Virus record (IMG/VR): IMGVR_UViG_3300010396_000002 | Span: 62,001-126,000 of that record | Strand: one strand, 5' to 3' | DNA: 64,000 nt | Origin: a virus | In this document: positions 1 to 64,000 of the stretch, in pieces | How positions within the stretch are numbered: position 1 is the first letter of the stretch | Layout of the letters: every line of letters starts with the position of its first letter | Program-made: the position numbers and the translations under genes | The notes under the pieces: generated by a model | The model's input: only the letters and a program-made list of their open reading frames with translations | Databases searched by the model: none | What the model was told of the DNA's origin: nothing

Positions 1-195
1 GCAGCGGGCTCGGGCGGAATGGGAACGCGACGGCACCGCACCGCTGGCGCGCGGTCAGCGGGCTCGAGCCCGGAGACCTCCGGGTGCTGCTCGCCAAACC
101 CTGGCTTCGCCTGCGCGCTGACGCACTTCGCAGGGTTCGAGGGGGACGACATCCGCGCCGTCCGCCTCGGGCTCGTCCCATGGGAGCGCGGCTAA
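1..195 (+). CDS. 3' end of a plus-strand gene, function unknown (partial)
   Basis: Frame 1 is open from the window edge to a TAA at 193-195, and its last residues (FEGDDIRAVRLGLVPWERG) have normal protein composition. The stop overlaps the stop of the convergent minus-strand gene by a few bases. Before about position 105 frame 3 looks more protein-like than frame 1, so a one-base frame break near 100-110 is possible. No family is recognised, and the 5' part lies outside the window. Confidence 0.35.
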   Translation, partial: AAGSGGMGTRRHRTAGARSAGSSPETSGCCSPNPGFACALTHFAGFEGDDIRAVRLGLVPWERG

Positions 196-1337
196 CTCTT
201 CAGCGTCAGGGCCTCGACCGCCTGAGTAGCGTACCCAAGCGCTGCCACACGGTCCTCTTCGGCGATCACCCGCTTGTCGCCATCCTTGATGGGGGCGAAG
301 ACCTCGAGCCCGAGCCGCAGACACCGGATCCCGATGTCTTCGGGCCGGCTGTTCTTGTCGGTCGCCCTGGTCGCCAGGAAGTCGAGGTTGCTCTGGAGGT
401 AGAGCGCGCCGTCGATGTACCCGACCTCGCCGTAGGTCGTCACGGGAACCGAGAGGCAGTCGGCCGCCGCCACGGCCGTGTCCGGCGAGTCGAAGACCAT
501 GACCAGGAAGTAGGAGGTCAGATCGCGCGTCGCAAACGCCTTCTTCAGGTTCACCTGCCGTTCGTTGGCCTTCTCCATCGCCGCGGAGAGCGCCATCGTG
601 TCCTCGCCCTTCTTCAGGGCCTCGCCGGTCGCGCCAAACATCTGGTAGAGCGCGGTCGTGTCGAAGCCGATCGCCTTCTGCTTCACGCCGGGGCGCTTTA
701 CCAGCGTGCCCAAGAGGGCCATGTCCCATCCGCCCTGGGACGCCGCGTTGTTGAGCGCGATCATGATCTCGATGTGCTTGTCCTCGTCGACGTCGATTAC
801 CGAGACGTTGACCAGGTAGGCCCGCCCGCTCTTGCTCGTCTTGTCGAGCACCTTCATGCGCTGGTGCCCGGCCACCATGCCGAGCGGCTTGCCGTCGGTC
901 CAGAGGCGCTTGTTCCAGACGATGGATGGCTCCACGAGCCCGTTCTCCACGATGCTGTCGGTCAGGAGCTGAAGGCCCTCGATGGAGATCCAGCGTGGGT
1001 TCTGCGCGTTCCCATCGCCGAGGATCCGACGATCCATCTCGACGATCTCATACCCTTTGTCGAGATGATGGTGCTGGACGTCCTCCGACCCGATCGCAGG
1101 GAGCACGGCCTTCTTCGTGACGCCGGCGCGCTGCACCGAGCACGTCTCCGCGCACGGAACCTTCGGCAGCGCCTTGCACTCCGGGCACTCGTCGGCAAGG
1201 GTCGGCTTCTTCTTCCGCCTGCCGCGTGGCGCCGGGCAGTTGACATGGCATTCGACGGTGGGCGCGCTGCCGCAGTTCGGGCACCCGTCCTTGATCGTCA
1301 GCTTCTTCCCCGTCGCCTTCGCGGACGTGTCGCCCAT
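192..1337 (-). CDS. ParB/Srx-like nuclease-domain protein with two Cys clusters (IbrB-like)
   Basis: A 381-residue protein. The N-terminus carries two similar Cys clusters, C19-C22-C30-C34 and C51-C54-C62-C66, probably metal-binding. Residues about 115-200 resemble the ParB/sulfiredoxin fold: an ISIEGLQLLTDSIVENGL helix followed by the GHQR signature at 157-160. ParB-like proteins of this kind are encoded beside PAPS-reductase-like proteins in E. coli prophages (IbrB with IbrA), and here the next gene upstream is such a protein. The ATG at 1337 was chosen because the Cys-rich N-terminus begins there; 13 bases upstream lies a TAGGCT box. The biochemical role (nuclease, CTP binding or regulation) cannot be read from sequence. 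Confidence 0.8.
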   Translation of the reverse strand: MGDTSAKATGKKLTIKDGCPNCGSAPTVECHVNCPAPRGRRKKKPTLADECPECKALPKVPCAETCSVQRAGVTKKAVLPAIGSEDVQHHHLDKGYEIVEMDRRILGDGNAQNPRWISIEGLQLLTDSIVENGLVEPSIVWNKRLWTDGKPLGMVAGHQRMKVLDKTSKSGRAYLVNVSVIDVDEDKHIEIMIALNNAASQGGWDMALLGTLVKRPGVKQKAIGFDTTALYQMFGATGEALKKGEDTMALSAAMEKANERQVNLKKAFATRDLTSYFLVMVFDSPDTAVAAADCLSVPVTTYGEVGYIDGALYLQSNLDFLATRATDKNSRPEDIGIRCLRLGLEVFAPIKDGDKRVIAEEDRVAALGYATQAVEALTLKS

Positions 1338-1350
1338 GGCCGCGGAGCGT

Positions 1351-1356
1351 AGCCTA
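1351..1356 (-). promoter_or_regulatory. Possible -10 box TAGGCT, 13 nt before the start
   Basis: The minus strand reads TAGGCT, fitting the TANNNT pattern of -10 elements, 13 bases before the ATG at 1337. It sits in the short palindrome CGTAGCCTACG. No -35 element is visible. The same hexamer class lies 6-7 bases before three other minus-strand starts. Confidence 0.3.
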
Positions 1357-2046
1357 CGCGGTGATCGAGTAGAAGCGACGCCGGGCCACGACGCTGAAGG
1401 CGAACGGGAAGTAGTGGCAGAGCTTCTCGAAGTCGCGGGGGAACGTGTCGTAGAGCCAGAGCAGGCTCGGCGTCGACAGGTCGATCCCCGTCGCATTGCG
1501 GCCGGAGCTCACCGGCATCGGGATGCCGTTGGCGGCAAGAAACGCCTCGACGTCGACGCGAAGCCACTTCTCGATCGGATGGAACACTTCCTGGTACTGG
1601 ACGGCCTTCAGGTTGCGGCGACGCCACATCGAGTCGGAGGCCTTCGCGCCGGTCAGCACGAGCGGGATGCCGGTATCCCCCAGGACGAGGTCGTAGCAGT
1701 CCCGGAGGGTCCACTCTGGAACCGCAGCCAGCACATCCTCCGATGCCGGCGGCCGATACACACCGTTGCGGATGAGGCGCGAGAGTAGCCAGTGGGGGTA
1801 CTGGAGCACCTTGAAGCCCCAGCGACGCTCGGCTTCCGCGAGCGCCGTGTCGACGCACTCGAGGTTTGGCACGAGGTACATGAAGAAGCCGACGACGTGC
1901 TCGAAGGTCCGCACGGCGAGCTGGGCGATGACCCGACTGTCCTTGCCGTCGCTGTAGCTCACCAGCGCCTGCGACTTGCCTGTGCGGGCGATGACGTGCT
2001 AGCGGGCTTCCTCGAGCACCGCCAGCGTTGTCTCGATCTTGCTCAC
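1354..2046 (-). CDS. PAPS-reductase-family PP-loop protein interrupted by an in-frame amber codon (IbrA-like)
   Basis: The frame encodes a PP-loop ATP-pyrophosphatase-like protein with the signature SYSDGKDS at residues 30-37, as in the PAPS reductase/IbrA family. Read from the GTG at 2044-2046, it begins with a helix (SKIETTLAVLEEAR), meets TAG at 1999-2001, and continues with HVIARTGKSQALVSYSDGKD. The two halves together look like a normal family N-terminus, so the TAG is probably a nonsense change (CAG to TAG would restore Gln), a sequencing error, or a suppressed codon. Otherwise translation could start at GTG 1960-1962, which would give 202 residues but cut the first strand before the PP-loop. 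It sits immediately upstream of the ParB-like gene, as in ibrA/ibrB pairs. Confidence 0.7.
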
Positions 2047-2052
2047 GGAGGG

Positions 2053-2058
2053 AGCCTA
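2053..2058 (-). promoter_or_regulatory. Possible leaderless promoter -10 box TAGGCT
   Basis: TAGGCT on the minus strand ends six bases before the GTG at 2046, leaving no room for a Shine-Dalgarno sequence. That spacing fits a leaderless transcript. No -35 motif is seen. Confidence 0.3.
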
Positions 2059-2099
2059 GCGCAGAACGCGGAGGCTTTGGGATGGCGCGGGAGAGGTGC

Positions 2100-2405
2100 T
2101 CAGGCCCCGCCCCCGCCAGCACCACCAGAGGCGTGGTGAGCTTGGCCGGCCTTCGACGCGTGCCAGTCGCCCGTGGGCACGCTCTTGCGCCCGGAGACCT
2201 TCGCCGCCGCCTTGCTCGCGGACTTCAGCCCTGCCGCCTTCGCCGCCTTCGGGCTCTTGCCCGCCGCCGCGGCCTTGGCGAACGACTTCGCGCCGGCCTT
2301 GTTCGCGGCCGCCGCCGCGCGCTGCGCCTTGGACCCGCCCGCCGCCTTCGCCGCGCCGCCCGCGCCGGCCGCCTTCTTGCCCGGTACCGCCCTTTTCGCC
2401 GCCAT
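2100..2405 (-). CDS. Small Lys/Ala-rich histone-H1-like basic protein
   Basis: A 101-residue protein made almost entirely of Ala, Lys and Gly in loose AAKAAG-type repeats (for example KAAKAAGLKSASKAAAKVSG). The composition is that of H1-tail or AlgP-like nucleic-acid-binding proteins, so it may bind or compact DNA; this is inferred from composition alone. A strong Shine-Dalgarno (GAAGGAGC) precedes the ATG. It is a single gene between short intergenic gaps, and a small inverted repeat, GCCAGG/CCTGGC, lies upstream at 2450-2466. Low-complexity repeats of this kind can also be fast-evolving spacer protein. Confidence 0.75.
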   Translation of the reverse strand: MAAKRAVPGKKAAGAGGAAKAAGGSKAQRAAAAANKAGAKSFAKAAAAGKSPKAAKAAGLKSASKAAAKVSGRKSVPTGDWHASKAGQAHHASGGAGGGGA

Positions 2406-2481
2406 GGTTCAGCTCCTTCTCGTGATGGTCTCACCCCGTAGGGTCAGGTGCCAGGCTGGACCTGGCGTTGCGAGAGCTAGC

Positions 2482-2874
2482 CTACACGGCGAGGGGGCGG
2501 CGCGGTAGGGGTCGCCGCGGGTGATCCGCGGTCATCGGGGAGGGCTTGGCCGGCCCGACCAACTGCCAGTGCCTGCCGATCAGACACTCGGCCTCCATCT
2601 CCTCGCAGGGCTCGCCGATCACCCGCCGCCCGGGGACGCTTGGCTCCGGGCGCTCTCCCCAGAGGCAACGCCCGTCGGGGGCGAGCTGCTTGCCCTGCCG
2701 GTACCAGCGGGTGACCGCATCCCAGAAGGGATGGCGCGAGCCAAGGCGGCGCTCCTGCCCGCGGGTGGTCAGGGGGATCGGCCCCATGTAGCCGTGGTCC
2801 TCGAAGCGGATGCGCTCCCCGTTCACCTCGATGACGCGGTCGGGGCCGCCGACCAGGATGCAGGCGACGTTCAT
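2482..2874 (-). CDS. Hypothetical protein, 130 residues
   Basis: No family is recognised. It begins MNVACILVGGPDRVIEVNG, has an aromatic, charged middle (HPFWDAVTRWYRQGKQL) and ends in a Pro/Arg-rich tail. Phage proteins with this kind of start often display small query-like modules, but no function can be given. The ATG is preceded by GAGGAGCGG and overlaps the stop of the upstream membrane-protein gene by four bases (ATGA), so the two are probably translationally coupled. Confidence 0.75.
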   Translation of the reverse strand: MNVACILVGGPDRVIEVNGERIRFEDHGYMGPIPLTTRGQERRLGSRHPFWDAVTRWYRQGKQLAPDGRCLWGERPEPSVPGRRVIGEPCEEMEAECLIGRHWQLVGPAKPSPMTADHPRRPLPRRPLAV

Positions 2875-3062
2875 GCTCCGCTCCTCGGCTGGTCCCAGAC
2901 CAGCGCCTCTCCCAGCACCGGCACGGCTCCCCAGAGCACGAGTGCGACGACCAGCTTGTCGACGGGACCGTCGGCAGCCCTTGGGACCAGGAACAGGGCG
3001 CCGACGATCCAGACGACCAGGAAGAAGCCACGGTCGACGATCTGCTCGTCCTCGCGGGTCAC
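2871..3062 (-). CDS. Small membrane protein, two predicted TM helices
   Basis: A 63-residue protein with two hydrophobic segments, about residues 12-28 (RGFFLVVWIVGALFLVP) and 35-53 (VDKLVVALVLWGAVPVLG), separated by a short charged turn. This is the layout of a small two-helix inner-membrane protein. The GTG start at 3060-3062 overlaps the stop of the ASCH-like gene upstream (GTGA). Holin-like size and topology are noted, but no lysis gene is nearby, so no role is assigned. Confidence 0.7.
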   Translation of the reverse strand: MTREDEQIVDRGFFLVVWIVGALFLVPRAADGPVDKLVVALVLWGAVPVLGEALVWDQPRSGA

Positions 3063-3709
3063 CCCGGCCCCATGGCAGCGCGGAGCTGCCGGCCCTGGAC
3101 CCACACCGCCGACCGCGGAGCCCTGACGGCGAGCCCGGCCTCGGCGGCGAGGTCGACGAAGGGGACCGGGGTCTTGAACCGGACGTGGTGGGAGAGCAGC
3201 CACGCGAACCGCCCGGCCTCCCAGAACAGGCTTCGGGGCAGGTCGGTGGGCTCGAGGAGCCGGGAGCCCGTGACCCAGACCAGGCCGAGGACGTGACCCG
3301 CGGGCCCCAGCCGAGCATCGGGCAGGGCCTTGCCCTTGGCGTCGACCCAGCGCTTCGCGGCGGGCTGTGCTGCGGCCGCCGGCGTGAGTCTGCCGACCTT
3401 CTCTGCCGCGTACACGCCCAACCACTGGGCGCTCTTCTCGAAGGGGCGCTCGCGCGTCTCGATCGTCTTGTCGCCCTCGCACACCATCTCGGCGAAGACA
3501 CGCCAGAAGGGGACCACCAGCACCTTGTCGGGCACTGGCGGCATCGGCTCCGGGAAGGGGAGCGGGAGCGTGCGCGACGCGGCGCCCTTGCCGATGTTGC
3601 AGACGCATGCACCAGCACCCTCGCGACACGCAGGCGTGTGCTTGGAGCCCGCTGCGATGCGGGCGAGCTGGTCCTGTTCTTCTCGTCGTAGCTGTTCGGT
3701 GTCCTTCAC
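3059..3709 (-). CDS. ASCH/PUA-like domain protein
   Basis: A 216-residue protein whose residues about 60-200 resemble an ASCH fold: a PFWRVFAEMVCEGDKTIETR segment corresponding to the family's W..f..li..G.KtvE.R pattern, then WLGVYAAEKVG and HVLGLVWVTGSRLLEPTDLP. ASCH proteins are thought to bind RNA or modified nucleosides. The N-terminus is charged (KDTEQLRREEQDQLARIAAG), followed by a short Cys motif (CREGAGACVCN). The GTG at 3709 was chosen because GGAGGAG lies just before it. Confidence 0.65.
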   Translation of the reverse strand: MKDTEQLRREEQDQLARIAAGSKHTPACREGAGACVCNIGKGAASRTLPLPFPEPMPPVPDKVLVVPFWRVFAEMVCEGDKTIETRERPFEKSAQWLGVYAAEKVGRLTPAAAAQPAAKRWVDAKGKALPDARLGPAGHVLGLVWVTGSRLLEPTDLPRSLFWEAGRFAWLLSHHVRFKTPVPFVDLAAEAGLAVRAPRSAVWVQGRQLRAAMGPG

Positions 3710-3900
3710 GATCTCCTCCGCGCCGGCAGCTTGGTGCCCGGGTGCTCGGCTGCGTACTTCATGCACCGGGCGCAGTCGTAGACGTCTCCAGGGTGCCCTG
3801 GCGTTCCTGGTGCCGATCCTCCGAGCGGCAGGTGATGAGGCTTCGGCATCGGCGGGAGCGGCACCGTCGGCCGGGTGTGCGGCTTGGGCTCGGGCATCAT
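3706..3900 (-). CDS. Small Pro-rich protein with a CxxC motif
   Basis: A 64-residue protein: a Pro/His-rich first half (PRTVPLPP-like segments), then DVYDCARCMKYAAEHPGTKL, a CxxC followed by a His-containing helix that could bind a metal. Start ATG 3900 (or the adjacent ATG 3897), with GGAGG upstream and a four-base overlap with the preceding gene. Function unknown. Confidence 0.65.
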   Translation of the reverse strand: MMPEPKPHTRPTVPLPPMPKPHHLPLGGSAPGTPGHPGDVYDCARCMKYAAEHPGTKLPARRRS

Positions 3901-4136
3901 CGACGCCTCCGGATGACGTCGGACGCGAGCCCGACGAGACCAGCCACGAAGACCAGGGCCTTGGTCAACCGCGGCCCCAGCGTCTCGTCGAGCGCGGCAC
4001 GCACATCGCGATACGCCTTGTCGCGCAGGTGCAGCGCCTTGTCGCGCTGGTAGCCGTAGCTCTGCTCGATGATCCGGCGCTCCTCCGGCGTGAGGCTGTC
4101 CGTACCCGACCACTTCTCTGGCGTGAGATCATCCAT
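3897..4136 (-). CDS. Small protein with one C-terminal TM helix
   Basis: A 79-residue protein: a charged, helical N-terminal two-thirds (LTPEERRIIEQSYGYQRDKAL) and one hydrophobic stretch near residues 57-73 (LTKALVFVAGLVGLASDVI) before an RRRR end. It looks like a tail-anchored membrane protein with its N-terminus in the cytoplasm (positive-inside rule at the C-terminal end leaves this uncertain). It overlaps both neighbours by a few bases. Function unknown. Confidence 0.7.
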   Translation of the reverse strand: MDDLTPEKWSGTDSLTPEERRIIEQSYGYQRDKALHLRDKAYRDVRAALDETLGPRLTKALVFVAGLVGLASDVIRRRR

Positions 4137-4617
4137 CGATCACCTCCGCCTGGACCTCGGGAGCCCCGACCGTGAGCAGCGGCATCTTGCCGGTCTGGTA
4201 CGCCTCCGCAATGGCGCCGCCGACCAGCTCCATCACCGTCTGGCCGTCGGGGAGCGTGAGCCCAGCCAGGAACTCGGCATCGATCGTCGAGGCCCCCGCG
4301 GCGACCAACTCGAGCTTGGCGCGCACGGCGAGCACGAGCAGGCGCCACCGCTCCCGGCACGCCTGCTCCCAGCGCTGCTCCCTGGTCTTGTCCTTGTACC
4401 GCTTCGCCTCCGGGAAGGAGGTGACCTTCGGCAGCGGGAGCACGACGCGGACCTGCCGCATCTTCGGGCCCTGACCGATGGTGAAGAAGATGAGCGCCAG
4501 CCCCTGATCGTCACGCGCGGCGCTGCCGAAGTTGTACCCGCCGTGCTTGCGCACGACGTTCTCCAGCTCCGCCTTGCTCTTCTCCACGGTGACCGTGGTA
4601 CCTTCGGCGTAGCTCAT
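4129..4617 (-). CDS. Conserved phage-type hypothetical protein, 162 residues
   Basis: The segment SAARDDQGLALIFFTIGQG, followed by VRVVLPLPKV and then EQACRERWRLLVLAVRAKLE...EFLAGLTLPDG, matches a pattern I recall from many uncharacterised phage proteins (RWRALLLVIKAKLEAV-type helix followed by an EFL..i.lpdG motif). No activity is established for that family to my knowledge. Start ATG 4617 overlaps the stop of the upstream gene; the Shine-Dalgarno is weak. Confidence 0.75.
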   Translation of the reverse strand: MSYAEGTTVTVEKSKAELENVVRKHGGYNFGSAARDDQGLALIFFTIGQGPKMRQVRVVLPLPKVTSFPEAKRYKDKTREQRWEQACRERWRLLVLAVRAKLELVAAGASTIDAEFLAGLTLPDGQTVMELVGGAIAEAYQTGKMPLLTVGAPEVQAEVIDG

Positions 4618-4913
4618 CGCCGGACCCCACGTGCTCGCTTCGCGGCGTCGAACTTGGCCAGGGCCCGGTGCGCGCGGACCGCAGCCAGCTCGCCGCAGCG
4701 CGCGTACTCGCGCTGGAGGCGTGCCTTCTGCACACGCACCGACCGGCCCGTCGTCGCGTCGCGCACGATGACATGACGAGCGTCGTCGATGCCGGTCACC
4801 ACGAGCGGCCGACCGCTCCACTGCGCGAACACGTCGTGGACTCGCACCGCGATCCGGCGCACCAGCTTGGCGATCCGCTCGCGCTCCTTCTGCGCCTCGG
4901 TCTTCTTCTTCAT
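4614..4913 (-). CDS. Small basic hypothetical protein, 99 residues
   Basis: Very basic, helical N-terminus (MKKKTEAQKERERIAKLVRR), then a beta-rich middle (RPLVVTGIDDARHVIVRDA) and a second basic helix. The composition suggests nucleic-acid binding, but no family is recognised. It overlaps the upstream gene by three bases and the downstream gene by four. Confidence 0.65.
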   Translation of the reverse strand: MKKKTEAQKERERIAKLVRRIAVRVHDVFAQWSGRPLVVTGIDDARHVIVRDATTGRSVRVQKARLQREYARCGELAAVRAHRALAKFDAAKRARGVRR

Positions 4914-5197
4914 CACCCGTCTCCCTTCGCCAGATCCGCGGCGAGCGTCGCCTTGGCCGCCGCGATGAACGGACACCAGTCCGGCGTCTGCCAGGTCGTG
5001 TCGCCGATGCGGCGCAGCCCATTGGCGCTCAGCGCCGGCGCCGCGGACACCGCTCTCTCGTTCGCGCAGTAGACGTCGTGCCCCGAGTCGACGTCGTTGC
5101 CGTCCTCGATGCAGTAGTGCTCCGAATGCTCGTACACGCACCCATGGCAGGAACCCTGTAGCGTCAGACGCGGCCCCTGTCGCTTCACCTCGGCCAT
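4913..5197 (-). CDS. Cys-rich small protein, 94 residues
   Basis: Cysteines occur as CHGCVYEHSEHYC, YC and WCPF, consistent with a small zinc- or Fe-S-binding domain. The rest is acidic and unremarkable. Its ATG overlaps the stop of the ParB-like gene by one base (TGATG). No family name can be given. Confidence 0.7.
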   Translation of the reverse strand: MAEVKRQGPRLTLQGSCHGCVYEHSEHYCIEDGNDVDSGHDVYCANERAVSAAPALSANGLRRIGDTTWQTPDWCPFIAAAKATLAADLAKGDG

Positions 5198-6105
5198 CAC
5201 GCGCCTCCCTTCTTCTTCGCTGGCTTCGCCTTGGCCACGATCTCGCGCAGCCACGCCGGCGGCTCGCCACCGCGGGCCCACGCGAGCGCCTCGGCCGCCA
5301 TGACGCGCCCGTGGACACCGCTCTTGAGGAGGTCGCCCTCGACGCGCTCGATCTCCTTCGCCGACCTCGTCTTCGCCCGCGGCGGCGATGCTGCCTTGGC
5401 GGCCTTCCGGACCGCCTTGCCGTCGACCTTCCCCTCCGAATCCGTCGACGCGGTCACCGCCTCGCGCACGGCAGCGCTCCCTCCGTTCTTGGCGAGCCGG
5501 AGCGCGACGTCGGGAGTGATCTCCTTCCGGTTGATCTTGCCCTGGAGGTCAGAGTCGAGGAGCAGGCACTTCACCAGCGCGTTCGCCGTGTCGAGGCGGA
5601 GCCCGGCGCAGGCCGCAGCCGCTGGCGGCGCCATCCCGTCGTTCTCCATCGCGTCCTTGAACCGACGCGCGAGCACGAGCGGGGGGTCCTCCTTCCGAGC
5701 GGCGTTCTCGAGGTACCGTGCTCGGACCGGATCGGTCGTGGCGACGGCCCGGAGCTTGAGCAGCTCCTGCCTCTTCGCCCTGCGCTCCGCGTTCACGATC
5801 GTGACGGCCGCGAGTCGACGATCTCCCGCGGCGACGAGGCGCTCCCCGCCGTCGGTGTAGACCACGATCGGGGTGCCGAGCGCCGTGCCGTGCTCGCGCA
5901 TGCTGGCGAGCAGCACCTGCATGTCGGCGTCGTTCGGGTCGGTCCGCGCGAGCCAGTTCTGGTGCTCGGGGTGCTTCGGGTCCGAGCGGGGGGACTTGTA
6001 CTTCGCCGGCACGACCCACCAGCCGTTGAAGCTGCCGTCGGCGCCCATGCGCTCCTTCTGGGCAGCGAAGCCGGTCAGCTCAGCGGTCTTCTTCTTCGTG
6101 CCCAT
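5197..6105 (-). CDS. ParB-like protein (second copy in the window)
   Basis: A 302-residue protein. Residues about 60-110 (MQVLLASMREHGTALGTPIV then ERLVAAGDRRLAAVTIVNAE) match the ParB N-terminal domain, with GDRR in place of the usual GxRR/GERR catalytic or CTP-binding motif. A helical middle region (about 140-230) resembles the helix-turn-helix region of ParB/RepB proteins, and the C-terminus is Lys/Ala-rich. The gene directly upstream encodes a ribbon-helix-helix protein; no ParA gene is seen nearby. A segregation, nuclease or regulatory role is possible and cannot be separated by sequence. Confidence 0.85.
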   Translation of the reverse strand: MGTKKKTAELTGFAAQKERMGADGSFNGWWVVPAKYKSPRSDPKHPEHQNWLARTDPNDADMQVLLASMREHGTALGTPIVVYTDGGERLVAAGDRRLAAVTIVNAERRAKRQELLKLRAVATTDPVRARYLENAARKEDPPLVLARRFKDAMENDGMAPPAAAACAGLRLDTANALVKCLLLDSDLQGKINRKEITPDVALRLAKNGGSAAVREAVTASTDSEGKVDGKAVRKAAKAASPPRAKTRSAKEIERVEGDLLKSGVHGRVMAAEALAWARGGEPPAWLREIVAKAKPAKKKGGA

Positions 6106-6545
6106 CAGCGGCCTCCTTTCGGCTTGTCGTCGAAGGTCGCCGCCCGCGAGAGCGTGTCCTTCGCGGCCCTGTCCAGCGCCGAGCTGGAGGCCGGTGCAAG
6201 GAACACCGAGGCTGCTCCGGCGCAGAGCAGAATCTCGAGCACCTCCACACGCCCGAGCTGGCGCCCCGCGGTGTTGCTGAGCCGGAGCCCGACCATGTCG
6301 AGGCTCTCCGCCAGAGCCTTGGGGATGCGCAGCGTGACCCTGTCCTTCTGGATCGTCACGTCGCAGCCGCGACTGAGCAGCTCCCTCCAGAGCGCGCTCT
6401 TCTCGAGCTTGAGAACCCTCCCTGCTTCGGCGACGCGCGCCTGGAGCTCGGGAGCCATCCGAACCGACGCCAGCGGGTTGCCCTTCGGCTTCCGCAGGCG
6501 CACCTGTTTCTGCGTGGCGCGTTTGCGCCTCGCCTTGTCGTCCAT
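6105..6545 (-). CDS. Ribbon-helix-helix-like DNA-binding protein
   Basis: A 146-residue protein with a basic N-terminus, then PLASVRMAPELQARVAEAGR...KSALWRELLSRG, a strand-helix-helix pattern typical of MetJ/Arc/CopG proteins; a second strand-helix unit follows (VTLRIPKALAESLDMVGLRL). It is the first gene of the minus-strand operon that ends at 192 and lies divergent to the HNH gene, so it could regulate the shared 100-bp gap. It overlaps the start of the ParB-like gene by one base. Confidence 0.7.
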   Translation of the reverse strand: MDDKARRKRATQKQVRLRKPKGNPLASVRMAPELQARVAEAGRVLKLEKSALWRELLSRGCDVTIQKDRVTLRIPKALAESLDMVGLRLSNTAGRQLGRVEVLEILLCAGAASVFLAPASSSALDRAAKDTLSRAATFDDKPKGGR

Positions 6546-6567
6546 GCGCCGGAGGGTGGCACGGGTG

Positions 6568-6595
6568 TTAACACTTCGTCAAGTCGTGCTAGCCT
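6568..6595 (+). promoter_or_regulatory. Possible sigma70-type promoter for the plus-strand island
   Basis: TTAACA (6568-6573), a 16-base spacer, then TGC-TAGCCT (-10 at 6590-6595 with an extended TGn). It lies about 50 bases before the GTG of the HNH gene. The -35 is embedded in the palindrome TGTTAACA, which could also be an operator for the divergent ribbon-helix-helix protein. Inferred by eye only. Confidence 0.35.
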
Positions 6596-6645
6596 GCTCG
6601 CCTGGACGACAGGAGCGCGCGACGATGCGCGCCGTAGGAGAACGC

Positions 6646-7293
6646 GTGTCCAACGACTCGATGAAGATCCCGACCAACCATCGACAGGCCGAGCGACGCC
6701 TGATCGAGATGGTTCGTAGCGGGGCGTGGGAGATCGACGACCAGGGCCGCATCTGGCAACTGAAGCGCCGCGGCGGAAGGGGGCGCGGTGGTGGGGCGCG
6801 CATCATCGACATCGCTCGGATTCGGGCCGAAAAGCGCATGCCACGCGGCTACCTGATGGTGCGCGCCATGTTCGACGGCCGCCGCGTCTGCGGCCTTGCG
6901 CACCGCCTCGTCTGGCAGCACCTCCGCGGAGACATCCCCGACGGCCTCGTCATCAATCACAAAAACGGTCGCAAGGATGACAACCGAGTCGCCAACTTGG
7001 AGGTTGCGACGTACTCGGCCAACAGCCGTCATTGTCAGGATAACCTCAACCCGCCGGTCCTTCGCGGGTCGCGGAATGGTGCGTCCAAGCTGACCGAGAG
7101 CGACATCATCGACATGCGGACCGCACGAGCAGCGGGCGCATCGTTGCTCTCCTTGGCCGAACGGTTCGGCATCAGTTACCAGCAAGTTTCGACTATCACG
7201 CGCGGCCACAGGTGGAAGCACGTCCGCGACGCGCCGCTGCAAGTTGCAGACGGACGGAGCACGCGCTGGCAGCGTTCGGCAGGGAGGCCATGA
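6646..7293 (+). CDS. HNH homing-type endonuclease
   Basis: A 215-residue protein with an HNH_3-type core: H86 in LAHRLVWQHL, NHKNG at 104-108 (VINHKNGRKDDNRVANLE) and N118. The C-terminus, from KLTESDIIDMRTARAAG to SLLSLAERFGISYQQVSTIT, is a helix-turn-helix often found in phage HNH endonucleases for target recognition. The start is GTG 6646, preceded by TAGGAG five bases away. Its stop overlaps the start of the DUF5131 gene. Stand-alone HNH genes in phages are usually mobile, and this one opens a plus-strand island inside a minus-strand arm. Confidence 0.88.
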   Translation: MSNDSMKIPTNHRQAERRLIEMVRSGAWEIDDQGRIWQLKRRGGRGRGGGARIIDIARIRAEKRMPRGYLMVRAMFDGRRVCGLAHRLVWQHLRGDIPDGLVINHKNGRKDDNRVANLEVATYSANSRHCQDNLNPPVLRGSRNGASKLTESDIIDMRTARAAGASLLSLAERFGISYQQVSTITRGHRWKHVRDAPLQVADGRSTRWQRSAGRP

Positions 7294-8213
7294 TGGGCAC
7301 GACAACGATCGAATGGACGCAGAACGAGGACGGCACGCCGGGCGAGACGTGGAACCCCATCAAGGGCTGCACGCGCATCTCGCCCGGATGCGGCGGCGGC
7401 ATGACCGGGCCCAACGGCGAGCGCGGTGGCTGCTACGCCGAGGGCATCGCCGCGCGCTTCTCGAAGCCCGGCCTCGCCTTCCACGGGTTTGCTGAGATGC
7501 GGGACGGCAAGCCGCGATGGACCGGCAAGGTCGCGCTGATCCCGGAGTTGCTCGACGAACCGCTCCGGCGGCGCAAGCCGACCACCTGGTTCATCTCGAT
7601 GAGCGACCTTTTCCACGAGAAGCTCACCAACGAGGAGATCGCCGCGGTCTTCGGCGTCATGGCCGCAAGCCAGCGTCACCGCTTCCAGGTACTTACCAAG
7701 CGTGCCGAGCGCATGCGCGACTGGTTCGCATGGGTCAACCAAACGCATAGCGCGGCCGCTTGGATCGCGCAGGCCGCAGGCGACATCCTCTCCACGAACT
7801 TTCCCGGCATGTCCCGCTGGGACCAGGCGCTCGCGAGCGTTGTTGAGGACGGTTCGTGGCCACGCCGCAACATCTGGCTCGGCGTCTCGGTGGAGGTGGC
7901 AGAGTACAAGCTGCGCCTCGCGCTCCTGAGGGACTGCCCCGCGGCCATTCGTTTCGCGTCGCTGGAGCCAGCGCTCGGCGACCTCGGTCTCCTGGACCTC
8001 TCCGGCATCGACCAGGTCATCACCGGCGCGGAGAGCGGGCATGGGGCCCGCCCGATGCAGGAGCAGTGGGTACGGAGCATCCGCGACCAAGCGAAGGCCC
8101 AAGGGGTCGCGTTCTTCTACAAGCAACGACTGAACGAGCGGAAGCACAAGGTGAGCTTGCCGCTCCTCGACGGACAGCAGTGGGCAGAGATGCCGGAGGT
8201 AGCGACGCGATGA
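7290..8213 (+). CDS. DUF5131 (phage Gp37/Gp68) family protein
   Basis: A 307-residue protein. The start TTTIEWTQ...TWNPIKGCTRISPGC followed by CYAEGIAARF is the hallmark of the Gp37/Gp68 (DUF5131) family, whose three N-terminal cysteines (GC.....GC....CYA) recall radical-SAM-like clusters. Later motifs WFISMSDLFHE, FQVLTKRAERM, IWLGVSVE and FASLEPALGDL also fit. The role of the family is not established; it is widespread in phages and often lies near nucleic-acid-modifying genes. The ATG at 7290 (or 7293) is preceded by AGGGAGG. Confidence 0.92.
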   Translation: MMGTTTIEWTQNEDGTPGETWNPIKGCTRISPGCGGGMTGPNGERGGCYAEGIAARFSKPGLAFHGFAEMRDGKPRWTGKVALIPELLDEPLRRRKPTTWFISMSDLFHEKLTNEEIAAVFGVMAASQRHRFQVLTKRAERMRDWFAWVNQTHSAAAWIAQAAGDILSTNFPGMSRWDQALASVVEDGSWPRRNIWLGVSVEVAEYKLRLALLRDCPAAIRFASLEPALGDLGLLDLSGIDQVITGAESGHGARPMQEQWVRSIRDQAKAQGVAFFYKQRLNERKHKVSLPLLDGQQWAEMPEVATR

Positions 8214-8521
8214 ACGACAAGGACTGGTCCGAGGCACATCTGGAGGTCGGGTCCGTCGAGGCGAACGGACGCGCCACGTTCCGGGTGACGATCTTCGACA
8301 TCGAAGACGAACCCTTCGACCTGCCGTGCGCCGCGGTGGCGCACACGAGATACGGCGGCGAGCACGTCATGTTCCGAGCCGTCGGCGCCGCGGTGAAGGC
8401 TGCACCGAACGCGAAGCGGATCGGCGACGTGCTCGGGTGGGAGGACAAGCAGGATGCCGAGCGCGCGGCGAAGGCTGCAAGCAAGGTCTTCAAGGCGGAG
8501 AAGCAAGGAGCGACGCGATGA
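8210..8521 (+). CDS. Hypothetical protein, 103 residues
   Basis: An acidic N-terminal half rich in beta-strand formers (SVEANGRATFRVTIFDIEDE) and a Lys/Ala helical C-terminus (ERAAKAASKVFKAEKQGATR). No family is recognised. It starts four bases inside the end of the DUF5131 gene and ends four bases inside the next gene, so it is part of the same transcriptional unit. Confidence 0.7.
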   Translation: MNDKDWSEAHLEVGSVEANGRATFRVTIFDIEDEPFDLPCAAVAHTRYGGEHVMFRAVGAAVKAAPNAKRIGDVLGWEDKQDAERAAKAASKVFKAEKQGATR

Positions 8522-11238
8522 AGGACGAGACGAAGCAGGAAGCGAAGCGCGGTGGGCCGGTGAAGTGCCCGAGGCCGTGCACGGAGTGCGACGAGGGGGA
8601 CCACCACTTCTCGGACGCGACGGTGGAGTTCGCCGACGACGCCAACACGCACGGCGACGATGCCGAGGCCATGGCCGTTCGGGAGCAGGCTGTCGCGGCG
8701 GGATGCACGGCCTGGTACGTGTGCAAGCACTGCGACGCCTGGATCGAGTACGTCGACCAGGACGAAGACGCCGCGCTCATCGACGAGGTGACCATCGCGA
8801 CCCCGGAGGACGTCGCTGACCTGCTCGGCGATCTGGTCGCGAGCGAGTCGCTGGACAACGCGCACGGCCTCGACGACATGGGCACCACAGCCGACGGGGC
8901 ACTGGTGTTCGACCTGCTCCTGAACGAGCCTGAGGATCGGCGGCTCCGGGTCACCGTGCGGGACCGGGCTCATGTCGGGCTCGGGCACGTGCTCGACAAC
9001 CTCTCGCGCGGTCCAGCCGGTCCGTGGTGCACGCGCTGCGGGAAGGGAGACGCCGACGCACTGTCCCGAACCTGCTACCACATGTACACACCGGGCGAGC
9101 GTCACAGCCCGCGCAACGGTGGTCCATGCCCTGGCTGCGACACGTGCGGCACCAGCACGGCCTCGTCGGGCCCGGTGCACACCGATCTCTCCATGCCCCA
9201 TCGCACGGACCTGAGCGACCAGGCCTACCGGATGGCGGAGCTGGTCCGCTGCATCGACTGCAACGCGGTGATGAAGAACCGGAACGGCCCGCGAGACGAC
9301 ACTATGTGCCCGGCTCGAAAGACCACCGGCGACCGGCCAATGACGGACGCGGATGCCGAGGCTGGGCTCCTGGCGATGACCCGCGGCAACGAGCTGATCC
9401 TCAAGGCGCTCCGCGGCCTGTACCGGGTGCACCGGGGATCCGGCGACGGCGTCGAGGTCGCCTACGACAAGGCCCTCACCGCGTTCCTGGAAAGGACCGC
9501 GCCCAAGCGTCCCCTCGTCGCCTGCCACGTCGATGAACCCGGGGAGAGCACGCCGCCCTTCGTCGAGGCGTCTGGCGAGCAGTTCGCGCAGCATGCGGCC
9601 GTCACGCGCTGCCTGCGGGCCATCGCGCTCGTCGAGACGTGCACCACGATCAAGCCCGACGTGCTGGTCGTGCCGAACGATCTCTACAAGGCCCTGCCAC
9701 AGTTCTCGGTCATCTACCTGCACGGGGTGCGGATCATGACCGACCTGGAGCCGTTCCCCACCGACACCGTCGACATCCGCGTCGCGAGGCTCGAGGACGG
9801 GCTGATTCGCTTCCCGCTGTCCAGCATCGAACCGATCTGCATGGAGCACGGCACCGTCCACCGCGACAACGCTGGCGCTCCATGCGGCTGCCCGGAAAGC
9901 ACTGAGGTGTCCGCGGCCTTCGAGTCGGGCGACGGCGAGGTGGAGGACGGCCCGCCGCGCTTCCGCGGGCTCGGGCGCCCGGTCTCGCCGACCCGGGACG
10001 CCCTCATGGAGCGCGCGACGTGGCTCGCCGAGGACCCCGCCCGCGTCGCCGCGTTCAACGCCTACCGGCCATCGGCCGAGGAGCTGGCGAAGCTCCCCGA
10101 GCCCATCCGCAAGTTCGAGGATGCCGCGGTTCTGATCTGCACGATCTGCCGAAAGTCTACGGACGCATGCTCGTGTCAGGCGAAGGGGCTGCGCGAGGCT
10201 TCCGCCAGACTTGCCGCAGCTCGCATCGATCCGGCTGCCGCGACGCTCCCTCCCGGCACCAAGCGCTGGTCGGACATCAAGGCCAAGGGCAGGAGCGCGG
10301 AGCACCTCGCCCACCTCGATGCCGAGGTCGAGCAGATTGCCGCAGCGATCGGGCCTGCTCCGAGCCACGACATCGTCATGGACATCGAAGACGAGTATGC
10401 AGCCCGCGTCGCAGCCGAAGCGCTCGCTGCCCAACTGCAAGCGCGCATCGATCGACTCATGGCGGCCTCCGCAGAGGCCATCACGGTCCATGCGCTCCGA
10501 CGAGGGCGCGCGGTGTGCCGGTTCGTCGATGCGCCTCCTGGCTCATGGCCGGAAGGCCATCGCTGGGCCAAGGTCCCGCAGAACATCACCCCCGGCGCCG
10601 TGCTCTGCGATGCCTGCTGGCCCGATGCCGTTCGGGCGAAGGCGTCGCTCGCGTACCTGCACTTCGCCACCGACGGCAACGACGGGATCTGCGGCCCGAC
10701 GGTGGACCCGGAGTCGGGACGCCAGGCCCACTACACGCGCGACCGATCCCGGTTCATCTTCGCCACGGCGAACCGCTGCCCGAAGTGCTGGGACCTGCTT
10801 GGGCCCGATCCGAGCACCGGGGGCCAGAAGCGGCTGCCGGTCTCGCCGGCCTTCGACATCGTGTTCCGGCTCGAGCTGGCGAACGGCGAGGGCGCCGGCC
10901 TCACCGCCGAGGACATCAGGCACAGGGTCGAAGGGATGCACCACGGGACCAACATCAGGCAGACCGTGGCGGAGAAGCTTCACGACGTCGCACTCGATCT
11001 CCAGGTGAGTCCCAAGAGCCGCGTCGTCCTGCACCGGGTCGGCGCCCCGTTCGCCGAGGAGCTCCGCGAGCAGATGAAGGCCGGCTGGGACCTCGCTCAC
11101 ATCCGGGCGGAGATCCAGGCGCTGCGCGACGAGACCGCCCGCCAGCATGCGTCGGGGGCCCATGTCTCCGGCAACTCCACCAGGCTCTCGACGCTGGACG
11201 AGGTGCTCAACATCATCGACGGGAAGGACAAGCCGTGA
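8518..11238 (+). CDS. Large multi-Cys mosaic protein, 906 residues
   Basis: An uninterrupted 906-residue frame containing many separate CxxC or CxC clusters: CPRPCTEC near residue 20, CKHC near 67, WCTRCGKG and CPGCDTCG around 170-210, CIDC near 245, CICRK...CSC near 550, CDAC near 705 and CPKC near 755. Between them are stretches that read like independent small phage proteins, for example an AMTRGNELILKALRGLYRVH unit and a region ending in a helical tail. The whole looks like several zinc-ribbon modules fused end to end, possibly by loss of stop codons. No enzyme motif was recognised. The long length is exceptional here, where most unknown genes are under 200 residues. Confidence 0.8.
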   Translation: MKDETKQEAKRGGPVKCPRPCTECDEGDHHFSDATVEFADDANTHGDDAEAMAVREQAVAAGCTAWYVCKHCDAWIEYVDQDEDAALIDEVTIATPEDVADLLGDLVASESLDNAHGLDDMGTTADGALVFDLLLNEPEDRRLRVTVRDRAHVGLGHVLDNLSRGPAGPWCTRCGKGDADALSRTCYHMYTPGERHSPRNGGPCPGCDTCGTSTASSGPVHTDLSMPHRTDLSDQAYRMAELVRCIDCNAVMKNRNGPRDDTMCPARKTTGDRPMTDADAEAGLLAMTRGNELILKALRGLYRVHRGSGDGVEVAYDKALTAFLERTAPKRPLVACHVDEPGESTPPFVEASGEQFAQHAAVTRCLRAIALVETCTTIKPDVLVVPNDLYKALPQFSVIYLHGVRIMTDLEPFPTDTVDIRVARLEDGLIRFPLSSIEPICMEHGTVHRDNAGAPCGCPESTEVSAAFESGDGEVEDGPPRFRGLGRPVSPTRDALMERATWLAEDPARVAAFNAYRPSAEELAKLPEPIRKFEDAAVLICTICRKSTDACSCQAKGLREASARLAAARIDPAAATLPPGTKRWSDIKAKGRSAEHLAHLDAEVEQIAAAIGPAPSHDIVMDIEDEYAARVAAEALAAQLQARIDRLMAASAEAITVHALRRGRAVCRFVDAPPGSWPEGHRWAKVPQNITPGAVLCDACWPDAVRAKASLAYLHFATDGNDGICGPTVDPESGRQAHYTRDRSRFIFATANRCPKCWDLLGPDPSTGGQKRLPVSPAFDIVFRLELANGEGAGLTAEDIRHRVEGMHHGTNIRQTVAEKLHDVALDLQVSPKSRVVLHRVGAPFAEELREQMKAGWDLAHIRAEIQALRDETARQHASGAHVSGNSTRLSTLDEVLNIIDGKDKP

Positions 11239-11936
11239 GCGCGCACGCCAACCTGATCGCCAAGCTCCGGGAGACGTACAACCCGTCTGCGGGCTGGGCC
11301 CTCTACACCGAAGTCCAGAGTGAGACCGGGGGCTCGAAGCAGGGCCAGCGACGAGCCGACGGCGTGCTGGTCAATCTCTGGCCGTCGCGCGGCGGGCTCT
11401 TTTACGTCCTTCTGGAACAGAAGAACTCGATGGCGGACCTCGGCCGGGATCTGCGAGTGCCCGCCAAGGCCGAGGAGATCGGTCGGTTCTGCAAGGAGCG
11501 CTGGCTGGTCATCCCCCCGACGCTGAAGCTCAAGGAGCGGCCGCGGGACTGGCGCGTATTGGTCGTCGGGACCGGCGCGCCGTACTTCTTCGACGACGAC
11601 AAGGACCCGCCCCAGCACCCCGTCACCCCGCCCACCGATGGCTTCCTCCAGAGCCTGCTCGCGAGCGGGTGCACGGCAGCGGAGGAAGCCGCTGTCGCCG
11701 ACATCCCGATGGTCGCTCTCGGCCGACCGCGAGCGGCACACACCTACGGACTGTGCGTTCGAGGGCACGCCGTGCCGATCACATGGAAGGGCGACAAGCA
11801 CCCGCCCAAGGTCCCCTGCATCTCGTGCAGGGACGACCAGGGCCCGGACACCGAGATGGCCGAGACCGTGATCGCAGAGGCTGACGAGGCCACGCTCCAC
11901 ATGCTCCGCGAGCAGATCGATCGCAGGCTTGGCTGA
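11235..11936 (+). CDS. MmcB-like PD-(D/E)XK nuclease-fold protein
   Basis: A 233-residue protein. RRADGVLVNLWPSRGGLFYV followed by LLEQKNSMADLGRDLRVPAK and FCKERWLVIPPTLKLKERP follows a pattern known from MmcB-like and related phage and actinobacterial proteins: RRADAL...WPSRG, a variant ExK, and WLVxP. The D in RRAD and the E-Q-K stand for the PD-(D/E)XK catalytic positions. The C-terminus has a CVRGHAVPIT...CISC zinc-like element and a helical tail. The GTG start overlaps the preceding stop. Confidence 0.7.
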   Translation: MSAHANLIAKLRETYNPSAGWALYTEVQSETGGSKQGQRRADGVLVNLWPSRGGLFYVLLEQKNSMADLGRDLRVPAKAEEIGRFCKERWLVIPPTLKLKERPRDWRVLVVGTGAPYFFDDDKDPPQHPVTPPTDGFLQSLLASGCTAAEEAAVADIPMVALGRPRAAHTYGLCVRGHAVPITWKGDKHPPKVPCISCRDDQGPDTEMAETVIAEADEATLHMLREQIDRRLG

Positions 11937-12205
11937 TGCTCCAGCAACCGCTCCTCGAGACCGGCCTCCCCACGAAGGCGCCTCCGGGCCTGCCTCAACT
12001 CTCCCGCGGGATCCTTGGCCACCTGCGGACCGGGGACCTTGACACCACCAAGCTCGCCAAGCTCCTGAGCTGCGCACCGAGGCGGCTGCCCTTCGCCCTG
12101 TACTGGCTCCGGCATCGCGGGCTCATCATCGACGTTGGCCGCGTCAAGGGCCCCTACGGCGGCACCAGCGGCAAGCCACTGATCTGGCACCTCGTCGCCC
12201 GATGA
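11936..12205 (+). CDS. Small winged-helix-like protein
   Basis: An 89-residue protein. Residues about 25-85 (GHLRTGDLDTTKLAKLLSC...RLPFALYWLRHRGLIIDVG) read as helix-turn-helix plus wing, as in small DNA-binding wHTH proteins. Its ATG overlaps the previous stop (TGATG). A regulatory role is inferred from the fold only. Confidence 0.65.
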   Translation: MLQQPLLETGLPTKAPPGLPQLSRGILGHLRTGDLDTTKLAKLLSCAPRRLPFALYWLRHRGLIIDVGRVKGPYGGTSGKPLIWHLVAR

Positions 12206-12423
12206 GACGCTCCTCCAACACCGACGGGCTGCGCCGGTACGCCAAGGAGCGCAGCGGCAACGCTGGCACCGGCGGAGGGAACCGACAGGCCCGCACGCAT
12301 CGGCCCGGTCCGCCGTCTCTGCTCGCGCCAGACACGCGTCCGCTGGAATGCCCGACATGCGGCGAGCACGACTGCCGGGACTGGGTGCTCGAGGGACTCC
12401 CCTGCCGCGACCCAGAGTCATGA
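12202..12423 (+). CDS. Small protein with a CxxC-H-C motif
   Basis: A 73-residue protein: a basic, Gly-rich N-terminus (RRYAKERSGNAGTGGGNRQ), then LECPTCGEHDCRDWVLEGLP, a possible zinc-binding site. Overlaps the genes on both sides by four bases. Function unknown. Confidence 0.6.
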   Translation: MRRSSNTDGLRRYAKERSGNAGTGGGNRQARTHRPGPPSLLAPDTRPLECPTCGEHDCRDWVLEGLPCRDPES

Positions 12424-12906
12424 GCAGCGGCAAGGTCTGGACCTGCTGGATCTACTTCGGCAACCTCGAAGGCCCCCGCGGCGGGCCGCCCGATATCCAG
12501 TTCGTTGCCTGCTCGCCGGCGTGCATGGCGAAGTTCAAGCCGGGCAAGAGGCGCTGCCATGGCCCCGCCGAGTTTGCGCCGGGCGAGCTCGGACCAGACG
12601 GCAAGTCCGAGTGCCCGACGTGCGGGCGGCGGGTCGCCGTCACCCGCCATGGGCGCCTGGCGAGCCACAAGCCCGACCACGAGGAACGCCACGCCCGCGA
12701 GAAGCTCTTCCAGGCCGAGGAACTGGCGCGGGAGACGCGCGCGCTCCTCGAGCACCGACGGTGCTCTCGTCCAGGTCCTCTCCGAGGCTGCCGACGAGGT
12801 GAAGGGCTTCAACTTCGACGCCGCCAGGCTCTCCCTGGACGCGGCCTCCGGCGCGATCGAGCAGATCCGCGAGAAGCTCGACGAACTAGAGCGCGGGCAG
12901 GGGTAG
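12420..12906 (+). CDS. Zinc-ribbon/coiled-coil protein with a frame break
   Basis: From ATG 12420 the protein is sound through VWTCWIYFGNLEGP, a CSPACMAKF motif, CPTCGRRVAVTRHG and a helix ending ELARETRALLE near 12755. After that the same frame turns to Cys/Arg-rich shadow sequence, while the +1 frame continues sensibly as STDGALVQVLSEAADEVKGF to EKLDELERGQG and a TAG at 12904-12906. The 487-base span is one base more than a whole number of codons, so one extra base near 12755-12765, or an assembly error, explains it. The TAG lies within the terminator-like hairpin. Confidence 0.6.
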
Positions 12907-12922
12907 CGAAAATCGCTACCCC
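12900..12922 (+). terminator. Perfect 10-bp hairpin closing the plus-strand island
   Basis: GGGGTAGCGA, a three-base A loop, then TCGCTACCCC. It includes the stop codon of the last plus-strand gene and faces the convergent minus-strand genes. It lacks a T tract but could end transcription in both directions. Confidence 0.55.
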
Positions 12923-13272
12923 CATGGAAGACGAAGGCCCCGGCGAGTCGCGATCTCCCGGGGCCACACGGTGCTTGGAGCCACCGCCTCGCCTCCCAGC
13001 CTCGGGCTCCATCCCTCCGCTGGGTACTTCAACCACTTCCTGCTCTGGTTGAACACCTACAGCTCGGAACAGCGGCCTCCTCGCGGGGGCTCCGGGCTTG
13101 CCCGAAGGGTCGCCCAGGACGGCCTTCCCGGTCAAGCCTTGCGGCGAGGAGCTGGCGTCGGTAGGTTCTGCGGGACGGCGCACCACATCGCAGCGCGGTG
13201 TCGTCCAGACTCTCCCACGCTGCACCGCGCCGTTGCACTTCACCCTGGAGCTCCGGCCCCGGGGTTGAGGTG
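12923..13272 (+). other. Gene-free structured region between convergent gene sets
   Basis: About 350 bases without a convincing ORF. It contains perfect inverted repeats: TTCAACCA/TGGTTGAA (13028-13035 and 13046-13053) and ACGGCGC/GCGCCGT (13175-13181 and 13227-13233), with further local pairing between. A plus-strand ORF (12971-13276) exists but has no Shine-Dalgarno and biased composition. A structured RNA, a recombination site or decayed sequence are all possible; no known RNA family is recognised. Confidence 0.4.
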
Positions 13273-13449
13273 CTAGTGCGAGCCGAAGCGCTCGGGCCAG
13301 AGCCGCCGGTCGATGATTCCGGCGATCTCGTGCTTGGTGTGGTTGTTGATGATGCCGCGCTCCTGCGCGGTCGCGATGACGCTCTTCGTGAAGGCGTTGA
13401 GACGACGCCGGAGGAGCCTCGTCACGACCCGGTCGACGAGGCCCTTCAC
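13273..13449 (-). CDS. Small basic helical protein, 58 residues
   Basis: From GTG 13449 the protein reads KGLVDRVVTRLLRRRLNAF then IIDRRLWPERFGSH: amphipathic and strongly basic. The GTG overlaps the stop of the upstream gene (GTGA). It is the last gene of the minus-strand arm before the gene-free region. Function unknown. Confidence 0.6.
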   Translation of the reverse strand: MKGLVDRVVTRLLRRRLNAFTKSVIATAQERGIINNHTKHEIAGIIDRRLWPERFGSH

Positions 13450-14537
13450 GATGGCGCTCCCTTCTCGCCGAAGACCTCGGAGACCGTCGGCGGCCGATCC
13501 CCGACGTAAACCTGCCCGTCGGGCGCGATGCAGACCGGCTTGCCTTCGCCCTCCACCATGGCGCGCTCGATGTCGGCGACCGTGACACCACCAGCCCCAC
13601 CGATCCCGGCGGGGTGCATGTCGCCACCAGCAGCCTGGTCCGGCGTGCCCCTGTTGCCCGCTGATCCGGCAGGCGGAGGCGGCTGGCGGGCCCTGAGCTT
13701 CTCGTGCCAGCGCTTGCCACCGTACTTGAGACGGCGCTTGAGCGTCGAGGCGACGAACTGCCCGATCGCGTCCTCGATGGACGACGCCGGCGCCGAGAAG
13801 CTGCGCGTCGCGTCGTCGTCGATGTCCCACGAGCTCTCACCCTTGCCAGGGATCGGGATCTCGTCGCCGTCGCACATCGTGATCTTGACGTCGGTGAACA
13901 CCTTGGTCAGCCAGCGCGGGCGCTCGATCCGCACCTCGCTGAAGGTCGCGACGCCGTCGTAGGAGCGCTCCGGCATCGGGACTTGGACAGTTCGGCATGC
14001 GAGCGGACGGCGGATGACGGTCTCCTCGCCGCGGAGAAGCTTGTCGAGGCTGAGGCTTCCATCACGCCAGCGCGGCGTGCTGCACCACTCGTTCGGGTCG
14101 GCCCAGGCCCGCCACCACACAGATCCATCGTGGAAGCGCAGGCTGACCTCGCGCTCGATCCCGAGGATGCTCACCTTGTCGTGCCTGCTCTTGCGCGTCA
14201 TGCCGATGGCGTAGAGCGCATCGTGAAGCCACCGCGCTTCGATCCCGATGTAGAGCGCAGCGATGCCGACGCCGACGCTCAGGAGCGCCTCGCCGTCTCC
14301 CGAGTCGACGTTGAGCGCGAGCCTCGTGCCTGCGTCGATGCCCAGCTTCCAGCTCGCCCGCAGCGCCATCTGATCGTTGCCGGTCGGATAGACGTACGCC
14401 CGGCCGTGGAGGAGAGCCGACCCAGCCGGTTCCCCGGTCGGCCCTTCGTTGAGGTTCTGCCAGTGCCCGTACCAGCCGGGCTCGGACCCGTCGCGGCCGA
14501 ACAGCCAGCCGCCCCGCCTGTGCTTCGTCTGCCCCAT
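13446..14537 (-). CDS. Conserved phage hypothetical protein (IPIPGKGE(N/S)SWD family)
   Basis: A 363-residue protein. The central block VPMPERSYDGVATFSEVRIE, followed by RPRW, IPIPGKGESSWDIDDDA and EDAIGQFVASTLKRR, matches a phage family I recall with VPMPEGSYPA and GIPHPGKGENSWDCGDD motifs, found in phages of several phyla and without known function. The N-terminus is rich in Trp and contains hydrophobic strands (VGVGIAALYIGIEARWLHDA). The C-terminal third is Pro/Gly-rich with a final VTVADIERAMVEGEGKPV segment. In the family the gene usually lies among early genes. Confidence 0.8.
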   Translation of the reverse strand: MGQTKHRRGGWLFGRDGSEPGWYGHWQNLNEGPTGEPAGSALLHGRAYVYPTGNDQMALRASWKLGIDAGTRLALNVDSGDGEALLSVGVGIAALYIGIEARWLHDALYAIGMTRKSRHDKVSILGIEREVSLRFHDGSVWWRAWADPNEWCSTPRWRDGSLSLDKLLRGEETVIRRPLACRTVQVPMPERSYDGVATFSEVRIERPRWLTKVFTDVKITMCDGDEIPIPGKGESSWDIDDDATRSFSAPASSIEDAIGQFVASTLKRRLKYGGKRWHEKLRARQPPPPAGSAGNRGTPDQAAGGDMHPAGIGGAGGVTVADIERAMVEGEGKPVCIAPDGQVYVGDRPPTVSEVFGEKGAPS

Positions 14538-14546
14538 GTCCCCCCC

Positions 14547-15308
14547 TCAGGCCCTGGCGCCCTTGCCGGGCTTCCCGCGCTCGGCGGTCTTCTTGATCTT
14601 CTTCGTCCCCGCCGCGGCGGCCGCAGCCTTCTTCGCCGCCTTCGGGGGCTTGGTCCCGTTCGTCTCTTCGGCCTCCGCGGAAGCCTTCCCCTTCGGCGCC
14701 GCTCGAGGCTTGCTGCCCGCGGAGGGCTTGCCGATGTCGAACGCGTCGACCATCGGGAAGAGGGCGCCCTGGTCGAGCTTCTTGCGCTCGTCGGCAGTGA
14801 ACGGCGTACGGCTGCCGGGCACCTCGACGCGCGTCCCGGAGTCGAGGCGGTAGAGCACCCGCTCGTTCTCCTCGAACACGGCGACGACGTCGACCTCGAC
14901 CTCGCGCGTACCGCTATTGACCTCCTTGGTGAACTTCACCCAGTCGACCTTGAGCGGCTTGAGCTGCCTGACGAACTCCGAGGCGTCGTCGCGCGCTTTC
15001 TTCTGGAGCGGCACGAGCTTGCAAGCGTATCCCGCCAGCTCGGCCTTCCTGCGCACGAGTTCCTCGCCGCTGAAGTCCTTCGCGTTGATCTGCTGGGCGA
15101 GCTTGTCGTGATCCTTCTTGACCGGGTTGATGTCGTTGCGGTGCTTCCGCGCGACCCTGCCCTTGGCCTCCTCGATAGGCTCGATGAGGCAGGAGAGGCG
15201 CGCGACCTCGGCGTTCGCCTTCTTCACCTCCTCGGCGTCGATCACGACCGGCAGCTTCGCCTTGCCGACCTCTTCCCAGAACCCCGTCGAATCGTTCTTC
15301 TGAGCCAT
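14547..15308 (-). CDS. Coiled-coil protein with Lys/Ala-rich tail
   Basis: A 253-residue protein: a long helical region (about residues 25-115, KKANAEVARLSCLIEPIEEA and onward) likely to form a coiled coil, a short beta-rich middle, and a tail of K/A/G repeats (KPPKAAKKAAAAAAGTKKIK). The helical core recalls phage nuclease- or host-inhibitor-associated proteins but no specific match is claimed. The basic tail resembles that of the H1-like protein at 2100-2405. Confidence 0.7.
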   Translation of the reverse strand: MAQKNDSTGFWEEVGKAKLPVVIDAEEVKKANAEVARLSCLIEPIEEAKGRVARKHRNDINPVKKDHDKLAQQINAKDFSGEELVRRKAELAGYACKLVPLQKKARDDASEFVRQLKPLKVDWVKFTKEVNSGTREVEVDVVAVFEENERVLYRLDSGTRVEVPGSRTPFTADERKKLDQGALFPMVDAFDIGKPSAGSKPRAAPKGKASAEAEETNGTKPPKAAKKAAAAAAGTKKIKKTAERGKPGKGARA

Positions 15309-15332
15309 CCCCGTCCTTCTTCCTGCCGGGGT

Positions 15333-16487
15333 CTATGCCCGGCGCTGCACTGGTTGCCGGTCAACCCTGCGGATGACCGCGGGCTGCCGGTCGGCAACCC
15401 GGTAGAGGTACTCGAGACCGTTCCCCTGGTCGATCTCATGGCGCGCAAGGACCACCTTCTGGGGCTCGCCCTTGCGCGCGGGTGCATAGACCTCGATCGT
15501 CTCGGCGAAGCCGCACTGGGCAGCCACGTTGTCGAACGCCACAGCGTTCCAATCCTCGGCCCCCTCCTCCTGCTGCCAGGGGAGCGCTGCATAGGCCGGA
15601 CGCGCTTGCGCATGAAGCACGGGGCCCTCCCCGGCGGTTGTCTTGCTCGTCTTCGCCGTCTCGGTCGCGAGCACGTAGGAGGCCCGAGCACCCTCGCCGC
15701 TGGCGAAGACCAGCTCGTCGCGCTCCTCGAGCCAGACGATCGCCGAGTCGACGATCCCTGGAAGCACGTCGGAGACGGCTGCATGGAGCTGGTCGCGGGT
15801 GCGCTCGCCTCGGTCCAGGGCCCGGATCGCTGTAACGGCCGGCGCCAGGTGCTCGGGCACGTCGGAGGGAGGCGTTGCCCGGCTTGGCGTCGCGGTCGGC
15901 GCCGGATGTCGGCGGAGCACACGGGCGCCGGCGAGGATAGCAGTCGGCTGCGGCGCGCCGCACTTCGGGCACAGCACCGGGCCGTCGCCAGCGTCCTCGC
16001 GCACCAGCGAGCCGGATCCCTTGCAAACCTGGGCGAGCTTCGCCGGCGCGCGCGCGACGGGAGCGGCACCGTCCACCGATGTGCTGGAGCTCGGGCGCTC
16101 CCAGCCGGGGATCGTGTCGGCCATGCCGGAGCGGTTCATCTTGGAGAACCAGTCGGCGCCGATGAGCAGCACCTTCTCGTCGGGATGGTAGCGCGCCATG
16201 CGCTCGAGCTTCACCCGGCTCTTCGCGTCGAAATGCCCCTTGGTCTCATGGTACTCATGGTGCCCGTCCGGGTAGACGACCTTGAAGTCCGGCTTGTAGC
16301 TTGTCGTGCCGCGGCGGATGCCGTCGAACCAGAACGTCTTGGGCTCGTACTCCCACGAGACGATCTCGCCCTTTGCTTGAAGCGACCGCAACCACCTCGC
16401 GTAGTTCGCTTCAGCCGCGGACTTCCAGTAGGTGTCGCCGAGGTCAGCTCGACGTCCCTTCACGCTGTGGTGTGGATGGATGGGCAT
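15333..16487 (-). CDS. DUF1064-like phage endonuclease with C-terminal extension
   Basis: A 384-residue protein. The first 110 residues match the DUF1064 phage nuclease family: SAAEANYARWLRSLQAKGEI, WEYEPKTFWF, SYKPDFKVVYPDGHHEYHE and TKG, giving the E, D and ExK residues of a PD-(D/E)XK-type active site. The middle carries a zinc-ribbon-like CKGSGSL...CPKCGAPQ, and residues about 240-300 look like a winged helix (RDQLHAAVSDVLPGIVDSAI). The usual family length is about 120-150 residues, so this is a larger, multidomain version. ATG 16487 has a weak Shine-Dalgarno. Confidence 0.8.
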   Translation of the reverse strand: MPIHPHHSVKGRRADLGDTYWKSAAEANYARWLRSLQAKGEIVSWEYEPKTFWFDGIRRGTTSYKPDFKVVYPDGHHEYHETKGHFDAKSRVKLERMARYHPDEKVLLIGADWFSKMNRSGMADTIPGWERPSSSTSVDGAAPVARAPAKLAQVCKGSGSLVREDAGDGPVLCPKCGAPQPTAILAGARVLRRHPAPTATPSRATPPSDVPEHLAPAVTAIRALDRGERTRDQLHAAVSDVLPGIVDSAIVWLEERDELVFASGEGARASYVLATETAKTSKTTAGEGPVLHAQARPAYAALPWQQEEGAEDWNAVAFDNVAAQCGFAETIEVYAPARKGEPQKVVLARHEIDQGNGLEYLYRVADRQPAVIRRVDRQPVQRRA

Positions 16488-16515
16488 GGTCTCGCGCAGC
16501 AAGGAACGCTGCTCG

Positions 16516-16683
16516 TCAGGGACGGAAGACGCAGGCCGAGCACCGCAGCGAACGCCCCGAACGCGAGAGGAGCCTACCACAGCCCCTGCACTTGGTGGGC
16601 GGTCTCACGACGACGGGCAACGTTCCAGGCATCCGGCCAGGGCGAGACCTCGGGAACGGCCGTGGCGGAGGCCGACGGATCAC
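16516..16683 (-). CDS. Small zinc-ribbon protein, 55 residues
   Basis: KCRGCGRLLSRSGRSLRCSAC is a compact CxxC-x10-CxxC zinc ribbon (residues 32-51), after a Pro/Arg-rich start. The GTG at 16683 overlaps the upstream stop (GTGA), and GGGAGG lies nine bases before it. Too short for most gene finders. Confidence 0.6.
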   Translation of the reverse strand: MIRRPPPRPFPRSRPGRMPGTLPVVVRPPTKCRGCGRLLSRSGRSLRCSACVFRP

Positions 16684-17363
16684 CGGCCCGCGCCTCCCTG
16701 GATCACGCGGAACCGGCCCACCTTCTGAGCCTCCAGCCCGGAACGCACGCACGACTCGCAGAGCTGGACGTCTCGCCACCGCACGAACTCGGTCACGTTT
16801 ACCGGCACCTTCGACAGCCCTTGGTGCGGGAGAGACGCCTTGTAGGCCGTAGCGCCAGGCACGAGGTCGCCCTTGCAGGCCGTGCAGGTATGCGGCGGGC
16901 GCTTGGCTCCGGTCCTCGTCGGCCGTCGCTGTCCTACCTGGTAGGCGTACAGCACGCGCGCGTCGTCGTGGAAGTGCGCCGTGTAGACGGTGCCGTCCCT
17001 CGTGAAGGCCCAGACGTCGCCGCCCCTGTCGTGCTCGAGGAGCCGCTCCGCGGCCTTGGCGACACAGACCAGGCCCTGAGACATGTCCTTCACCTTGCCA
17101 GGCTCCACGTCGAACAGGGCGAAGCCCATGGTCACCTTGCCGTTGCGCTGGACACCGGCGAGCCATAGCGGCTTGACGTCTGCGATCCGCCACTGTCTCC
17201 CGTCCCAGGTCTTGTACTGCGGGCAGTCCGGGATGTTGGTGCACTGCCACTCCAGCCCGAAGTTGAAGCGGTTCGACACGACCGGCAGCAGCATCATGCC
17301 GCAAGAGCACTTCGGCCAGTTCTTCGCTGGCGCTCCGACCCATCCAAGGAAGCCCGAGATCAT
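16680..17363 (-). CDS. Hypothetical protein with multiple CxxC motifs
   Basis: A 227-residue protein: PKCSCGMM near residue 20, an aromatic region with WQCTNIPDCPQYKTWDG at about 39-55 that reads like a topoisomerase-type zinc ribbon, then a beta-rich middle, TCTACKGDLVPG near 160 and CESC near 203. Several zinc sites are likely. No enzyme motif is seen. GGGGAGG precedes the ATG; the end overlaps the next gene. Confidence 0.7.
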   Translation of the reverse strand: MISGFLGWVGAPAKNWPKCSCGMMLLPVVSNRFNFGLEWQCTNIPDCPQYKTWDGRQWRIADVKPLWLAGVQRNGKVTMGFALFDVEPGKVKDMSQGLVCVAKAAERLLEHDRGGDVWAFTRDGTVYTAHFHDDARVLYAYQVGQRRPTRTGAKRPPHTCTACKGDLVPGATAYKASLPHQGLSKVPVNVTEFVRWRDVQLCESCVRSGLEAQKVGRFRVIQGGAGR

Positions 17364-17719
17364 GTAGCTACCTCCCCAAGCCCAGCGACGCGCCGAGCCT
17401 CCAGACACGTTAGTCCACCGACGCGGAACATAGAGCAGTCCTTCGGGCGCCGGCCGTAGATCGCACACGACACCCGCGAGCCAACGGAGCCGCGGAGCGC
17501 GACGCACACCGTCCCGTCCTTGGTCTCCTTCGTAGCCAAGCGCATCCCATCCTCGGTGCTGCCGTCGAGACACCGGCCGATGTTGTCGACCACGTACATG
17601 CGCCGGTAGCGCGGCGAAAGCTTGGTGATGTCCTTGGCATCGAGCGCGACGTACCCAGCGGGCGCGCCGGCGAAGTCCGAGATGCAACACGCCCCGCAGG
17701 TGCGACAGTCGAGGCTCAC
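17360..17719 (-). CDS. YkgJ-family cysteine-cluster protein
   Basis: A 119-residue protein starting CRTCGACC (C5, C8, C11, C12), then YVALDAKDITKLSPRYRR, and ending CAIYGRRPKDCSMFRVGGLT with C and a CLEAR motif. This is the CxxCxxCC plus C..Y..RP..C layout of the YkgJ/UPF0153 family, thought to bind zinc or an Fe-S cluster; its function is unknown. GTG 17719 overlaps the upstream stop; GTG 17725 is an alternative. Confidence 0.85.
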   Translation of the reverse strand: MSLDCRTCGACCISDFAGAPAGYVALDAKDITKLSPRYRRMYVVDNIGRCLDGSTEDGMRLATKETKDGTVCVALRGSVGSRVSCAIYGRRPKDCSMFRVGGLTCLEARRVAGLGEVAT

Positions 17720-18261
17720 AGGCACCCCTGTTCTCCAGGCGCTTCCTTGCGCGGCTTCTTCCGCTTCGGTGCAGGCGGAGCCTTCCCGGCTGCGATGTCG
17801 GCGAGGAAGGCGACTTCCTCGCGCCGCTTGGCCTCAGCGAGCGCTGCTTCGTACTGCGCATGCAGATCACGAAAGGCTGCCGCGTCGCCACCATGGTCCG
17901 GGTGCAGGCGCTTCGCCTCGCGTCGGTAGGCGGCCTTCACCGCTGCGACCGAAGCATCGGGCTCGAGGCCGAGCGCCGCGAAACCAGCCATGGCGATGGC
18001 GTCGAAGTCCTTCCCGGCCGCCCGGCGAACGGGGGCCCCAGCGCGGTACGCCTTCGCGGTGAGCGCTTCGCCTACGCAGATGTCGAAGATGGCGCGGCCA
18101 CGCCCCTTTCGGAGCGAATCGTAGGCCGCACCGACCGCGGCGTCCGTCGTTCGCGAGCCCTCGACGAAGCCGTAGTCGTCTGGCAGCGCAGAAGTATTGC
18201 GTCGAGGATCCTCCGTCCACCAGGTGCACCAGAACGTACGGGCGAGCTCGGGCCGAATCAC
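17716..18261 (-). CDS. DnaJ-like J-domain protein
   Basis: A 181-residue protein. The J domain occupies about residues 96-145: ALGLEPDASVAAVKAAYRRE, with HPD at 120-122 in KRLHPDHGGD. The N-terminal 90 residues are of unknown type and contain WCTWWTEDP; no Gly/Phe or zinc-finger region is present. Such proteins recruit DnaK-type chaperones through HPD; the phage may use it for replication complexes or to redirect host DnaK (inference). Confidence 0.85.
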   Translation of the reverse strand: MIRPELARTFWCTWWTEDPRRNTSALPDDYGFVEGSRTTDAAVGAAYDSLRKGRGRAIFDICVGEALTAKAYRAGAPVRRAAGKDFDAIAMAGFAALGLEPDASVAAVKAAYRREAKRLHPDHGGDAAAFRDLHAQYEAALAEAKRREEVAFLADIAAGKAPPAPKRKKPRKEAPGEQGCL

Positions 18262-18370
18262 GACCCCTCAATGCTGCCGCCCGGCGCATCGGCCGCTGGT
18301 ACGAAGAGGATCCCGTACCAGCCCCATGCGGCCATGCCGCTGCCCCGCTGCGCCATCGATCTGCGACGGC

Positions 18371-18868
18371 TCACGCCCCAGCTCCGGACGCCACGAGCCG
18401 GAGCGTGCACCGGCCCTCGCACTTGACGAACGCGCGATCCTTGTTGAGGTCATGGCAGCCACCGCGGCCACGCGAACAGATCATGCCCATGAAGCCAGGC
18501 TCCCGCGTCACCACCAGCCCGGGGCCACCGTTGGCCTTCAGCTTCTTGTGGTTGCACGAGAGCCCATCGCGAAGCACGCACGGGCCGCAGAGCTTCGGGA
18601 AGCTGCCCGGCAGGCCCTGCGAGTCGACGTAGAGCCGCGGGTGCGCGGTCACGGCCTTCGAGCAGGCCCCGTGGCCGATGCCGATGAAGAGCAACGACCC
18701 GGGTTGCGGAAGCGGTCGGTCCCGCTCGTCGCACTCGACGTAGAGCTGGAGCCCCTTCTCGGCGAGCTGGCCACAGACGTTGCACGCGGCCATCGGGTCG
18801 GCAGGCCGGTGCGCCGTCAGCGGTTCGGTCGCAGCGATGCGCGCGGCGTTCGGCTTGGTCTTGCTCAC
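18371..18868 (-). CDS. Cys-rich hypothetical protein, 165 residues
   Basis: Contains CNVCGQL near residue 30, CGPCVLRDGLSCNHKKLKAN around 95-115, and CSRGRGGCHDLNKDRAFVKC to EGRC near the end, suggesting several zinc sites. The C-terminal Cys region recalls a treble-clef arrangement. GTG 18868 overlaps the upstream stop. A 109-base gap separates it from the DnaJ-like gene, with nothing distinctive seen in it. Confidence 0.65.
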   Translation of the reverse strand: MSKTKPNAARIAATEPLTAHRPADPMAACNVCGQLAEKGLQLYVECDERDRPLPQPGSLLFIGIGHGACSKAVTAHPRLYVDSQGLPGSFPKLCGPCVLRDGLSCNHKKLKANGGPGLVVTREPGFMGMICSRGRGGCHDLNKDRAFVKCEGRCTLRLVASGAGA

Positions 18869-19122
18869 GACGTTGCACCAGCGTTGACGCCGGCCGTTGG
18901 GCAGCTCGCCATGTAGTGCCCTGCCACACCGCACGGGCAGACGTTGCGGGTCGCCATCCCCTTCCGTTGCCGGTGCTTCAGCCCCCGCCGTTGCTGGGCC
19001 TCGTGGTGCTCCTTGCAGCGGATGAAGTCCTTGAACACAGGCTTCCGGTTGCCCCGCGGGCAGTTCAGGCAGACCCCAGCCAGGGCGCACTCGATCTTGC
19101 GGCGAAGGTCGCTGGCCCTCAC
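18865..19122 (-). CDS. Small Cys/His-rich protein, 85 residues
   Basis: Contains CALAGVCLNCPRG, CKEHHEAQQRR and CPCGVAGHYMASCPT, the last resembling a zinc knuckle (C-x-C-x4-H-x4-C). Basic overall, so possibly nucleic-acid-binding. It overlaps both neighbours by four bases (GTGA starts). Confidence 0.65.
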   Translation of the reverse strand: MRASDLRRKIECALAGVCLNCPRGNRKPVFKDFIRCKEHHEAQQRRGLKHRQRKGMATRNVCPCGVAGHYMASCPTAGVNAGATS

Positions 19123-19607
19123 GGCTCACCAGCCTTCGCGAGGAGGCTCTGCGCCTCGAGCCGCTTCGGCGGGATGATGGTGACGCGCACGCCAGCCTCG
19201 ACGGCTCGGAGGCACATGTCCCCGGTGCCCGTCGGCTGGTTGCCAGGCTTGCGGAGCGCGTACGTGAACGCGAGCACGACGTCGGGCTGCTCTGCATCGA
19301 GTTGGCGCTGGTTGCGCCGGGGGCCCGCGCCCGGCCACGGCCCGTCGAGCGCATGGTCGACTGGGTAGGCGCGAACCTCGAGCCCGAGCTCCCGCGCCAC
19401 GTCGGCGGCGATGAGGTCAGCCCCTTCGATGGCGACGCCCTTGTCGTCGCGCTTCCCGCACCCGCCGTGCACCACGATCGATCCAGGATGGAGCTTGGCG
19501 AGCCACTCCTTGATGACTGCCCGCTGCGTCCAGTCTCTGGCCCCGCAAACGAGCACGACCAACCGCCTGCCGTCGCGCACGACCTGGTGCTGCTGCTTGG
19601 CGGTCAC
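19119..19607 (-). CDS. SLOG-fold YspA/YpsA-related protein (DUF2493-like)
   Basis: A 162-residue protein: RRLVVLVCGARDWTQ (residues about 13-27), IVVHGGCG then EGADLIAADVARELGLEV, GPRRNQRQLD and VVLAFTYAL fit the SLOG/YspA family, which binds nucleotides or nucleotide-derived ligands. Phage copies are common and of unclear function. GTG 19607 overlaps the upstream stop. Confidence 0.8.
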   Translation of the reverse strand: MTAKQQHQVVRDGRRLVVLVCGARDWTQRAVIKEWLAKLHPGSIVVHGGCGKRDDKGVAIEGADLIAADVARELGLEVRAYPVDHALDGPWPGAGPRRNQRQLDAEQPDVVLAFTYALRKPGNQPTGTGDMCLRAVEAGVRVTIIPPKRLEAQSLLAKAGEP

Positions 19608-20182
19608 GGGGACCTCGACGCGTGCCGACGATCCGCTTGGAGCGCGGCCCAGGCGAGCGCAGCGACCCGCACCAACTGCTTGCGGTACGCGCTCGGGTTG
19701 CGCTCGTCTACGGGCGGGACCGTGATCGTGAACGTCCAGGCTCTGTCGTGGTCCACGCTCCCGGCCGGGTTGCGGCCGTGCTCGAAGCGCAGCGCGCCGC
19801 TCAGCATCTTCCCGGCATGGCCAAGGATGTAGCTCAGCCAGTCGAGGCCGGTGTGCTCGTCGTCGTGCTCGGGGCCTCCCCACTGCTGATCCTGGCGCGC
19901 GCGCTCCGCCATGACCTCGTCGAGGATCGGCGCCAGCCCCTCACGCTCCGCTCGAAGGGCATCGCGCTCGCCTCGAATGCGCTGGATCGCGCTCACGATG
20001 TCGGCGCGGTACTGCCCTCCGTCGGCCACGCGCTGGCATGCCTCGATGATGCTCTCCTCGCGGCGCTTCAGGTAGGTGCGGTCCGCCTCGACCTGAAGCA
20101 GGGCCCGTGCGACCAACGATGCCGGCTCCGACTTGGCCCACGCCAGCGCCTCTGCCATCTCGGCTTCGGTCAGCCCGCTCAT
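19604..20182 (-). CDS. Phage protein with ERxRQDxxWGG motif (MazG-like helical family)
   Basis: A 192-residue protein. The second half has MAERARQDQQWGGPEHDDEH followed by DWLSYILGHAGKML and YRKQLVRVAALAWAALQA, a motif set I know from many short phage proteins that are sometimes labelled NTP-pyrophosphohydrolase-like. The acidic and His residues could bind metal. The N-terminal half (about 1-80) is a helical coiled coil. Enzyme activity is an inference. Confidence 0.7.
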   Translation of the reverse strand: MSGLTEAEMAEALAWAKSEPASLVARALLQVEADRTYLKRREESIIEACQRVADGGQYRADIVSAIQRIRGERDALRAEREGLAPILDEVMAERARQDQQWGGPEHDDEHTGLDWLSYILGHAGKMLSGALRFEHGRNPAGSVDHDRAWTFTITVPPVDERNPSAYRKQLVRVAALAWAALQADRRHASRSP

Positions 20183-21162
20183 GCCTCAGCTCCAGCGTTG
20201 GTGGTGGAAGGCCGCCGCGTACACGCGCACCCGATGCAGATGTAGCCGAGCGACTTGCCGGCGTGCTGGTGCGAGCAGACCGGACACGCGCCGGCCATCT
20301 CCTTCTCCGCCTTCGCGTCCGCTGCCATCTGCGCCTCCGTCGCCGCCACGTCGGCCGGCTGGATCACCGCCACGACCTGGCCGGAGGTCAGGCTGACCTT
20401 CACGGCATCCAGCTTGCCGCGCACAGACCAGAGCGCGTCGGGGTAGACCACCCGCACGAGGTCGCGGACGTAGATCGGGATCACCGACTCGCCCATGGCG
20501 ATGCTCACGTGGTCCCAGTGCTCCGGCCAGCCCAGCTCGGAGGGCCTGCGCGCATCGGTCACGAGCCGGTACCCGGCCCGCGACAAGTGGGCTCCGATCT
20601 GCTCCGCGGTGAGCCGCCGCTCCGCGCGAAGCTCGGCCGTCCTCCGCGCGCTCTCCTGCTTGTTGTGCGCGGTGACCTTGAGCCCGAAGGCGTCCTCGAC
20701 GGCGTCCAGGCTGGTCCCCTCCGGCATCGCGATCAGCGTCTTGCCGTCGGTGACCCAGACGCGGCCGCTGCACGAACCGAACCGGAGCTTGGGCCACGGC
20801 GCCATGTAGCTCGGCGTCCGCAGCCCCCAGCCAGTGCGCGCAAGCGCGGGCCGCCACGCCGCCGGCGCCCAGTCGAACTCTGGATCGTCCTGGTGGCGGA
20901 GCGCGGCCAGAGCCTCGTGGTCGCCAACCCACTCCTCGACGTGGATGTCGTGCTCGGGGCACCCGAACCGGAACCAGGCCCGGATGCTAGCGTCGATCGC
21001 CTTGGTGCTGCTGTTGTCGACGTCGCCGGCGCAGAAGCCGACCAGGTCCTCGTCGCAGCCTGCGTGCTGGCACTTGCCCGGCATGCGCGGCAGCGCGTCC
21101 GCCATCTCGATGTAGGCCGCGGTCCTGCCTCGCGGCCCGATGCTCACCTGGTTCTCGCTCAT
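20179..21162 (-). CDS. Hypothetical protein, 327 residues, C-terminal zinc ribbon
   Basis: Beta-rich protein with CQHAGCDEDLVGFC near residue 30, a KLRFGSCSGRVWVTDGKTLI block around 150, a helix-turn-helix-like segment (RRLTAEQIGAHLSRAGYRLV), and a C-terminal ribbon CPVCSHQHAGKSLGYICIGC. No family is recognised. GGAGGG precedes the ATG at 21162, and the genes on both sides overlap it. Confidence 0.7.
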   Translation of the reverse strand: MSENQVSIGPRGRTAAYIEMADALPRMPGKCQHAGCDEDLVGFCAGDVDNSSTKAIDASIRAWFRFGCPEHDIHVEEWVGDHEALAALRHQDDPEFDWAPAAWRPALARTGWGLRTPSYMAPWPKLRFGSCSGRVWVTDGKTLIAMPEGTSLDAVEDAFGLKVTAHNKQESARRTAELRAERRLTAEQIGAHLSRAGYRLVTDARRPSELGWPEHWDHVSIAMGESVIPIYVRDLVRVVYPDALWSVRGKLDAVKVSLTSGQVVAVIQPADVAATEAQMAADAKAEKEMAGACPVCSHQHAGKSLGYICIGCACTRRPSTTNAGAEA

Positions 21163-21464
21163 CGCTTCGCCCTCCTCTTCGCTTCCGCCTCGTCGCGCTT
21201 CCGTTGCTCTTCGATCTTTGCTCTGACCTTGGCCATCGCTGCATCCTCGGCCGCGATCGTTTCCTTCATCGCGCCCCAGTCTGCATGCGAGTCGACCATC
21301 CTCTTCCAGACCGCTCGGCACCCGTCATGGGTCCCGTACTGAGCCTCCGCGTCGTTGAGCGGGGCCTCGCACCAGGGGACCAGGCACTTGCTGTACGGCC
21401 GGAAGCGCCGGAAGCCTTCGCCCCCGAGCTGCGCCTTGACCTGTTCGCTGACGTCGTCGCTCAC
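21159..21464 (-). CDS. Small helical protein with a Cys pair, 101 residues
   Basis: Starts SDDVSEQVKAQLGGEGFRRF, has CLVPWCEAPLNDAEAQYG with a later HDGC, and ends in a charged helix (KVRAKIEEQRKRDEAEAKRR) likely to be a coiled coil. It lies directly downstream of the helicase gene and overlaps its stop (GTGA). Unknown function; a helicase accessory role is only suggested by position. Confidence 0.65.
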   Translation of the reverse strand: MSDDVSEQVKAQLGGEGFRRFRPYSKCLVPWCEAPLNDAEAQYGTHDGCRAVWKRMVDSHADWGAMKETIAAEDAAMAKVRAKIEEQRKRDEAEAKRRAKR

Positions 21465-22924
21465 TCCTCGAACCTCGTCAGGCTCTTGGTGAACCACATG
21501 GCGATCTCTGCCGAGTCGTCGCCGTGCCGGTTCTTCTCGAACACGAGGTCGGCGCGCACCTGCCCCCCGCGCGTAGGCGATGGAGTCTTCGGCGGGTTCT
21601 TCGCCGTCTTCAGCACCGCCAGCGTCTGCGCGTGCGTCTTCAGGCTCGGCGCGCCGAACGCCCCACCCTCGCTGTTGAGCTGGGTGATCACGACCGCGGC
21701 GAAGTCGAGCTTGAGCGCGAGGTCTTCGATCTCGCGCCCCACACGGTCGAGCTTCTCGTTGGTCGAGTCGTTCCTCCGCGCGTCGGGTTCGTTCGAGCCG
21801 AACCGCTGCACCGTGTCGAAGACGACGACGGAGAGCCGCGCCGGGCAGTTCTGGCCATGCTCGGCGCACGGCCACCCCTCCTTCTCGAGCTTCGTCTTCC
21901 AGGCGCGCAACTCGACGCGCAGCCGGCGGACCGTGAGCTTGTTGTCGTCGTGGATGAAGATCGGGAGCGATCGGATCCACTCGGCCGCACCGTGCAGCGC
22001 CGGCCAGTGGCTCTTCACGGGGTTCCCGTACTCGTCGGTCTCGACCATCTGCTTCGTGCGTAGACGCGTCTCGCTCACGCCACCGTAGGTGCAGGCGAGC
22101 GCCGTCGCGATCTGGGCGCGGGTCATCGAGTCGGCGACCGCGAAGAAGACTCCTTCGTAGATGTGCCCACCGTCGGGCGTCGGCGTCGGTGTGCGCGCGA
22201 TGTTCGCGCCCCACTGGCGAGTCAGGCTGCTCTTGCCGCCGCCCGAACGCCCCCCGAGGAGCAGTACCTCGCGCCGGTGCAGGCCGCCCGTCGTCTGGTC
22301 GAACTGCTCGAACTGCGTCGCGAGGCCAGCGACCTTGCCTGTCGTCGAGGCGTCCCGCTCGGCGCGGTCCATCGCCTCCTTCATCGACTCCTGGATCGTA
22401 ACCGCGCTCGTGCGCGCGCCGAGGTCGGCGGCGTCCTGCACGAGCCCGACCGTCACGTCGGCCCAGTCCGCGCCGATCTTGCCGCCCATGGCAATCGCCT
22501 TCTGGGCATCGAGCGTCGAGAGCACGGTCCGGTTGCGCGCGTGCTCGCGGATCGCTTCGCAGTAGCTGCGCACGTTCTGCGACGGGCCGTGCTGGGCGAC
22601 GAGCATCCGCACCTGCGGTTCGCCGATGCTGTCGAGGTAGCCCAGGCGATCCAGCGTCGAGAGCAGCAGCTCCACGTCGATCGCGCCGCGCGTCTTCCGC
22701 GTGTCGCGCACGCCCTCCCACAGGCGCTGGTAGTTCGCGCCGTAGAAGTGCTGCGGCTCGAGGATCTCCAGCGCGAGGTCGCACTGTTCGACGTCGAGCA
22801 CGCACGCCGCAATCGTGGCGCGCTGGATCCGCTCGTCGTGCGGTGGGGCCGGCTCCTTCGGCGGCGGCACGGCGCGCAGGTGTGGAAGGGACTGCTTCTG
22901 GACTTCGGGTGCTCCGCTGCTCAT
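21461..22924 (-). CDS. Replicative DNA helicase, DnaB-like
   Basis: A 487-residue protein. The N-terminal helical domain (about 30-170, RIQRATIAACVLDVEQCDLA...FYGANYQRLWEGV) matches the DnaB N-domain. The RecA-like domain has Walker A GRSGGGKSS at 225-233, FFAVADSMTR (where DnaB usually has S.EMs), a Walker B strand LSVVVFDTVQRFG, and VVITQLNSEGG followed by LVFEKNRHGDD near the C-terminus. It should form the hexamer that unwinds the fork. It lies directly downstream of the primase gene with an ATGA overlap, so both enzymes are made from one message. Confidence 0.93.
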   Translation of the reverse strand: MSSGAPEVQKQSLPHLRAVPPPKEPAPPHDERIQRATIAACVLDVEQCDLALEILEPQHFYGANYQRLWEGVRDTRKTRGAIDVELLLSTLDRLGYLDSIGEPQVRMLVAQHGPSQNVRSYCEAIREHARNRTVLSTLDAQKAIAMGGKIGADWADVTVGLVQDAADLGARTSAVTIQESMKEAMDRAERDASTTGKVAGLATQFEQFDQTTGGLHRREVLLLGGRSGGGKSSLTRQWGANIARTPTPTPDGGHIYEGVFFAVADSMTRAQIATALACTYGGVSETRLRTKQMVETDEYGNPVKSHWPALHGAAEWIRSLPIFIHDDNKLTVRRLRVELRAWKTKLEKEGWPCAEHGQNCPARLSVVVFDTVQRFGSNEPDARRNDSTNEKLDRVGREIEDLALKLDFAAVVITQLNSEGGAFGAPSLKTHAQTLAVLKTAKNPPKTPSPTRGGQVRADLVFEKNRHGDDSAEIAMWFTKSLTRFEE

Positions 22925-24039
22925 CGTTCCGCCGCCTCCGCGCGCGCCCCGCGCGCAGCCCACGCCTCCGCCCAGTCCTTCGATCCCGGCGCAGCCCAGC
23001 GCTGGGGCTCCGCGCCCGCCTTCGCCAGGTCCCACGCGATCTTCGCTGCGTACTTCTCGCCCGCCTCGTCGCCGTCGACCGCGACGCCGGCGAAGCGACC
23101 GCGCGCCAGCTCCGCCCATGCCTGGTTCCAGTTTCCGAGCCCAGGCATCCCCAACACGATCACGTGCTCGCCGCGCGCGCGCAAGAGCTCCCGCAGAGCG
23201 AGCACATCGATCGCCCCCTCAACGAAGGCCATCGGGTACGCGAGCGGCGCCGTCGTGGCGCGCTCCACGCCGTAGGGCCATGGGAAGCCCCGGCCCCGCG
23301 CCCCGACGTACCGCGGCTCCCCCTTGTCGATGCGCCGACGCTGCACGTTCACGACGCGCCCGAGCTGGTTGCGCCACGGGATCACGACGCGTGCCTCCGG
23401 GTGCGCCAGCCGGTCGTCGCTCCCGTCGTCCCGCCGGAGCAGCCCCGTGCGGCGAACGGCGTCGATGCCGACGGCCTTGGCCATCGCCTCGACGACCGCG
23501 CTCTGCCTATCGGGCTTCGGCAGAGCAGCCCACCCGTCGGCGAGCGCAGCCTCAAGCACCTGGCGCCCCCGTAGGTACGCAGCCACGTCGCTCTGCGCGG
23601 CCGGACCGTCGAGCCGGCCGATCCGGAACATCGGCGCGACCGCGGCTGCGAAGACCTCGTCCGCGAGCGGCGGGGGTCCTGGCGGCGGAACTGGCCGCGG
23701 TGGTGGCAGGTTCTCCGGCCGCGAGATGTCGATCGCGGCAAGTGCTGCGGCCCTGGCAAGCACCTCGCGGAAGTTGTGCACACGGTCGAGGTGCTCCACC
23801 GCGGCTACCAGGTCGAAGATGTCGCCGGAGAGTCCGCACTCGGCCTGGCACTTCACCTGGATCGTCCCGTCTCCGCCGACGCGAACCGAGCACGACGGCG
23901 AGCGGTCATCGTGCGAGGGGCAGCAGATCATCACCCCGCGCGCCTGGCGCCGGGTCTTCGTGATCCCGAGGCGCCGGCAGACGTCGGCGGGGTCGCAGAG
24001 CGCTGCACGCACCGCCTCGACTGCGGTTCGGTCACCCAT
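22921..24039 (-). CDS. DNA primase, CHC2 zinc finger plus TOPRIM
   Basis: A 372-residue protein: zinc finger at about 37-75 (ICCPSHDDRSPSCSV then KCQAECGLSGDIFDLVA, with C40, H43, C64, C68), a Pro-rich linker near 110-125, and a TOPRIM domain with VEG at 273-275 and DGDEAG at 322-327. Together these are the elements of DnaG-type primases, which make RNA primers. It is shorter than bacterial DnaG (about 580 residues) and lacks the helicase-binding C-terminal domain, as phage primases often do. The upstream gene overlaps it by eight bases. Confidence 0.93.
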   Translation of the reverse strand: MGDRTAVEAVRAALCDPADVCRRLGITKTRRQARGVMICCPSHDDRSPSCSVRVGGDGTIQVKCQAECGLSGDIFDLVAAVEHLDRVHNFREVLARAAALAAIDISRPENLPPPRPVPPPGPPPLADEVFAAAVAPMFRIGRLDGPAAQSDVAAYLRGRQVLEAALADGWAALPKPDRQSAVVEAMAKAVGIDAVRRTGLLRRDDGSDDRLAHPEARVVIPWRNQLGRVVNVQRRRIDKGEPRYVGARGRGFPWPYGVERATTAPLAYPMAFVEGAIDVLALRELLRARGEHVIVLGMPGLGNWNQAWAELARGRFAGVAVDGDEAGEKYAAKIAWDLAKAGAEPQRWAAPGSKDWAEAWAARGARAEAAER

Positions 24040-25213
24040 GGGTCGGCTCCGAGCGACGTACGATCACACGCACTGCCTCACGCGCGCCCTGCCTGGACTC
24101 GTCGGGGGACAGCTTGTCGAGCCCGCGGTCCCGGATCAGCTTGGCCACGGCGGGGTCCATCAGCGGCGACCTCGCTTGCTCCCCGCGCTCGAAGTCTGGA
24201 CGGTAGCGCGGCTCATCCAGATCGGGCTCAATCTCGCCCCGACCAAGAGCCGCAAGGCGTTCCACTTGGGCCGTGTCACGAAGGATTGTCTCGATGCCGC
24301 GGTAGCCGCCTGGCTTTGCACCAGGACCGCGACCCATCAGCCAGTCGTCCTTGGCGGCGCCGTCGATCGCGGCCTTGCAGTCGTCTCCGGTGAGCCCTTC
24401 GGCGAAGCGGTCGAGCACGCGCTGCACCCGCTCGTCGGTCATTTTCGGCGGGCGCCCATGGTACGGAGCTGCCTGCCAATGCTCCACGACAGCGCGAGCC
24501 TCGGCGAGCCGTTCCACCGATGCCTCCCCGCGCCGTCGATGGCGACTGGGTTTCTGCGCAACGACGGCGCCGCCATCGACTACTGGGATCCGAACCTGCG
24601 CTGACGATGCCGACTCCCGAGCAGACGGGGATGTCGGCGGAGCCGGTGGGCACTCGCCCCGCCCTTCGCCGTCGTCCGACGTCGGGGTGGTTGTATTGGC
24701 GGATCCCTGGGAGGTTCCATGGGAGGTTTGTAGGGTGCCCGGCACCCCCCCGGGGGGGGGTTTAGGCAGGGGGGGAGGGGGGGTGCTTGGCACCTTGGGG
24801 GAGGGGGGTGCCGCAGCAGGAGGGGGTGGCGCGGGAGGGAGGGGGGTGCTTGGCACCGAGCTCCCCCTCTTGCTGTGCGGCCCCTGGCGGCTCAAGCGCA
24901 CGGCCTCGCCGTCGAGCGCACCCAGCGTCAGCATGTTCGTGAGCTGGGCGCCGTCGGCGCCGTAGCGCGGCTCCGTCGTGAACCAGCCGGCCTCTCGGAG
25001 GGCGCGGAGCCAGTCCCGCACGGTGCCCACGTCGAGGCCCGTCCAGGCGGCGATTGCGTCCGGCCCCTTCCACGTCTGGCGGTTCGGGTTCGTCGCTGCA
25101 CCGTCGGCGAGGCAGAGCAGCACGAGGCGTGCGATCGGCGGGAGCACGTCGCGGGAAACGTTGGGCAGCCGCTGCGCGCACTCGATGAGCAGGTTTCCTG
25201 TCTCGCCCGCCAT
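24032..25213 (-). CDS. Replication initiator/helicase-loader-like protein with Pro-rich linker
   Basis: A 393-residue protein. The N-terminus (SRDVLPPIARLVLLCLADGA...GPDAIAAWTGLDVGTVRDWLRAL then AGWFTTEPRY) is a winged helix like those in phage replication O/DnaD-type proteins. A low-complexity linker (about 115-165) has repeated VPSTP and PPPP. The C-terminal part, DERVQRVLDRFAEGLTGDD followed by CKAAIDGAAKDDWLMGR, matches the helical element seen in phage initiator and loader proteins. It is encoded just upstream of primase and helicase, consistent with origin recognition or helicase loading (inference). Confidence 0.75.
   Translation of the reverse strand: MAGETGNLLIECAQRLPNVSRDVLPPIARLVLLCLADGAATNPNRQTWKGPDAIAAWTGLDVGTVRDWLRALREAGWFTTEPRYGADGAQLTNMLTLGALDGEAVRLSRQGPHSKRGSSVPSTPLPPAPPPPAAAPPSPKVPSTPPPPLPKPPPGGVPGTLQTSHGTSQGSANTTTPTSDDGEGRGECPPAPPTSPSARESASSAQVRIPVVDGGAVVAQKPSRHRRRGEASVERLAEARAVVEHWQAAPYHGRPPKMTDERVQRVLDRFAEGLTGDDCKAAIDGAAKDDWLMGRGPGAKPGGYRGIETILRDTAQVERLAALGRGEIEPDLDEPRYRPDFERGEQARSPLMDPAVAKLIRDRGLDKLSPDESRQGAREAVRVIVRRSEPTHG
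24735..24860 (+). repeat. G-tract cluster and repeats inside the initiator-like gene
   Basis: The plus strand carries several runs of five to nine G in about 110 bases, including two copies of AGGGGGGTGCTTGGCACC or close variants, whose TGCTTGGCAC part is nearly palindromic. On the coding strand they encode the VPSTP and poly-Pro linker. Spacing of the G runs would allow G-quadruplex folding. Confidence 0.5.
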
Positions 25214-25818
25214 CAGAGTACGTCTCCACCATCGCAGTAAGGGGCGTCGCCCAACACGGCGCGTACCCTGGCCGTCTCCTCGTTGAACATGTCGAAGAAC
25301 GCCGTGCTGACCAGCCATGAGCGAACCCGGCGCATGGCATCGTGCGTTGCGTCGTGCAGGTCCACGTCGGACAGGTGCGTGCTCTCCGCGACCTGAAGTT
25401 CGCGCTCGACGCTCTCGAGCATCGCATGGCTCCACACCGTGAGCTTTTGCTGGTGCTCCACGACTTCGAGCAGCATGCGCGCGCGCCCGACCAACTCCCA
25501 AAGTTGATCGTCGGCCATGCTCCCGTCGTCCTTCGGTTGGTCGTGTGCTGCCTTCGCACCGTCGACGAATGCGGCGAGCACCGGCTCAAACCGGAAGAAC
25601 TCCCCCTCCGAACGAATGCGCAGCGAAGCGAACCGTTCGTGGAGGGCTTGCTCGTCGTCCCTGGTTCCGGGGACCGCGACGAGAAGCGTGAGCACCTTCG
25701 AGTTGCCGGTCTGGAGCCGACGCCGGCGCGCGTGCGGGTTGCCTGTCGTCGTGCCGATCTTGATCGGCCCTGACGCGTCCCCTTCCTGGAGGAAGTAGAC
25801 CCAGCTCTCTGTGCCCAT
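25213..25818 (-). CDS. GIY-YIG nuclease-like protein (T5orf172/MUG113 type)
   Basis: A 201-residue protein. The first 75 residues (WVYFLQEGDASGPIKIGTTT then ARRRRLQTGNSKVLTLL, EQALHERFASLRIRSEGEFF) match the T5orf172 branch of the GIY-YIG superfamily: the YFLQ and KIG motifs, the Arg after the turn and E-x6-F. The C-terminal 110 residues are helical and of unknown type. Its end coincides with the start of the initiator gene. Family members act as DNA endonucleases or are of unknown role. Confidence 0.85.
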   Translation of the reverse strand: MGTESWVYFLQEGDASGPIKIGTTTGNPHARRRRLQTGNSKVLTLLVAVPGTRDDEQALHERFASLRIRSEGEFFRFEPVLAAFVDGAKAAHDQPKDDGSMADDQLWELVGRARMLLEVVEHQQKLTVWSHAMLESVERELQVAESTHLSDVDLHDATHDAMRRVRSWLVSTAFFDMFNEETARVRAVLGDAPYCDGGDVL

Positions 25819-25821
25819 CTC

Positions 25822-26382
25822 CTAGCCCCCCTTCTTGGGCAGGAGCCCGACGGTCTGGATCGCGGTGAGCACGGCTTCGATCTGCGCCGGCGAACCCTTG
25901 AGCTTTGGCAGCGCCAGCGACACGTACGGCTCGTCGCTGAGGTGCATCGAACTTGCGACGATCACCACCCCGTTGCTCACGAACATGGAGCAACCCTCGA
26001 CGCCGTCGGCTCCGAACTTCTTCCGGAGGCGCTCGGCTTCGCGCGCCATCGCCTCGTGCTTCGCCTTCTCGGCCAGGTGCTTCTGCTGCTCGTCGACGAT
26101 CTTGACCACGAGTGACCGATCGAACGCGCCTCCCTTAGTCACGCGGATCAGGCGCCCGATGTTGCCGGTGAAGAGCTTGAGCCATCTATCGTTGGCCTCG
26201 ACAGCGAAGCGAAGCTCGGTCCCGTCGATCGTGAGCTTGCCTCGCCAGGAGCGTCGATCGGCGTCGCGCGTGCTCGGCCCTTCAGTCACCGTGACGGCGT
26301 GACCGAGCTTGCCCATCCTTGTCGTGAAGACGTCGAGCAGGGCGCGTGCTCGCTCCTCGGCGCCGGTCGCCGTCGCGCTCAT
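25822..26382 (-). CDS. Hypothetical protein, 186 residues
   Basis: A beta-rich N-terminus (WRGKLTIDGTELRFAVEAND), a charged helix in the middle (VDEQQKHLAEKAKHEAMARE) and a second beta-rich part. The shape could be two small domains joined by a coiled coil. No family is recognised. Overlaps the PHAX-like gene by four bases. Confidence 0.7.
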   Translation of the reverse strand: MSATATGAEERARALLDVFTTRMGKLGHAVTVTEGPSTRDADRRSWRGKLTIDGTELRFAVEANDRWLKLFTGNIGRLIRVTKGGAFDRSLVVKIVDEQQKHLAEKAKHEAMAREAERLRKKFGADGVEGCSMFVSNGVVIVASSMHLSDEPYVSLALPKLKGSPAQIEAVLTAIQTVGLLPKKGG

Positions 26383-27134
26383 CGGCTGGTCTCCGTTGTC
26401 GGCCGACGACGCACATAGACCTCGGGCACGACCTCCTTGGTCCGCTCGCCCTTGAACTTGATCGAGCGCGTGTAGGGCTGCTCCGGCTTCGGGTCTCGAG
26501 GACCCAAGGGATCGCGCGGATCCCAGACGGTCCGCTTAGGCTTCAGTTGATGAACCGTCGGCGGCTTCGGCGTGCACGGCGGAGGTGCCTGCGGCGCTGG
26601 CTTCGGTGGCAGCGCCTTCGGGATCCCCAGCGCGGCGCGGAGAAGCTCGAACGCGTGCTCGCTCTGGTGCTGCTGCCCGAACTTGACCAGCGCTGCCCGG
26701 AGGGCCTCCACCGTCTTGGCCCTGTCCTTCCGGAGCCGCGGCGCCCAGTAGCCGGCCCAGTCCGCGGCTGCTGTTGGCGCGATGCCCTTGACCCAGGTGC
26801 GCGTGCCCAGGTTCATCTTGGCGAGCTTGAAGAAGATCCCGCCCACCGTGCGCCGGCGGGTCTCGTCCTCCGTCAGCATCCCGCCGATGCCCTCGAGCTG
26901 CTTGGCGTCGAGCACGAGCTGCTTGACCTCGGCCAGGCCCACCCACCGGAGCAGGACCGACACCGTCCACCAGGCTTCGCTCCGCCCCGGAGCCTCCTGG
27001 AGCTCGGCCATGATCCGGTCGGCTGCGGCGTCCCGCTCCTCGTGCGTCTCGGCCGTCCAACGGTCGGCCCTCGGATGCGTCCAGCCGTCGCCTTCGCGCT
27101 GGACGGCCCGCTCACCGTTCTGTAGGTTGTCCAT
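26379..27134 (-). CDS. PHAX-like RNA-binding domain protein (tentative)
   Basis: A 251-residue protein. The stretch AKQLEGIGGMLTEDETRRRT followed by VGGIFFKLAKMNL resembles the RRTxGGxFFxL core of the PHAX RNA-binding domain, which in eukaryotes binds small-RNA export cargo and also occurs in uncharacterised bacterial and phage proteins. A Pro-rich, basic C-terminus (KPAPQAPPPCTPKPPTVHQL and on) follows. RNA binding is inferred from that motif. It is the first gene downstream of a 197-base gap. Confidence 0.6.
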   Translation of the reverse strand: MDNLQNGERAVQREGDGWTHPRADRWTAETHEERDAAADRIMAELQEAPGRSEAWWTVSVLLRWVGLAEVKQLVLDAKQLEGIGGMLTEDETRRRTVGGIFFKLAKMNLGTRTWVKGIAPTAAADWAGYWAPRLRKDRAKTVEALRAALVKFGQQHQSEHAFELLRAALGIPKALPPKPAPQAPPPCTPKPPTVHQLKPKRTVWDPRDPLGPRDPKPEQPYTRSIKFKGERTKEVVPEVYVRRRPTTETSR

Positions 27135-27186
27135 GTCCCTCCGCGGCGCCCGATCCCCCCCGGGCAGAGCCGGAGGGGCTTGGAAG

Positions 27187-27215
27187 GCCCGCCACGCAAT
27201 TTGGCGGGCTTTCTT
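27187..27215 (+). terminator. Intrinsic terminator-like hairpin on the plus strand
   Basis: GCCCGCC and GGCGGGC (27187-27193 and 27203-27209) enclose nine bases and are followed by TTTCTT. The T-rich side marks plus-strand transcription, although all nearby genes are on the minus strand. It sits between two minus-strand genes, in a 197-base gap that also holds CCACCG/CGGTGG (about 27238-27272). Confidence 0.55.
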
Positions 27216-27331
27216 CGTTCAGGGCGTTCGCCAGCTTCCACCGGGCAGGCCAAGCCTGTCAAGCTGGGACGGTGGTGAGGCTGGATCCTGCGCGGACGTC
27301 GAGGCGGATCGCGTACGTCCGGGGCGCGCTG

Positions 27332-27592
27332 TCAGGCGGCTGGTGGCGGGGTTGTAGGCGGGTGCTCGCGCTTCACCGCGATCTTGATGATCGCGGACCA
27401 AGCCAGCTCGCCAGCGCATCGCGCGACGTGGTCGCGCTCCACGCGCTCGTCGAACCGACCCGAGGCGACCTCGGCCTTGATCTCCCGGCAGGCCTGGCAG
27501 GAGTGCGTTGCCAGCTCGGCGATGCCTTGCAGCGCGTCGAGCGCGATGGCGAGGTGCCGCGGGAGCGCGCCGGTCTTCAGCGTGGAGGCCAT
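27332..27592 (-). CDS. Small hypothetical protein with CxxC, 86 residues
   Basis: Starts MASTLKTGALPRHLAIALDA, has HSCQACREIKAEVASGRFDE and then RDHVARCAGELAWSAIIKIA, and ends in a Pro-rich tail. Helical, with three Cys residues. The start is at ATG 27592, seven bases after a TAGCCT box and without a Shine-Dalgarno. Confidence 0.65.
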   Translation of the reverse strand: MASTLKTGALPRHLAIALDALQGIAELATHSCQACREIKAEVASGRFDERVERDHVARCAGELAWSAIIKIAVKREHPPTTPPPAA

Positions 27593-27599
27593 GCGGCTC

Positions 27600-27605
27600 A
27601 GGCTA
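27600..27605 (-). promoter_or_regulatory. Possible leaderless promoter -10 box TAGCCT
   Basis: TAGCCT on the minus strand, seven bases before the ATG at 27592. The start codon has no purine-rich ribosome site, which fits a leaderless message. Confidence 0.3.
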
Positions 27606-27665
27606 CCAGCGCAGCCTGAGGCCGTGGCGCTCGCGCGGCGAGGCGAGCTCGCCGCGCGGCACGCG

Positions 27666-28109
27666 CTACACCGACAGGGGATCGGGTTCGCCGAAACGCG
27701 ACTCGGGCCAGACGACGCGGTCGCCGGAAGCACCGATCTCCACGATGCACGCGGCCGAGGGATCGGCCGGGGGATCGATCGCAAGCCATAGGCGCGCGTC
27801 CTCCCATGTCCACGCGCCGTAGTCGCCGCCCGGGAAGCCCCGGCACTCGTAAGACGCTTCGTCGCGCCCCCCGTAGTAGGGCAGGGAGACCGGGGCAGGC
27901 AGGGGAGCGGCGACGGGCGAGCGGTTCGCCGCGGAATGCCACGGGGGGCGGTTCACGGGCACGGGGGACGGGTCACGCCCCGCCGCAGAACGCACGGCGC
28001 GCGCCTCGGGCGACCCAAGGGCAGCACGGGCGAGATCGGGGCGGGACACCGTCGGCACAGGGCGCGACGAGGTACGGGGGACGGAGCGGGTAGAGCGTCG
28101 GGCGGCCAT
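27666..28109 (-). CDS. Arg/Pro-rich hypothetical protein, 147 residues
   Basis: The first 85 residues are low-complexity Arg/Ser/Pro/Ala (AARRSTRSVPRTSSRPVPTV). The last 60 look folded: YYGGRDEASYECRGFPGGDY then GAWTWEDARLWLAIDP and VVWPESRFGEPDPLSV. GAGGAG precedes ATG 28109. The codons here use CCC and CGC heavily, giving a G-rich plus strand that continues into the neighbouring gene-free region. Function unknown. Confidence 0.65.
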   Translation of the reverse strand: MAARRSTRSVPRTSSRPVPTVSRPDLARAALGSPEARAVRSAAGRDPSPVPVNRPPWHSAANRSPVAAPLPAPVSLPYYGGRDEASYECRGFPGGDYGAWTWEDARLWLAIDPPADPSAACIVEIGASGDRVVWPESRFGEPDPLSV

Positions 28110-28123
28110 GATCGGGGCTCCTC

Positions 28124-28363
28124 TCACGCGGCACGGGCGATCCGGATCGCCTCGCGCCACGCCTTGACGTGCTTCGGCACGTACGTTGCGAATCCGGTCG
28201 GTTCGGTCTTCCCCCCCTTGATCTGCCTGACGTAGGCGGCGACGCGGCGCCCATGCGCCGTGTCCTCGGGCCGAATCCGGCACCGATCGAAGTCGGCGCG
28301 CCGTTCAGCGGACCACGCACGGGGGGAGGTCTTCGGGGCGGTAGCAGGGCGACGGGTTGCCAT
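28124..28363 (-). CDS. Small basic protein, 79 residues
   Basis: Reads ATRRPATAPKTSPRAWSAER, then RADFDRCRIRPEDTAHGRRV and ending in an Ala/Arg helix (VKAWREAIRIARAA). Strongly basic, so possibly nucleic-acid-binding. It stands alone with short gaps on both sides. Not a known family. Confidence 0.65.
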   Translation of the reverse strand: MATRRPATAPKTSPRAWSAERRADFDRCRIRPEDTAHGRRVAAYVRQIKGGKTEPTGFATYVPKHVKAWREAIRIARAA

Positions 28364-28372
28364 CGGGGTGCC

Positions 28373-28603
28373 TCACTTCCGAAAGAAGGACGCGAGCGAG
28401 GTAGCCCCGACGGGCGCCGCGGCGAGCGTCACGGACACGGTCCCCCGCTTCCGCCCCATCCGGTCCAGAGCGGCCTTTGCCTGCTTCTCCCCGTCTGCCT
28501 TGTCCAGGCAACGGCCGGAGGCGAGGTACGCCCCGATCGGGGAGTAGAGACGCCACACGTACGGCAGGGGCGCGGGGGAAGCCTTCGGGGTCTTCTTAGC
28601 CAT
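28373..28603 (-). CDS. Small hypothetical protein, 76 residues
   Basis: Starts MAKKTPKASPAPLPYVWRLY and includes SPIGAYLASGRCLDKADGEK, a helix and a Val/Thr-rich strand before SLASFFRK. It is the promoter-proximal gene of the left minus-strand arm; the ATG is six bases from a TAGGCT box. No family is recognised. Confidence 0.65.
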   Translation of the reverse strand: MAKKTPKASPAPLPYVWRLYSPIGAYLASGRCLDKADGEKQAKAALDRMGRKRGTVSVTLAAAPVGATSLASFFRK

Positions 28604-28609
28604 GCCCGG

Positions 28610-28615
28610 AGCCTA
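28610..28615 (-). promoter_or_regulatory. Possible leaderless promoter -10 box TAGGCT
   Basis: TAGGCT on the minus strand, six bases before the ATG at 28603, at the head of the left arm. No -35 hexamer is recognisable. Confidence 0.35.
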
Positions 28616-28640
28616 TGCGATCCCCGTGCCAGGGGGGCAG

Positions 28641-29447
28641 ACGCTACCAGGGCGCCCCCGTCCGGACAGGGGGAGCGCCGAGCATCGGGAAGGCTCGCCA
28701 GGGCGACGAGGGACGGGCGCCAAGGCGGGAACGGTCGGGCGGACGGGGGACAGGGACTCCACGGCGACGCCTCGCTCCTACGGGCGCCAGGGAGGCGCGC
28801 CCGGGGCAACGGGGCACGGGAGACCCGCCCGGGAGGCGTCCCACGATGCAAAGGTGCAAGATCCCAGCTTTCAGGGTTGAAAAACAGGGGGATTCGCTAG
28901 CAAGCGAGCACACTTACGGGGTCTCCAGCCTATCCAGGCGGCTCCGGGGAGACTTCCACGATTGCAATAACGGGGGGTCCGTCCGCAAGCGTGCCAAGTC
29001 GCGAGAAAACCCTTCAAAACAAGGTGAATCGCGCGAAAGCGAGCGGACGGCACGCCACCTGCAATAGGGGTGAATCGTCCGGCGCAGCAACAGGGCGACG
29101 GACACCGACGGACGGCCCCCCGCGAGGGGGGCACCCGTCATCCGGTCACCGGGGCGTGCGATGCCCCCTCCGATACGCTCCCGGGCAACCGGGGACCCGC
29201 AAGGGTAGGAGGGGTCGCTAGCTGCCAAGGGGCGCGCCAACACAGGGCGCTCCGTTCCGACATCGGCGCATCCCCCCGGACAGGGGGCGACATCAGGGGA
29301 GCGCGGGCGAGCTTAGGCCCCGCCTTAAACGACCATCCCCCGCAGTCATTCCCGCCCGGAGAACGCTACCGGGGCGGTGAGACCGAGAGCGCGGCTTAGC
29401 ACCCCGCGCGCGGCAGTCTCGCGATGTCGCGAGGCTACCAGGGCGAC
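28641..29447 (+). repeat. Three copies of an NCTACCRGGGCG operator-like repeat
   Basis: ACGCTACCAGGGCGCC at 28641-28656, ACGCTACCGGGGCGGT at 29363-29378 and AGGCTACCAGGGCGAC at 29432-29447. All are in the same orientation within the divergent gene-free region, as expected of binding sites for one regulator. Confidence 0.4.
28876..29087 (+). repeat. Four imperfect iteron-like direct repeats
   Basis: Units at 28876-28913, 28961-28997, 29012-29047 and 29058-29087. The first two match at 23 of 34 aligned positions without gaps, sharing TTG, a GGGGG run and GCAAGCG. The third keeps AAAGCGAGC after GAATCGC, and the fourth shares TGCAATA with the second and GAATCG with the third. Spacing is 85, 51 and 46 bases. 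Repeats like this bind replication initiators in many phages and plasmids. Confidence 0.45.
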
Positions 29448-29472
29448 CATAGGGCAGGTTCAGAGACTGCCG
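29411..29472 (+). repeat. Perfect 10-bp inverted repeat
   Basis: CGGCAGTCTC at 29411-29420 and GAGACTGCCG at 29463-29472, with 42 bases between that include TCGCGA palindromes and one operator-like repeat. It could form a large stem in RNA or be a paired protein site. Confidence 0.5.
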
Positions 29473-29785
29473 GCAGGACCGGGCAAGCTTCCCAGTGCTT
29501 CTCTCATAGAGGCATGATGCGGCAAGGGATTCGGACCGGGATAGAGACTCGCACCGTGCGCCATGTCGAAAGGCGAGAAGCGGGCGAGCAAACGCATCGA
29601 TCGGAAGACGATGCCTGTTGAGAGTTTCGGGTGCGTTGCCCTCGGATATGCCGCGCGAAGGCGTGCGACGGTCGCAAGGGCGGACGATGACACCCGACGG
29701 GGAGCCAAGCACATAGGGCCCCGCACTCCAAACAGGAACGCCTCCTAAGCGAGCGGTGAAGGGAACACCCTTGAACGGATCCAGG

Positions 29786-29809
29786 CCCGTGCGGCAAGTG
29801 CCACACGGG
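29786..29809 (+). repeat. Strong hairpin upstream of the right arm
   Basis: CCCGTG-c-GGC-AAGT-GCC-a-CACGGG, nine base pairs with one mismatch pair and a four-base loop. It lies about 200 bases before the first right-arm gene and could be part of a structured leader. No T tract follows. Confidence 0.45.
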
Positions 29810-29924
29810 GGACCATTCGAGCCCCTGTCACCGCGGGAGACTGACTCGGACCGACGAGCGGTAAAGCAGGTGTCGCAACCTGCACTGACAGACAGGGCGG
29901 GCGCTCTACAACGCTCCCCTGTGA

Positions 29925-29986
29925 CACGCGCAAACCCCCGACGTCGCCTTGACGTGCGGGGGTTTGCCGATCGTAGGAGGCACACC
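29925..29986 (+). repeat. Stem-loop cassette element, copy 1
   Basis: GCAAACCCCCG pairs with CGGGGGTTTGC (29930-29940 and 29957-29967), and inside ACGTC pairs with GACGT, giving 16 pairs with one bulged G. TAGGAGG follows and the ATG is at 29987. It heads the right arm. Confidence 0.85.
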
Positions 29987-30541
29987 ATGCTCAAGTCATC
30001 CGGGATCACGGTAGAGCGTCGCGACGCGATGCGGATCGCTCCCCAGCGCGCGGAGCAACTCCGCAGCCAGCGCGCTAACGGGATGTCGAGCCGCTACGGG
30101 CACGCCCCGGTGTGCAGCAACCAGCGATGCGACGGTGAATGTCGCCTCTGCTCGGCTGACGCCGCGTCCGCTGCCCTCGTTCCGGATGACGCGGCGGACG
30201 CTCGCGCCAAGCTAGACCGCACGATCCAGCGCGCGGTCCGTCGCAACTATCGCGCGACCACGACACCGGCGGTCGTGAAGCGCACGACAGAGACCAGCGC
30301 CATCGCAGCAATGCGAGCGGGGGGACTCGCGGATCATCAGATCCGCGCCGCGCTTCTCCAGCGGACCCCCGTTGAGACCGTCGTGAGGACCGCGAACGAT
30401 GTCCGGCGCGACGTCAGGCGCGCCAAGATCGGCGCGCAAGCGATCCACGACGCGGCGACGTTCCGCCGCACGATGCAAGCGGACGAGCGGCGCGATCCTC
30501 GCGTCTACCTTGACGGCGACGCGGTCGTCATTCCCACGTGA
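29987..30541 (+). CDS. First right-arm gene; helical protein with HTH-like segment
   Basis: A 184-residue protein. MLKSSGITVERRDAMRIAPQ, then a CSNQRCDGECRLC Cys cluster near residues 40-53, and later AAMRAGGLADHQIRAALLQR followed by TPVETVVRTANDVRRDVRRA, which reads like a helix-turn-helix. The Cys cluster and HTH suggest a DNA-binding regulator. It starts directly after stem-loop copy 1 with TAGGAGG as ribosome site. Being first after the control region, it may regulate the arm (inference). Confidence 0.7.
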   Translation: MLKSSGITVERRDAMRIAPQRAEQLRSQRANGMSSRYGHAPVCSNQRCDGECRLCSADAASAALVPDDAADARAKLDRTIQRAVRRNYRATTTPAVVKRTTETSAIAAMRAGGLADHQIRAALLQRTPVETVVRTANDVRRDVRRAKIGAQAIHDAATFRRTMQADERRDPRVYLDGDAVVIPT

Positions 30542-30600
30542 ACGCGCATACCCCGGGAGCCGGAAGGCTTGCCGGGGTTACGCGATCGGAGGCACACACG
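30542..30600 (+). repeat. Stem-loop cassette element, copy 2
   Basis: Begins right after the TGA. ACCCCGG pairs with CCGGGGT; flanking CGCG sequences also pair. GGAGG precedes the ATG at 30601. Confidence 0.85.
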
Positions 30601-30780
30601 ATGATCCGCACGTTCCAAGGCGAGTATTCTGATAGTCGCACGGCACCATGCGGCAACGGATGTTGCGACGGCGCTTGCATCATCTGCGATCCGCCGCGCC
30701 CGTGCCTCGGCTGCAACGGGAAGACGCGCGACGACTCCGGTTACTGCCGGAAGTGCCGCGAACGCAACGGCGACGAGTAG
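30601..30780 (+). CDS. Small Cys-rich protein, 59 residues
   Basis: Ten cysteines in 59 residues: APCGNGCCDGACIICDPP, CLGCNG and CRKCRERN. Probably a multi-zinc ribbon. The first Cys group resembles the cluster in the preceding protein (CxxxxCDGxCxxC), so the two may share a domain. Ends in TAG, which runs into stem-loop copy 3. Confidence 0.7.
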   Translation: MIRTFQGEYSDSRTAPCGNGCCDGACIICDPPRPCLGCNGKTRDDSGYCRKCRERNGDE

Positions 30781-30835
30781 CGCACACCCCGGGGGACTCG
30801 GTCCTGCCGGGGCTGCGTCGTTGAAAGGCGGAACC
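30781..30835 (+). repeat. Stem-loop cassette element, copy 3
   Basis: CCCCGG pairs with CCGGGG; inner GGAC pairs with GTCC. GCGCA at the 5' end can pair with TGCGT after the stem. AAAGGCGG is the ribosome site. Confidence 0.85.
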
Positions 30836-31441
30836 ATGACGGACCAAGTCACGGGCGCGGACATCGCGAAGGCCATGAGGGCAGCGGTAGCCCAAGCGAG
30901 GCTAGAGCAGCTCGCCGCGGACACCGAAGCGAAGTCAGACGCGGCGGACATCTCGCGCAAGCGGGCCCGGTCCTTCTTCGCGCGCCCCACGTCCAGCCCG
31001 AACCGCGCGCCCGTCGCACGGTCGACGGATGACGAGCACAACGCGAAGGGATACCCATACGAGATCCCGGGTTTCGTGCTCGCCAACGATCGCGGTCTCT
31101 ATCTCCCCCCTGAGGGGAGCTTCTCCCGCGAGCTTGACCGCGTGTCGCCCGAGATCGAGGCGGACATGCGAGCGAACCAGATCGAACGCGAAGCCAAGGC
31201 GGCGCAAGCTCTTGCCGCGGCAGACGCGGCGGAACGCGCGTACCAGCACGCGCTCGCGACGGGCGCACGCAAGGTCGCGACGGCGTGGGTTCAAGCGGAG
31301 CGCGCACGGGCGCGCGCGGAGCGCGCTGTCGACGCGGCGAAGCCTCGGCCCGTGTTCCGCTTCGCCGGACCGAGCGACGCAAAACACGCCGGCCAGATCC
31401 AAGCTCAGCGCGGCATCGTCAAGCTCCGCCGCATGTTCTAG
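30836..31441 (+). CDS. Charged helical protein, 201 residues
   Basis: Helix-rich and highly charged: GADIAKAMRAAVAQARLEQL at the start, AANERAYQHALATGARKVAT-type helices later (AERAYQHALATGARKV), ending PSDAKHAGQIQAQRGIVKLR. The C-terminal half is probably a coiled coil. No family is recognised. Bounded by stem-loop copies 3 and 4. Confidence 0.7.
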   Translation: MTDQVTGADIAKAMRAAVAQARLEQLAADTEAKSDAADISRKRARSFFARPTSSPNRAPVARSTDDEHNAKGYPYEIPGFVLANDRGLYLPPEGSFSRELDRVSPEIEADMRANQIEREAKAAQALAAADAAERAYQHALATGARKVATAWVQAERARARAERAVDAAKPRPVFRFAGPSDAKHAGQIQAQRGIVKLRRMF

Positions 31442-31495
31442 CGCACACCCGGGGGCTTCCAAGCCGCCCGGGTTGCTGCGTGGAAGCGAGGCGCC
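31442..31495 (+). repeat. Stem-loop cassette element, copy 4
   Basis: ACCCGGG pairs with CCCGGGT; inner GGCTT pairs with AAGCC around a two-base gap. Starts immediately after TAG. Confidence 0.85.
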
Positions 31496-31843
31496 ATGCG
31501 CAAGACCATCGACGTCGTACGGGACGTGATCATCGCCATCATCGAAGCCGACCGGGAGCCTGGCACGGCTCCTACCGGGTGCGCGATCTACGAAGGCGGG
31601 GCGACCATCCTGCCGGAGCGCATCCGCGGCCGCGTGCCCAGCAAGATCAGATGGACGGCGTCCCGTGGGCAGCACGCCTGGGAGGGCGCGCTGTTCACGC
31701 TCAAGGCGCTCGGCGTCGACATCGGCCAGCCGCTCAACACCGGCGACACGATCCCGGTGAGCTGCCACTGCGGGGCAACGGAGGGCCTCCGCGAAGACCC
31801 CTACGGTGGCGGCAAGGTCTGCCCCACGCACTACCAGCCGTAA
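31496..31843 (+). CDS. Hypothetical protein with C-terminal Cys motif, 115 residues
   Basis: A helical start (RKTIDVVRDVIIAIIEADRE), a middle HAWEGALFTLKALGVDIGQP, and VSCHCGATEGLREDPYGGGK then CPTHY, a small zinc-like site. Function unknown. Flanked by stem-loop copies 4 and 5. Confidence 0.7.
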   Translation: MRKTIDVVRDVIIAIIEADREPGTAPTGCAIYEGGATILPERIRGRVPSKIRWTASRGQHAWEGALFTLKALGVDIGQPLNTGDTIPVSCHCGATEGLREDPYGGGKVCPTHYQP

Positions 31844-31900
31844 GCGCACACCCGAGGGCCTGACGGCTGCTCGGGTCGTGCCGTCGAAAGGACGGTCACC
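31844..31900 (+). repeat. Stem-loop cassette element, copy 5
   Basis: ACCCGAG pairs with CTCGGGT, a compensatory change relative to copy 4 (ACCCGGG/CCCGGGT). Begins right after TAA. Confidence 0.85.
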
Positions 31901-32074
31901 ATGTCCAAGCTCTGCGCCAGCATCGTCATCACGTGGGCCGCCGGCCTCGTCGCCGGTCTGCTCATCCGGTCCAGCGCGGGACAGCACGGGCTGCTCCCGA
32001 GCCTCGCGATCGTGGTCGTGTCTGCCGGGGCAGCGGGCGCCATCTTCGCGCTCACTGCGGGGAGCCGGTCATGA
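31901..32074 (+). CDS. Small membrane protein, two TM helices, 57 residues
   Basis: Two hydrophobic segments, SIVITWAAGLVAGLLI (residues 7-22) and LLPSLAIVVVSAGAAGAIFA (31-50), joined by a short SSAGQHG loop. Start ATG directly after stem-loop copy 5 with a GGACGG-type ribosome site; the stop overlaps the next start (ATGA). Holin-like in topology, but unassigned. Confidence 0.65.
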   Translation: MSKLCASIVITWAAGLVAGLLIRSSAGQHGLLPSLAIVVVSAGAAGAIFALTAGSRS

Positions 32075-32373
32075 GAAAGGACCGCGTCATCAAGTTCTCC
32101 ACCGGCGGCTATGTGACCGAGAAAGACGGGCGCCGCCGTGCGAAGTTCACCAGGAAGGAGGCACACGATGAAGCTCGCAAGATCCGTGCAGGCGATGGCC
32201 GGTGCACCGTCGTGAGGCTCGTCCCGCCGGTGATCAACGTGACGATCAAGCTCCAGATCCGCGGGATGGCCGGTACCGTCTGGGACATGGTCGAGGACGC
32301 GCTCGATGCTGGCGACGTTCAGGAAATCTTCAACAGCTCGGAGACGCTGGTCCTCTCCGCCGTATCCGAGTAG
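32071..32373 (+). CDS. Hypothetical protein, 100 residues
   Basis: A basic N-terminus with RKDRVIKFSTGGYVTEKDGR, then strands (CTVVRLVPPVINVTIKLQIR) and an acidic helix (VWDMVEDALDAGDVQEIFNS). Coupled to the membrane-protein gene by a four-base overlap and followed by stem-loop copy 6. Function unknown. Confidence 0.7.
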   Translation: MRKDRVIKFSTGGYVTEKDGRRRAKFTRKEAHDEARKIRAGDGRCTVVRLVPPVINVTIKLQIRGMAGTVWDMVEDALDAGDVQEIFNSSETLVLSAVSE

Positions 32374-32431
32374 CGCATACCCCGGAGGCTTCTTGCCTGC
32401 CGGGGCTGTGCCGTCAGGAGGGCTATCCGCC
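32374..32431 (+). repeat. Stem-loop cassette element, copy 6
   Basis: CCCCGG pairs with CCGGGG; inner AGGC pairs with GCCT. Starts directly after TAG; AGGAGGG is the ribosome site. Confidence 0.85.
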
Positions 32432-32773
32432 ATGAATGACAAGATCCCCGCCGTGTTCGAGAACCTGACCGCAGCGTCCCCGCTGGATGACCTCTGTGTC
32501 GCGGCCTATATCGCCGCCGCAAACGCTGCCCGCGAGGACATGAAGCCGCAGCGTGCGGGAGCGTGCCTCGCCTCGGACGATGCGACGATCGCTTACTTGC
32601 GCGCCCCATCGACGCGCTCCTGCCTGGAGGACTGGCTCCAAGCGTACCGGCACGACGAGGGCGTCCTGACCGCGCTGTCCGACGATGCACGCACCCAGGT
32701 GCTCGCCTCGGCATGGCGCGCATACGAGGCAACCGTGATGCAAGCGCGCGACGCTGCGCGGGCCGGTACCTGA
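32432..32773 (+). CDS. Helical hypothetical protein, 113 residues
   Basis: Mostly helical and Ala-rich: PLDDLCVAAYIAAANAARED and VLASAWRAYEATVMQARDAA. No motif is recognised. Flanked by stem-loop copies 6 and 7. Confidence 0.65.
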   Translation: MNDKIPAVFENLTAASPLDDLCVAAYIAAANAAREDMKPQRAGACLASDDATIAYLRAPSTRSCLEDWLQAYRHDEGVLTALSDDARTQVLASAWRAYEATVMQARDAARAGT

Positions 32774-32831
32774 GCGCACGCCCCCGACCGGAAACGGTGC
32801 GGGGGTCGGCGCATTGAAGGAGGCCGACACC
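32774..32831 (+). repeat. Stem-loop cassette element, copy 7
   Basis: CCCCCG pairs with CGGGGG, and inner ACCG-GAAA-CGGT carries a GNRA-type tetraloop. Follows TGA; GAAGGAGG is the ribosome site. Confidence 0.85.
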
Positions 32832-33695
32832 ATGATCTGTCCTGGCTACGACGACTGGAAGACGACCGAGGACCACATCGAGGTGCCCGCAGGCTCCTCC
32901 CATGCGGCGCCCGCTGGCCGCTACCAGGGCCCCGACGCGGCCGGGGATCGGCCGTGCATCGACACGACGGGCATGACCGAGTCGGAGATCGCCAGGTACG
33001 CGGCCGCCGGCGCCGATGCCGTGGCGGAAGCCGAGGCGCTCCGAGAGGACCACGTCGACGGCGGCGAGCCGTTCGACCCGAAGGCGTTCGCCGCGGCGCT
33101 CGAGTTGGAGCTCGACCGGAACGCGGATCCGAACTGCACGCTCTGCAAGGGCCGCGGCGTCGTCGTTCAGAAGCACGACGGGCCCGGTGGCGAGCGGCTC
33201 ACGTGCGACTGCGTGCTGTCCCCTGAGCGCGTCGCCGTCATCGCTGCGGCCGAGGCTGCCGGCCACGAGAAGATCGCGCCGCGCGCGCGGGACGCCACGG
33301 CGGAGCAGCTCGCTGACTGGTGCGCCTCGCGCCATGCCGCCGCCGAGGTCGAAGGCCAGCGCGAGCTAGGCGCGGCGATCCGAGCCTACTGGGCGAGCGA
33401 GCCGGCGATCCTCGCGGTGCGCCGGCACCCATGGGCCGACATCTTCATCGCAAACCACGACGGGGCCACGTGCGGGACCTGCCTCCCGTCGGGGATCGAC
33501 CTGAGCGATCCAACGGTCGAGGTCTTCCAGGTTGGCAGCGACGGCTGGACGGGCCCGGTCACCTGCACGAAATGCGGCAGACCGATCGACGTCGTCGTCG
33601 ACGGGATGAAGGCCGTCGCCGATGGCAAGGACGACGAGTCCGTGCTGGCGGAGCTCAAGCCCGTCGTCGAGCGGCTCAACGAGAAGAAGGGCTGA
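32832..33695 (+). CDS. Hypothetical protein with two zinc-like Cys pairs, 287 residues
   Basis: Residues about 95-125 contain CTLCKGRGVVVQKHDG...CDC, resembling the CxxCxGxG repeats of DnaJ-type zinc fingers; a second site near 200-240 is CGTCLPSGIDLSDP with TCTKCGRPIDV. In between are acidic helices (SEIARYAAAGADAVAEAEAL). No enzyme motif is seen. The real stop is 17 bases before a second TAG that adjoins stem-loop copy 8. Confidence 0.7.
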   Translation: MICPGYDDWKTTEDHIEVPAGSSHAAPAGRYQGPDAAGDRPCIDTTGMTESEIARYAAAGADAVAEAEALREDHVDGGEPFDPKAFAAALELELDRNADPNCTLCKGRGVVVQKHDGPGGERLTCDCVLSPERVAVIAAAEAAGHEKIAPRARDATAEQLADWCASRHAAAEVEGQRELGAAIRAYWASEPAILAVRRHPWADIFIANHDGATCGTCLPSGIDLSDPTVEVFQVGSDGWTGPVTCTKCGRPIDVVVDGMKAVADGKDDESVLAELKPVVERLNEKKG

Positions 33696-33713
33696 CGGTC
33701 GAGCGACCCATGT

Positions 33714-33768
33714 AGCGCAGAGCCCCGGACCGGCAAGGTCGCGGGGCTCGACGCCGTGGAGGTGTTCG
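33714..33768 (+). repeat. Stem-loop cassette element, copy 8
   Basis: GAGCCCCG pairs with CGGGGCTC; inner ACC pairs with GGT. A TAG at 33713-33715 adjoins the GCGCA flank but does not end the upstream gene, so it looks like a retained boundary. GGAGG points to the ATG at 33769. Confidence 0.85.
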
Positions 33769-34034
33769 ATGCGAACCGTCTTCAATACGCCGTTCCCATC
33801 ACCGACGACATCGAGATCGAGATGCACAAGGGGGCCACGCCGCTCTCCTTCCAGGAGCAGCACGGGGCCGCATGTGTCTGGGCCCTCGTCGATACGGAAG
33901 CTCCGAAGACGATGCGCCGCTTCCGGCTCGCCGGCACAGGGCATACGCTCGACGCCGACGACGGCACGTACGTTGGGACCGCGCAGTTCCGCGGCGGCTC
34001 GCTCGTCTTCCACCTGTTCGTCTACCCCGAGTAG
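33756..34034 (+). CDS. DUF7352-like small beta protein; start/frame uncertain
   Basis: The core PITDDIEIEMHKGATPLSFQ, CVWALVDTEAP and RRFRLAGTGHTLDADD with YVGTAQFRGGSLVFHLF follows the pattern I recall for the DUF7352 family (ite.iemP.GA..L..q...g...lWalVD, GTGH, GT.q..ggslVFHvf). In this frame the only starts are GTG 33756 or 33762. The ATG 33769, correctly placed after GGAGG, is in another frame and reads MRTVFNTPFP; one missing C in the CCC at about 33793-33795 would join it to PITDDIEIEM. Either the start is GTG or there is a one-base deletion. Confidence 0.7.
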   Translation: MEVFDANRLQYAVPITDDIEIEMHKGATPLSFQEQHGAACVWALVDTEAPKTMRRFRLAGTGHTLDADDGTYVGTAQFRGGSLVFHLFVYPE

Positions 34035-34085
34035 CGCACGCCCCGGGCCTCGACAAAGGCGCCGGGGCTCAGTGCGTGGAGGTGC
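34035..34085 (+). repeat. Stem-loop cassette element, copy 9
   Basis: CCCCGG pairs with CCGGGG; inner GCCT pairs with AGGC; GCGCA can pair with TGCGT. Starts right after TAG. Confidence 0.85.
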
Positions 34086-36359
34086 ATGATGCGCAACCAC
34101 GCGCTCCTCGCGCTCGCGAGGTACGCCAAGACTTTCGGCAAGGGCTCCCCATTCGATGCCCTTGGCTGCGTCCTCGTCGACGGCCACATGGCCGAGGCGA
34201 CGGACCTCTACACCAGAGTACGCATTGAGCTGCCGGAGCCCGTCATCGACGGGGCGCCGGCCATGCTCGAGGCGGGCTGGCTCGTCGACGTCGTGAAGCT
34301 GTCGGGCAAGGTCCCGATCAAGCTGACCAGCGTCGATCCGACCGAGATTCCCTGCGTCCATGAACCGGCCAAGCTCCAAGCGGATGCCGACGGCGCGATC
34401 CTCAAGATCGTAGCGAAGACGCCCGCCGCAGAGTTTCCGCGCCCGCTCCGGCCGTTCGACATGCCGGCGCGCGCGGACCTCGAGCCTGGCGACTTCGCCA
34501 AGGGCGGGCCCGTCGCAGCGGTGCTGCGGGCCGTGTCCACGGACACGGCCAGGGCAGCCCAGAGCGCGATGCTCTTCGACCGCGACAGGGCGGTTGGTAC
34601 CGACGGGCACATGCTCTGCGTGCGCAAGTTCGCGCGCGCGCTGCCATTCCCTGACGTGCTCGTGCCCCGCGCCGCGGTCGAGATCCTGCTCGCCATGTGT
34701 GCAAAGTTCGCTCCGCTGGAGCTCAGGGTCGAGGTGACCGGAACCGATGCCAGGTTCACCGGCACCTGCGCCGGGGGCCTTCGCTGGTCCGTCACCACGA
34801 AACTGGCGGATGCGAAGTTCCCGTCCTACCAGCAAGCGCTCGTCGAGCCCGACACGTTCACAACGGTCGACGTCGGCGAGCTGCGCGGCATCGTGCGTGG
34901 GCTCGGTGACTGGCGCGTCGCCATCTTCCCCGACGGGGGTGTCGTCGCCTTTGAGGGGCTGAACGGCAGCGGTGACGCCGCGATGTTCTTCCCCGCGGAC
35001 CAGCCACCGACGGAGCCGCCTCTGGTCGTGCTAGGCAAGGGCACGCTCGGCGCCGTGCTCGACATGCTCCCCAAGGAGGGCACGATCGAGATCGGCACCA
35101 GCGCAGCGGAGAAGGCGGCGGACAAGGACCGCCTGACGCCGGCGCTGGTCGATGGCTTCGTCCTGATGCCGATGAAGTACCCCGAGCTGCCTACAGCGGT
35201 CGCGGCTGCCGTCAAGGCTGCCTATGCGAAGCCCGCGCAGCCCACCGACTGGAAGCAGTGGGATGGCTTCAGGGTGTCGGACGGTCCGACGTTCCCACGA
35301 GAGGTCAACGTCGACGGGAAAGAGACACTCCCAGATCGTTGGCTTCCCTTCCACCTCGGAGCACCGGCCGAGGACGACTGCAAGCTCACCGGGCGGCTCG
35401 ACCCGCCCACGTTCACGAAGCCCCTGTGGGGGCAGGAGGAGACCATGCCCGATCCGAAGAAGGCGGCCCAAGCCGCCGCCGCAGCCCAGCAACCCAAGCA
35501 GGACAAGCCCACCAAGGCGCCAAAGGCCAAGGCCAAGGCCGCCGCAGCGGCCGCGCAGTCGCCGCAGACGGAGGCCATCCGCCAGACCGGCGCGCCCACG
35601 TTCGCGGTTGGCGCCACGGTCCGCCGCGGCCAGGAGGTCGGCACCGTCAAGGAGCTGATCGAGCCCTCGCCCGGCTGGCATCGGGCGAGAGTCCAGTGGC
35701 CGGGGTCGGAGCAGTTCGTCGACATCGACCAGCTCACCGTGGAGCCGGTGGCCTCGAGCGCGCAGCCCGTGCCCCCGCCCCCGGCGAGCGGTCCGCGGGT
35801 CGTCCAGGGCTCGACCAGGCGCGTCTTCACGGTCGGCCAGATGGGGCTGCCGTCGCTGGACAAGCTGGCGGAGCTCGCGCTCTGGCTCGGCGTCTCCGCG
35901 GTGCTCGACACCAGGACCCAGCCCCCGAAGAAGGGGCCATGGACCACGGCGGGCGTCGAGGGCGCGACCTTGACGGGGGCCGGCTGCCCCGTCGTGCGGA
36001 GCAACGTCGCCACCCCGATCGCCGACCAGATCGCGGCGCTCCCCGCGGGGTCGGTGTTGCTCCTCGGGATGGACTGGGCTCCGGGCGACAACGCGGCCTT
36101 CATGGCCCTCGCCGAGGGCACCGACTTCGAGGTGCTCCACGTCTGCGTCCTCGACAAGGCCGAGCTGACGAAGCCGCTCGCCGCGCACGAGGAGCCCTCG
36201 GCGAGGTGGGACGAGGTGCAGTGCATCGACCACGGCCAACTCGTCGACTTCATCGCCGGCAAGATCACCGATTACGGCGCCTACAACGTCAGCGCCGAGT
36301 TCGTGGACCCGCTGCCGCCCCGGAGGCCGGTCCTCGCGCTCGCGACGGGCACGGCGTGA
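34086..36359 (+). CDS. Sliding-clamp-like protein fused to a DUF488-like C-terminal domain
   Basis: A 757-residue protein. Residues about 1-370 resemble DnaN-type clamps: repeated units such as AVLRAVSTDTARAAQSAMLF, AVGTDGHMLCVRKFARALPF, LRVEVTGTDARFTGTCAGGL and KFPSYQQALVEPDTFTTVDV. After an Ala/Lys/Gln-rich linker (about 455-500) and an SH3-like segment (AVGATVRRGQEVGTVKELIE), residues about 578-735 (RRVFTVGQMGLPSLDKLAEL, VSAVLDTRTQPP) resemble the DUF488 family (TIGhs, lvDvR..P). An in-frame ATG at 35445 with GGAGGAGACC upstream could start a separate 304-residue product. The combination is unusual. Confidence 0.75.
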   Translation: MMRNHALLALARYAKTFGKGSPFDALGCVLVDGHMAEATDLYTRVRIELPEPVIDGAPAMLEAGWLVDVVKLSGKVPIKLTSVDPTEIPCVHEPAKLQADADGAILKIVAKTPAAEFPRPLRPFDMPARADLEPGDFAKGGPVAAVLRAVSTDTARAAQSAMLFDRDRAVGTDGHMLCVRKFARALPFPDVLVPRAAVEILLAMCAKFAPLELRVEVTGTDARFTGTCAGGLRWSVTTKLADAKFPSYQQALVEPDTFTTVDVGELRGIVRGLGDWRVAIFPDGGVVAFEGLNGSGDAAMFFPADQPPTEPPLVVLGKGTLGAVLDMLPKEGTIEIGTSAAEKAADKDRLTPALVDGFVLMPMKYPELPTAVAAAVKAAYAKPAQPTDWKQWDGFRVSDGPTFPREVNVDGKETLPDRWLPFHLGAPAEDDCKLTGRLDPPTFTKPLWGQEETMPDPKKAAQAAAAAQQPKQDKPTKAPKAKAKAAAAAAQSPQTEAIRQTGAPTFAVGATVRRGQEVGTVKELIEPSPGWHRARVQWPGSEQFVDIDQLTVEPVASSAQPVPPPPASGPRVVQGSTRRVFTVGQMGLPSLDKLAELALWLGVSAVLDTRTQPPKKGPWTTAGVEGATLTGAGCPVVRSNVATPIADQIAALPAGSVLLLGMDWAPGDNAAFMALAEGTDFEVLHVCVLDKAELTKPLAAHEEPSARWDEVQCIDHGQLVDFIAGKITDYGAYNVSAEFVDPLPPRRPVLALATGTA

Positions 36360-36393
36360 TCCTGCTCCACCGTCCTCGTGACGATGCCTTAGA

Positions 36394-36451
36394 CTGAACG
36401 CGCAGGGCCCGGGGCTACCAAGCCGCCGGGCTCGGCGCGTTGGAGGACCCG
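36394..36451 (+). repeat. Stem-loop cassette element, copy 10
   Basis: GCCCGG pairs with CCGGGC, inner GGCT with AGCC, and outer ACGCGC with GCGCGT. A TGA at 36395-36397 adjoins the flank though the upstream gene ended 36 bases earlier. GGAGG precedes the ATG. Confidence 0.85.
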
Positions 36452-36796
36452 ATGAACGAGTTCGAGAGCAAACGAGAGGCCGCCTACCGCGCCGAGATCG
36501 AACGGGCCAGGTCCAACGGTCGCTACTACATCGGCTGGCGCTCCGCGAGCTACTGCTCCGACGCATCGTGGGCCGTAGCCGCGACGGAGACCGACGCCCG
36601 TGCGTTCGCCTCGCTAGGCGCACCATTCGCGGTCGGTGTCTTGTCGGTCGACGACACGCCGCACGGGCGCGAGTTCGGACGCATCGGAGCATGCGGAGGC
36701 AACGCGCCTCCCGATGCACTGCGGGACGTGATCCTGCGCGGTGCGGAGATCGCCAACGTCGGGACGATCCCCGGCACCAGGATCGTTGCACACTGA
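36452..36796 (+). CDS. Hypothetical protein, 114 residues
   Basis: A charged helix (FESKREAAYRAEIERARSNG), then an aromatic segment RYYIGWRSASYCSDASWAVA, a beta-rich part and DALRDVILRGAEIANVGTIP. No family is recognised. Bounded by stem-loop copies 10 and 11. Confidence 0.7.
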   Translation: MNEFESKREAAYRAEIERARSNGRYYIGWRSASYCSDASWAVAATETDARAFASLGAPFAVGVLSVDDTPHGREFGRIGACGGNAPPDALRDVILRGAEIANVGTIPGTRIVAH

Positions 36797-36857
36797 GCGC
36801 AGAGCCCCGGCTCCTCCTGCAACGGAGGGGTGCGGGGCTCTGGCGTTGGAGGACACG
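36797..36857 (+). repeat. Stem-loop cassette element, copy 11
   Basis: AGCCCCG pairs with CGGGGCT; inner CTCC pairs with GGAG. Starts directly after TGA; GGAGG precedes the ATG. Confidence 0.85.
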
Positions 36858-37751
36858 ATGAAGCAGCGCTTCCGCTCAAAGGCGTTCAAGGACGAGTCGA
36901 TGGCGCTGATCGAGCGCTGCGACAACATCATCACCGGCTACCAGGCGCAGGGCCTACGGCTCACGCTCAGGCAGCTCTACTACCAGTGCGTCGCCGGCGG
37001 TGACGGCCTGGACCCGATCCCCAACACGGAGCAGAGCTACAAGAACCTCGGCTCGCTCGTGAGCGATGCCAGGCTCGCCGGGCTGCTCGACTGGGACGCG
37101 ATCGAGGACCGCGGTCGCCGGCCGCGCCGGCAGTCGCAGTGGGACAACATCTCCGACCTCGTCGACAGCGCCGTGCGCGCCTACCGGCTTCCCCGATGGG
37201 AAGGGCAGCGCTGCTACGTCGAGCTCTGGGTGGAGAAGGAGGCCCTCGCCGGTGTCCTCGAACCCCTCGCGTCCGAGTTCCACGTGACGCTGATGGTCAA
37301 CAAGGGCTACTCGTCGTCGAGCGCGATGTTCGACAGCGCGCAGCGCTTCAAGGAAGCGCAGGACAACGACAAGCAGCTCCTGCTCTTCTACCTCGGGGAC
37401 CACGACCCGAGCGGCGAGGACATGGTCCGCGACATCCGCGAGCGCATGCGGATGTTCGAGGTCGACTACCTCACCGTGACGAAGCTGGCCCTCACCTGGG
37501 ACCAGATCCAGAAGTACAACCCGCCGCCCAACCCGGCCAAGCTCTCCGACTCCCGGGCAAAGGCGTACATCGCGAAGCACGGCACCTCATCGTGGGAGGT
37601 GGACGCGCTCCCGCCCAACGTGCTCCAGCAGATCATCCGCGACGCCTTCAAGGCCGAGATCGATGAGAGCCTGGTGAAGGCGATCAAGGCCAAGGAGGCG
37701 CGCGACAAGCAACGGCTCCGCGAGGCCGCAGCGAAGATCATGCAAACGTGA
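36858..37751 (+). CDS. TOPRIM-domain protein related to Spo11/TopoVI subunit A
   Basis: A 297-residue protein. LTLRQLYYQCV (35-45) fits the winged-helix region with its tyrosine, as in the phage relatives of Spo11/TopoVI-A. The TOPRIM domain has WVEKEAL with E126/E128 at 124-130, MVNKGYSSSSAMFDSAQRF, and LGDHDPSGEDMV with DxD at 181-183. The family cleaves or binds DNA in the eukaryotic and archaeal relatives; phage members have no defined role. A helical, charged C-terminus follows. Bounded by stem-loop copies 11 and 12. Confidence 0.85.
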   Translation: MKQRFRSKAFKDESMALIERCDNIITGYQAQGLRLTLRQLYYQCVAGGDGLDPIPNTEQSYKNLGSLVSDARLAGLLDWDAIEDRGRRPRRQSQWDNISDLVDSAVRAYRLPRWEGQRCYVELWVEKEALAGVLEPLASEFHVTLMVNKGYSSSSAMFDSAQRFKEAQDNDKQLLLFYLGDHDPSGEDMVRDIRERMRMFEVDYLTVTKLALTWDQIQKYNPPPNPAKLSDSRAKAYIAKHGTSSWEVDALPPNVLQQIIRDAFKAEIDESLVKAIKAKEARDKQRLREAAAKIMQT

Positions 37752-37835
37752 CGCGCAGACCCGGGGCCCGAGAAGGGGTGCCCGGGTCGAGCCGTGGAAG
37801 CCGCGCAGGACAGCAGGCGCGGCGAGGAGGACACG
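37752..37835 (+). repeat. Stem-loop cassette element, copy 12 (extended)
   Basis: ACCCGGG pairs with CCCGGGT. Unlike other copies it has about 30 extra bases before GAGGAGG and the ATG. These extra bases contain GCCGCGC and GCGCGGC, a further inverted repeat. Confidence 0.8.
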
Positions 37836-38405
37836 ATGTCGAACGTCAGGAGCGAGTTCTACACGATCAAGGACAAGGACGGGCGCGACGTGTGCCGCGC
37901 ATGTGGGCGCGAGCACCCGCACAGGTACGAGCACGTCATGTTCACGAGAGGCGCCGTGCGCTGTGTCGCGGTACCGCTCGACGACCACAACCCGGGCCCC
38001 GACTTCGTTCGCGGCAAGATCAAGTCGGTCGCGGACACGTGGGAGCCCGAATGGCTCCGGGAGATCCAGAACACCGGAGCCGTCGTCCAGTATATTGGAG
38101 GGTGGGCCTACGAGGCCGCCAATGGTGCCCTCCACCTGCCCGAGGACGTCCACCCCATGACGCGCTCGCGCGCCAGGGCAGCCCGCAAGGGCTTCGGCTA
38201 CGCGCCCAATCACGAGCCGGTCGGCCAGCACACGGCGCTCAGGGTCGAGCGCGATGAGGATGGCTGGTTCTCGAAGGGCGACCCCGACCGAGGCCAGCGG
38301 CTCAACGCCAGGGTATCGCTGCCGGCCGACCTGCCGGTATACGACACCGAAGGCGACGCCATCGCGGATGCGAAGCGCCGCTGGACCAACAAGCCGAAGG
38401 GATGA
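37836..38405 (+). CDS. Hypothetical protein, 189 residues
   Basis: Starts SNVRSEFYTIKDKDGRDVCR with CRACGREHPH (zinc-like CxxC plus His), followed by a beta-rich middle (VRCVAVPLDDHNPGPDFVRG) and WLREIQNTGAVVQYIGGWAY. The C-terminal part is acidic. No family is recognised. Confidence 0.7.
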   Translation: MSNVRSEFYTIKDKDGRDVCRACGREHPHRYEHVMFTRGAVRCVAVPLDDHNPGPDFVRGKIKSVADTWEPEWLREIQNTGAVVQYIGGWAYEAANGALHLPEDVHPMTRSRARAARKGFGYAPNHEPVGQHTALRVERDEDGWFSKGDPDRGQRLNARVSLPADLPVYDTEGDAIADAKRRWTNKPKG

Positions 38406-38460
38406 ACGCGCAGACCCCCGGCTCCTCCATCACGGAGGGGCGCGGGGGTCGAGCCGTGCC
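38406..38460 (+). repeat. Stem-loop cassette element, copy 13 (no intact gene follows)
   Basis: ACCCCCG pairs with CGGGGGT; inner CTCC with GGAG. Instead of a ribosome site and gene it is followed by a 16-codon remnant and then copy 14. Confidence 0.85.
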
Positions 38461-38508
38461 GCCGGCTACTCGGGGCGCACCATCGCCGAGGTCAAGGCGC
38501 GCAAGTAG
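38461..38508 (+). pseudogene. Remnant of a deleted gene between two stem-loop elements
   Basis: AGYSGRTIAEVKARK and TAG: the last 15 codons of what reads like a real C-terminus, with no start codon or ribosome site. It lies between stem-loop copies 13 and 14, as expected if most of a gene was lost with the ribosome site of copy 13. Short, so chance cannot be ruled out. Confidence 0.45.
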
Positions 38509-38516
38509 CACCAGCC

Positions 38517-38576
38517 CAGCGCACGCCCCCGGGAGCACCTCTGCTCTGCGGGGGCTGTGCCGTCAGGAGAACCGAC
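38517..38576 (+). repeat. Stem-loop cassette element, copy 14
   Basis: GCCCCCG pairs with CGGGGGC; inner GAGCA pairs with TGCTC around CCTC. AGGAGA precedes the ATG at 38577. Confidence 0.85.
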
Positions 38577-38795
38577 ATGAGCGACAAGCAATGGCACGAC
38601 GACCGCATCCCGATGGAGTACCGGATCCGCGCTGCGCGCGAGCACAATGCGCGGATGGACGAGCTGATCGCGGCGAGCGAGGAAGAGGCGCGCCGCCTCG
38701 ATGGTCTTGGAGACCACGTGCGCGCGGAGCAGTGCCGCCGAGACGCGGCCGAGTTCGCAGCGCAAAAGACCGACTTCGGAGCGGACGCCGCATGA
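38577..38795 (+). CDS. Small charged helical protein, 72 residues
   Basis: SDKQWHDDRIPMEYRIRAAR, then a continuous charged helix (EHNARMDELIAASEEEARRL) rich in Arg and Glu. Possibly a coiled coil. No family is recognised. Bounded by stem-loop copies 14 and 15. Confidence 0.65.
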   Translation: MSDKQWHDDRIPMEYRIRAAREHNARMDELIAASEEEARRLDGLGDHVRAEQCRRDAAEFAAQKTDFGADAA

Positions 38796-38853
38796 TCAGC
38801 GCAGAGCCGGGGGCCCTTCGGGGTTGCCCGGCTCGCGGTCGTGGAGGGACACC
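38796..38853 (+). repeat. Stem-loop cassette element, copy 15
   Basis: AGCCGGG pairs with CCCGGCT; inner CCC-TTCG-GGG carries a UUCG-type tetraloop. GGAGGG precedes the ATG. Confidence 0.85.
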
Positions 38854-39045
38854 ATGTCCACGAAGAAGAAGGACCCGCCGCCCAAGGCGATCTGCCGCTG
38901 CAAGGTCGCCCACGCGATCACCCAGCGCGAGCGAGAAGAGGCGATGCTGGCTCTCCAGTGGGCCCGCCAGGACAAGGACGCCAAGGCGATCAGCATCGCG
39001 CTCGCCAGGCTAGAGCCGTGCCCGTGCGTACCGAAGGAGACCTGA
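38854..39045 (+). CDS. Small protein with CxC motifs, 63 residues
   Basis: STKKKDPPPKAICRCKVAHA, a helix (TQREREEAMLALQWARQDKD) and CPCVPKET at the end. The two CxC pairs could bind one metal. Separated from the next gene by three bases only. Confidence 0.6.
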   Translation: MSTKKKDPPPKAICRCKVAHAITQREREEAMLALQWARQDKDAKAISIALARLEPCPCVPKET

Positions 39046-39048
39046 GCC

Positions 39049-39996
39049 ATGAGCTATCGCGTATTCTTCTCGTTCTCGAAGGGGCTCGCCAAGCCCATCC
39101 TGGTCCCCAAGGGGACGCTCGCGGCGCTCCAGGAGCACGTTGCCCGCGTCGAGAAGGCGCTCGGGCTCAAGGTCGAGAAGTACAGGGACAACCCGGCGCA
39201 CTGGCGCGACACCACGCCGACCACGGACATCTCCGACGAAGACTTCTGCAAGCTCGTCGAGGAGCACAACCGCTGGGTGCGCTGGGTCTACAACTGGTTC
39301 GGGGAATGGTCGGAGGCCACCCGGAAGAAGCAAGCGCCCAAGGATGGATGGGGGCGATGGGAGCGCAGATTCGGGCCGGATCTCCATCTCTACTTCACCG
39401 GGTGCAACATCAAGTCCGATCCGCCCGACACGCTCACGCCCGCCGACGCGCAGACGTTCTGGCACGGCCTCCAAGAGCTGGAGGTGCCCGTCGAGCGGTG
39501 GTCGCGCGACTACTACGTCAGCCGGATGCAGCACCTTTACGAGGTCATGCGCGGCAACGAGAGCGAGGGCGTAACCTTCAACGCGAAGAAGTCGCTCACT
39601 CCGCGACAGGCCGCAGCCGTGGTCTGCCTGTTCTCATCGTACATCGACTCGCACGACATGCGCCTCGACGTGCCCAACGGATACGACCACCTCGCGTCGT
39701 CGTACGACGGTGGCTACGACTGGTGCTCCACGTGCGGCCCGGTGCATCCAGACGACTCCAGGCAGAGCAACTGCCGGCGCAAGGGATGCGACCTCCGGTC
39801 CGAGCGCGGCGAGCTGTCCTGGGTCTTGAAGGACAAGGCCGCGGGCGCCTACCTCGGCATGGCGCCAGGGTCCTGGCCCACCAAGCTCAACAAGAAGGTC
39901 CGCCACTTCACCAGCCGCTGCGAGGCCGAGGAGCGAGCGAAGAAGTACACGAAGCGCGCTCTCGTCGTCGTGCCGGTCGGCAAGCGAGACAGGTAA
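39049..39996 (+). CDS. Hypothetical protein with C-terminal Cys region, 315 residues
   Basis: Begins SYRVFFSFSKGLAKPILVPK and is rich in Trp/Tyr (HNRWVRWVYNWFGEWSEATR). A central block (RFGPDLHLYFTGCNIKSDPP) is beta-like, and near residue 225-245 there is WCSTCGPVHPDDSRQSNCRR with a further C (zinc-like). It ends in a basic helix. No enzyme motif is recognised. Confidence 0.75.
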   Translation: MSYRVFFSFSKGLAKPILVPKGTLAALQEHVARVEKALGLKVEKYRDNPAHWRDTTPTTDISDEDFCKLVEEHNRWVRWVYNWFGEWSEATRKKQAPKDGWGRWERRFGPDLHLYFTGCNIKSDPPDTLTPADAQTFWHGLQELEVPVERWSRDYYVSRMQHLYEVMRGNESEGVTFNAKKSLTPRQAAAVVCLFSSYIDSHDMRLDVPNGYDHLASSYDGGYDWCSTCGPVHPDDSRQSNCRRKGCDLRSERGELSWVLKDKAAGAYLGMAPGSWPTKLNKKVRHFTSRCEAEERAKKYTKRALVVVPVGKRDR

Positions 39997-40019
39997 CGCG
40001 GGCAGAGGAGATCGATCCC

Positions 40020-40283
40020 ATGAACGACGACAACGAGACCACACCGAAGCGCGGAGCGCTGGACCAGCTCCTGACGATGTACCACCGCCTCATGATGCGC
40101 GGCGACGGGCCCGTCATCCAGCTCTCGCCGTTCTACTTCGACGACGGGCACTGGAGGACAGATGTCCAAGTTCTGATCGGCGGCCAGGTCGTCGCCGACG
40201 GCGAGGGGCGCACGGCGGAGGAGGCCGCAGAGAAGGCGCTCGCCAGGCTGCGCGAGCGTGCCGCGCAGTTCCCCGACGTCTGA
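40020..40283 (+). CDS. Small hypothetical protein, 87 residues
   Basis: NDDNETTPKRGALDQLLTMY, then FYFDDGHWRTDVQVLIGGQV followed by a helix ending ALARLRERAAQFPDV. The beta-beta-helix end recalls a small DUF-type dsRNA-binding-like fold, but nothing is claimed. GCAGAGGAG precedes the ATG. Confidence 0.6.
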   Translation: MNDDNETTPKRGALDQLLTMYHRLMMRGDGPVIQLSPFYFDDGHWRTDVQVLIGGQVVADGEGRTAEEAAEKALARLRERAAQFPDV

Positions 40284-40301
40284 CCGCTCGTGGATTCGGT
40301 C

Positions 40302-40332
40302 GAGCCTGCCCCTTTCCACGAGGAGCAGGCTC
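40302..40332 (+). repeat. Hairpin of a different type between two genes
   Basis: GAGCCTGC and GCAGGCTC (8-bp perfect) enclose 15 bases between genes. It lacks the GCGCA flank and CCCCGG-type stem of the main element family. Confidence 0.5.
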
Positions 40333-40367
40333 CGCCGGGCATCGAGCCCACGGGAAGGAGATCCCCC

Positions 40368-40856
40368 ATGAAGCCTCAACCGCCGCCCCTGCGGCTTGGT
40401 CCGAACGTGCAGTGGTTGGTCGACGGCGCGCTCTCCCGCAAGGGAGGGCCCGTCTCGCCGGAGACCCAGGGCCTGCTCTTCTGGAGCAAGTTTACCAGCG
40501 CCGACCTCCTCGAGCTGGCCGCCTGGTGCCTCGCCGAGGCCGGTACCTCCAAGACCCCGGAGATCAACCGGGCCTACGACGACGTGACCCTCCTGGCCAC
40601 CGCGGTGCGCCTCGACGAGGATCTCGCCGCCATCGTCCGCGACTTCGACGACGAGGTGACGCGGGTCAAGCTGACGGCGGTCGCGTACGACGAGGCTGGT
40701 GCGGAGCGGTCCAAGCCGGTCCGCCAGGTCCCCTACGTCCTGACGTCCAGAGCCCGCGAGGACGCGATGCACTGGCTGAAGCGTCCGCTCTCCGAGCCCG
40801 AGGCTCAGGCGCTGGAGGCGTGCATCAGGCGTTGCCTCACGGAGCCGGCGTCGTGA
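40368..40856 (+). CDS. Hypothetical protein, 162 residues
   Basis: KPQPPPLRLGPNVQWLVDGA, then LLFWSKFTSADLLELAAWCL and helical stretches to SEPEAQALEACIRRCLTEPA. The acidic, helical middle (VRLDEDLAAIVRDFDDEVTR) is typical of small regulators, but no family is recognised. GGAAGGAG precedes the ATG; the end overlaps the next GTG. Confidence 0.7.
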   Translation: MKPQPPPLRLGPNVQWLVDGALSRKGGPVSPETQGLLFWSKFTSADLLELAAWCLAEAGTSKTPEINRAYDDVTLLATAVRLDEDLAAIVRDFDDEVTRVKLTAVAYDEAGAERSKPVRQVPYVLTSRAREDAMHWLKRPLSEPEAQALEACIRRCLTEPAS

Positions 40857-41092
40857 ACGTGCAGCAAGAGGAGCGGGTCCGGGAGCTGAGTGAGGCGGCC
40901 GCACATTGGGACAAGCTCGCTGAGGAGCAAGACTCGATCGCCGCGGAGGGCAACCCGCTCGACTGCCCCGACACTTGCGCGGAGCGCGCGAAGATGTACC
41001 GGCGCACCGCCGAGTCGCTCCGGTTGCAGATCGCGACGGGTGTCGCGCACTGCGCGTGCTGCCTCAAGCCCGTGGGAAGGAGCTGGCCGTGA
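40853..41092 (+). CDS. Small helical Cys-containing protein, 79 residues
   Basis: A charged helix (ERVRELSEAAAHWDKLAEEQ), CPDTCAERAKMYRRTAESLR and HCACCLKPVG. Two Cys pairs may bind metal. Both ends overlap neighbours by four bases (GTGA). Confidence 0.65.
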   Translation: MNVQQEERVRELSEAAAHWDKLAEEQDSIAAEGNPLDCPDTCAERAKMYRRTAESLRLQIATGVAHCACCLKPVGRSWP

Positions 41093-41238
41093 TCACGATC
41101 CCCACCAAGGCGGACGTCGTCGCCGCGATGCAGGCAGCGCTCACCGCTGCGCTCTCGACCAAGGATCCGTGGGGCAACGACTGGGCGACCGGCGTGCTCG
41201 GCGCGACGAGCACGGCACCCCGCTCTGATACGCGTTGA
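41089..41238 (+). CDS. Very small protein, 49 residues
   Basis: MITIPTKADVVAAMQAALTA then ALSTKDPWGNDWATGVLG and a Thr/Ser-rich end. AAGGAG is the ribosome site and the GTG overlaps the preceding stop. Its last codons and the TGA lie in the stem of element copy 16. Confidence 0.55.
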   Translation: MITIPTKADVVAAMQAALTAALSTKDPWGNDWATGVLGATSTAPRSDTR

Positions 41239-41289
41239 CCCCCGCATCCTCTCACGAGGACCGGGGGTCAACGCGTCAGGGGGGGACTG
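41229..41289 (+). repeat. Stem-loop cassette element, copy 16 (longest stem)
   Basis: ACGCGTTGACCCCCG pairs perfectly with CGGGGGTCAACGCGT (15 bp), and inner TCCTC pairs with GAGGA around TCAC. The stem includes the stop codon of the upstream gene. GGGGGG and GGGAG ribosome sites follow. Confidence 0.88.
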
Positions 41290-42111
41290 ATGAGGGAGAC
41301 CATGGCCAGAAGGAACGCAGCACGAGGAACGATCCAGGTGAGCGACGAGGTGCGCAGCATCCTGGAGCTCTACATCGACGGGTGCACCGGCAACCTCGCC
41401 CCCAAGATCGAGCGGCGGCTCAGCCGCGACGAGTACACGAAGGTCAACGAGGTGCTCGTCGCCGCTGGGGGGCGCTGGCAAGGAACGCTCAAGGTCCCCG
41501 GCCGCACCGAGAAGGGTGCCCACGTCTTCCCCCTGGGCAGCGACGCGCGCGCTCTCATCCGCGCCGTGTTCGAGTCGGGCGAGGTCGCCGACCCGAAGCG
41601 TGGGGACTTCTTCCCCACCCCCGACGACCTGGCTCACGACATGGCGAAGCTCGCCGGGTGCACGTCCGGGATGACCGTCCTCGAGCCAAGCGCAGGCAAG
41701 GGCCCCATCGCCGCAGCGGCACGCATCTATGGCGCCACGGTGCTTGTGGTCGAGGAGGACGGCGAGCGCCGGGCCCATCTCCAGGCCCGCCAGTTCCAGG
41801 TGCTGCCCGGCGGCATCAACGACTTCCTGGCCATCCCGCCGGCGCCGATGTTCGACGCCGTCGTGATGAACCCGCCATGGTCCCGGCAGCAGGACATCGC
41901 CCACGTCACGCACGCGCTCAAGTTCGTGAAGCCCGGCGGGCGTCTCGTCGCCGCCATGTGGCCTGCCTGGCAAACCAGCACGTTCAAGGTCGCAGAGGCG
42001 TTTCGCAAGCTGCTCTCGGGCCTTCAGCACGACGTCACCGAGATCCCCGCAGGCACCTTCGCCGAGAGCGGGACGCAGATGGCCGGCGTGCTCCTCGTCG
42101 TGCAGATGTAG
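41290..42111 (+). CDS. N6-adenine (or N4-cytosine) DNA methyltransferase
   Basis: A 273-residue protein. Motif I LEPSAGKG at 131-138 binds SAM; motif IV NPPW at 194-197 is the catalytic loop of amino-methyltransferases; FFPTPDDLA upstream and LKFVKPGGRLVAAM downstream complete the fold. The N-terminal 100 residues are a separate, helical part that may read DNA. Starts at ATG 41290 or, with a better GGGAG site, at 41302. Preceded by element copy 16, followed by copy 17. Confidence 0.85.
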   Translation: MRETMARRNAARGTIQVSDEVRSILELYIDGCTGNLAPKIERRLSRDEYTKVNEVLVAAGGRWQGTLKVPGRTEKGAHVFPLGSDARALIRAVFESGEVADPKRGDFFPTPDDLAHDMAKLAGCTSGMTVLEPSAGKGPIAAAARIYGATVLVVEEDGERRAHLQARQFQVLPGGINDFLAIPPAPMFDAVVMNPPWSRQQDIAHVTHALKFVKPGGRLVAAMWPAWQTSTFKVAEAFRKLLSGLQHDVTEIPAGTFAESGTQMAGVLLVVQM

Positions 42112-42123
42112 TACCTTCGCTCC

Positions 42124-42189
42124 TGGACGACGCGCAGACCCCCGGGCTCCATCTGAGCCGCGGGGGCCGCGTCGTTGAAGGAGATCGAC
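42124..42189 (+). repeat. Stem-loop cassette element, copy 17
   Basis: CCCCCG pairs with CGGGGG; inner GGCTC pairs with GAGCC; outer GACG pairs with CGTC. GAAGGAG precedes the ATG at 42190. Confidence 0.85.
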
Positions 42190-42432
42190 ATGCCCAAGCA
42201 CTGGCCCATCTGTCCCGCCATCGCCTACTGCCTGCGCGTCCTCGCGCTCGACATCGAGAGCAACCCCCAGGGCATCAACCCCGAGGGCGACACCATCGGC
42301 GACATCCTGAACGAGGACACCGAGAACGACCCGCGCACGGAGGAGGGCTTCCGGCGCTGGCTCAACGTGCACGGCGGTTTCTCCTCGGAGGAGATCGCGG
42401 CCGCCGTCGCGGAGGTCTACGCAAGGTCATGA
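42190..42432 (+). CDS. Small acidic protein, 80 residues
   Basis: PKHWPICPAIAYCLRVLALD, then an acidic middle (SNPQGINPEGDTIGDILNED) and helix EEIAAAVAEVYARS. No family is recognised. Starts after element copy 17; the stop overlaps the next ATG. Confidence 0.65.
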   Translation: MPKHWPICPAIAYCLRVLALDIESNPQGINPEGDTIGDILNEDTENDPRTEEGFRRWLNVHGGFSSEEIAAAVAEVYARS

Positions 42433-42818
42433 GACTCGCCATCGCCAACAAGGCCATCCTGCTCACTGGCGACGGGCCTCCCATCCTTCGCGTCGAAGGG
42501 CTCGAGACCGCTGCCTACGGCCCAACGTGCGCGGAGATCCGCTTGACCCGTCAGCGGTTCAAGCGCCTCTTTGGGGTGGCGCCTGTCATCCGCATCCAAG
42601 GACGCTTCCACCGCGACGCTATGCTCCAGCGCGACGCCAGCGATGCGGCCGGCCCCGATGTCTGGCCCCTCATGAACAACCCCGAGCCGGTCGTCTTCGT
42701 TGGTAAAGAGTACATCACGATCCGGCTCACCTACCCCATCGCGAAACGGGACACGCTGCGGGTCTTTCCGGAAAAGGGGCGCAATGTGCAGATCCGTTTC
42801 ACGCTCCCCAATACGTAA
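42429..42818 (+). CDS. Hypothetical protein, 129 residues
   Basis: Beta-rich: RLAIANKAILLTGDGPPILR, then FKRLFGVAPVIRIQGRFHRD and EYITIRLTYPIAKRDTLRVF at the end. No motif is recognised. Coupled to the preceding gene by ATGA overlap; copy 18 of the stem-loop element follows. Confidence 0.65.
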   Translation: MRLAIANKAILLTGDGPPILRVEGLETAAYGPTCAEIRLTRQRFKRLFGVAPVIRIQGRFHRDAMLQRDASDAAGPDVWPLMNNPEPVVFVGKEYITIRLTYPIAKRDTLRVFPEKGRNVQIRFTLPNT

Positions 42819-42874
42819 AGCGCGCACCCCGGGGGCTACGGCTCGCCGGGGCTGACGCGTCGAAGGAGGCCGAC
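42819..42874 (+). repeat. Stem-loop cassette element, copy 18
   Basis: CCCCGG pairs with CCGGGG; flanks GCGCGC and GACGCGTC. GAAGGAGG precedes the ATG at 42875. Confidence 0.85.
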
Positions 42875-43075
42875 ATGCAAGACGACCAGGATGGGGGGCT
42901 GCTCGCGCGGGCCGACGAAGCGCTCGACCTGCGCACCAGCATCGAGAAGTGGCAGGCCGAGATCGACGCTGGCGGCATCTCGCCCGAGCGGCGCAAGGAT
43001 CTGCGCACGTCGATCCGCCTTGCGGAGAAGCGGTGCGCGGAACTGTTGCGGGGTCCGAAGGGAGGCGCGCGATGA
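42875..43075 (+). CDS. Small helical protein, 66 residues
   Basis: QDDQDGGLLARADEALDLRT and then a charged helix (RRKDLRTSIRLAEKRCAELL). The repeated LRTSI suggests a helical duplication. No family is recognised; overlaps the next gene by four bases. Confidence 0.65.
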   Translation: MQDDQDGGLLARADEALDLRTSIEKWQAEIDAGGISPERRKDLRTSIRLAEKRCAELLRGPKGGAR

Positions 43076-43560
43076 ACACGACCCACCTACGGCGCATGCT
43101 CGCCTCGCAGATCCGCCGCGGCGCCTGGAAGGGGCGCGACTGCTGGTGGACGCTGAAGGCGTTCGTACGCGCCGTGCCCGAGCTGACCTGGAACGCGATC
43201 ACCGAGCTCTCGGGCAAGGTCTCCGGCTGCGGCTGCACCGACGACGAGGCCGAGGTCTGTGGCACCAGCGACTGGTGTTATTGCCCGTGCCATCCGGAGA
43301 ACGCAGAGAAGCGCTCCCCATGCCGTTGCGGCGAGCCGCAGACCGCCCACGACCCGAGCGGGATCCCCGGCGTGTGCGACGGGTACGACCCGCAGACCGA
43401 CAAGCACCTCGCGTGCGACCAGTGCGGCGAGAACCCCCTGGTCGAGTACAACGCGAAGGCCGGCGACCGCTGCCCCAGGCACGCGTTGCCGGATCCGCGC
43501 AGTTCCTGCAATGGCATGCTCCGCGTGACCGGATGCGGCGACCCGGAGTGCTGCCGATGA
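43072..43560 (+). CDS. Cys-rich protein with several zinc-like sites, 162 residues
   Basis: At least 17 cysteines: CGCTDDEAEVCG, CYCPCHPENAEKRSPCRCGE, ACDQCGENPL, RCPRHAL and CGDPECCR. The N-terminus is basic (THLRRMLASQIRRGAWKGRD). A multi-zinc protein is likely; function unknown. Overlaps neighbours at both ends. Confidence 0.7.
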   Translation: MNTTHLRRMLASQIRRGAWKGRDCWWTLKAFVRAVPELTWNAITELSGKVSGCGCTDDEAEVCGTSDWCYCPCHPENAEKRSPCRCGEPQTAHDPSGIPGVCDGYDPQTDKHLACDQCGENPLVEYNAKAGDRCPRHALPDPRSSCNGMLRVTGCGDPECCR

Positions 43561-43943
43561 GCGCGTCCGCCGTCTGGCAGCGGCTCGCCGGTCCGGCGTG
43601 CGCGCGACGAGGCGCCCGCGCCGTGCTGCGGGACATCAACGGCGACCTGATGACCCTAGGCAAGGTGCTCGCAGCCATCTGCAAGGCGTCGCAGACGCCG
43701 CCAATCGCGACGCTCCGGCGCCGGTACACGGCACAGTGGAACGCGCGCATCCGCGTGCGCCGGTTCCTGCATGGCGTCGCGGTTGGCAAGACGCCAGCGC
43801 CTCCAGCGTCTTCTGCATCGGTCCGGAACCTGATCCGACGACTGGAGGCGCAGCTCTGCTCCTGCGAACACTCCAAGGGCCATCGCTGCGTCGAGCAGCG
43901 CGCGATGCGTGCCGCCGCGGCCCTCTTGCGAGGCGAGCCGTGA
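43557..43943 (+). CDS. Basic protein with C-terminal Cys motif, 128 residues
   Basis: ASAVWQRLAGPACARRGARA...LGKVLAAICKASQTPPIATL, then NARIRVRRFLHGVAVGKTPA and CSCEHSKGHRC near the end. Strongly basic. No family is recognised. Confidence 0.65.
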   Translation: MSASAVWQRLAGPACARRGARAVLRDINGDLMTLGKVLAAICKASQTPPIATLRRRYTAQWNARIRVRRFLHGVAVGKTPAPPASSASVRNLIRRLEAQLCSCEHSKGHRCVEQRAMRAAAALLRGEP

Positions 43944-44317
43944 CGGAGCGCGCCACGCACACGACGCCCAAGGGCGCCGTCGTCCCGATCTTCGCCGGCA
44001 AGCTCCACGACTGGAGCAACGTCAACGGCGACGATCCCAAGGGGCTCGGTACGATCGAGGTCATCGTCCACGAGACCTTCGTGCAATGGGTCTACCTGTA
44101 CCCGAGGCACCCGCCGACAGCGATCCACGTCCCCAACGGGCTCGACCCGAACGAGCCTCCACCGCTCCCGAAGCCGGAGAGCATGTGGGCCAAGTGCAAC
44201 TGCTCCAAGGCGGTCGGAGGCTCCGAGCACATCTGCGGCGGCTGCGGCCAGCCCTACTTCATCGAGATCCACGGCTGGGCCGATGGGTACTGCACCTACT
44301 GCTACCACCGAGGTTGA
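43940..44317 (+). CDS. Hypothetical protein with a C-terminal zinc ribbon, 125 residues
   Basis: GAVVPIFAGKLHDWSNVNGD, FVQWVYLYPRHPPTAIHVPN, and a ribbon KCNCSKAVGG...CGGCGQPYF...CTYCY. It looks like a small multi-Cys binding domain after a beta sandwich-like part. GTG 43940 overlaps the preceding stop. Confidence 0.65.
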   Translation: MTERATHTTPKGAVVPIFAGKLHDWSNVNGDDPKGLGTIEVIVHETFVQWVYLYPRHPPTAIHVPNGLDPNEPPPLPKPESMWAKCNCSKAVGGSEHICGGCGQPYFIEIHGWADGYCTYCYHRG

Positions 44318-44319
44318 AC

Positions 44320-44742
44320 ATGACGCGCGAGCAGATGATCGCCATCGTGACCGAACGAAGCGCCGGAGCGACGCCCGCCGTCGACCCGTGCCGCGTGTAT
44401 GACGCGAGCGGGGCCTACGTCTGGTTCGACGAGAACGCGACGGAGTTGGACGTGTGCGAGCGGTGCGCCGACAAACTGGTCGAGCGACGCAGCACGGGAA
44501 CCGATTCCATCGAGGTCTTCCCCCGCGGTGAGAAGACCGACGTGATCCATTCCTGCGGCGGATGCGGTTGCCCGCTCCTCGACGTCCTCACCAAGGATGG
44601 CGCGGAAGACGAGCTGTCTCACTGGGAGACGCACGGCGCGCCGAAGGACGCCGGCGAGTGGCGCGAGTTCGGCCTCATGGTCCAGTCGATCCCCGACGAG
44701 CACCTCCCGCGCGTCGTCCCCTTCCTCAGCACAGGAGCTTGA
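44320..44742 (+). CDS. Hypothetical protein with Cys pairs, 140 residues
   Basis: TREQMIAIVTERSAGATPAV, DVCERCADKLVER and SCGGCGCPLLDVLTKDG, zinc-like pairs in a small acidic protein. The C-terminus is acidic with W residues. Starts within a base or two of the previous stop. No family is recognised. Confidence 0.65.
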   Translation: MTREQMIAIVTERSAGATPAVDPCRVYDASGAYVWFDENATELDVCERCADKLVERRSTGTDSIEVFPRGEKTDVIHSCGGCGCPLLDVLTKDGAEDELSHWETHGAPKDAGEWREFGLMVQSIPDEHLPRVVPFLSTGA

Positions 44743-44744
44743 GC

Positions 44745-45155
44745 ATGGAAGCGTTCATCCACATCGACAGCTTCGCTGGGAGGACCAAGCACAAGGTCAA
44801 CGTGATCGGCGCGACGCCGAAGCGGTTCCGCGTCGAGGTCATCGACCAGTTTGTGACCGTTGCCACGCGCAAGCACCACAAGGGCTCCGTCCTCCTGGTG
44901 CCGCGCTACGCCGTGCGCGACGAGGCCGGCAAGCCGATCGAGTGCCCCGACGCGTTCCTCGAGAACGATCACGGCTTCTTCACGCTGACGCCGGTGTCAG
45001 ACAAGGCGAAGGACTGGCTCTTCGCTCACTGCAACCCGAAGCCACGTCGAGGCGATTCACTGCACTTCGACGACCGCCAGTACGTGCAGGAGATCCTCGT
45101 CGCCATGAAGTTCAACGCGGGGCTCGTCTGGGTCGCGGGGAGGGTGCGGGTGTGA
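44745..45155 (+). CDS. Hypothetical protein, 136 residues
   Basis: EAFIHIDSFAGRTKHKVNVI followed by basic strands (PKRFRVEVIDQFVTVATRKH), GKPIECPDAFLEND and DKAKDWLFAHCNPKPRRGDS. It resembles a small beta-barrel, perhaps RNA- or DNA-binding. Its GTGA end overlaps the C5-methyltransferase gene. Confidence 0.65.
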   Translation: MEAFIHIDSFAGRTKHKVNVIGATPKRFRVEVIDQFVTVATRKHHKGSVLLVPRYAVRDEAGKPIECPDAFLENDHGFFTLTPVSDKAKDWLFAHCNPKPRRGDSLHFDDRQYVQEILVAMKFNAGLVWVAGRVRV

Positions 45156-47449
45156 AACACGTCTTCCGCTCCGCCTGCCTCTTCGCCGGGGCCGGCGCCA
45201 TGGCCTACGGTGCCAAGGAGGCCAGCCAGCGCTTCCGCGAGCACGGGGCATCGTTCGAGCTCTGTGGTGCGTACGACTACGACGCCTACGCCTGCCAGGC
45301 TTACGAGTACCTCAACGACAGCCCCTGCGCGCAGCTCGACGCGGCCACGATCACGCTGGAGCAGATCCGGAAGCTGTTCGGCGAGAAGCCGCCCGACGCG
45401 GCATGGATCAGCGCCCCGTGCCAGGGTGCCTGCAAGATGCTGCCCGAGGCCAAGGCCGCGACGCCGAAGTACGTGGCGATGAACGACCTCAGCCTCCGCG
45501 GCGTGCAGACGCTGCTCGACGCGTATCCGGACGATCCGATCCCGCTGATCTTCTTCGAGAACGTGCCCAACATCACGACCCGGGCGAAGCAGATGCTTCG
45601 CGATCTGCGCAAGCTTGCGAAGTCCCGCGGGTACGTGCAGCACGAGGGCTATCACGAGGCGCGCCATCTCGGAGACCTAGCGCAGCGAAGAAAGCGCTGG
45701 TTCGCCGTCTGGCGGCACCCGAGCAAGGTCCCCGTCTTCCTCTACATGCCGCCGCACAAGGCGGGCAAGGTGTGCGGGGACGTGCTCGGGCCTCTGCCGC
45801 TCCCGAACGATCCGCGGGGTGGCCCGATGCACCGGCTCAGCAACACGAGCATGATCAACCTTCTCCGGCTCTGGGCGATCCCCGCCGGCGGCGACTGGCG
45901 GGACTTGATCCAGGACGACGTGCCGCGGCGGGAGCGCTTCCGGCGCCAGCACATCGAACGCTGGGACGATCCAAGCGTCACCATCGGCGGCCCCGGCAGC
46001 AACGGGGCCTGCGCAGTGCAGGACCCACGGCCGGCGGGAGGCGTCGACCTGCTCGGCGGCAAGGCCCCAACGCAGGAGCAGCTCGAGCGCTGGGAGCAAG
46101 AGGGCGTCCACGCGGACGGGGCCGTGCACTTCTTCAAGGGCAAGCACGGCGTGCGCCCCTGGAGCAAGCCGGCGCGCACGGTCATCGCCGGCCCAGGCAA
46201 CGACGCGACGGCGGATCCACGCGTTCTGCTCCAGCCTCAGGCCGGGAACGGCCGGATGCACTGGGGGAAGTACGTGGTCGTGCCCATGAACGGCACGGCT
46301 CCGTGCGTGACGACGGCGTTGCGCGTCGGTTCCGGCGCACCCAGCATCGCCGATGATCGGGTCGACCTATCAACCGGGCCGCAGTTCAACCGGCGCTGGG
46401 GCGTGCTCTCGCCGGGGGAGCCGAGCGACACGGTGACTACCGCCGGACGGCCGCAGTGCGGCGCCTTCTCCTACGCCGCGCCGGCGCCCGAGCCGGTGGA
46501 CCTCGTGCCGAAGCAGAAGTGCTACGACGCCGGCTATGGCGTCCTCGCCAAGGGCCAGCCTAGCCGGACCATCGCCACCAAGGCGGACCCCGGATGCGGG
46601 GCCTACGCCATCGCCGACGAGGTACCGGCTCCGCTCCAGCTCGAGCTTGGCTGTGCTCCGCATGCTGGCGCCTACGGCGTGACCGGCTTCGACCAGGAGC
46701 AGGCCACGATCACCGCCCACCACAAGGTCGACAACCGACCGGCAGCCGTTGCCGACCCTCGGCCCACCCCCGCTTACGTCGTGCTCTCCCACGAGGAGAC
46801 CAAGCGGATCGTGGACGGCGAGGTCCGCGTCCCGTTCGCCATCGTCGACCAGGAGAACCCCGGGGAGGCGCTCGCCATCGTCGACGACCTGGAGAAACCG
46901 CCGTACCGCTGGGTCGAGACGAAGCCCAAGACGAAGCGGGGGAAGCCCAAGCGCAAGAAGGAGACGGTCGCCCTCGTTCTCATCTCGGCCGACGGCACAT
47001 GGCACCGGCCGCTGACCACGCTGGAGCTCGCCGTGCTCCAGTCCTTCCCCGCCGTGCACAACGGCAAGCCGCTCGACTTCGGAGGCGGGAGCACGGCACA
47101 GCGCACCGTCATCGGGAACGCCGTGCCGTGCAAGGTGGCGAAGGCCATCGCCGAGCAGATGCTGCTCTCCCTCGTCGTTGCCGCCACGGTCGGCTTCACC
47201 CTCGGCGACCCTGGCACGCCGGTCTGGGTCAAGAACGTCCGCGCCCTCGAGCGCCAGCTCCAGCGCGAGGGCTATGTAGTCGTGAAGGGGCGCGGCACGC
47301 TCAACTTCACGACGGGCGAGATGCTCGACGACGGCTTCGCCCGATGGCGGGCAGCGAAGCCGAAGAAGAAGGCCCGCCATCGGGCACGCACGCTGCCCCG
47401 GGCCATCCCGAGGCCGGTGCATGTCGCGCCTGCCCACGCCTACGCATGA
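45152..47449 (+). CDS. C5-cytosine DNA methyltransferase with long internal repeat region
   Basis: A 765-residue protein. Motif I SACLFAGAGAMAYGAKEA near residues 7-24, catalytic loop SAPCQGAC with C90 (the usual PPCQ is APCQ here), FFENVPN near 134-140 (motif VI), a QRRKRWFAV motif VIII, and IGNAVPCKVAKA near 654 (motif X). Between about 280 and 540 come six or more degenerate units of the type P-S-x-T-I/V followed by a Gly stretch and ADPR (for example PSVTIGGPGSNGACAVQDPR). This replaces the target-recognition domain and makes the protein much longer than the 330-420 usual residues. Presumably it protects phage DNA against restriction (inference). Confidence 0.88.
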   Translation: MKHVFRSACLFAGAGAMAYGAKEASQRFREHGASFELCGAYDYDAYACQAYEYLNDSPCAQLDAATITLEQIRKLFGEKPPDAAWISAPCQGACKMLPEAKAATPKYVAMNDLSLRGVQTLLDAYPDDPIPLIFFENVPNITTRAKQMLRDLRKLAKSRGYVQHEGYHEARHLGDLAQRRKRWFAVWRHPSKVPVFLYMPPHKAGKVCGDVLGPLPLPNDPRGGPMHRLSNTSMINLLRLWAIPAGGDWRDLIQDDVPRRERFRRQHIERWDDPSVTIGGPGSNGACAVQDPRPAGGVDLLGGKAPTQEQLERWEQEGVHADGAVHFFKGKHGVRPWSKPARTVIAGPGNDATADPRVLLQPQAGNGRMHWGKYVVVPMNGTAPCVTTALRVGSGAPSIADDRVDLSTGPQFNRRWGVLSPGEPSDTVTTAGRPQCGAFSYAAPAPEPVDLVPKQKCYDAGYGVLAKGQPSRTIATKADPGCGAYAIADEVPAPLQLELGCAPHAGAYGVTGFDQEQATITAHHKVDNRPAAVADPRPTPAYVVLSHEETKRIVDGEVRVPFAIVDQENPGEALAIVDDLEKPPYRWVETKPKTKRGKPKRKKETVALVLISADGTWHRPLTTLELAVLQSFPAVHNGKPLDFGGGSTAQRTVIGNAVPCKVAKAIAEQMLLSLVVAATVGFTLGDPGTPVWVKNVRALERQLQREGYVVVKGRGTLNFTTGEMLDDGFARWRAAKPKKKARHRARTLPRAIPRPVHVAPAHAYA

Positions 47450-47510
47450 ACCGCGCACGCCCCGGGGCTCTTGCAAGAGGAGCTGCCGGGGCATGCCATT
47501 GGAGGATTCA
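47450..47510 (+). repeat. Stem-loop cassette element, copy 19
   Basis: GCCCCGG pairs with CCGGGGC; inner CTCTT pairs with AAGAG around GC. Starts right after TGA; GGAGG precedes the ATG at 47511. Confidence 0.85.
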
Positions 47511-48041
47511 ATGACCAAGACCATGATCGTGACCCCAGCCATGATCGACAGGGCCCGTGCGCTGCTCTTGCGCCGGAAGGAAGTGCCCGGCGCGTTCGTG
47601 CACACACGCGGCGAGCTGCTCGCTCAGGTGTGCGCGATCGTCGAGATGCTGGATGAGCACTTCGACGTGAAAGCCTTCGACCACAAGCACCTGTGGGTGG
47701 CCCAGGGCCCTCGCAGCTACCAGGCCCGCAAGACGCTCGAGGTCGACTGGGCCCGCAAGGTCATCGACGACGCGCTCGCGCACCTCGACACGCTGAAGCC
47801 CCACGAGGACCCGCCCGAGATCGTGAAGGCTGCCAAGGAGCTGGAGGGCGCGTACGGCGCCGTGGTCGACGCCGCGCACGAGTTCTACACGAGCATGGAC
47901 CTCAGGAAGCTCCTCAAGCACCAGCCCCCGAGCGAGGTGAAGGTCCCCGGGTACCGCCTCGCCGACCTCGCCGATGCCGTCCGGGCCTGGAAGGACGCCG
48001 GGCAGGCGCTGCTCGACTTGCAGGCCAAGCAGAAGCGATGA
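47511..48041 (+). CDS. Helical hypothetical protein, 176 residues
   Basis: TPAMIDRARALLLRRKEVPG, then RKTLEVDWARKVIDDALAHL and EIVKAAKELEGAYGAVVDAA, followed by further helices and a Lys-rich end. A helical bundle is likely. No family is recognised. Confidence 0.7.
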   Translation: MTKTMIVTPAMIDRARALLLRRKEVPGAFVHTRGELLAQVCAIVEMLDEHFDVKAFDHKHLWVAQGPRSYQARKTLEVDWARKVIDDALAHLDTLKPHEDPPEIVKAAKELEGAYGAVVDAAHEFYTSMDLRKLLKHQPPSEVKVPGYRLADLADAVRAWKDAGQALLDLQAKQKR

Positions 48042-48238
48042 GGCCGCAGAAGTCCCCGGCGAAGCGCCTGGAGAAAGCGCGTGCGAGACGGCGAGACTTC
48101 TCCGCGCGCGGGTCGACCTGCCCGCTCTGCCGCCAGGAGTTCCGAACGTGCGAGCACACGATCCAGCAGGCCATGGACCGGCTGGACGAGGACGTGACGC
48201 TCGCCGAGGTCGAAGCAGCGAAGGACCGCTCACAATAG
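48038..48238 (+). CDS. Small zinc-like protein, 66 residues
   Basis: Basic N-terminus (RPQKSPAKRLEKARARRRDF), CPLCRQEFRTCEH (CxxC...CxxH, zinc-like), then an acidic helix. Ends in TAG followed at once by element copy 20. Confidence 0.65.
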   Translation: MRPQKSPAKRLEKARARRRDFSARGSTCPLCRQEFRTCEHTIQQAMDRLDEDVTLAEVEAAKDRSQ

Positions 48239-48294
48239 GCGCACGGCTCGGGCTCCCATCGGGGGGCGCCGAGCTTGTGCACGTGGAGGAGAAC
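48239..48294 (+). repeat. Stem-loop cassette element, copy 20
   Basis: GCTCGG pairs with CCGAGC, a different sequence from other copies but fully paired; inner GCTCCC pairs with GGGGGC. GGAGGAG precedes the ATG. Confidence 0.85.
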
Positions 48295-48663
48295 ATGAAG
48301 ACGCGAACAGGTTGGGTTGTGTGCGGAGTAGCGGATCAGACATGGGCCTACATGGCGAAGCCCGAGAGTGGCTTCGGGCTACCCGAGGATCGTCACACCT
48401 TCACCATCGAACCGAGCGAGGCGCACATCATCCGGGCAACGGGCCGCGAGGAAGCGGCCAGGAGGGCGAGCGCGATCCTCGGTCGCAAGGTCGGTCTCGG
48501 TCTGCCGAGCCCTGGAGACCGGCGAGTCGGCGCGCTCGCGCCGGGGCTCGGTGCCGCCCTGCCGCCGAGCATCGCCTCCGAGGCCAACGAGTCTGACGCG
48601 GGCGAGTGGCTCGAGTTCGTGCGCGACGTGCGGGCCTTCCGCAACGGGCCGGCGACATGGTGA
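48295..48663 (+). CDS. Hypothetical protein, 122 residues
   Basis: KTRTGWVVCGVADQTWAYMA, SEAHIIRATGREEAARRASA, then a Gly/Pro/Arg region and GEWLEFVRDVRAFRNGPATW at the end. No family is recognised. Bounded by element copies 20 and 21. Confidence 0.7.
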   Translation: MKTRTGWVVCGVADQTWAYMAKPESGFGLPEDRHTFTIEPSEAHIIRATGREEAARRASAILGRKVGLGLPSPGDRRVGALAPGLGAALPPSIASEANESDAGEWLEFVRDVRAFRNGPATW

Positions 48664-48714
48664 GCGCATCCCCGAGGGCCGCAGGGCCGCTCGGGTTGAG
48701 CCCGTGGAGGTACC
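48664..48714 (+). repeat. Stem-loop cassette element, copy 21
   Basis: CCCGAG pairs with CTCGGG; inner GGCC pairs with GGCC around GCAG. GGAGG precedes the ATG at 48715. Confidence 0.85.
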
Positions 48715-48972
48715 ATGCCGGACACCACGGACGAGGACATCATCCGCATCACCGTCGACGTCGAGAGGTGCGGCCGCTCCACCAGGACCAAGGCGTCGAG
48801 TTGGGCCTACGTCGACGCGCCGCCCAACGTGCGCCGCCACATCGCCCCCGAGACGTTCGTCGAAGCCGTCGCCGAGCTCGTTGTCAACGGCTACACCGTC
48901 ACCGTCGAGCCGAAGATCGAGGACATCTCGCTCCTCGACTGGTACGGCGGCCAGCTTCCCACCGGAACGTGA
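48715..48972 (+). CDS. Small acidic protein, 85 residues
   Basis: DTTDEDIIRITVDVERCGRS, then VAELVVNGYTVTVEPKIEDI. Alternating strands and acidic residues. No family is recognised. It follows element copy 21. Confidence 0.65.
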   Translation: MPDTTDEDIIRITVDVERCGRSTRTKASSWAYVDAPPNVRRHIAPETFVEAVAELVVNGYTVTVEPKIEDISLLDWYGGQLPTGT

Positions 48973-48987
48973 GAGGATCGAACCACC

Positions 48988-49329
48988 ATGAGCGACGTCA
49001 GCAACGACCGCGATATGCGCCTCGCCCAGGAGATCGCGAGCCGCTGGCCCACCCACGGTGACTGGGCTTTCGACTACATGTACCCCGGCTTCTTCCGGTA
49101 CTACTCGGACAGGTTGGGGTGCTCGGTGTTCTTCACGCCCGACTTTAACGAAGAGGGGGCGCTCGACATGCAGCTCCAGGACGATGTCGGGAACGCCATC
49201 GACAACGACGTGATCCCCTACGCCTTCGTCAAGTACCAGGAGCCGCTGACCGCCGACTTCATGCACGACGAGGTCGTCAAGGCGCTGGCGCTCGTCGATG
49301 CCTACTACATGCAGGCCGCGAAGCCATGA
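48988..49329 (+). CDS. Hypothetical protein, 113 residues
   Basis: RDMRLAQEIASRWPTHGDWA, YMYPGFFRYYSDRLGCSVFF, then acidic strands and an ADFMHDEVVKALALVDAYYM helix. No family is recognised. The end overlaps the start of the Mom-like gene (ATGA). Confidence 0.7.
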   Translation: MSDVSNDRDMRLAQEIASRWPTHGDWAFDYMYPGFFRYYSDRLGCSVFFTPDFNEEGALDMQLQDDVGNAIDNDVIPYAFVKYQEPLTADFMHDEVVKALALVDAYYMQAAKP

Positions 49330-50068
49330 GCATCGACAACGCCACCATGCGCTGGAAGTACGGCCGCGAGGGGTTCTTGCTGGACCTCGAGCGCGGTGTC
49401 TTCAACCCGAGCGGGTACGATGTCGTGCGCGTGCGCGAGCAGAGCGGCTCGGCGGCCTTCGTCGGCGAGCACCACTACTCGGGGACCTGGAAGGGCGGCG
49501 GGCTCGTCTTCGACCTGATGCACCACGCGAAGCGCGTCGGCGTCGCCGTCTACTCGCAGCCCGGCGGGCCCAAGGTGCTCGGCGCCTGGTTCCCCGGCCA
49601 CGAGAAGACCTCGCTGGAGCTCAGCCGACTCGTGCTGCTCGACGAGGTTCCATTCAACGCCGAGACGTGGATGCTCGCCCGCACGCGCGATCTTCTCTGG
49701 CGCGACGGGTACACCGGGGTCGTGAGCTACTCCGATCCGATGCCGCGCCCGCGCGCGGACGGGAGCTTGCTCTTCCCCGGCCACGTCGGGACGACCTACA
49801 AGGCCGCCTCCGCGATCTATACGGGCCAGACCAAGGGCGAGGCCCAGTGGCTCTTCCGGGACGGCACCGTCTTCCCGTCGCGCGACCGGACCAAGATCCG
49901 CGCCTTCGCCTTCGGGCAGGACACGTGCAAGGGCTGGGACTACGCGAAGGACGTGCTCCTCGCCCAGGGGGCCCCGCCGTTCGAGTTCGCCTTCGGCGAC
50001 GAGCGAGCGTCCGCCTGGTGCGACTCATCATTGCGGGCGTCAAGCAGCCCGCGTTGCCGTTCACCTGA
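49326..50068 (+). CDS. Mom-like DNA modification protein (3' end probably frame-shifted)
   Basis: HHYSG at 49-53, the hydrophobic GGPKVLGAWFPGHEKTSLEL followed by SRLVLLDEVPFNAETWMLAR (100-119), GVVSYSDP at 131-138 and GHVGTTYKA at 152-160 match the Mom family of phage Mu, whose members modify adenine (methylcarbamoylation) and protect phage DNA from restriction. Near 49990-50010 the frame that continues with FEFAFGDERA turns into Cys/Ser-rich sequence running 52 bases into the next gene. One missing base near 50010 would give VRLVRLIIAGVKQPALPF with a TGA at 50066-50068. If no base is missing, the same frame runs to 50129. Confidence 0.85.
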
Positions 50069-50077
50069 GGAGGGCGC

Positions 50078-50305
50078 ATGCCCATCGACGCGAAGGCCGT
50101 GCGGCCCGGCGACATCACGTACCACCTGAACATGGATCCGGAGAGCGCGCAGGTGCGCGTCCGAGGCGAGCCTTGGGCCATGCTGCTCTGGCACAACGGC
50201 GTTGCCAGGGTCGAAGGCTACCCCAACAACACCATCGACGGCGCCCGCGCCGACGTGCTCCTGATGCTCTCAGCGGAGGCCCTGAAGCGGGCCAGGAAGA
50301 GGTAG
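50078..50305 (+). CDS. Small hypothetical protein, 75 residues
   Basis: PIDAKAVRPGDITYHLNMDP, VRGEPWAMLLWHNGVARVEG and a helix (ARADVLLMLSAEALKRARKR). GGAGGGC precedes the ATG. No family is recognised. Confidence 0.7.
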   Translation: MPIDAKAVRPGDITYHLNMDPESAQVRVRGEPWAMLLWHNGVARVEGYPNNTIDGARADVLLMLSAEALKRARKR

Positions 50306-50310
50306 TTGCC

Positions 50311-50559
50311 ATGGCTGACACGCAAGCAGGTCGCAAGTTCAAGCCCGGCGACCGGGTCGACTGGACCCGCATCTACAAGGTGAGCAACGTCACCGAGCGC
50401 TGGCGACGCGTCTTCGGAGACGGCCCGTACACCGTCAAAAGTGTTGAGGTCGATGCGACCGACAACCCGCTGATCACCATCAAGCCCAACAAGAGGCCGC
50501 CGCCTGGCGAAGACCTTACATTCACCGAGTCGTGGTTCGACAAGGTCGGTGCCACGTGA
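50311..50559 (+). CDS. Small SH3/Tudor-like protein, 82 residues
   Basis: GRKFKPGDRVDWTRIYKVSN and GPYTVKSVEVDATDNPLITI then KPNKRPPPGEDLTFTE. This pattern (K.GD.V.w....G.y.V..ve) recalls small KOW/SH3-type barrels. Ends in a GTGA overlap with the next gene. Confidence 0.65.
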   Translation: MADTQAGRKFKPGDRVDWTRIYKVSNVTERWRRVFGDGPYTVKSVEVDATDNPLITIKPNKRPPPGEDLTFTESWFDKVGAT

Positions 50560-51032
50560 GCGCGCCCAAGCCAATCCCTGCCGCGCTGGAGGACGTTGGC
50601 GCCGTCGTTCGCCGGTGCTGGCCCGGCTGTGCCGAGGTGCAAGGCGTCGACCCGGTCAAGGTGCGCGTCGAGGTCGTGCCCCACGTCGAGCGGCGACAGC
50701 ACGGTCACCGCCGTGGATGGGAACTCGTCATCGCTCGCGATCCGGGACACGGCGGCACCCTGCGGGCCATCGAGAACGCGCGGGCGATCGAGGAGCTTGC
50801 TCGGAGCTTCGAGGACGCCGGCTTCGACGTCCTCCGCCACGAGGACGGCCGCCGTGTCGTGCTCGGCTGGACGCGTAGCTCCGAACCGCACAGGAAGGGG
50901 ATGCGGGCGCGCCTCGTCGAGCTTGGGCCGTGGCACCCGGACCGGGACCGTCGCCGAGCTGAGCTGCTCGCACAGCGCAACCCGCGCGCAATCGCCGAGA
51001 TGACCGGCCACGCCGCTCCGACCAGTGAGTAG
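50556..51032 (+). CDS. Hypothetical protein, 158 residues
   Basis: APKPIPAALEDVGAVVRRCW, CPGC-like CWPGCAEV near residue 25, VKVRVEVVPHVERRQHGHRR and ENARAIEELARSFEDAGFDV. The C-terminus is basic. No family is recognised. Located between the Mom-like and DpdA-like genes. Confidence 0.65.
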   Translation: MSAPKPIPAALEDVGAVVRRCWPGCAEVQGVDPVKVRVEVVPHVERRQHGHRRGWELVIARDPGHGGTLRAIENARAIEELARSFEDAGFDVLRHEDGRRVVLGWTRSSEPHRKGMRARLVELGPWHPDRDRRRAELLAQRNPRAIAEMTGHAAPTSE

Positions 51033-51035
51033 GCC

Positions 51036-51809
51036 ATGCGCGCCGGGAGCTTCTTCCTCGGCACGCACATGCCGGGCTGGCTCGCCGATCCACGCTTCGC
51101 TGAGGTCCCGCTCTTCGTCTCCCGCCGGAGGCTCGTCAAGCGGCGCACACTCCCCCGAGCCAAAGGCCGCTGGGCCTGCGACTCGGGCGGGTTCATGGAG
51201 CTGTCCCTCTTCGGCGGATGGACCGTCGGGCCTCGTCAGTACGCCGGCGAGATCCGCAGGTTCCGCGACGAGATCGGCGGCATGGCGTGGGCCGCGCCGA
51301 ACGACTGGATGTGCGAGCCCGGCATCCTCCGTTCGACGGGCCTCGACGTCGTCGAGCACCAGCGGCGCACCGTCGCCAACCTGCTGGAGCTCCGGTCCAT
51401 CGCCCCGGACCTCCCCTTCGTGCCGGTCCTTCAGGGCTGGCAGGTGGACGACTATCTACGATGCGTCGATGCGTACGACCGCGCCGGCGTGAACCTCCGC
51501 AAGGAGCCCGTCGTCGGCGTTGGCACGGTCTGCCGGCGCCAGAACACGACGGAGGGAGCGCGAATTGTCCGCAAGCTCGCCGGCCTTGGGCTCAAGCTCC
51601 ACGGCTTCGGCTTCAAGGTGACGGGGCTCAGGGCGTGCGGAGACGCGCTCGTCAGCGCCGACTCGTTGGCCTGGTCCTTCCGGGCTCGCAGATCGGATCC
51701 GCTTCCAGGTCACTCCCACAAGTCGTGCGCGAACTGCCCCGACTTCGCGCTAGCATGGCGCGGGGAGATCGAAGCGGGGCTCGTACCCAGGCAACTCGCC
51801 CTGTTCTAG
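51036..51809 (+). CDS. DpdA-like (DUF7221/TGT-related) DNA-modification protein
   Basis: A 257-residue protein. FFLGTHMPGWLADPR near the start, LPRAKGRWACDSGGFMELSL at 39-58, QYAGEIRRFRDEIGGMAWAA, APNDWMCEP at 87-95, PVLQGWQVDDYLRCVDAY, VGVGTVCRRQ and LHGFGFKVTGL are the blocks I recall for phage proteins annotated as DpdA-like, relatives of tRNA-guanine transglycosylase that put 7-deazaguanines into DNA. No preQ0 synthesis genes are in the window, so substrate supply is unknown. It directly precedes a PP-loop gene. The family name comes from memory of motifs. Confidence 0.8.
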   Translation: MRAGSFFLGTHMPGWLADPRFAEVPLFVSRRRLVKRRTLPRAKGRWACDSGGFMELSLFGGWTVGPRQYAGEIRRFRDEIGGMAWAAPNDWMCEPGILRSTGLDVVEHQRRTVANLLELRSIAPDLPFVPVLQGWQVDDYLRCVDAYDRAGVNLRKEPVVGVGTVCRRQNTTEGARIVRKLAGLGLKLHGFGFKVTGLRACGDALVSADSLAWSFRARRSDPLPGHSHKSCANCPDFALAWRGEIEAGLVPRQLALF

Positions 51810-51819
51810 AAGGTGGTGC

Positions 51820-52769
51820 ATGGAGCAACTCGGCCTCTTCAAGGCGCGCGCCATCAAGGTGCGCAAGGTCGCCAGGAAACGGAAGCGGCCCGAGGCGCCA
51901 CCGCTCGAGGCCTGGGACGGCAACCCACGCGTGAAGGTCGCCTCGATCGGGGGCGGCCTCTCGACTCGTTCGCCATGCTCGTCGACCGCGTCCAGCATGG
52001 CGAGGTGCCCGAGCTTGCGATCTTCGCGGACGTGACCGATCCGGAGCGGAAGGACCCCGGGGAGTGGCCGGTCACCTACCAATACCTCCGGGAGGTCGTG
52101 ATGCCGTACTGCGACCAGCACGGCATCGAGTTCGATTGGCTCGACACGACGCGCTCGCCCATCCGCGGGCACCGCTCCCTGTTCGGCTACTTCGCCGCCA
52201 TGCGCCTGATGCCGAGCCGCATGAGCCGGCTGTGCACCTCGGCAGCGAAGGTCGAGCGCGTCACCGACGAGCTGATCCAGCGCTACCCCACCAGGCCCGT
52301 CGAAGTGTGGGTCGGCTTCGAGGCGGGCGAGGAGATCCGCCTCAAGCGCGACCCGCACGCCGCCGGCGTTGTCGGGCTCGCCGGGAACTGGCGCGTCAAC
52401 CGCTTCCCGCTCATGGAGCGGAACCTCTGCCGGTGCAGGTGCGAGGACGTGCTGAAGGCTGCCGGCCTCCCGGTGCCTCCCGGCAGTGCGTGCATGCTGT
52501 GCCCCTACAGCACGCGCGGCGACTTCAAACGGCTCGAGCATCAAGAGCCCGAGGCATTCGCCTTCGGAGAGCGCATGGAGGACAACTGCCAGCGCACGAA
52601 GAAGAACGACAAGGTCATGCGCTACGGCTACGAGAAGGGCGACGGCACCGACCCGCCGCTCCGGCTCTGGGTCGAGAAGCCGTACACGCCCAGGGTCATG
52701 CCGTGCGAGGTCTGCGGTCGCCCTGAGCGCGCCCGCAAGAACGTGGGCTGCGACTACATCGCAGCATGA
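51820..52769 (+). CDS. PP-loop (PAPS-reductase-like) protein, frame broken in the PP-loop
   Basis: From ATG 51820: MEQLGLFKARAIKVRKVARK ... WDGNPRVKVASIGGGL, then the frame goes to shadow sequence. Two bases further the +2 frame continues DSFAMLVDRVQHGEVPELAI...FADVTDPERKDPG and the whole C-terminus, including CRCRCEDVLKAAGLP, SACMLCPYSTRGDFKRLEHQ and CEVCGRPERARKN. The expected GGGLDSFAM PP-loop needs removal of two bases: the sequence reads CCTCTCGACTCG where CCTCGACTCG would fit. This is a TC duplication or an assembly error. About 316 residues when repaired. Confidence 0.75.
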
Positions 52770-53044
52770 TGGAGGACGCATTGGACGAGAAGCCGTGCAC
52801 GATCGATGGCGTCGACTACCCGAGCTGTGCGGCAGCGGCGAGGGCGCTCGGGGTCACGTACCAGGCCATCCAGAGCCGCATCAAGACCCGACTGAACGGC
52901 GGACCACACAAGCGAGGTCGCAAGCCGAAGGCCGTCACGCTCGATGGCATCACCGCAACGCTGGACGAGCACGCGACGCGCCTTGGCATTTCGCGATCGG
53001 CGGTGTGTGGACGCGCCAAGCGACGCGCCAAGCGAGCGAAGTAG
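52766..53044 (+). CDS. Tandem helix-turn-helix (NUMOD-like) protein
   Basis: Two similar units: TIDGVDYPSCAAAARALGVT with YQAIQSRIK, and TLDGITATLDEHATRLGISR with SAVCGRAKR. Each is a short strand followed by a helix-turn-helix as in NUMOD1-type DNA-binding modules of homing endonucleases. No nuclease domain is attached. A Lys/Arg-rich end (KRRAKRAK) follows. Confidence 0.75.
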   Translation: MMEDALDEKPCTIDGVDYPSCAAAARALGVTYQAIQSRIKTRLNGGPHKRGRKPKAVTLDGITATLDEHATRLGISRSAVCGRAKRRAKRAK

Positions 53045-53104
53045 AAGCGCACAGCCCGGACCTCGACAAGAGGTGCCGGGCTTCGTGCGTCGAGGAGGCA
53101 GACC
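53045..53104 (+). repeat. Stem-loop cassette element, copy 22
   Basis: AGCCCGG pairs with CCGGGCT; inner ACCTC pairs with GAGGT around GACAA; GCGCA faces TGCGT. GAGGAGG precedes the ATG at 53105. Confidence 0.85.
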
Positions 53105-53677
53105 ATGCCGAAGACCAAGCAGAAGCCCGTCAGCGAAGCCACGATCGCCAAGGTCGCGAAGGAGACTGGCAAGCCGTTCAATGACGGCGGCGCATACATG
53201 AGCAGCCGCTTCAAGGACTGGACGGGGTGCGTCCGGTACCTGTTCACGCTCACCAGCGACCCGAAGCGCGTCGAGGACTTCCTGCGCTCCAAGAACATGC
53301 GCTGGTGCAGCGACAACCGCGCGAGGAGCGGGAAGGCGACCGTCGCCGACCTCAAGCGATACATCGCGCACTGGCTGTCGAAGCCCGGGTCGATGGGCTC
53401 CGGGATCGTCGAGATCCTCGGGATCGATGTGCCCAATTCGCCGATCCCGGATGCCAAGGCGGTGACGCTCGAGGCCGCCATGAACGCCGGCAGGCTGAAG
53501 GCCTGGGACGCCTTCCTCCAGATCGCCGAGACGGCGCGCGTCATCCAGGAGACGGCCACCCGGAGCCCGACGGATCCGGCAGCGCTTGCCGAGGTGTCGC
53601 GGCTGGTGTCGATCCTGCGCATGACGACGCTCGTCTCCGAGCCCACCAAGCCGAAGCGCCCGGCGAGACGCCGGTGA
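53105..53677 (+). CDS. Hypothetical protein, 190 residues
   Basis: EATIAKVAKETGKPFNDGGA, RVEDFLRSKNMRWCSDNRAR, a helix LKAWDAFLQIAETARVIQET and a basic C-terminus (TKPKRPARRR). No family is recognised; helical, possibly DNA-binding. Confidence 0.7.
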   Translation: MPKTKQKPVSEATIAKVAKETGKPFNDGGAYMSSRFKDWTGCVRYLFTLTSDPKRVEDFLRSKNMRWCSDNRARSGKATVADLKRYIAHWLSKPGSMGSGIVEILGIDVPNSPIPDAKAVTLEAAMNAGRLKAWDAFLQIAETARVIQETATRSPTDPAALAEVSRLVSILRMTTLVSEPTKPKRPARRR

Positions 53678-53823
53678 GCGTCTTCCTCACGAAGCCCAGG
53701 CGCCGCGTCCAGCCCCATCCGCGCCGGAAGTGCGCGTGGTGCTCGAGGACCGTGGCGCACGGGCCCCGCAACGATCCCTACCCCCACGACTGCATAGGCG
53801 TCTATCACTGGAGGCGACCATGA
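53674..53823 (+). CDS. Very small zinc-like protein, 49 residues
   Basis: SVFLTKPRRRVQPHPRRKCA, CAWCSRTVAHG and DCIGVYHW give CxxC...H/C. GTG 53674 overlaps the preceding stop; the end overlaps the next ATG. Confidence 0.6.
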   Translation: MSVFLTKPRRRVQPHPRRKCAWCSRTVAHGPRNDPYPHDCIGVYHWRRP

Positions 53824-54011
53824 AGAAGAGGATCCGCATCGAGGCCGACGCACTCGGCCGCATCCGTTTGCGCGACCATGCCACCGGCCAGATCCTGGAG
53901 AGCGAACTCCGGACGCCTGACCTCTCGGCGCTCGTCGGGCATCGGATCGAGACCGGCACCGTCTGCAACGACGGCTCGATCGTGTTGGACCTCGAGCACG
54001 AGCCGTCATGA
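53820..54011 (+). CDS. Small beta-rich protein, 63 residues
   Basis: KKRIRIEADALGRIRLRDHA and TGTVCNDGSIVLDLEHEPS. Four or five short strands; unknown family. Overlaps the PP-loop gene by four bases (ATGA). Confidence 0.6.
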   Translation: MKKRIRIEADALGRIRLRDHATGQILESELRTPDLSALVGHRIETGTVCNDGSIVLDLEHEPS

Positions 54012-54922
54012 ACCTCCACCAGTGGCTCCGGATGCCCGAGGCTTGGCGCCCTCCGATCGTCGTGTCGGACGGTATGGGCGTAGATTCGCAGGGCGTGCTG
54101 CTCCTACTCAAGCGCCTGGGGATCAGACCCAAGGCGGTGCTCCACGCCGACACAGGGAACGAGAAGGAGGTCACCATCCAGGCCAGGGAATGGCGTCGGC
54201 GCTGGCTCGCCGAGAACGGCTTCCCGGAGCTGACGATGGTCCGCCGACCCCCTGGCGTTTCCAAGAGGACCGGGCTCCCCTACGCGACGATCGCCGAGAA
54301 GGCCATCGCCTACGAGATTTATCCAGGGATCACCTTCGACAAGCACTCGTGCTCGAAGGAATGGAAGATCGACCCCATGGATGACTGGGTCCTCGCCCAG
54401 CCTTGGGCGAAGACTGCCATCGCGCGGGGCCAGGGCGTATGGCGCGTCATCGGCTACGACGCCGGCCCCAAGGATGCGCGCCGTGGTCACGAGATCCACG
54501 ATGATCACCGCTTCCGGTTCATCTATCCGCTACGCGACGTGAAGTGGGACCGCGGGCGCATCCAGTACGAGCTCTCTGTCGAGGGGATCCGCCAGTTCCC
54601 GAAGAGCGCCTGCAAGATTTGCAAGGCGAACAAGCCGTGGGAGATCGCCCAGATCGTCGCGCACGATCCGAAGGGGGCCGACGAGATCATCGCCGTCGAG
54701 GCCGCCGGCGCCGCACGTGGCCGCACCGTCGAGGGGCTATGGGGGCGCACCGTGAAGGGACAGCGCGGCGCCGTGCCGCATCCCGGGCGGATGACGGACT
54801 TCATCAACCAGCTCCGTAGCGACCCCGCAGAGTTGAAGCGGCACCTCGCCATGGCCCCCCGGTTCGAGGTGAACGGCAGCCTGTGTGACAGCGATGGTGG
54901 CGACTGTCACACAGACGCTTGA
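54008..54922 (+). CDS. PP-loop (PAPS-reductase/DndC-like) protein
   Basis: A 304-residue protein with the PP-loop SDGMGVDSQGVL at 20-31, then VLHADTGNEKEVTIQAREWR (ADTG motif typical of the family), RRRWLAENGFPELTMVRRPP and a Cys site CKICKANK near residue 203. The family transfers or cleaves via an ATP-activated intermediate (PAPS reductase, DndC, IbrA). Which of these applies is not readable. It is the third PP-loop gene in the window. The C-terminal codons lie in the TGTGTGACAG inverted repeat. Confidence 0.85.
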   Translation: MNLHQWLRMPEAWRPPIVVSDGMGVDSQGVLLLLKRLGIRPKAVLHADTGNEKEVTIQAREWRRRWLAENGFPELTMVRRPPGVSKRTGLPYATIAEKAIAYEIYPGITFDKHSCSKEWKIDPMDDWVLAQPWAKTAIARGQGVWRVIGYDAGPKDARRGHEIHDDHRFRFIYPLRDVKWDRGRIQYELSVEGIRQFPKSACKICKANKPWEIAQIVAHDPKGADEIIAVEAAGAARGRTVEGLWGRTVKGQRGAVPHPGRMTDFINQLRSDPAELKRHLAMAPRFEVNGSLCDSDGGDCHTDA

Positions 54923-54945
54923 CCAGCCCGCTCGACTGTCACACA
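54882..54945 (+). repeat. TGTGTGACAG/CTGTCACACA inverted repeat plus a third copy
   Basis: TGTGTGACAG at 54882-54891 and CTGTCACACA at 54904-54913 form a perfect 10-bp inverted repeat at the gene end; CTGTCACACA recurs at 54936-54945 in a CGACTGTCACACA direct repeat 32 bases away. Confidence 0.6.
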
Positions 54946-54959
54946 CTCGGTTCGGACGA

Positions 54960-55016
54960 CACGGCGCGCAGCCCCGGAGCACCCACGCTCGCGGGGCTCG
55001 TCGCGTCAGGGGCGCC
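54960..55016 (+). repeat. Stem-loop cassette element, copy 23
   Basis: AGCCCCG pairs with CGGGGCT; inner GAGC pairs with GCTC; flanks GCGCGC and CGCGTC. The ATG at 55017 starts a six-codon reading frame ending at TGA, and the real gene starts at 55034. Confidence 0.8.
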
Positions 55017-55033
55017 ATGCGCTCCGAGGAGCG

Positions 55034-55252
55034 ATGACCATGCACCACGAGATGAGCGCCGAGGAAGCAGAGGTGGCGATCCAGGACGAGGTGGACCAGG
55101 CCGAGGCGCACTTCGTCAAGGAGCGAGCGCAGGTCATTCGCTTCCTGGCGCAGCGCGGGCGGCTGACCGCGGAGCAGATCGCGGTGCGCGTCAACCTCGA
55201 CGAGGCCGAGATCGCCACGGTCATCGCCTTCCAGGAGGTCAAGCCGTCATGA
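55034..55252 (+). CDS. Small HTH-like protein, 72 residues
   Basis: HHEMSAEEAEVAIQDEVDQA, then FLAQRGRLTAEQIAVRVNLD with EAEIATVIAFQEVKPS, the recognition-helix-like end of a helix-turn-helix. GAGGAG precedes the ATG. A small regulator is plausible. Overlaps the next gene by four bases. Confidence 0.65.
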   Translation: MTMHHEMSAEEAEVAIQDEVDQAEAHFVKERAQVIRFLAQRGRLTAEQIAVRVNLDEAEIATVIAFQEVKPS

Positions 55253-55485
55253 GCGACTTCTGGGTCCAGTTCGACAACCGCGCCTCGGGAACCATCCAGG
55301 CGAAGGACGAAGCGGAAGCGCGCACCGAGGGTGAGAAGCTCGGCAAGGTGCGCCAGGTCGACGTCATCCCGTACCCGAGGTCGCCGGTGCTGGTCGGCGA
55401 CCGCAAGACCCCCGCGTTCTGCTTCGGCAAGGACGAGTGCCTCGGGCGCACGTCGTGCCCGCGCAGTCGCGCCTGCGACGACTAG
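55249..55485 (+). CDS. Hypothetical protein, 78 residues
   Basis: FWVQFDNRASGTIQAKDEAE, beta/alpha mixture with a C-terminal CFGKDECLGRTSCPRSRAC cluster, possibly metal-binding. No family is recognised. Confidence 0.65.
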   Translation: MSDFWVQFDNRASGTIQAKDEAEARTEGEKLGKVRQVDVIPYPRSPVLVGDRKTPAFCFGKDECLGRTSCPRSRACDD

Positions 55486-55494
55486 GAGGAGAAC

Positions 55495-56316
55495 ATGTCC
55501 ACGAAGAACAAGCCAAGCCCCGATAACGAGGCGCTGGTCGACAATTACCCCGTGCTCAAGGCGTGGCTGACGAAGGTCGGCGCCCGGTACCAGTGGTCGT
55601 CGCCGTGCTCCGATGCAGCGGGCCCGCTCGCCGCCACGATCTACCACTACACGATCAAGGGGGCAGGGCCGTTCATCGTGCTCGTCCACCCCGACAAGCA
55701 CGGCTGGAACGTCTACACGGCGTGCTCGAGCAACAAGGTCGACGAGACGTTCGCTGACGCCGAGTACCGCCTCGGACTCCCGAAGACCACCACGTGGTGC
55801 CCTGGGTGCGAGTGGGAGCCGCCCCCTCAAGGCGTCGGGCCCAAGAAGCCCATCAGGCCCCCGCACACGTGCGGCAAGGTCGAGCAACCCCCGGAGACGC
55901 CGGCGGCCGGTAGCAAGACGCTCATCGACAAGTACGACGAGCTGGCCGCAGCGCACGTCTCCGCCATCCGGCAGCACGAGGCGCATGCCGCCGGTCTCCG
56001 TCAGCGAATCTCGATGGCGCGCAAGAACCTCCGCGCCTTCGAGGCCAGCAGCGGTACGGACCGCGAGGCGCTCACCCTCGCCATCCAGGCGCTCCGCGAC
56101 CCGCTGCCGCTGCCCACCCTCACGGAGGAGGAGACCGAAGCCTTCGAGCACCTGGTGACGAACGTCATGCTTCCGGCGCCGGAGCACGAGATCCCCGCCT
56201 ACCTGCACCAGCACCTTGACGCGCTCCACGACAAGGGCTTGCTCCGGTACCGTCAGCGAGACGGCTGGAGCCTCACCAGCGCAGGCGAGGCGACGTACGC
56301 GGAGCTCACCCGATGA
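55495..56316 (+). CDS. Hypothetical protein, 273 residues
   Basis: ALVDNYPVLKAWLTKVGARY, FIVLVHPDKHGWNVYTACSS (beta) and CPGCEWEPPPQGVG...HTCGKV, a zinc-like Cys group near residue 100-130, then a long helical part (YDELAAAHVSAIRQHEAHAA). The C-terminal 60 residues look like a winged helix (HLDALHDKGLLRYRQRDGWS). GGAGGAG precedes the ATG. Confidence 0.7.
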   Translation: MSTKNKPSPDNEALVDNYPVLKAWLTKVGARYQWSSPCSDAAGPLAATIYHYTIKGAGPFIVLVHPDKHGWNVYTACSSNKVDETFADAEYRLGLPKTTTWCPGCEWEPPPQGVGPKKPIRPPHTCGKVEQPPETPAAGSKTLIDKYDELAAAHVSAIRQHEAHAAGLRQRISMARKNLRAFEASSGTDREALTLAIQALRDPLPLPTLTEEETEAFEHLVTNVMLPAPEHEIPAYLHQHLDALHDKGLLRYRQRDGWSLTSAGEATYAELTR

Positions 56317-56642
56317 GCGCCGCGGTCTGGCGCGACGACAAGCTCAGCCCGCACACCGAGGTAACGTGCTTCACCTGTCAGCCGTGCGCGGAGGACCGCG
56401 TAGCGAGCAAGGGGATCCACAGCCTCGTGATCGTCCACGTGCGCTTCTTTCGCGCCGGCGACTGGACCAGGCGAGGCTTCATGCCAAGCATCCGGGTTGG
56501 CGGAGGCGGGGCCACTGGGGAGATCCACGAGGGCACCGACGACGACGCGTACGCGCGAGCGCGTGCCGATGGTGAGGCCATGCTCGACAGCGCGGAGAAG
56601 GCGCTGGAGGATGCCATCGCGGCCATGCCGCGGAAAGGCTGA
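56313..56642 (+). CDS. Hypothetical protein with CxxC, 109 residues
   Basis: EVTCFTCQPCAEDRVASKGI, RFFRAGDWTRRGFMPSIRVG and an acidic helix (ARARADGEAMLDSAEKALED). No family is recognised. Overlaps the preceding gene by four bases. Confidence 0.65.
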   Translation: MSAAVWRDDKLSPHTEVTCFTCQPCAEDRVASKGIHSLVIVHVRFFRAGDWTRRGFMPSIRVGGGGATGEIHEGTDDDAYARARADGEAMLDSAEKALEDAIAAMPRKG

Positions 56643-56649
56643 GTACGTC

Positions 56650-57276
56650 ATGTCCAAGGGGGTCTTGTTTTCCATCGGCTACGGCAGCAGCCCGAGCGCG
56701 CCGCGCGACAAGCGCCAGCCCGGGTCGCTGCCGGGGCCCGAGTCGCTTGTGGAGCTGGTGCGCCGGCTCGACATCGACAGCCTGATCGACTGCCGGGCCG
56801 CGCCGGGGCCTGCGACGCTCGCCGACACGAAGCTCGTGAAGGGGACCAAGCGTCGGGTCTGGAAGTCCGGGCGCATCATCTATTGCAGGGGCGGCTTCAC
56901 CCGTTACGAGCTCGCAGAGCTGCTCGGCAAGCGGTACCGCTGGGACGGCGACAAGCTCGGGGGGCCTGGTGGAGGCGTCGAGGGCCCCACGCCTCGGGGC
57001 CTCGACATGCTCGAGGACGCCTACCACCGCGGACGGCGTCTCCTGCTCCTCTGCGCCGAAGCCCACCCGCTCGGGTGCCACCGCCACCATCAGATCGCGG
57101 TGAGGGGCGACATCTGGATGCCCAGCATGGGCAAGCCCCTCGCGGATCGAAAGATCCCCGTGCTGCACATCTTCGGCGACGCCGTCGTCAAGGCGACCGT
57201 CCTGCACGAGGCCGCGCAGCATGGAACCAAGAACGCCGAGGCCGACGACCTGGCCGACTACTACGTGAAGGAGTGA
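56650..57276 (+). CDS. DUF488-family protein
   Basis: A 208-residue protein. VLFSIGYG at the start (the family's TIGHS), LVRRLDIDSLIDCRAAPG (lvDvR), RVWKSGRIIYCRGGFTRYEL and LLLCAEAHPLGCHRHHQIAV (the llCae..p..CHR motif) fit DUF488, thought to be metal-binding, role unknown. A related domain is fused to the clamp-like protein at 34086-36359. AAGGAG is not obvious; the start ATG follows a TACGTC stretch. Confidence 0.8.
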   Translation: MSKGVLFSIGYGSSPSAPRDKRQPGSLPGPESLVELVRRLDIDSLIDCRAAPGPATLADTKLVKGTKRRVWKSGRIIYCRGGFTRYELAELLGKRYRWDGDKLGGPGGGVEGPTPRGLDMLEDAYHRGRRLLLLCAEAHPLGCHRHHQIAVRGDIWMPSMGKPLADRKIPVLHIFGDAVVKATVLHEAAQHGTKNAEADDLADYYVKE

Positions 57277-57278
57277 CC

Positions 57279-57773
57279 GTGAAGAAGACCACCCCCATCG
57301 CCGCGGGCCTCATGCTCGCGGCTGCGTTGCCGCTGGTGAGCGCGGACTGCTCGTACGTGATGAACGGCTGGACGTGCACGGTGATCGGCGTTGACCCGTG
57401 CGACGGGGCTGCGGATCGGGAGGTCGTGACGATCTCCTACTCGCAGCACGTCACGGACTCGACGACCGCGTGCCAACTCGCCGTGGCGGAAGCCAAGGCC
57501 CGCGGCCTCGTCGGCGAGATCAACCCGAACACCGGGTTCCACGGCGATCCGGTCTGCCAGAACTGCTTCATCGGAGCGAACCCATCCGCGGGCGTCAGCA
57601 AGGGCAAGCCGCCCGGTGGTGGTGGCGGGCCCTCGTGCCTCGTTGGGGCGACCGGCGCGGGCGGCGGCTTCGGCGTCGGCGGGAGCTTCGGCGTCGGCCC
57701 CACGACGACCGTGACCGGCGCTGGTGGCAGCTTCGGCGTCGCTGCTACCACGGTCGGAGCGGGCGGAGCGTGA
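57279..57773 (+). CDS. Secreted Gly-rich protein with signal peptide
   Basis: KKTTPIAAGLMLAAALPLVS followed by AD C is a Sec signal peptide, probably with a cleavage near residue 22. The mature part has paired cysteines (CSYVMNGWTCTVIGVDPCDG) and a Gly-rich end with repeated GGSFGVG units. AAGGAG precedes the GTG start. It would leave the cytoplasm; a phage protein of this kind could act on the cell envelope or superinfecting phage, but nothing specific is known. Confidence 0.7.
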   Translation: MKKTTPIAAGLMLAAALPLVSADCSYVMNGWTCTVIGVDPCDGAADREVVTISYSQHVTDSTTACQLAVAEAKARGLVGEINPNTGFHGDPVCQNCFIGANPSAGVSKGKPPGGGGGPSCLVGATGAGGGFGVGGSFGVGPTTTVTGAGGSFGVAATTVGAGGA

Positions 57774-58000
57774 CCGACGTCTCGCCGTACGTCGCGGCCG
57801 TGCGCGTGTGGGAGCGCCACAACGGCCGCCGTCTCACCGCTGACGAGTCGAAGGCGTTCAGTCGGTCCTGGGACGTCTACTGCTCGGAGCGCAGGGCATC
57901 CTACGGATGGCGCCAGGTGCCCGAGTTGACCGCGGAGGACGGGGATCTGTTCGGGAGGCGCTGGACGCCGCCATGGGCCGAGGAGGGCCCGCAGCCATGA
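57770..58000 (+). CDS. Small hypothetical protein, 76 residues
   Basis: TDVSPYVAAVRVWERHNGRR, AFSRSWDVYCSERRASYGWR and FGRRWTPPWAEEGP. Trp-rich, mixed fold. GTG overlap with the preceding gene and ATGA overlap with the next. No family is recognised. Confidence 0.65.
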   Translation: MTDVSPYVAAVRVWERHNGRRLTADESKAFSRSWDVYCSERRASYGWRQVPELTAEDGDLFGRRWTPPWAEEGPQP

Positions 58001-58311
58001 TCGTTGCGTTGCTAACCCGCATCGGCCTCGTGCGCGTTGTGCGCGACCTGAAGTACGTCAACGGCGCGTTCGTGCCGCAACCTCCGCGCGTGCGCTGGCC
58101 GTTCTCGGTGAGCCCGTGGTGGATCTGGAGGCTCCACTTTCTCAACGGTCTGCGTGGCCTCTTGAGGAGGCCAACCTACGTGCCGGCCATGGGTGATTGG
58201 TTCGGCGTCTTCCGGAACAAGCCAGGCGTCGTGAAGTGGGAGAATGGTCGTCTGCTTCCGCGCCGCTGGGGCTTCTACATCGTCGGCTTCGAGTTCGGAG
58301 ACCGTGGATGA
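57997..58311 (+). CDS. Hypothetical protein, 104 residues, aromatic-rich
   Basis: IVALLTRIGLVRVVRDLKYV, WPFSVSPWWIWRLHFLNGLR and WENGRLLPRRWGFYIVGFEF. Hydrophobic and Trp-rich, possibly membrane-associated at residues 2-9 and 45-60. No family is recognised. Confidence 0.6.
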   Translation: MIVALLTRIGLVRVVRDLKYVNGAFVPQPPRVRWPFSVSPWWIWRLHFLNGLRGLLRRPTYVPAMGDWFGVFRNKPGVVKWENGRLLPRRWGFYIVGFEFGDRG

Positions 58312-58528
58312 ACCCGCTGAACGCGTTCCTCTGGCTGCTCGCCATCGCCGTCGGCGTCTTCTCGCCCGGCCCTGGGTCCTGCGCCGGTACTACTACTTCA
58401 AGGCGCTCTGGACGATGCGCAGGGTCGCGCGCTCCCTCCCGGAGGGGAGCCACGAGCGCATCGAACTGGAGCAGATCATCGAAGACCTCAAGGCGTCCGA
58501 CTGGGACGAGGAGAGCGACGACCCATGA
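58308..58528 (+). CDS. Small membrane-anchored protein with a frame break
   Basis: From ATG 58308: MNPLNAFLWLLAIAVGVFS, a TM helix, then the frame loses coding character. The -1 frame continues LARPWVLRRYYYFKALWTMR...IELEQIIEDLKASDWDEESD to TGA at 58526-58528, which overlaps the next ATG. One missing base near 58363 joins them (221 bases; 222 would be 74 codons). Confidence 0.6.
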
Positions 58529-58707
58529 CGTCGACACCGGAAGGCCTCGCGGCGCTGCTCTCGCTTGGCTGGTGCTGCCCTACCAAGGACCCGAATCTGT
58601 GCGGGGCACCCCCCGCCCGCACAGAGCCGGAAGCGCCAACTCCGGCCGAGGTGCTCACCTGCACGATCGTGTGCCAGCGCGGCCACCGGCACGAGGGCGA
58701 GCGATGA
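58525..58707 (+). CDS. Small protein with CC and C motifs, 60 residues
   Basis: TSTPEGLAALLSLGWCCPTK, then a Pro/Ala-rich middle and CTIVCQRGHRHEGER. Zinc-like C..C...H. Overlaps neighbours by four bases. Confidence 0.6.
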   Translation: MTSTPEGLAALLSLGWCCPTKDPNLCGAPPARTEPEAPTPAEVLTCTIVCQRGHRHEGER

Positions 58708-58982
58708 AGGCCGCGCACCTCGAAGCTGCCGGCCGCTGGCTGGAGAAGCACCCCCGTCTCGGCGCACTGCGGGTGCCCGTCTTCGTTCGCGAGGAGGCGG
58801 AGGCCCACGTGCGCAGGCAGAAGCTGGTCCTCGAGATCCACATGCTCGCCGGGCGGGAGGCCGCGTTCGCCGCGCTCTACCTGGCATGGGGACTCGCCCT
58901 CGCGTCTAGGGTCCGCCCGACCCCCAACATGTCCGTCGAGGATGGGCTGGAGCTCGTCCGTTCCCTGATCCTGGCCGGCTGA
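58704..58982 (+). CDS. Hypothetical protein, 92 residues
   Basis: KAAHLEAAGRWLEKHPRLGA, a helix (RRQKLVLEIHMLAGREAAFA) and MSVEDGLELVRSLILAG. Mostly helical. No family is recognised. Confidence 0.65.
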   Translation: MKAAHLEAAGRWLEKHPRLGALRVPVFVREEAEAHVRRQKLVLEIHMLAGREAAFAALYLAWGLALASRVRPTPNMSVEDGLELVRSLILAG

Positions 58983-58998
58983 CCGGCCCGAGGAGACC

Positions 58999-59409
58999 AT
59001 GCCGATCACCAGCAAGCAGACGTCCGCCTGGACGGAAACGATCACCAGTTCCAACGGCTGCACCGTCTCGGTTTCCGGGACGAGCGGCTCCGACATGCTC
59101 ACCGTCGAGGTGTACGTGCCTGGCTCCGGCTACGGCCCCGCCGAGACCCCCGACAGTAGGACCAGCACCACGATCTCGCTCGCCGAGTGGTGCAGCCTGG
59201 TCATGCTCGTGGAGGCGAAGGTCCCGGCGTCCGGGCCCTCACGGACCGAGCGCCTCCTCGCGATGCGCGTCGAGGACGCCTGCCAGCTCGACCCGGTGAT
59301 GATCGGGAACGCTCGCGTTCGCAGGTTCGGCGAGCACTCCTGGATCGTCAACGGCGCCGCAGTCGCCAATCTCGAGAGCGCGCTCGCGCTCATCGCGGCC
59401 GCCGACTGA
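58999..59409 (+). CDS. Hypothetical protein, 136 residues
   Basis: PITSKQTSAWTETITSSNGC and a Thr/Ser-rich beta segment, then SLAEWCSLVMLVEAKVPASG and NARVRRFGEHSWIVNGAAVA. No family is recognised. GGAG precedes the ATG. Confidence 0.65.
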   Translation: MPITSKQTSAWTETITSSNGCTVSVSGTSGSDMLTVEVYVPGSGYGPAETPDSRTSTTISLAEWCSLVMLVEAKVPASGPSRTERLLAMRVEDACQLDPVMIGNARVRRFGEHSWIVNGAAVANLESALALIAAAD

Positions 59410-59678
59410 TGGCCGCTGCGAAGAAGAGACCGCGCAGCTACGGCGCAGCCATCGGCTATGCTCGGGAGCTGCTCGCCACGACGGGGATCGTGGTCCCCTG
59501 GCAGGTGAATGCAGAGGGCTTCGAGGCGGGCCACGTGATGCACCGCCTCGTCCATCTCGGGGAGGCCGTGCAGATCATGGGGAGCACCCTGTACGCTACC
59601 CCGGCAGTTGCAGCGAAGATCCAGACCATCATCGACGAGAGCAAGGCGCCGCCTGATGCGGTCGCCGCAGAGGAGTGA
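59409..59678 (+). CDS. Small hypothetical protein, 89 residues
   Basis: AAAKKRPRSYGAAIGYAREL, GIVVPWQVNAEGFEAGHVMH and RLVHLGEAVQIMGSTLYATP. Basic start, then a helical protein with a conserved-looking VMHRL helix. Overlaps the preceding stop (TGATG). Confidence 0.65.
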   Translation: MAAAKKRPRSYGAAIGYARELLATTGIVVPWQVNAEGFEAGHVMHRLVHLGEAVQIMGSTLYATPAVAAKIQTIIDESKAPPDAVAAEE

Positions 59679-59680
59679 CC

Positions 59681-61063
59681 ATGGCTCAGAAGACGTACGA
59701 CTTTCATGCGGTCGACGCGGTCCGCGAAGAGATCCTGCTCAGGGCCGCGATCTGCGGGACGGCCGGGTCCGGCAAGACCAGGACGGCTCTGATCGTGGCC
59801 GCGCGCATCAAGGCGCGCATGAAGCTGGAGGGACCGATCGTCGTGCTCGACACGGAGCACAAGAGCGCGCTTCGCTATGCGTACAGCCCGCGCACCCGCA
59901 GCGGCTATCACTTCAAGCACATCCCGATGCCGCCCAACGACAACAGCATCGAGGCGTATGTGGCGGCGATCGAGCACGCAGAGAGCATCGGCGCGAGCGT
60001 CGTAGTCGTCGACAGCTTGTCGCACGCCTGGTCGGGGGCCGGAGGCGTGCTCGAGGCCGTCGACGAGGTCACCGGGCAGAGCCGGAACAAGGACACGTTC
60101 GGCAGCGGGTGGCGCGTGATGTCCCCGAAGCAGACCCGGTTCATCGAACGTATCATGAACACGAAGGCGCACGTCATCGTCACCATGCGCGCGGAGCAGG
60201 ACTATGTCGTGCAGGAGAACGAGCGCGGGAAGAAGGAGCCTGTGAAGCTCGGGCTGGCTCCCGTGCAGCGCAAGAACCAGGACTACGAGTACGATCTGTT
60301 CTTCTTCATGTCCGCGCCGACGAACGACCTCGTCGTCGAGAAGAGTCGCGTGATCGACCGCCCGGCCCTGGAGATCGGCCGGCACTACATCAAGCCCGGC
60401 GACGACTTCGCGGACCACGTCGTCGACTGGCTGGAGGACGTCGACGCTGCGCCAGCGCCCGTTCAGCCGCCCGTGCCGCCCGCTCCAGTGCCTCAAGCGC
60501 CGGCATTCGTCGCCCGCAACCTCGACGAGGCGGAGAAGAAGACCGTGGCCGAGGGCATCCTGGCCGCAGAGCACAAGGACCAAGAGCGGTACAAGGCGGC
60601 GATCAAAGCGTTCACTGCTTGGTGCTCTGCGAACGGCATCCCGAAGGATCAGTACCAGGCCGCGCTCGCCAAGGTGAAGGAGGACATCTCCAAGCCGAAG
60701 GCCGCCTCGGTCGCGCCCTTCCAGGACATCGCCGACCCGACGGAGCGCGTCTCGCACTGGTTCGCCGCCGTCGACAAGGCCGACAGCGCCACCGTCGACC
60801 AGCTCGAGACCATGGCCGGCCTGAAGGAGCCCCACGACGGGGTGAGGGCCGACGTTCTCACCCGCATCGACGCTCGCCGGGATGCGCTGTCCCGTGCCGC
60901 GAAGAATGCGCCGCAGAAGTCCCCGAACCGTCCACAGGACCCGGGCGACGAACCCAACGTGCATCAGGGGGCCATGGACCCCGGTCCGGACGCGAGCCCG
61001 GAGGAGCGCGCGGCGGCCTTCGCTGAGGCTGAGGCCGGGCTCTTCGCCGGCGTAGGGGGGTAG
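59681..61063 (+). CDS. Sak4-like RecA-fold ATPase (recombination)
   Basis: A 460-residue protein. Walker A GTAGSGKT at 26-33; GPIVVLDTEHKSALRYAY; Walker B VVVVDSLSHAW with D111; an arginine-finger-like RFIERIMNTKAHVIVTMRAE. This is the Sak4/AAA_24 family that works with single-strand-annealing or ssDNA-binding proteins in phage recombination. The C-terminal 200 residues (linker rich in Pro, then helical repeats) are specific to this protein. AGAGGAG is the ribosome site. Confidence 0.85.
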   Translation: MAQKTYDFHAVDAVREEILLRAAICGTAGSGKTRTALIVAARIKARMKLEGPIVVLDTEHKSALRYAYSPRTRSGYHFKHIPMPPNDNSIEAYVAAIEHAESIGASVVVVDSLSHAWSGAGGVLEAVDEVTGQSRNKDTFGSGWRVMSPKQTRFIERIMNTKAHVIVTMRAEQDYVVQENERGKKEPVKLGLAPVQRKNQDYEYDLFFFMSAPTNDLVVEKSRVIDRPALEIGRHYIKPGDDFADHVVDWLEDVDAAPAPVQPPVPPAPVPQAPAFVARNLDEAEKKTVAEGILAAEHKDQERYKAAIKAFTAWCSANGIPKDQYQAALAKVKEDISKPKAASVAPFQDIADPTERVSHWFAAVDKADSATVDQLETMAGLKEPHDGVRADVLTRIDARRDALSRAAKNAPQKSPNRPQDPGDEPNVHQGAMDPGPDASPEERAAAFAEAEAGLFAGVGG

Positions 61064-61064
61064 T

Positions 61065-61388
61065 GTGGAGCGCTTCCTTCTCCGCGACGTCGAACCCACG
61101 GGCTCGACCCCCACCATCGCGCTCGCCTGCCGTGCTGGCGGGACCTCGACGCTGACGCGCACGACCGAGCCCACATACCCGGAGAATCCCCGCGCCCAGG
61201 CTCTCCGGGATCTGCGGGTTGGCTCCGACCATCTGACGCTCCGCAGAGCCGCTGCGCTACTCAACCTGACCGGCGCAGAGCTCTCGGCCATCGAGGCGGG
61301 GAGCAAGACCTTCGCTCGCGAGTCGGACTGGGCCCGCGCAGAGGACATCCTGCGGGGCGCCTGCTCCGATCCGAAGGGAGGCACGTGA
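61065..61388 (+). CDS. XRE-like helix-turn-helix protein, 107 residues
   Basis: LRDLRVGSDHLTLRRAAALL followed by NLTGAELSAIEAGSKTF matches the HTH_3 (cro/C1) pattern: lR..R...sl...A..l.ls...ls.iE.G. The N-terminal 45 residues are of other type. GTG 61065 start. A phage regulator is likely. Confidence 0.7.
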   Translation: MERFLLRDVEPTGSTPTIALACRAGGTSTLTRTTEPTYPENPRAQALRDLRVGSDHLTLRRAAALLNLTGAELSAIEAGSKTFARESDWARAEDILRGACSDPKGGT

Positions 61389-61692
61389 TGTCCCATTACA
61401 CCTTCGGGCAGCTCCTGCGCGCCTATCGGCTCGGCTTCTTCTGGTCGGAGGAGCACGGAATCTTCATCCGTCTATCGACGCCCAATGCGACCGGTAGCAT
61501 CGCCGAGGTCGCGCCGCCAGACTGTCTGCCGATCAAGTCGGCGACCGTGGAGCACCGCGTGTGCGACACGGAGGAGCAGAAGCATGCCTTGCTCCGCGCT
61601 AGCCCTGCCTTCGAGGCGGTGCGTCTCTCGGCGCTGTGCAGGTCACCAGCTACGAGACGTGGGCCCTCGACGACGAGGGCAGGAGGGTGTGA
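61388..61692 (+). CDS. Hypothetical protein with a frame break near the 3' end
   Basis: MSHYTFGQLLRAYRLGFFWS ... HALLRASPAFEAVR, then coding character switches to the -1 frame: SLGAVQVTSYETWALDDEGR ends with TGA at 61690-61692, which overlaps the next ATG. One base missing near 61630 would repair it (305 bases; 306 would be 102 codons). If not repaired the frame runs to 61699. Confidence 0.6.
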
Positions 61693-62064
61693 TGCCTGAC
61701 GCGAAAGAAGCCGACGCGCCGGCAGTGCAAGAACTGCCCATGGAAGAAGGGGAGCGACCCTACCAAGATCCCGCGCTACGACCGGGCGCTGCACGAGAAG
61801 CTCGGCGAGAACACGATCGCTCGCCACCCGTTGCTCTCCGTCGTCGAACCGACACGGACGATGGCGTGCCACGAGACGACCGACACCAACCGGCTCGCCT
61901 GCGTCGGCTGGCTCATGCACCAGCTCTGGCGAGGCAACAACATCGGCCTCCGGCTCGCCGCAAGCGCCGGGCACGTCGACACCAACGTGGAGACGGTCGG
62001 ACCACAGCACCAGACGTTTGAGGACACGCTGCCGAAGAAGCGGCGCACGAGGAGGACCGGATGA
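61692..62064 (+). CDS. DUF6283-like zinc protein with a frame break at the start
   Basis: The body reads TRRQCKNCPWKKGSDPTKIP and RYDRALHEKLGENTIARHPL, then TMACHETTDTNRLACVGWLM and NNIGLRLAASAGHV, which fit the family I know as DUF6283 (CxxCPW, maCH, aCaGwL, niglRl). The ATG at 61692 is in another frame and reads MPDAKEADAP; removing its T at 61697 gives MPTRKKPTRRQCKNCPW. So a one-base insertion is likely. 373 bases, one more than 124 codons. Confidence 0.65.
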
Positions 62065-62423
62065 CGAAGGACGAAGAGCGAACGCTCGACGGGCTGGATG
62101 AGGCCCTGCGGCCCGGCAATTACGACCCGAAGGTCCCTCAGCGTGCACGGGATCTCGCCGAGCGCCTACGCAACCTCCTCGATGGCGACGAGACGCTGGT
62201 CGACCTCGGGACCTGCATCGGGGCCGCGTGCATCCGCGAGCACGGCACCCGGATCGCCACCCGCCGGGGCACAGGACCAGCCTCGATCTACATCCTGTGC
62301 GACGAATGCTTCGACACGCGCCTCGAGGCCGAGGCGAAGCCCCACATGGTCGAGGTCCGCGGCGTCGCATGGATCCGTCACCTCGGGCTTCACACACTGC
62401 ACCATGGGAAGGAGACCGGATGA
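62061..62423 (+). CDS. Hypothetical protein with Cys pairs, 120 residues
   Basis: TKDEERTLDGLDEALRPGNY, RARDLAERLRNLLDGDETLV, then CIGAACIREHG and LCDECFDTRLEAEAKPHM. Zinc-like Cys groups in a helical protein. Overlaps the preceding gene (ATGA) and the next. Confidence 0.65.
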   Translation: MTKDEERTLDGLDEALRPGNYDPKVPQRARDLAERLRNLLDGDETLVDLGTCIGAACIREHGTRIATRRGTGPASIYILCDECFDTRLEAEAKPHMVEVRGVAWIRHLGLHTLHHGKETG

Positions 62424-62785
62424 TGCCCACGCTGTTCCGCGTCGTGTCGCGCGATGGAGAGCGCGGGCGCATCGACACCACCAGGCCGCCTCTCCCACAG
62501 GCAACAGCCGAGGCGACGGCCGCCAAGCTCAACGCGGCCTACGAGAAGGACGGGCGCCTCCACTGGGTCATCCCGGTGATCGACGGCCTCAACCGGGCCG
62601 AGGAGGCGCTCTTCGCCGCTCTCCTGGTGAGCCCCGGGGGCTTCTACGTCTCCGGGCAGGACGTGAGCGCTGCCAAGCGACTGGTCCACGCCGAGGTCGC
62701 CAAGCTCGAGGACCACGGCAAGGACCAGCCGGCTCACCAGCGCTGGTGGGCCGAGGCGATCATCAAGAAAGGACGTGCGGCATGA
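62420..62785 (+). CDS. Hypothetical protein, 121 residues
   Basis: PTLFRVVSRDGERGRIDTTR, ATAEATAAKLNAAYEKDGRL and AEEALFAALLVSPGGFYVSG with a winged-helix-like end. Start at ATG 62420 or 62423. No family is recognised. Confidence 0.65.
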   Translation: MMPTLFRVVSRDGERGRIDTTRPPLPQATAEATAAKLNAAYEKDGRLHWVIPVIDGLNRAEEALFAALLVSPGGFYVSGQDVSAAKRLVHAEVAKLEDHGKDQPAHQRWWAEAIIKKGRAA

Positions 62786-63651
62786 GCGCGATCTACTTCC
62801 ACAGCAGGACGGGCGAGGAGGCGAGGCTCAGTGGCGCCGAGAGGGCTCACCTGCGCCAGGTCGCCATCGGTGCAGCTATCGGCGCGCTCGGGATCGACGA
62901 TCCGTTCCGCGAGCACTGGGTCTACAAGGCGGTCCGTCCGAGGCTGCGCCCAGGCGCGGAGCGCTTCATCGCCACGACACTCGCGGTCGGGCACGACACC
63001 AAGCTGGCCATGCCCGGCCTGCCGGAGGGCAGCGGCGAGTACGCTGCGATCGACGTGCTCCTCAACACCGCCATCGTGCTCGGGTCGCCGGTGGTCCAGC
63101 TCGCCGCGCGCCTGCACGGGTACTGCGAGTCGCACTGCTACGTCGAGGGGGCGGATCGGTACTGGCTCGTCGACATCATCGAGCAGGGCCTCAAGACCAA
63201 TGTGCTGCGCTCCAAGCTCCTGGGCAACGGCCTCGGCTGGGAGGACGTCGTGCGCCTGCTCTGCGCTCCGGAGTCGCAGGACCCGGTCAGCGAGATCGTC
63301 TGCTCGTTCAGCGTGTGCGACAGCTTCCCGAACAAGCCCGACGCGTGGGACCAGGATACTTGGTACGACCTCTCCAAGGACGAGCAGTGGTCCATCGCGC
63401 TCCCCGGTATCCGCCAGAAACCGTGGCTCCGGATCTCCCCCGAGACGCTCGGCAAGCCCTGCTTCGGGTCCACCCTCACGCTGTTCGACTTCGACGCGGC
63501 CTGGTCCGGGCCGAAGCCGGAGGTCGGCGTCTACCTGTCCACCAAGCCGGCACAGAAGCACGTCTGTACGAAGTGCGGTGGCATCGGCGCCCGCAACCAC
63601 ATCTGCTGCGAGCGGTGCCACGGCACCGGGGAGGAGCCCCATGCCGGGTGA
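62782..63651 (+). CDS. Hypothetical protein with C-terminal DnaJ-type zinc motif, 289 residues
   Basis: SAIYFHSRTGEEARLSGAER, AIGALGIDDPFREHWVYKAV, RLHGYCESHCYVEGADRYWL and a C-terminal CTKCGGIGARNHICCERCHG, which has the CxxCxGxG spacing of DnaJ zinc fingers. The middle is mostly helical with many aromatic residues. No enzyme motif is recognised. Confidence 0.7.
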   Translation: MSAIYFHSRTGEEARLSGAERAHLRQVAIGAAIGALGIDDPFREHWVYKAVRPRLRPGAERFIATTLAVGHDTKLAMPGLPEGSGEYAAIDVLLNTAIVLGSPVVQLAARLHGYCESHCYVEGADRYWLVDIIEQGLKTNVLRSKLLGNGLGWEDVVRLLCAPESQDPVSEIVCSFSVCDSFPNKPDAWDQDTWYDLSKDEQWSIALPGIRQKPWLRISPETLGKPCFGSTLTLFDFDAAWSGPKPEVGVYLSTKPAQKHVCTKCGGIGARNHICCERCHGTGEEPHAG

Positions 63652-63955
63652 CCAGGACCGCCCGTGCCCGAAGTGCGGGGCGTCGAGCGAGTACGTCGCG
63701 CCGGAGACCGTAGACGTCGGGATCGGCGAAATCCCCATCGAGCCTGACTCGTGGACCTGTCCGACGCACGGCAACTGGTGCTGGATGGGGATGGGCGATA
63801 CCGACCTCCGGATGGAGTACCCCGACGGTCCTTCGTCCGAAGGAACCGCCATCCGAGATGCCTTGCGCGCCGCGCTCGCGCCCGCCCGCGAGGCGCACGA
63901 CGGGCACGCGGAGCTGGATCCGACCTGCCCGTTCTGCACGGGAGCGGTGACATGA
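63641..63955 (+). CDS. Hypothetical protein with zinc motifs, 104 residues
   Basis: PCPKCGASSEYVAPE, SWTCPTHGNWCWMGMGDTD and DPTCPFCTGAV; three Cys groups. GGGGAGGAG precedes the ATG. Overlaps the previous stop by 11 bases and the next gene by four. Confidence 0.65.
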   Translation: MPGDQDRPCPKCGASSEYVAPETVDVGIGEIPIEPDSWTCPTHGNWCWMGMGDTDLRMEYPDGPSSEGTAIRDALRAALAPAREAHDGHAELDPTCPFCTGAVT

Positions 63956-64000
63956 ACACGCGACCCCGGCCAGTCACCATTCGCGGCAAGGAGTACCCGT
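63952..64000 (+). CDS. 5' end of a gene, function unknown (partial)
   Basis: ATG 63952 begins NTRPRPVTIRGKEYP and runs off the window. The start overlaps the previous stop (ATGA). Too short to assign. Confidence 0.5.
   Translation, partial: MNTRPRPVTIRGKEYP

Follow-up and report, generated by a model that had tools for sequence, protein, structure and literature searches.

We report that a short hairpin of constant shape and variable sequence stands 23 times in one arm of the virus record IMGVR_UViG_3300010396_000002, a phage without cultured relatives, and that its RNA structure is under selection on the sense strand. The elements are associated with gene starts, one for each translation unit and in a fixed geometry, and this arrangement is conserved across three divergent phages. 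With about an even chance of being right, our leading explanation is that the element is a cis-acting hairpin in the mRNA leader, which stands at the head of each translation unit and most likely acts on initiation. The window is the whole stretch of 64,000 nucleotides that was analysed, and all coordinates are those of the window.

Elements in the virus record

A covariance model of 49 positions and 11 pairs (R1) was built from the 23 elements, and its scan of both strands of the whole 155.6-kb record returned exactly those 23, with scores of 37.3-58.8 bits, all on the plus strand between 29928 and 55012. The number, sites, strand and general plan given in an earlier note on this DNA were borne out by these scores, and so was its statement that the left arm has none, as the scan found no further element in the left arm or in the rest of the record. 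The next-best candidates reached at most 18.4 bits, except the reverse strand of the palindromic 41.2-kb copy; the suspicion that such stems might be equally frequent at random non-junction sites failed, with no comparable elements observed there. Rfam 15 gave no match at the gathering score over the whole window and none at E<=1 between 29900 and 39000. The G+C content of the region is about 0.69.

The series opens at 29928..29977 (46.4 bits), ahead of the arm's first gene (29987) and with no gene upstream. It continues, with score in bits and start of the following gene in brackets, at 30544..30592 (54.0; 30601), 30780..30827 (50.9; 30836), which shares the G of the upstream TAG stop, 31441..31487 (49.2; 31496), 31844..31890 (52.2; 31901), 32373..32420 (49.3; 32432), 32774..32820 (49.0; 32832), 33715..33762 (50.7; about 33756-33769), 34034..34082 (49.5; 34086), 36400..36446 (52.8; 36452) and 36797..36852 (45.1; 36858), the last preceding a topoisomerase-like gene (phrog_6247). 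After 37753..37801 (53.9; 37836), the copy at 38408..38463 (41.5) is followed by no intact gene but only by a short tail before the copy at 38519..38569 (52.6; 38577), and is probably the remnant of a lost gene. Next come 38799..38847 (51.1; 38854) and 41232..41282 (37.3), an outlier with an extended palindromic outer stem of 13 bp and a bulged C instead of G, which departs from the common plan given in the earlier note. The remaining copies are 42132..42181 (58.8; 42190), 42820..42866 (48.4; 42875), 47453..47505 (47.4; 47511), 48239..48289 (47.3; 48295), 48664..48710 (49.9; 48715), 53047..53096 (48.6; 53105) and 54964..55012 (50.5; 55034/55040), the arm's last.

Fold, covariation and selection on the RNA

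The element begins with a 5' GCGCA, and 7-8 nt separate its start from an outer stem of 6-7 bp that is almost strictly Watson-Crick. An inner stem of 3-8 bp, opened by a purine-pyrimidine pair, leads to a small loop, which is UUCG or GNRA in many copies; 3' of the stem come about 10 nt with a CGT able to pair with the GCG, and then the Shine-Dalgarno (SD) sequence. The plan described earlier had overlooked a defining feature, a lone G left unpaired in the 3' strand where the inner stem meets the outer one, which is found in 67 of the 76 copies known from the three phages. Compared with dinucleotide shuffles, the MFE z-score of these 76 copies averages -4.1.

Covariation, a test suggested earlier, was significant by our own APC-corrected G-test with a tree-aware null, which is equivalent to R-scape. 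In total, 97.3% of 694 cells are paired, and 154 double changes were observed against 44.6 in shuffles, a signal that collapses on any slide of one to three columns. With a structure-free alignment and the tree null, four column pairs reached E<0.025 and a fifth 0.05, and the top eight column pairs all belong to the structure. Compensatory changes dominate, supporting the previous claim that the structure and not the sequence is kept. The double changes of the outer stem are nearly without G-U intermediates, as would also be expected if template-switch correction of quasi-palindromes had produced paired changes without selection; such correction would erase the bulged G too, yet this is kept, and position, spacing and loops are stereotyped, making a mutational artefact extremely unlikely.

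The tetraloops comprise 12 UNCG and 10 GNRA of 49 on the sense strand and 0 and 2, respectively, on the antisense strand, and the sense fold is the more stable (p=1e-7). The kept G bulge and the almost exclusive presence of UUCG and GNRA loops on the sense strand indicate that an RNA fold is selected.

Gene starts, related phages and the proposed role

Relatives were sought by terminase and sheath, which disclosed only two phages and no close isolates. R1, built from this phage only, detected about 38 and 13 copies in these two distantly related records, and a refined model raised the second figure to 15, giving the total of 76; the copies of each relative lie on one strand of one arm. The proteins of these two phages are mostly 30-73% identical, and Pfam named only 2 of the 20 arm proteins tried. 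Element identity is 0.568 within phages and 0.572 between them, and a host-encoded or invariant recogniser would lead one to expect such a consensus without drift. Single matches were also noticed in other viral contigs, where the eight best look in context like chance or different hairpins and form no arrays; one of these (L022) is a U-tract terminator before an SD.

The counts of junctions and starts rest on gene calls from our own simple caller. An SD and a start codon follow the element in 71 of 76 cases, and the distance from the end of the outer stem to the start codon is 20-27 nt in 56 of 67. Within the arms, gaps of 40-120 nt carry an element in 20/21, 29/32 and 9/9 cases (58/62 over the three phages), compared with 0/47 gaps of this size outside the arm and 0/43 coupled junctions. 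Headed genes start with ATG in 65 of 67 cases, against 60 of 93 for other arm genes. The upstream stop codon lies within 12 nt of the element in 51 of 76; nevertheless, the earlier placement at gene junctions holds only for the sites, as the link is to gene starts: in all three phages the arm's first gene has an element and no gene upstream (29928 here). Stop-codon read-through stimulated by the hairpin was also rejected, because the distances between element and start include every value modulo 3.

Stable G+C-rich hairpins between genes could be transcription attenuators or U-less terminators, but the 12 nt after the stem contain no more than 6 T (mean 2.8), and no terminator-like site coincides with any element between 29.0 and 43.0 kb of the window, where such sites are fewer than in shuffles. 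The elements do not follow the intrinsic-terminator plan of a G+C stem and then a U tract, nearly every copy is coupled to an SD, and one precedes the arm's first gene; this explanation is therefore quite improbable, and the partial termination proposed earlier is unlikely.

Among the phages, most of the genes lying between elements have been replaced while the elements stay, and the neighbouring copies at 38408-38519 enclose the probable lost gene, which would suit a DNA-level element, whether an attC-like recombination site, a REP-type mobile palindrome or homology for cassette exchange. Against this stand the sense bias of the UNCG and GNRA loops, the presence of G-U pairs, the restriction of all copies to one strand, and the elements of orthologous genes, which are no more alike than random pairs. 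No tyrosine recombinase (PF00589) was matched in the three phages themselves; an IntI might come from the host. The integron attC site was rejected, as the RYYYAAC/GTTRRRY core is absent, the ends carry no AAC/GTT pair and the invariant 5' end is GCG(CA); REP/RAYT palindromes were rejected on the single strand of the copies and on the Y1 transposase (PF01797), which occurs in one phage only (G014) and far from the array. We consider a DNA-level role very unlikely, and the earlier idea of homology for cassette exchange found no such signal.

The hairpin might also act as a simple insulator, locking the local G+C-rich sequence and leaving the SD free with no recogniser. The G+C content of the region, the position directly before the SD and a slightly positive accessibility trend agree with this. 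Predicted accessibility of SD and start was 0.490 with the hairpin and 0.474 with shuffled sequence (p=0.056), a result that also speaks against our leading explanation: shuffling the hairpin hardly changes accessibility, and no simple thermodynamic advantage for initiation emerges. With so negligible a gain (0.016), thermodynamic insulation of the SD was rejected, and the kept bulged G, the GCG flank and the absence from gapped junctions elsewhere would stay unexplained; an insulator is improbable.

A more serious competitor, though one we hold to be the less probable, is punctuation for RNA processing or stability, in which a host nuclease of RNase III type cuts at the hairpins or is blocked by them and each unit gets its own mRNA with protected ends. 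The hairpins are strong, stand one per unit at boundaries and keep their bulge, and they often directly follow a stop codon, which would also fit a function at the 3' end lying upstream. Neither a phage RNase III nor a NusG paralogue was found in our search; the enzyme would then be one of the host, and no drift of the consensus need be expected. Classical RNase III substrates need a longer helix than the roughly 11 bp plus weak base of 3-4 bp available here, and processing does not require the invariant GCG or the fixed SD spacing.

We rank translation control above processing of the downstream unit, and an effect on initiation would be favoured over one on processing or stability. Each unit would comprise either one gene or several translationally coupled genes in succession, on a long rightward transcript of the non-structural arm. 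The hairpin, whose end lies about 20-27 nt upstream of the start codon and close to where the upstream edge of the 30S footprint is expected, would act on the downstream unit after transcription, most likely in translation initiation, with a ribosome-associated or RNA-binding factor recognising the outer stem, the G bulge and the GCG flank. More tentatively, it may be a genome-wide RNA header, a shape-defined hairpin with which a lineage of phages tags nearly every unit of one arm and which is read by a host factor or the 30S subunit, so that foreign genes brought in by exchange could share a single post-transcriptional control of their expression.

Comparison with known systems

Start-associated phage repeats have been known since 2011, with neither a mechanism nor support as RNA structures. 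The present family is unrelated to them, selection on its RNA structure is clear across 76 copies from three divergent phages, and it offers a testable anatomy of outer stem, bulged G, GCG flank and SD spacing. It appears to be a common signal, so far undescribed, by which viral genes are read out. With it one can ask whether a single post-transcriptional signal can govern dozens of genes of a virus, and how genes exchanged between phages come to be expressed at once; it may also serve as a portable leader element for G+C-rich bacteria.

The SAS/ESAS repeats of cluster K mycobacteriophages number a dozen or more per genome, lie upstream of start codons with an SD, in one orientation and confined to the non-structural half, where they accompany genes that have gaps >50 bp and prefer ATG, and are proposed to function in translation initiation (PMC3203893). 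SAS is a conserved 13-bp sequence, GGGATAGGAGCCC, and ESAS consists of 17-bp inverted repeats conserved in sequence, with a consensus that differs between subclusters; its discoverers see no support for RNA pairing in the departures, which are not compensatory, and prefer to read the repeats as DNA-binding sites (Pope et al. 2011, PMC3203893). ESAS is thus not supported as the structural precedent suggested earlier. The elements share with SAS/ESAS the position at start codons with an SD, the single orientation and the non-structural half. Unlike SAS/ESAS, they vary in sequence while their RNA fold shows covariation and includes a bulged G and RNA tetraloops, and their consensus does not drift between phages; no consensus like GGGATAGGAGCCC was present in the element alignments or in the flanks up to the start, and compensatory changes dominate in place of ESAS-like sequence-conserved inverted repeats.

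The PeSL cassettes of T4-type phages likewise place stem-loops between genes in a non-structural, variable part of the genome where gene turnover is high, and they carry an early promoter. Here the hairpin goes with the SD that follows it, and no early promoter was seen beside it in a scan limited to the sigma-70 type, which gave 0 promoters between 29.0 and 43.0 kb of the window, against 0.7 in shuffles, confirming for that type and for the U tract the earlier remark that neither is visible. The RNase III sites of the T7 early region are also hairpins at gene boundaries, few and long, with a bulge or internal loop, in a polycistronic early mRNA, whereas 15-38 short hairpins per genome stand here at a constant spacing from the SD. 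Initiation is reported to be influenced by structured 5' UTRs and by hairpins at standby sites 5' to the SD, such as that of tisB (PMC7708055; PMC3936740). These resemble the present elements in placing structure beside the upstream landing area of the ribosome; they belong to individual leaders, whereas here one fold heads dozens of unrelated genes.

Elements in the window phage and its relatives

The earlier note had named 23 hairpin elements on the plus strand of the right arm (window 29925-55016), and these were aligned without structural information as input for a covariance model, R1, whose E-values are rough. With this model, a scan of both strands of the whole source record (a viral metagenome record of 155,559 bases, the window being its bases 62001-126000) returned exactly the elements named, at 37-59 bits, and the runners-up scored at most 18 bits except for a palindromic copy read on its reverse strand. 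In the alignment, columns 1-3 (GCG) are invariant, as is the last pair of the outer stem on both sides; the outer stem is gap-free, and a single G precedes its 3' strand.

Scanning viral contigs for DNA patterns uncovered two relatives carrying the elements, IMGVR_UViG_3300035695_000001 (G001; 162,811 bases) and IMGVR_UViG_3300042090_001664 (G014; 82,332 bases). With the model built from the window phage only, G001 harbors about 38 elements, all on the plus strand, in a run that starts at 148.9 kb, passes the end of the record and stops at 21.3 kb; G014 harbors 13, or 15 by the refined model R2, on one strand at 50.1-60.1 kb. Protein comparison matched 74 of 243 window-phage proteins to G001, mostly at 30-65% identity, and the structural genes of G014 share roughly 30-73% identity with those of the window phage or G001, which shows both to be distant kin of the window phage. 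The latter encodes a terminase, a contractile sheath and a baseplate wedge protein, and no close relative of it was found among 50,697 deposited phage records. Sequences nearly identical to the window's source record may be absent from viral collections. The sample comprises three phages from metagenomic records. An IS200/IS605-type Y1 transposase lies within the structural region of G014 (23865-24227), and the window phage and G001 are without one.

Among the window elements, 96.6% of cells are paired and 9 of 11 pairs show changes on both sides, with a covariation score of 0.578 versus 0.188 when shuffled and at most 0.122 when slid. The pairs do as well in G001 (96.6% paired; 0.632 versus 0.174) and in 67 pooled elements (97.3%; 0.585 versus 0.182). 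We also applied a self-written equivalent of R-scape, an APC-corrected G-test on a structure-free MAFFT alignment of all 76 elements, with a null in which the substitutions of each column were re-placed on the element tree in 40 simulations. The top eight column pairs of the whole alignment were all structure pairs, four with E<0.025 and a fifth at 0.05. The nearly identical G001 neighbours at 12734 and 13532 differ in their inner stems by compensatory changes (GGACC/GGTCT versus GAGCC/GGCTT).

Placement at gene starts and neighbouring features

Based on heuristic gene calls from our own caller, 20/21, 29/32 and 9/9 of the same-strand gaps of 40-120 nt within the arms of the three phages carry an element, compared with 0/43 coupled junctions (gap of 10 nt or less) and 0/47 gaps of 40-120 nt elsewhere in the three records. 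A Shine-Dalgarno (SD) and start follow the element in 71/76, only 51/76 have a stop codon in the preceding 12 nt, and the first gene of the arm carries an element in all three phages despite having no gene upstream; the elements are therefore tied to the starts of translation units. Spacing is also regular, with 7 or 8 nt from element start to outer stem in 66/72, and 9-12 nt to the SD (53/67) and 20-27 nt to the start codon (56/67) from the end of a 6-bp outer stem. ATG starts 65/67 headed genes versus 60/93 other arm genes, which may be partly bias as the start calls favour ATG.

Element pairs about 110-140 nt apart were observed at window 38408-38569 and at G001 153826 and 153965, separated by a short coding tail or minimal ORF rather than an intact gene; these are probably remnants of a lost gene whose header remained. 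Directly upstream of the first element, a stretch of about 1.3 kb with no gene calls between the divergent arms (window 28604-29927) is likely a promoter or origin region. Within the arm, window 45152-54922 holds a C5 methylase (PF00145), a DpdA-like gene (PF23859, 2e-85) and two PAPS-reductase-like genes (phrog_424), candidates which may act in DNA modification, and a further methyltransferase-like gene lies at 41302-42111. An inverted repeat, TGTGTGACAG...CTGTCACACA (window 54885-54925), lies shortly before the last element, where the gene spanning 54008-54922 has its 3' end.

RNA structure and proposed mode of action

Folding the 76 elements gave a common plan, with an outer stem mostly of 6-8 bp, an inner stem of 4-5 bp (59/76), a loop of four (49/76) and a single 3'-side G as the first interruption going outward from the loop (67/76). 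Two outliers without the bulged G are perfect long palindromes, at window 41232-41282 (13-bp outer stem) and G001 153016 (18-bp stem). On the sense strand, 12 of the 49 tetraloops are UNCG and 10 GNRA, against 0 and 2 on the antisense; sense folds are more stable (p=1e-7); and the bulge-adjacent pair is purine-pyrimidine in 70/72, 20 of them G-U, while G-U makes up 6/427 outer-stem pairs. The loop bias, the sense stability and the bulge-adjacent G-U argue for a sense-strand RNA and not a purely DNA-level palindrome. Template-switch correction could also produce paired changes, and the retention of the bulge argues against that origin.

The element is consistent with a signal that works after transcription, on the unit downstream of it, the chief rival being processing of the elements by host RNase. 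A purely thermodynamic insulator is not supported, as the SD and start differed by 0.016 in predicted openness once the hairpin was shuffled. This negligible insulation, together with the conserved bulge, GCG and spacing, points to action of the signal through recognition by a putative factor. Element identity is equal within (0.568) and between phages (0.572; permutation p=0.76) despite widely diverged proteins, which makes a host factor, or another that does not change, a likelier recogniser than a phage protein under rapid evolution. The hairpin would end at the place where the 30S subunit, on its upstream side, would encounter structured mRNAs.

Comparison with known systems

No Rfam family matches the elements, and no published description of such elements was found in the open-licence literature. 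In an unrelated viral contig (L022, 2787-2833), a terminator-like hairpin, GCGCAAGCCCCGG plus a U tract, stands directly before a start, with an SD after the U tract; it resembles the elements in look but differs in kind. The start-associated repeats of cluster K mycobacteriophages (SAS/ESAS) are closest in place and habit. Their discoverers found that departures among ESAS do not support RNA pairing, and favoured DNA-binding sites (PMC3203893). Unlike the elements described here, SAS/ESAS are conserved sequences.
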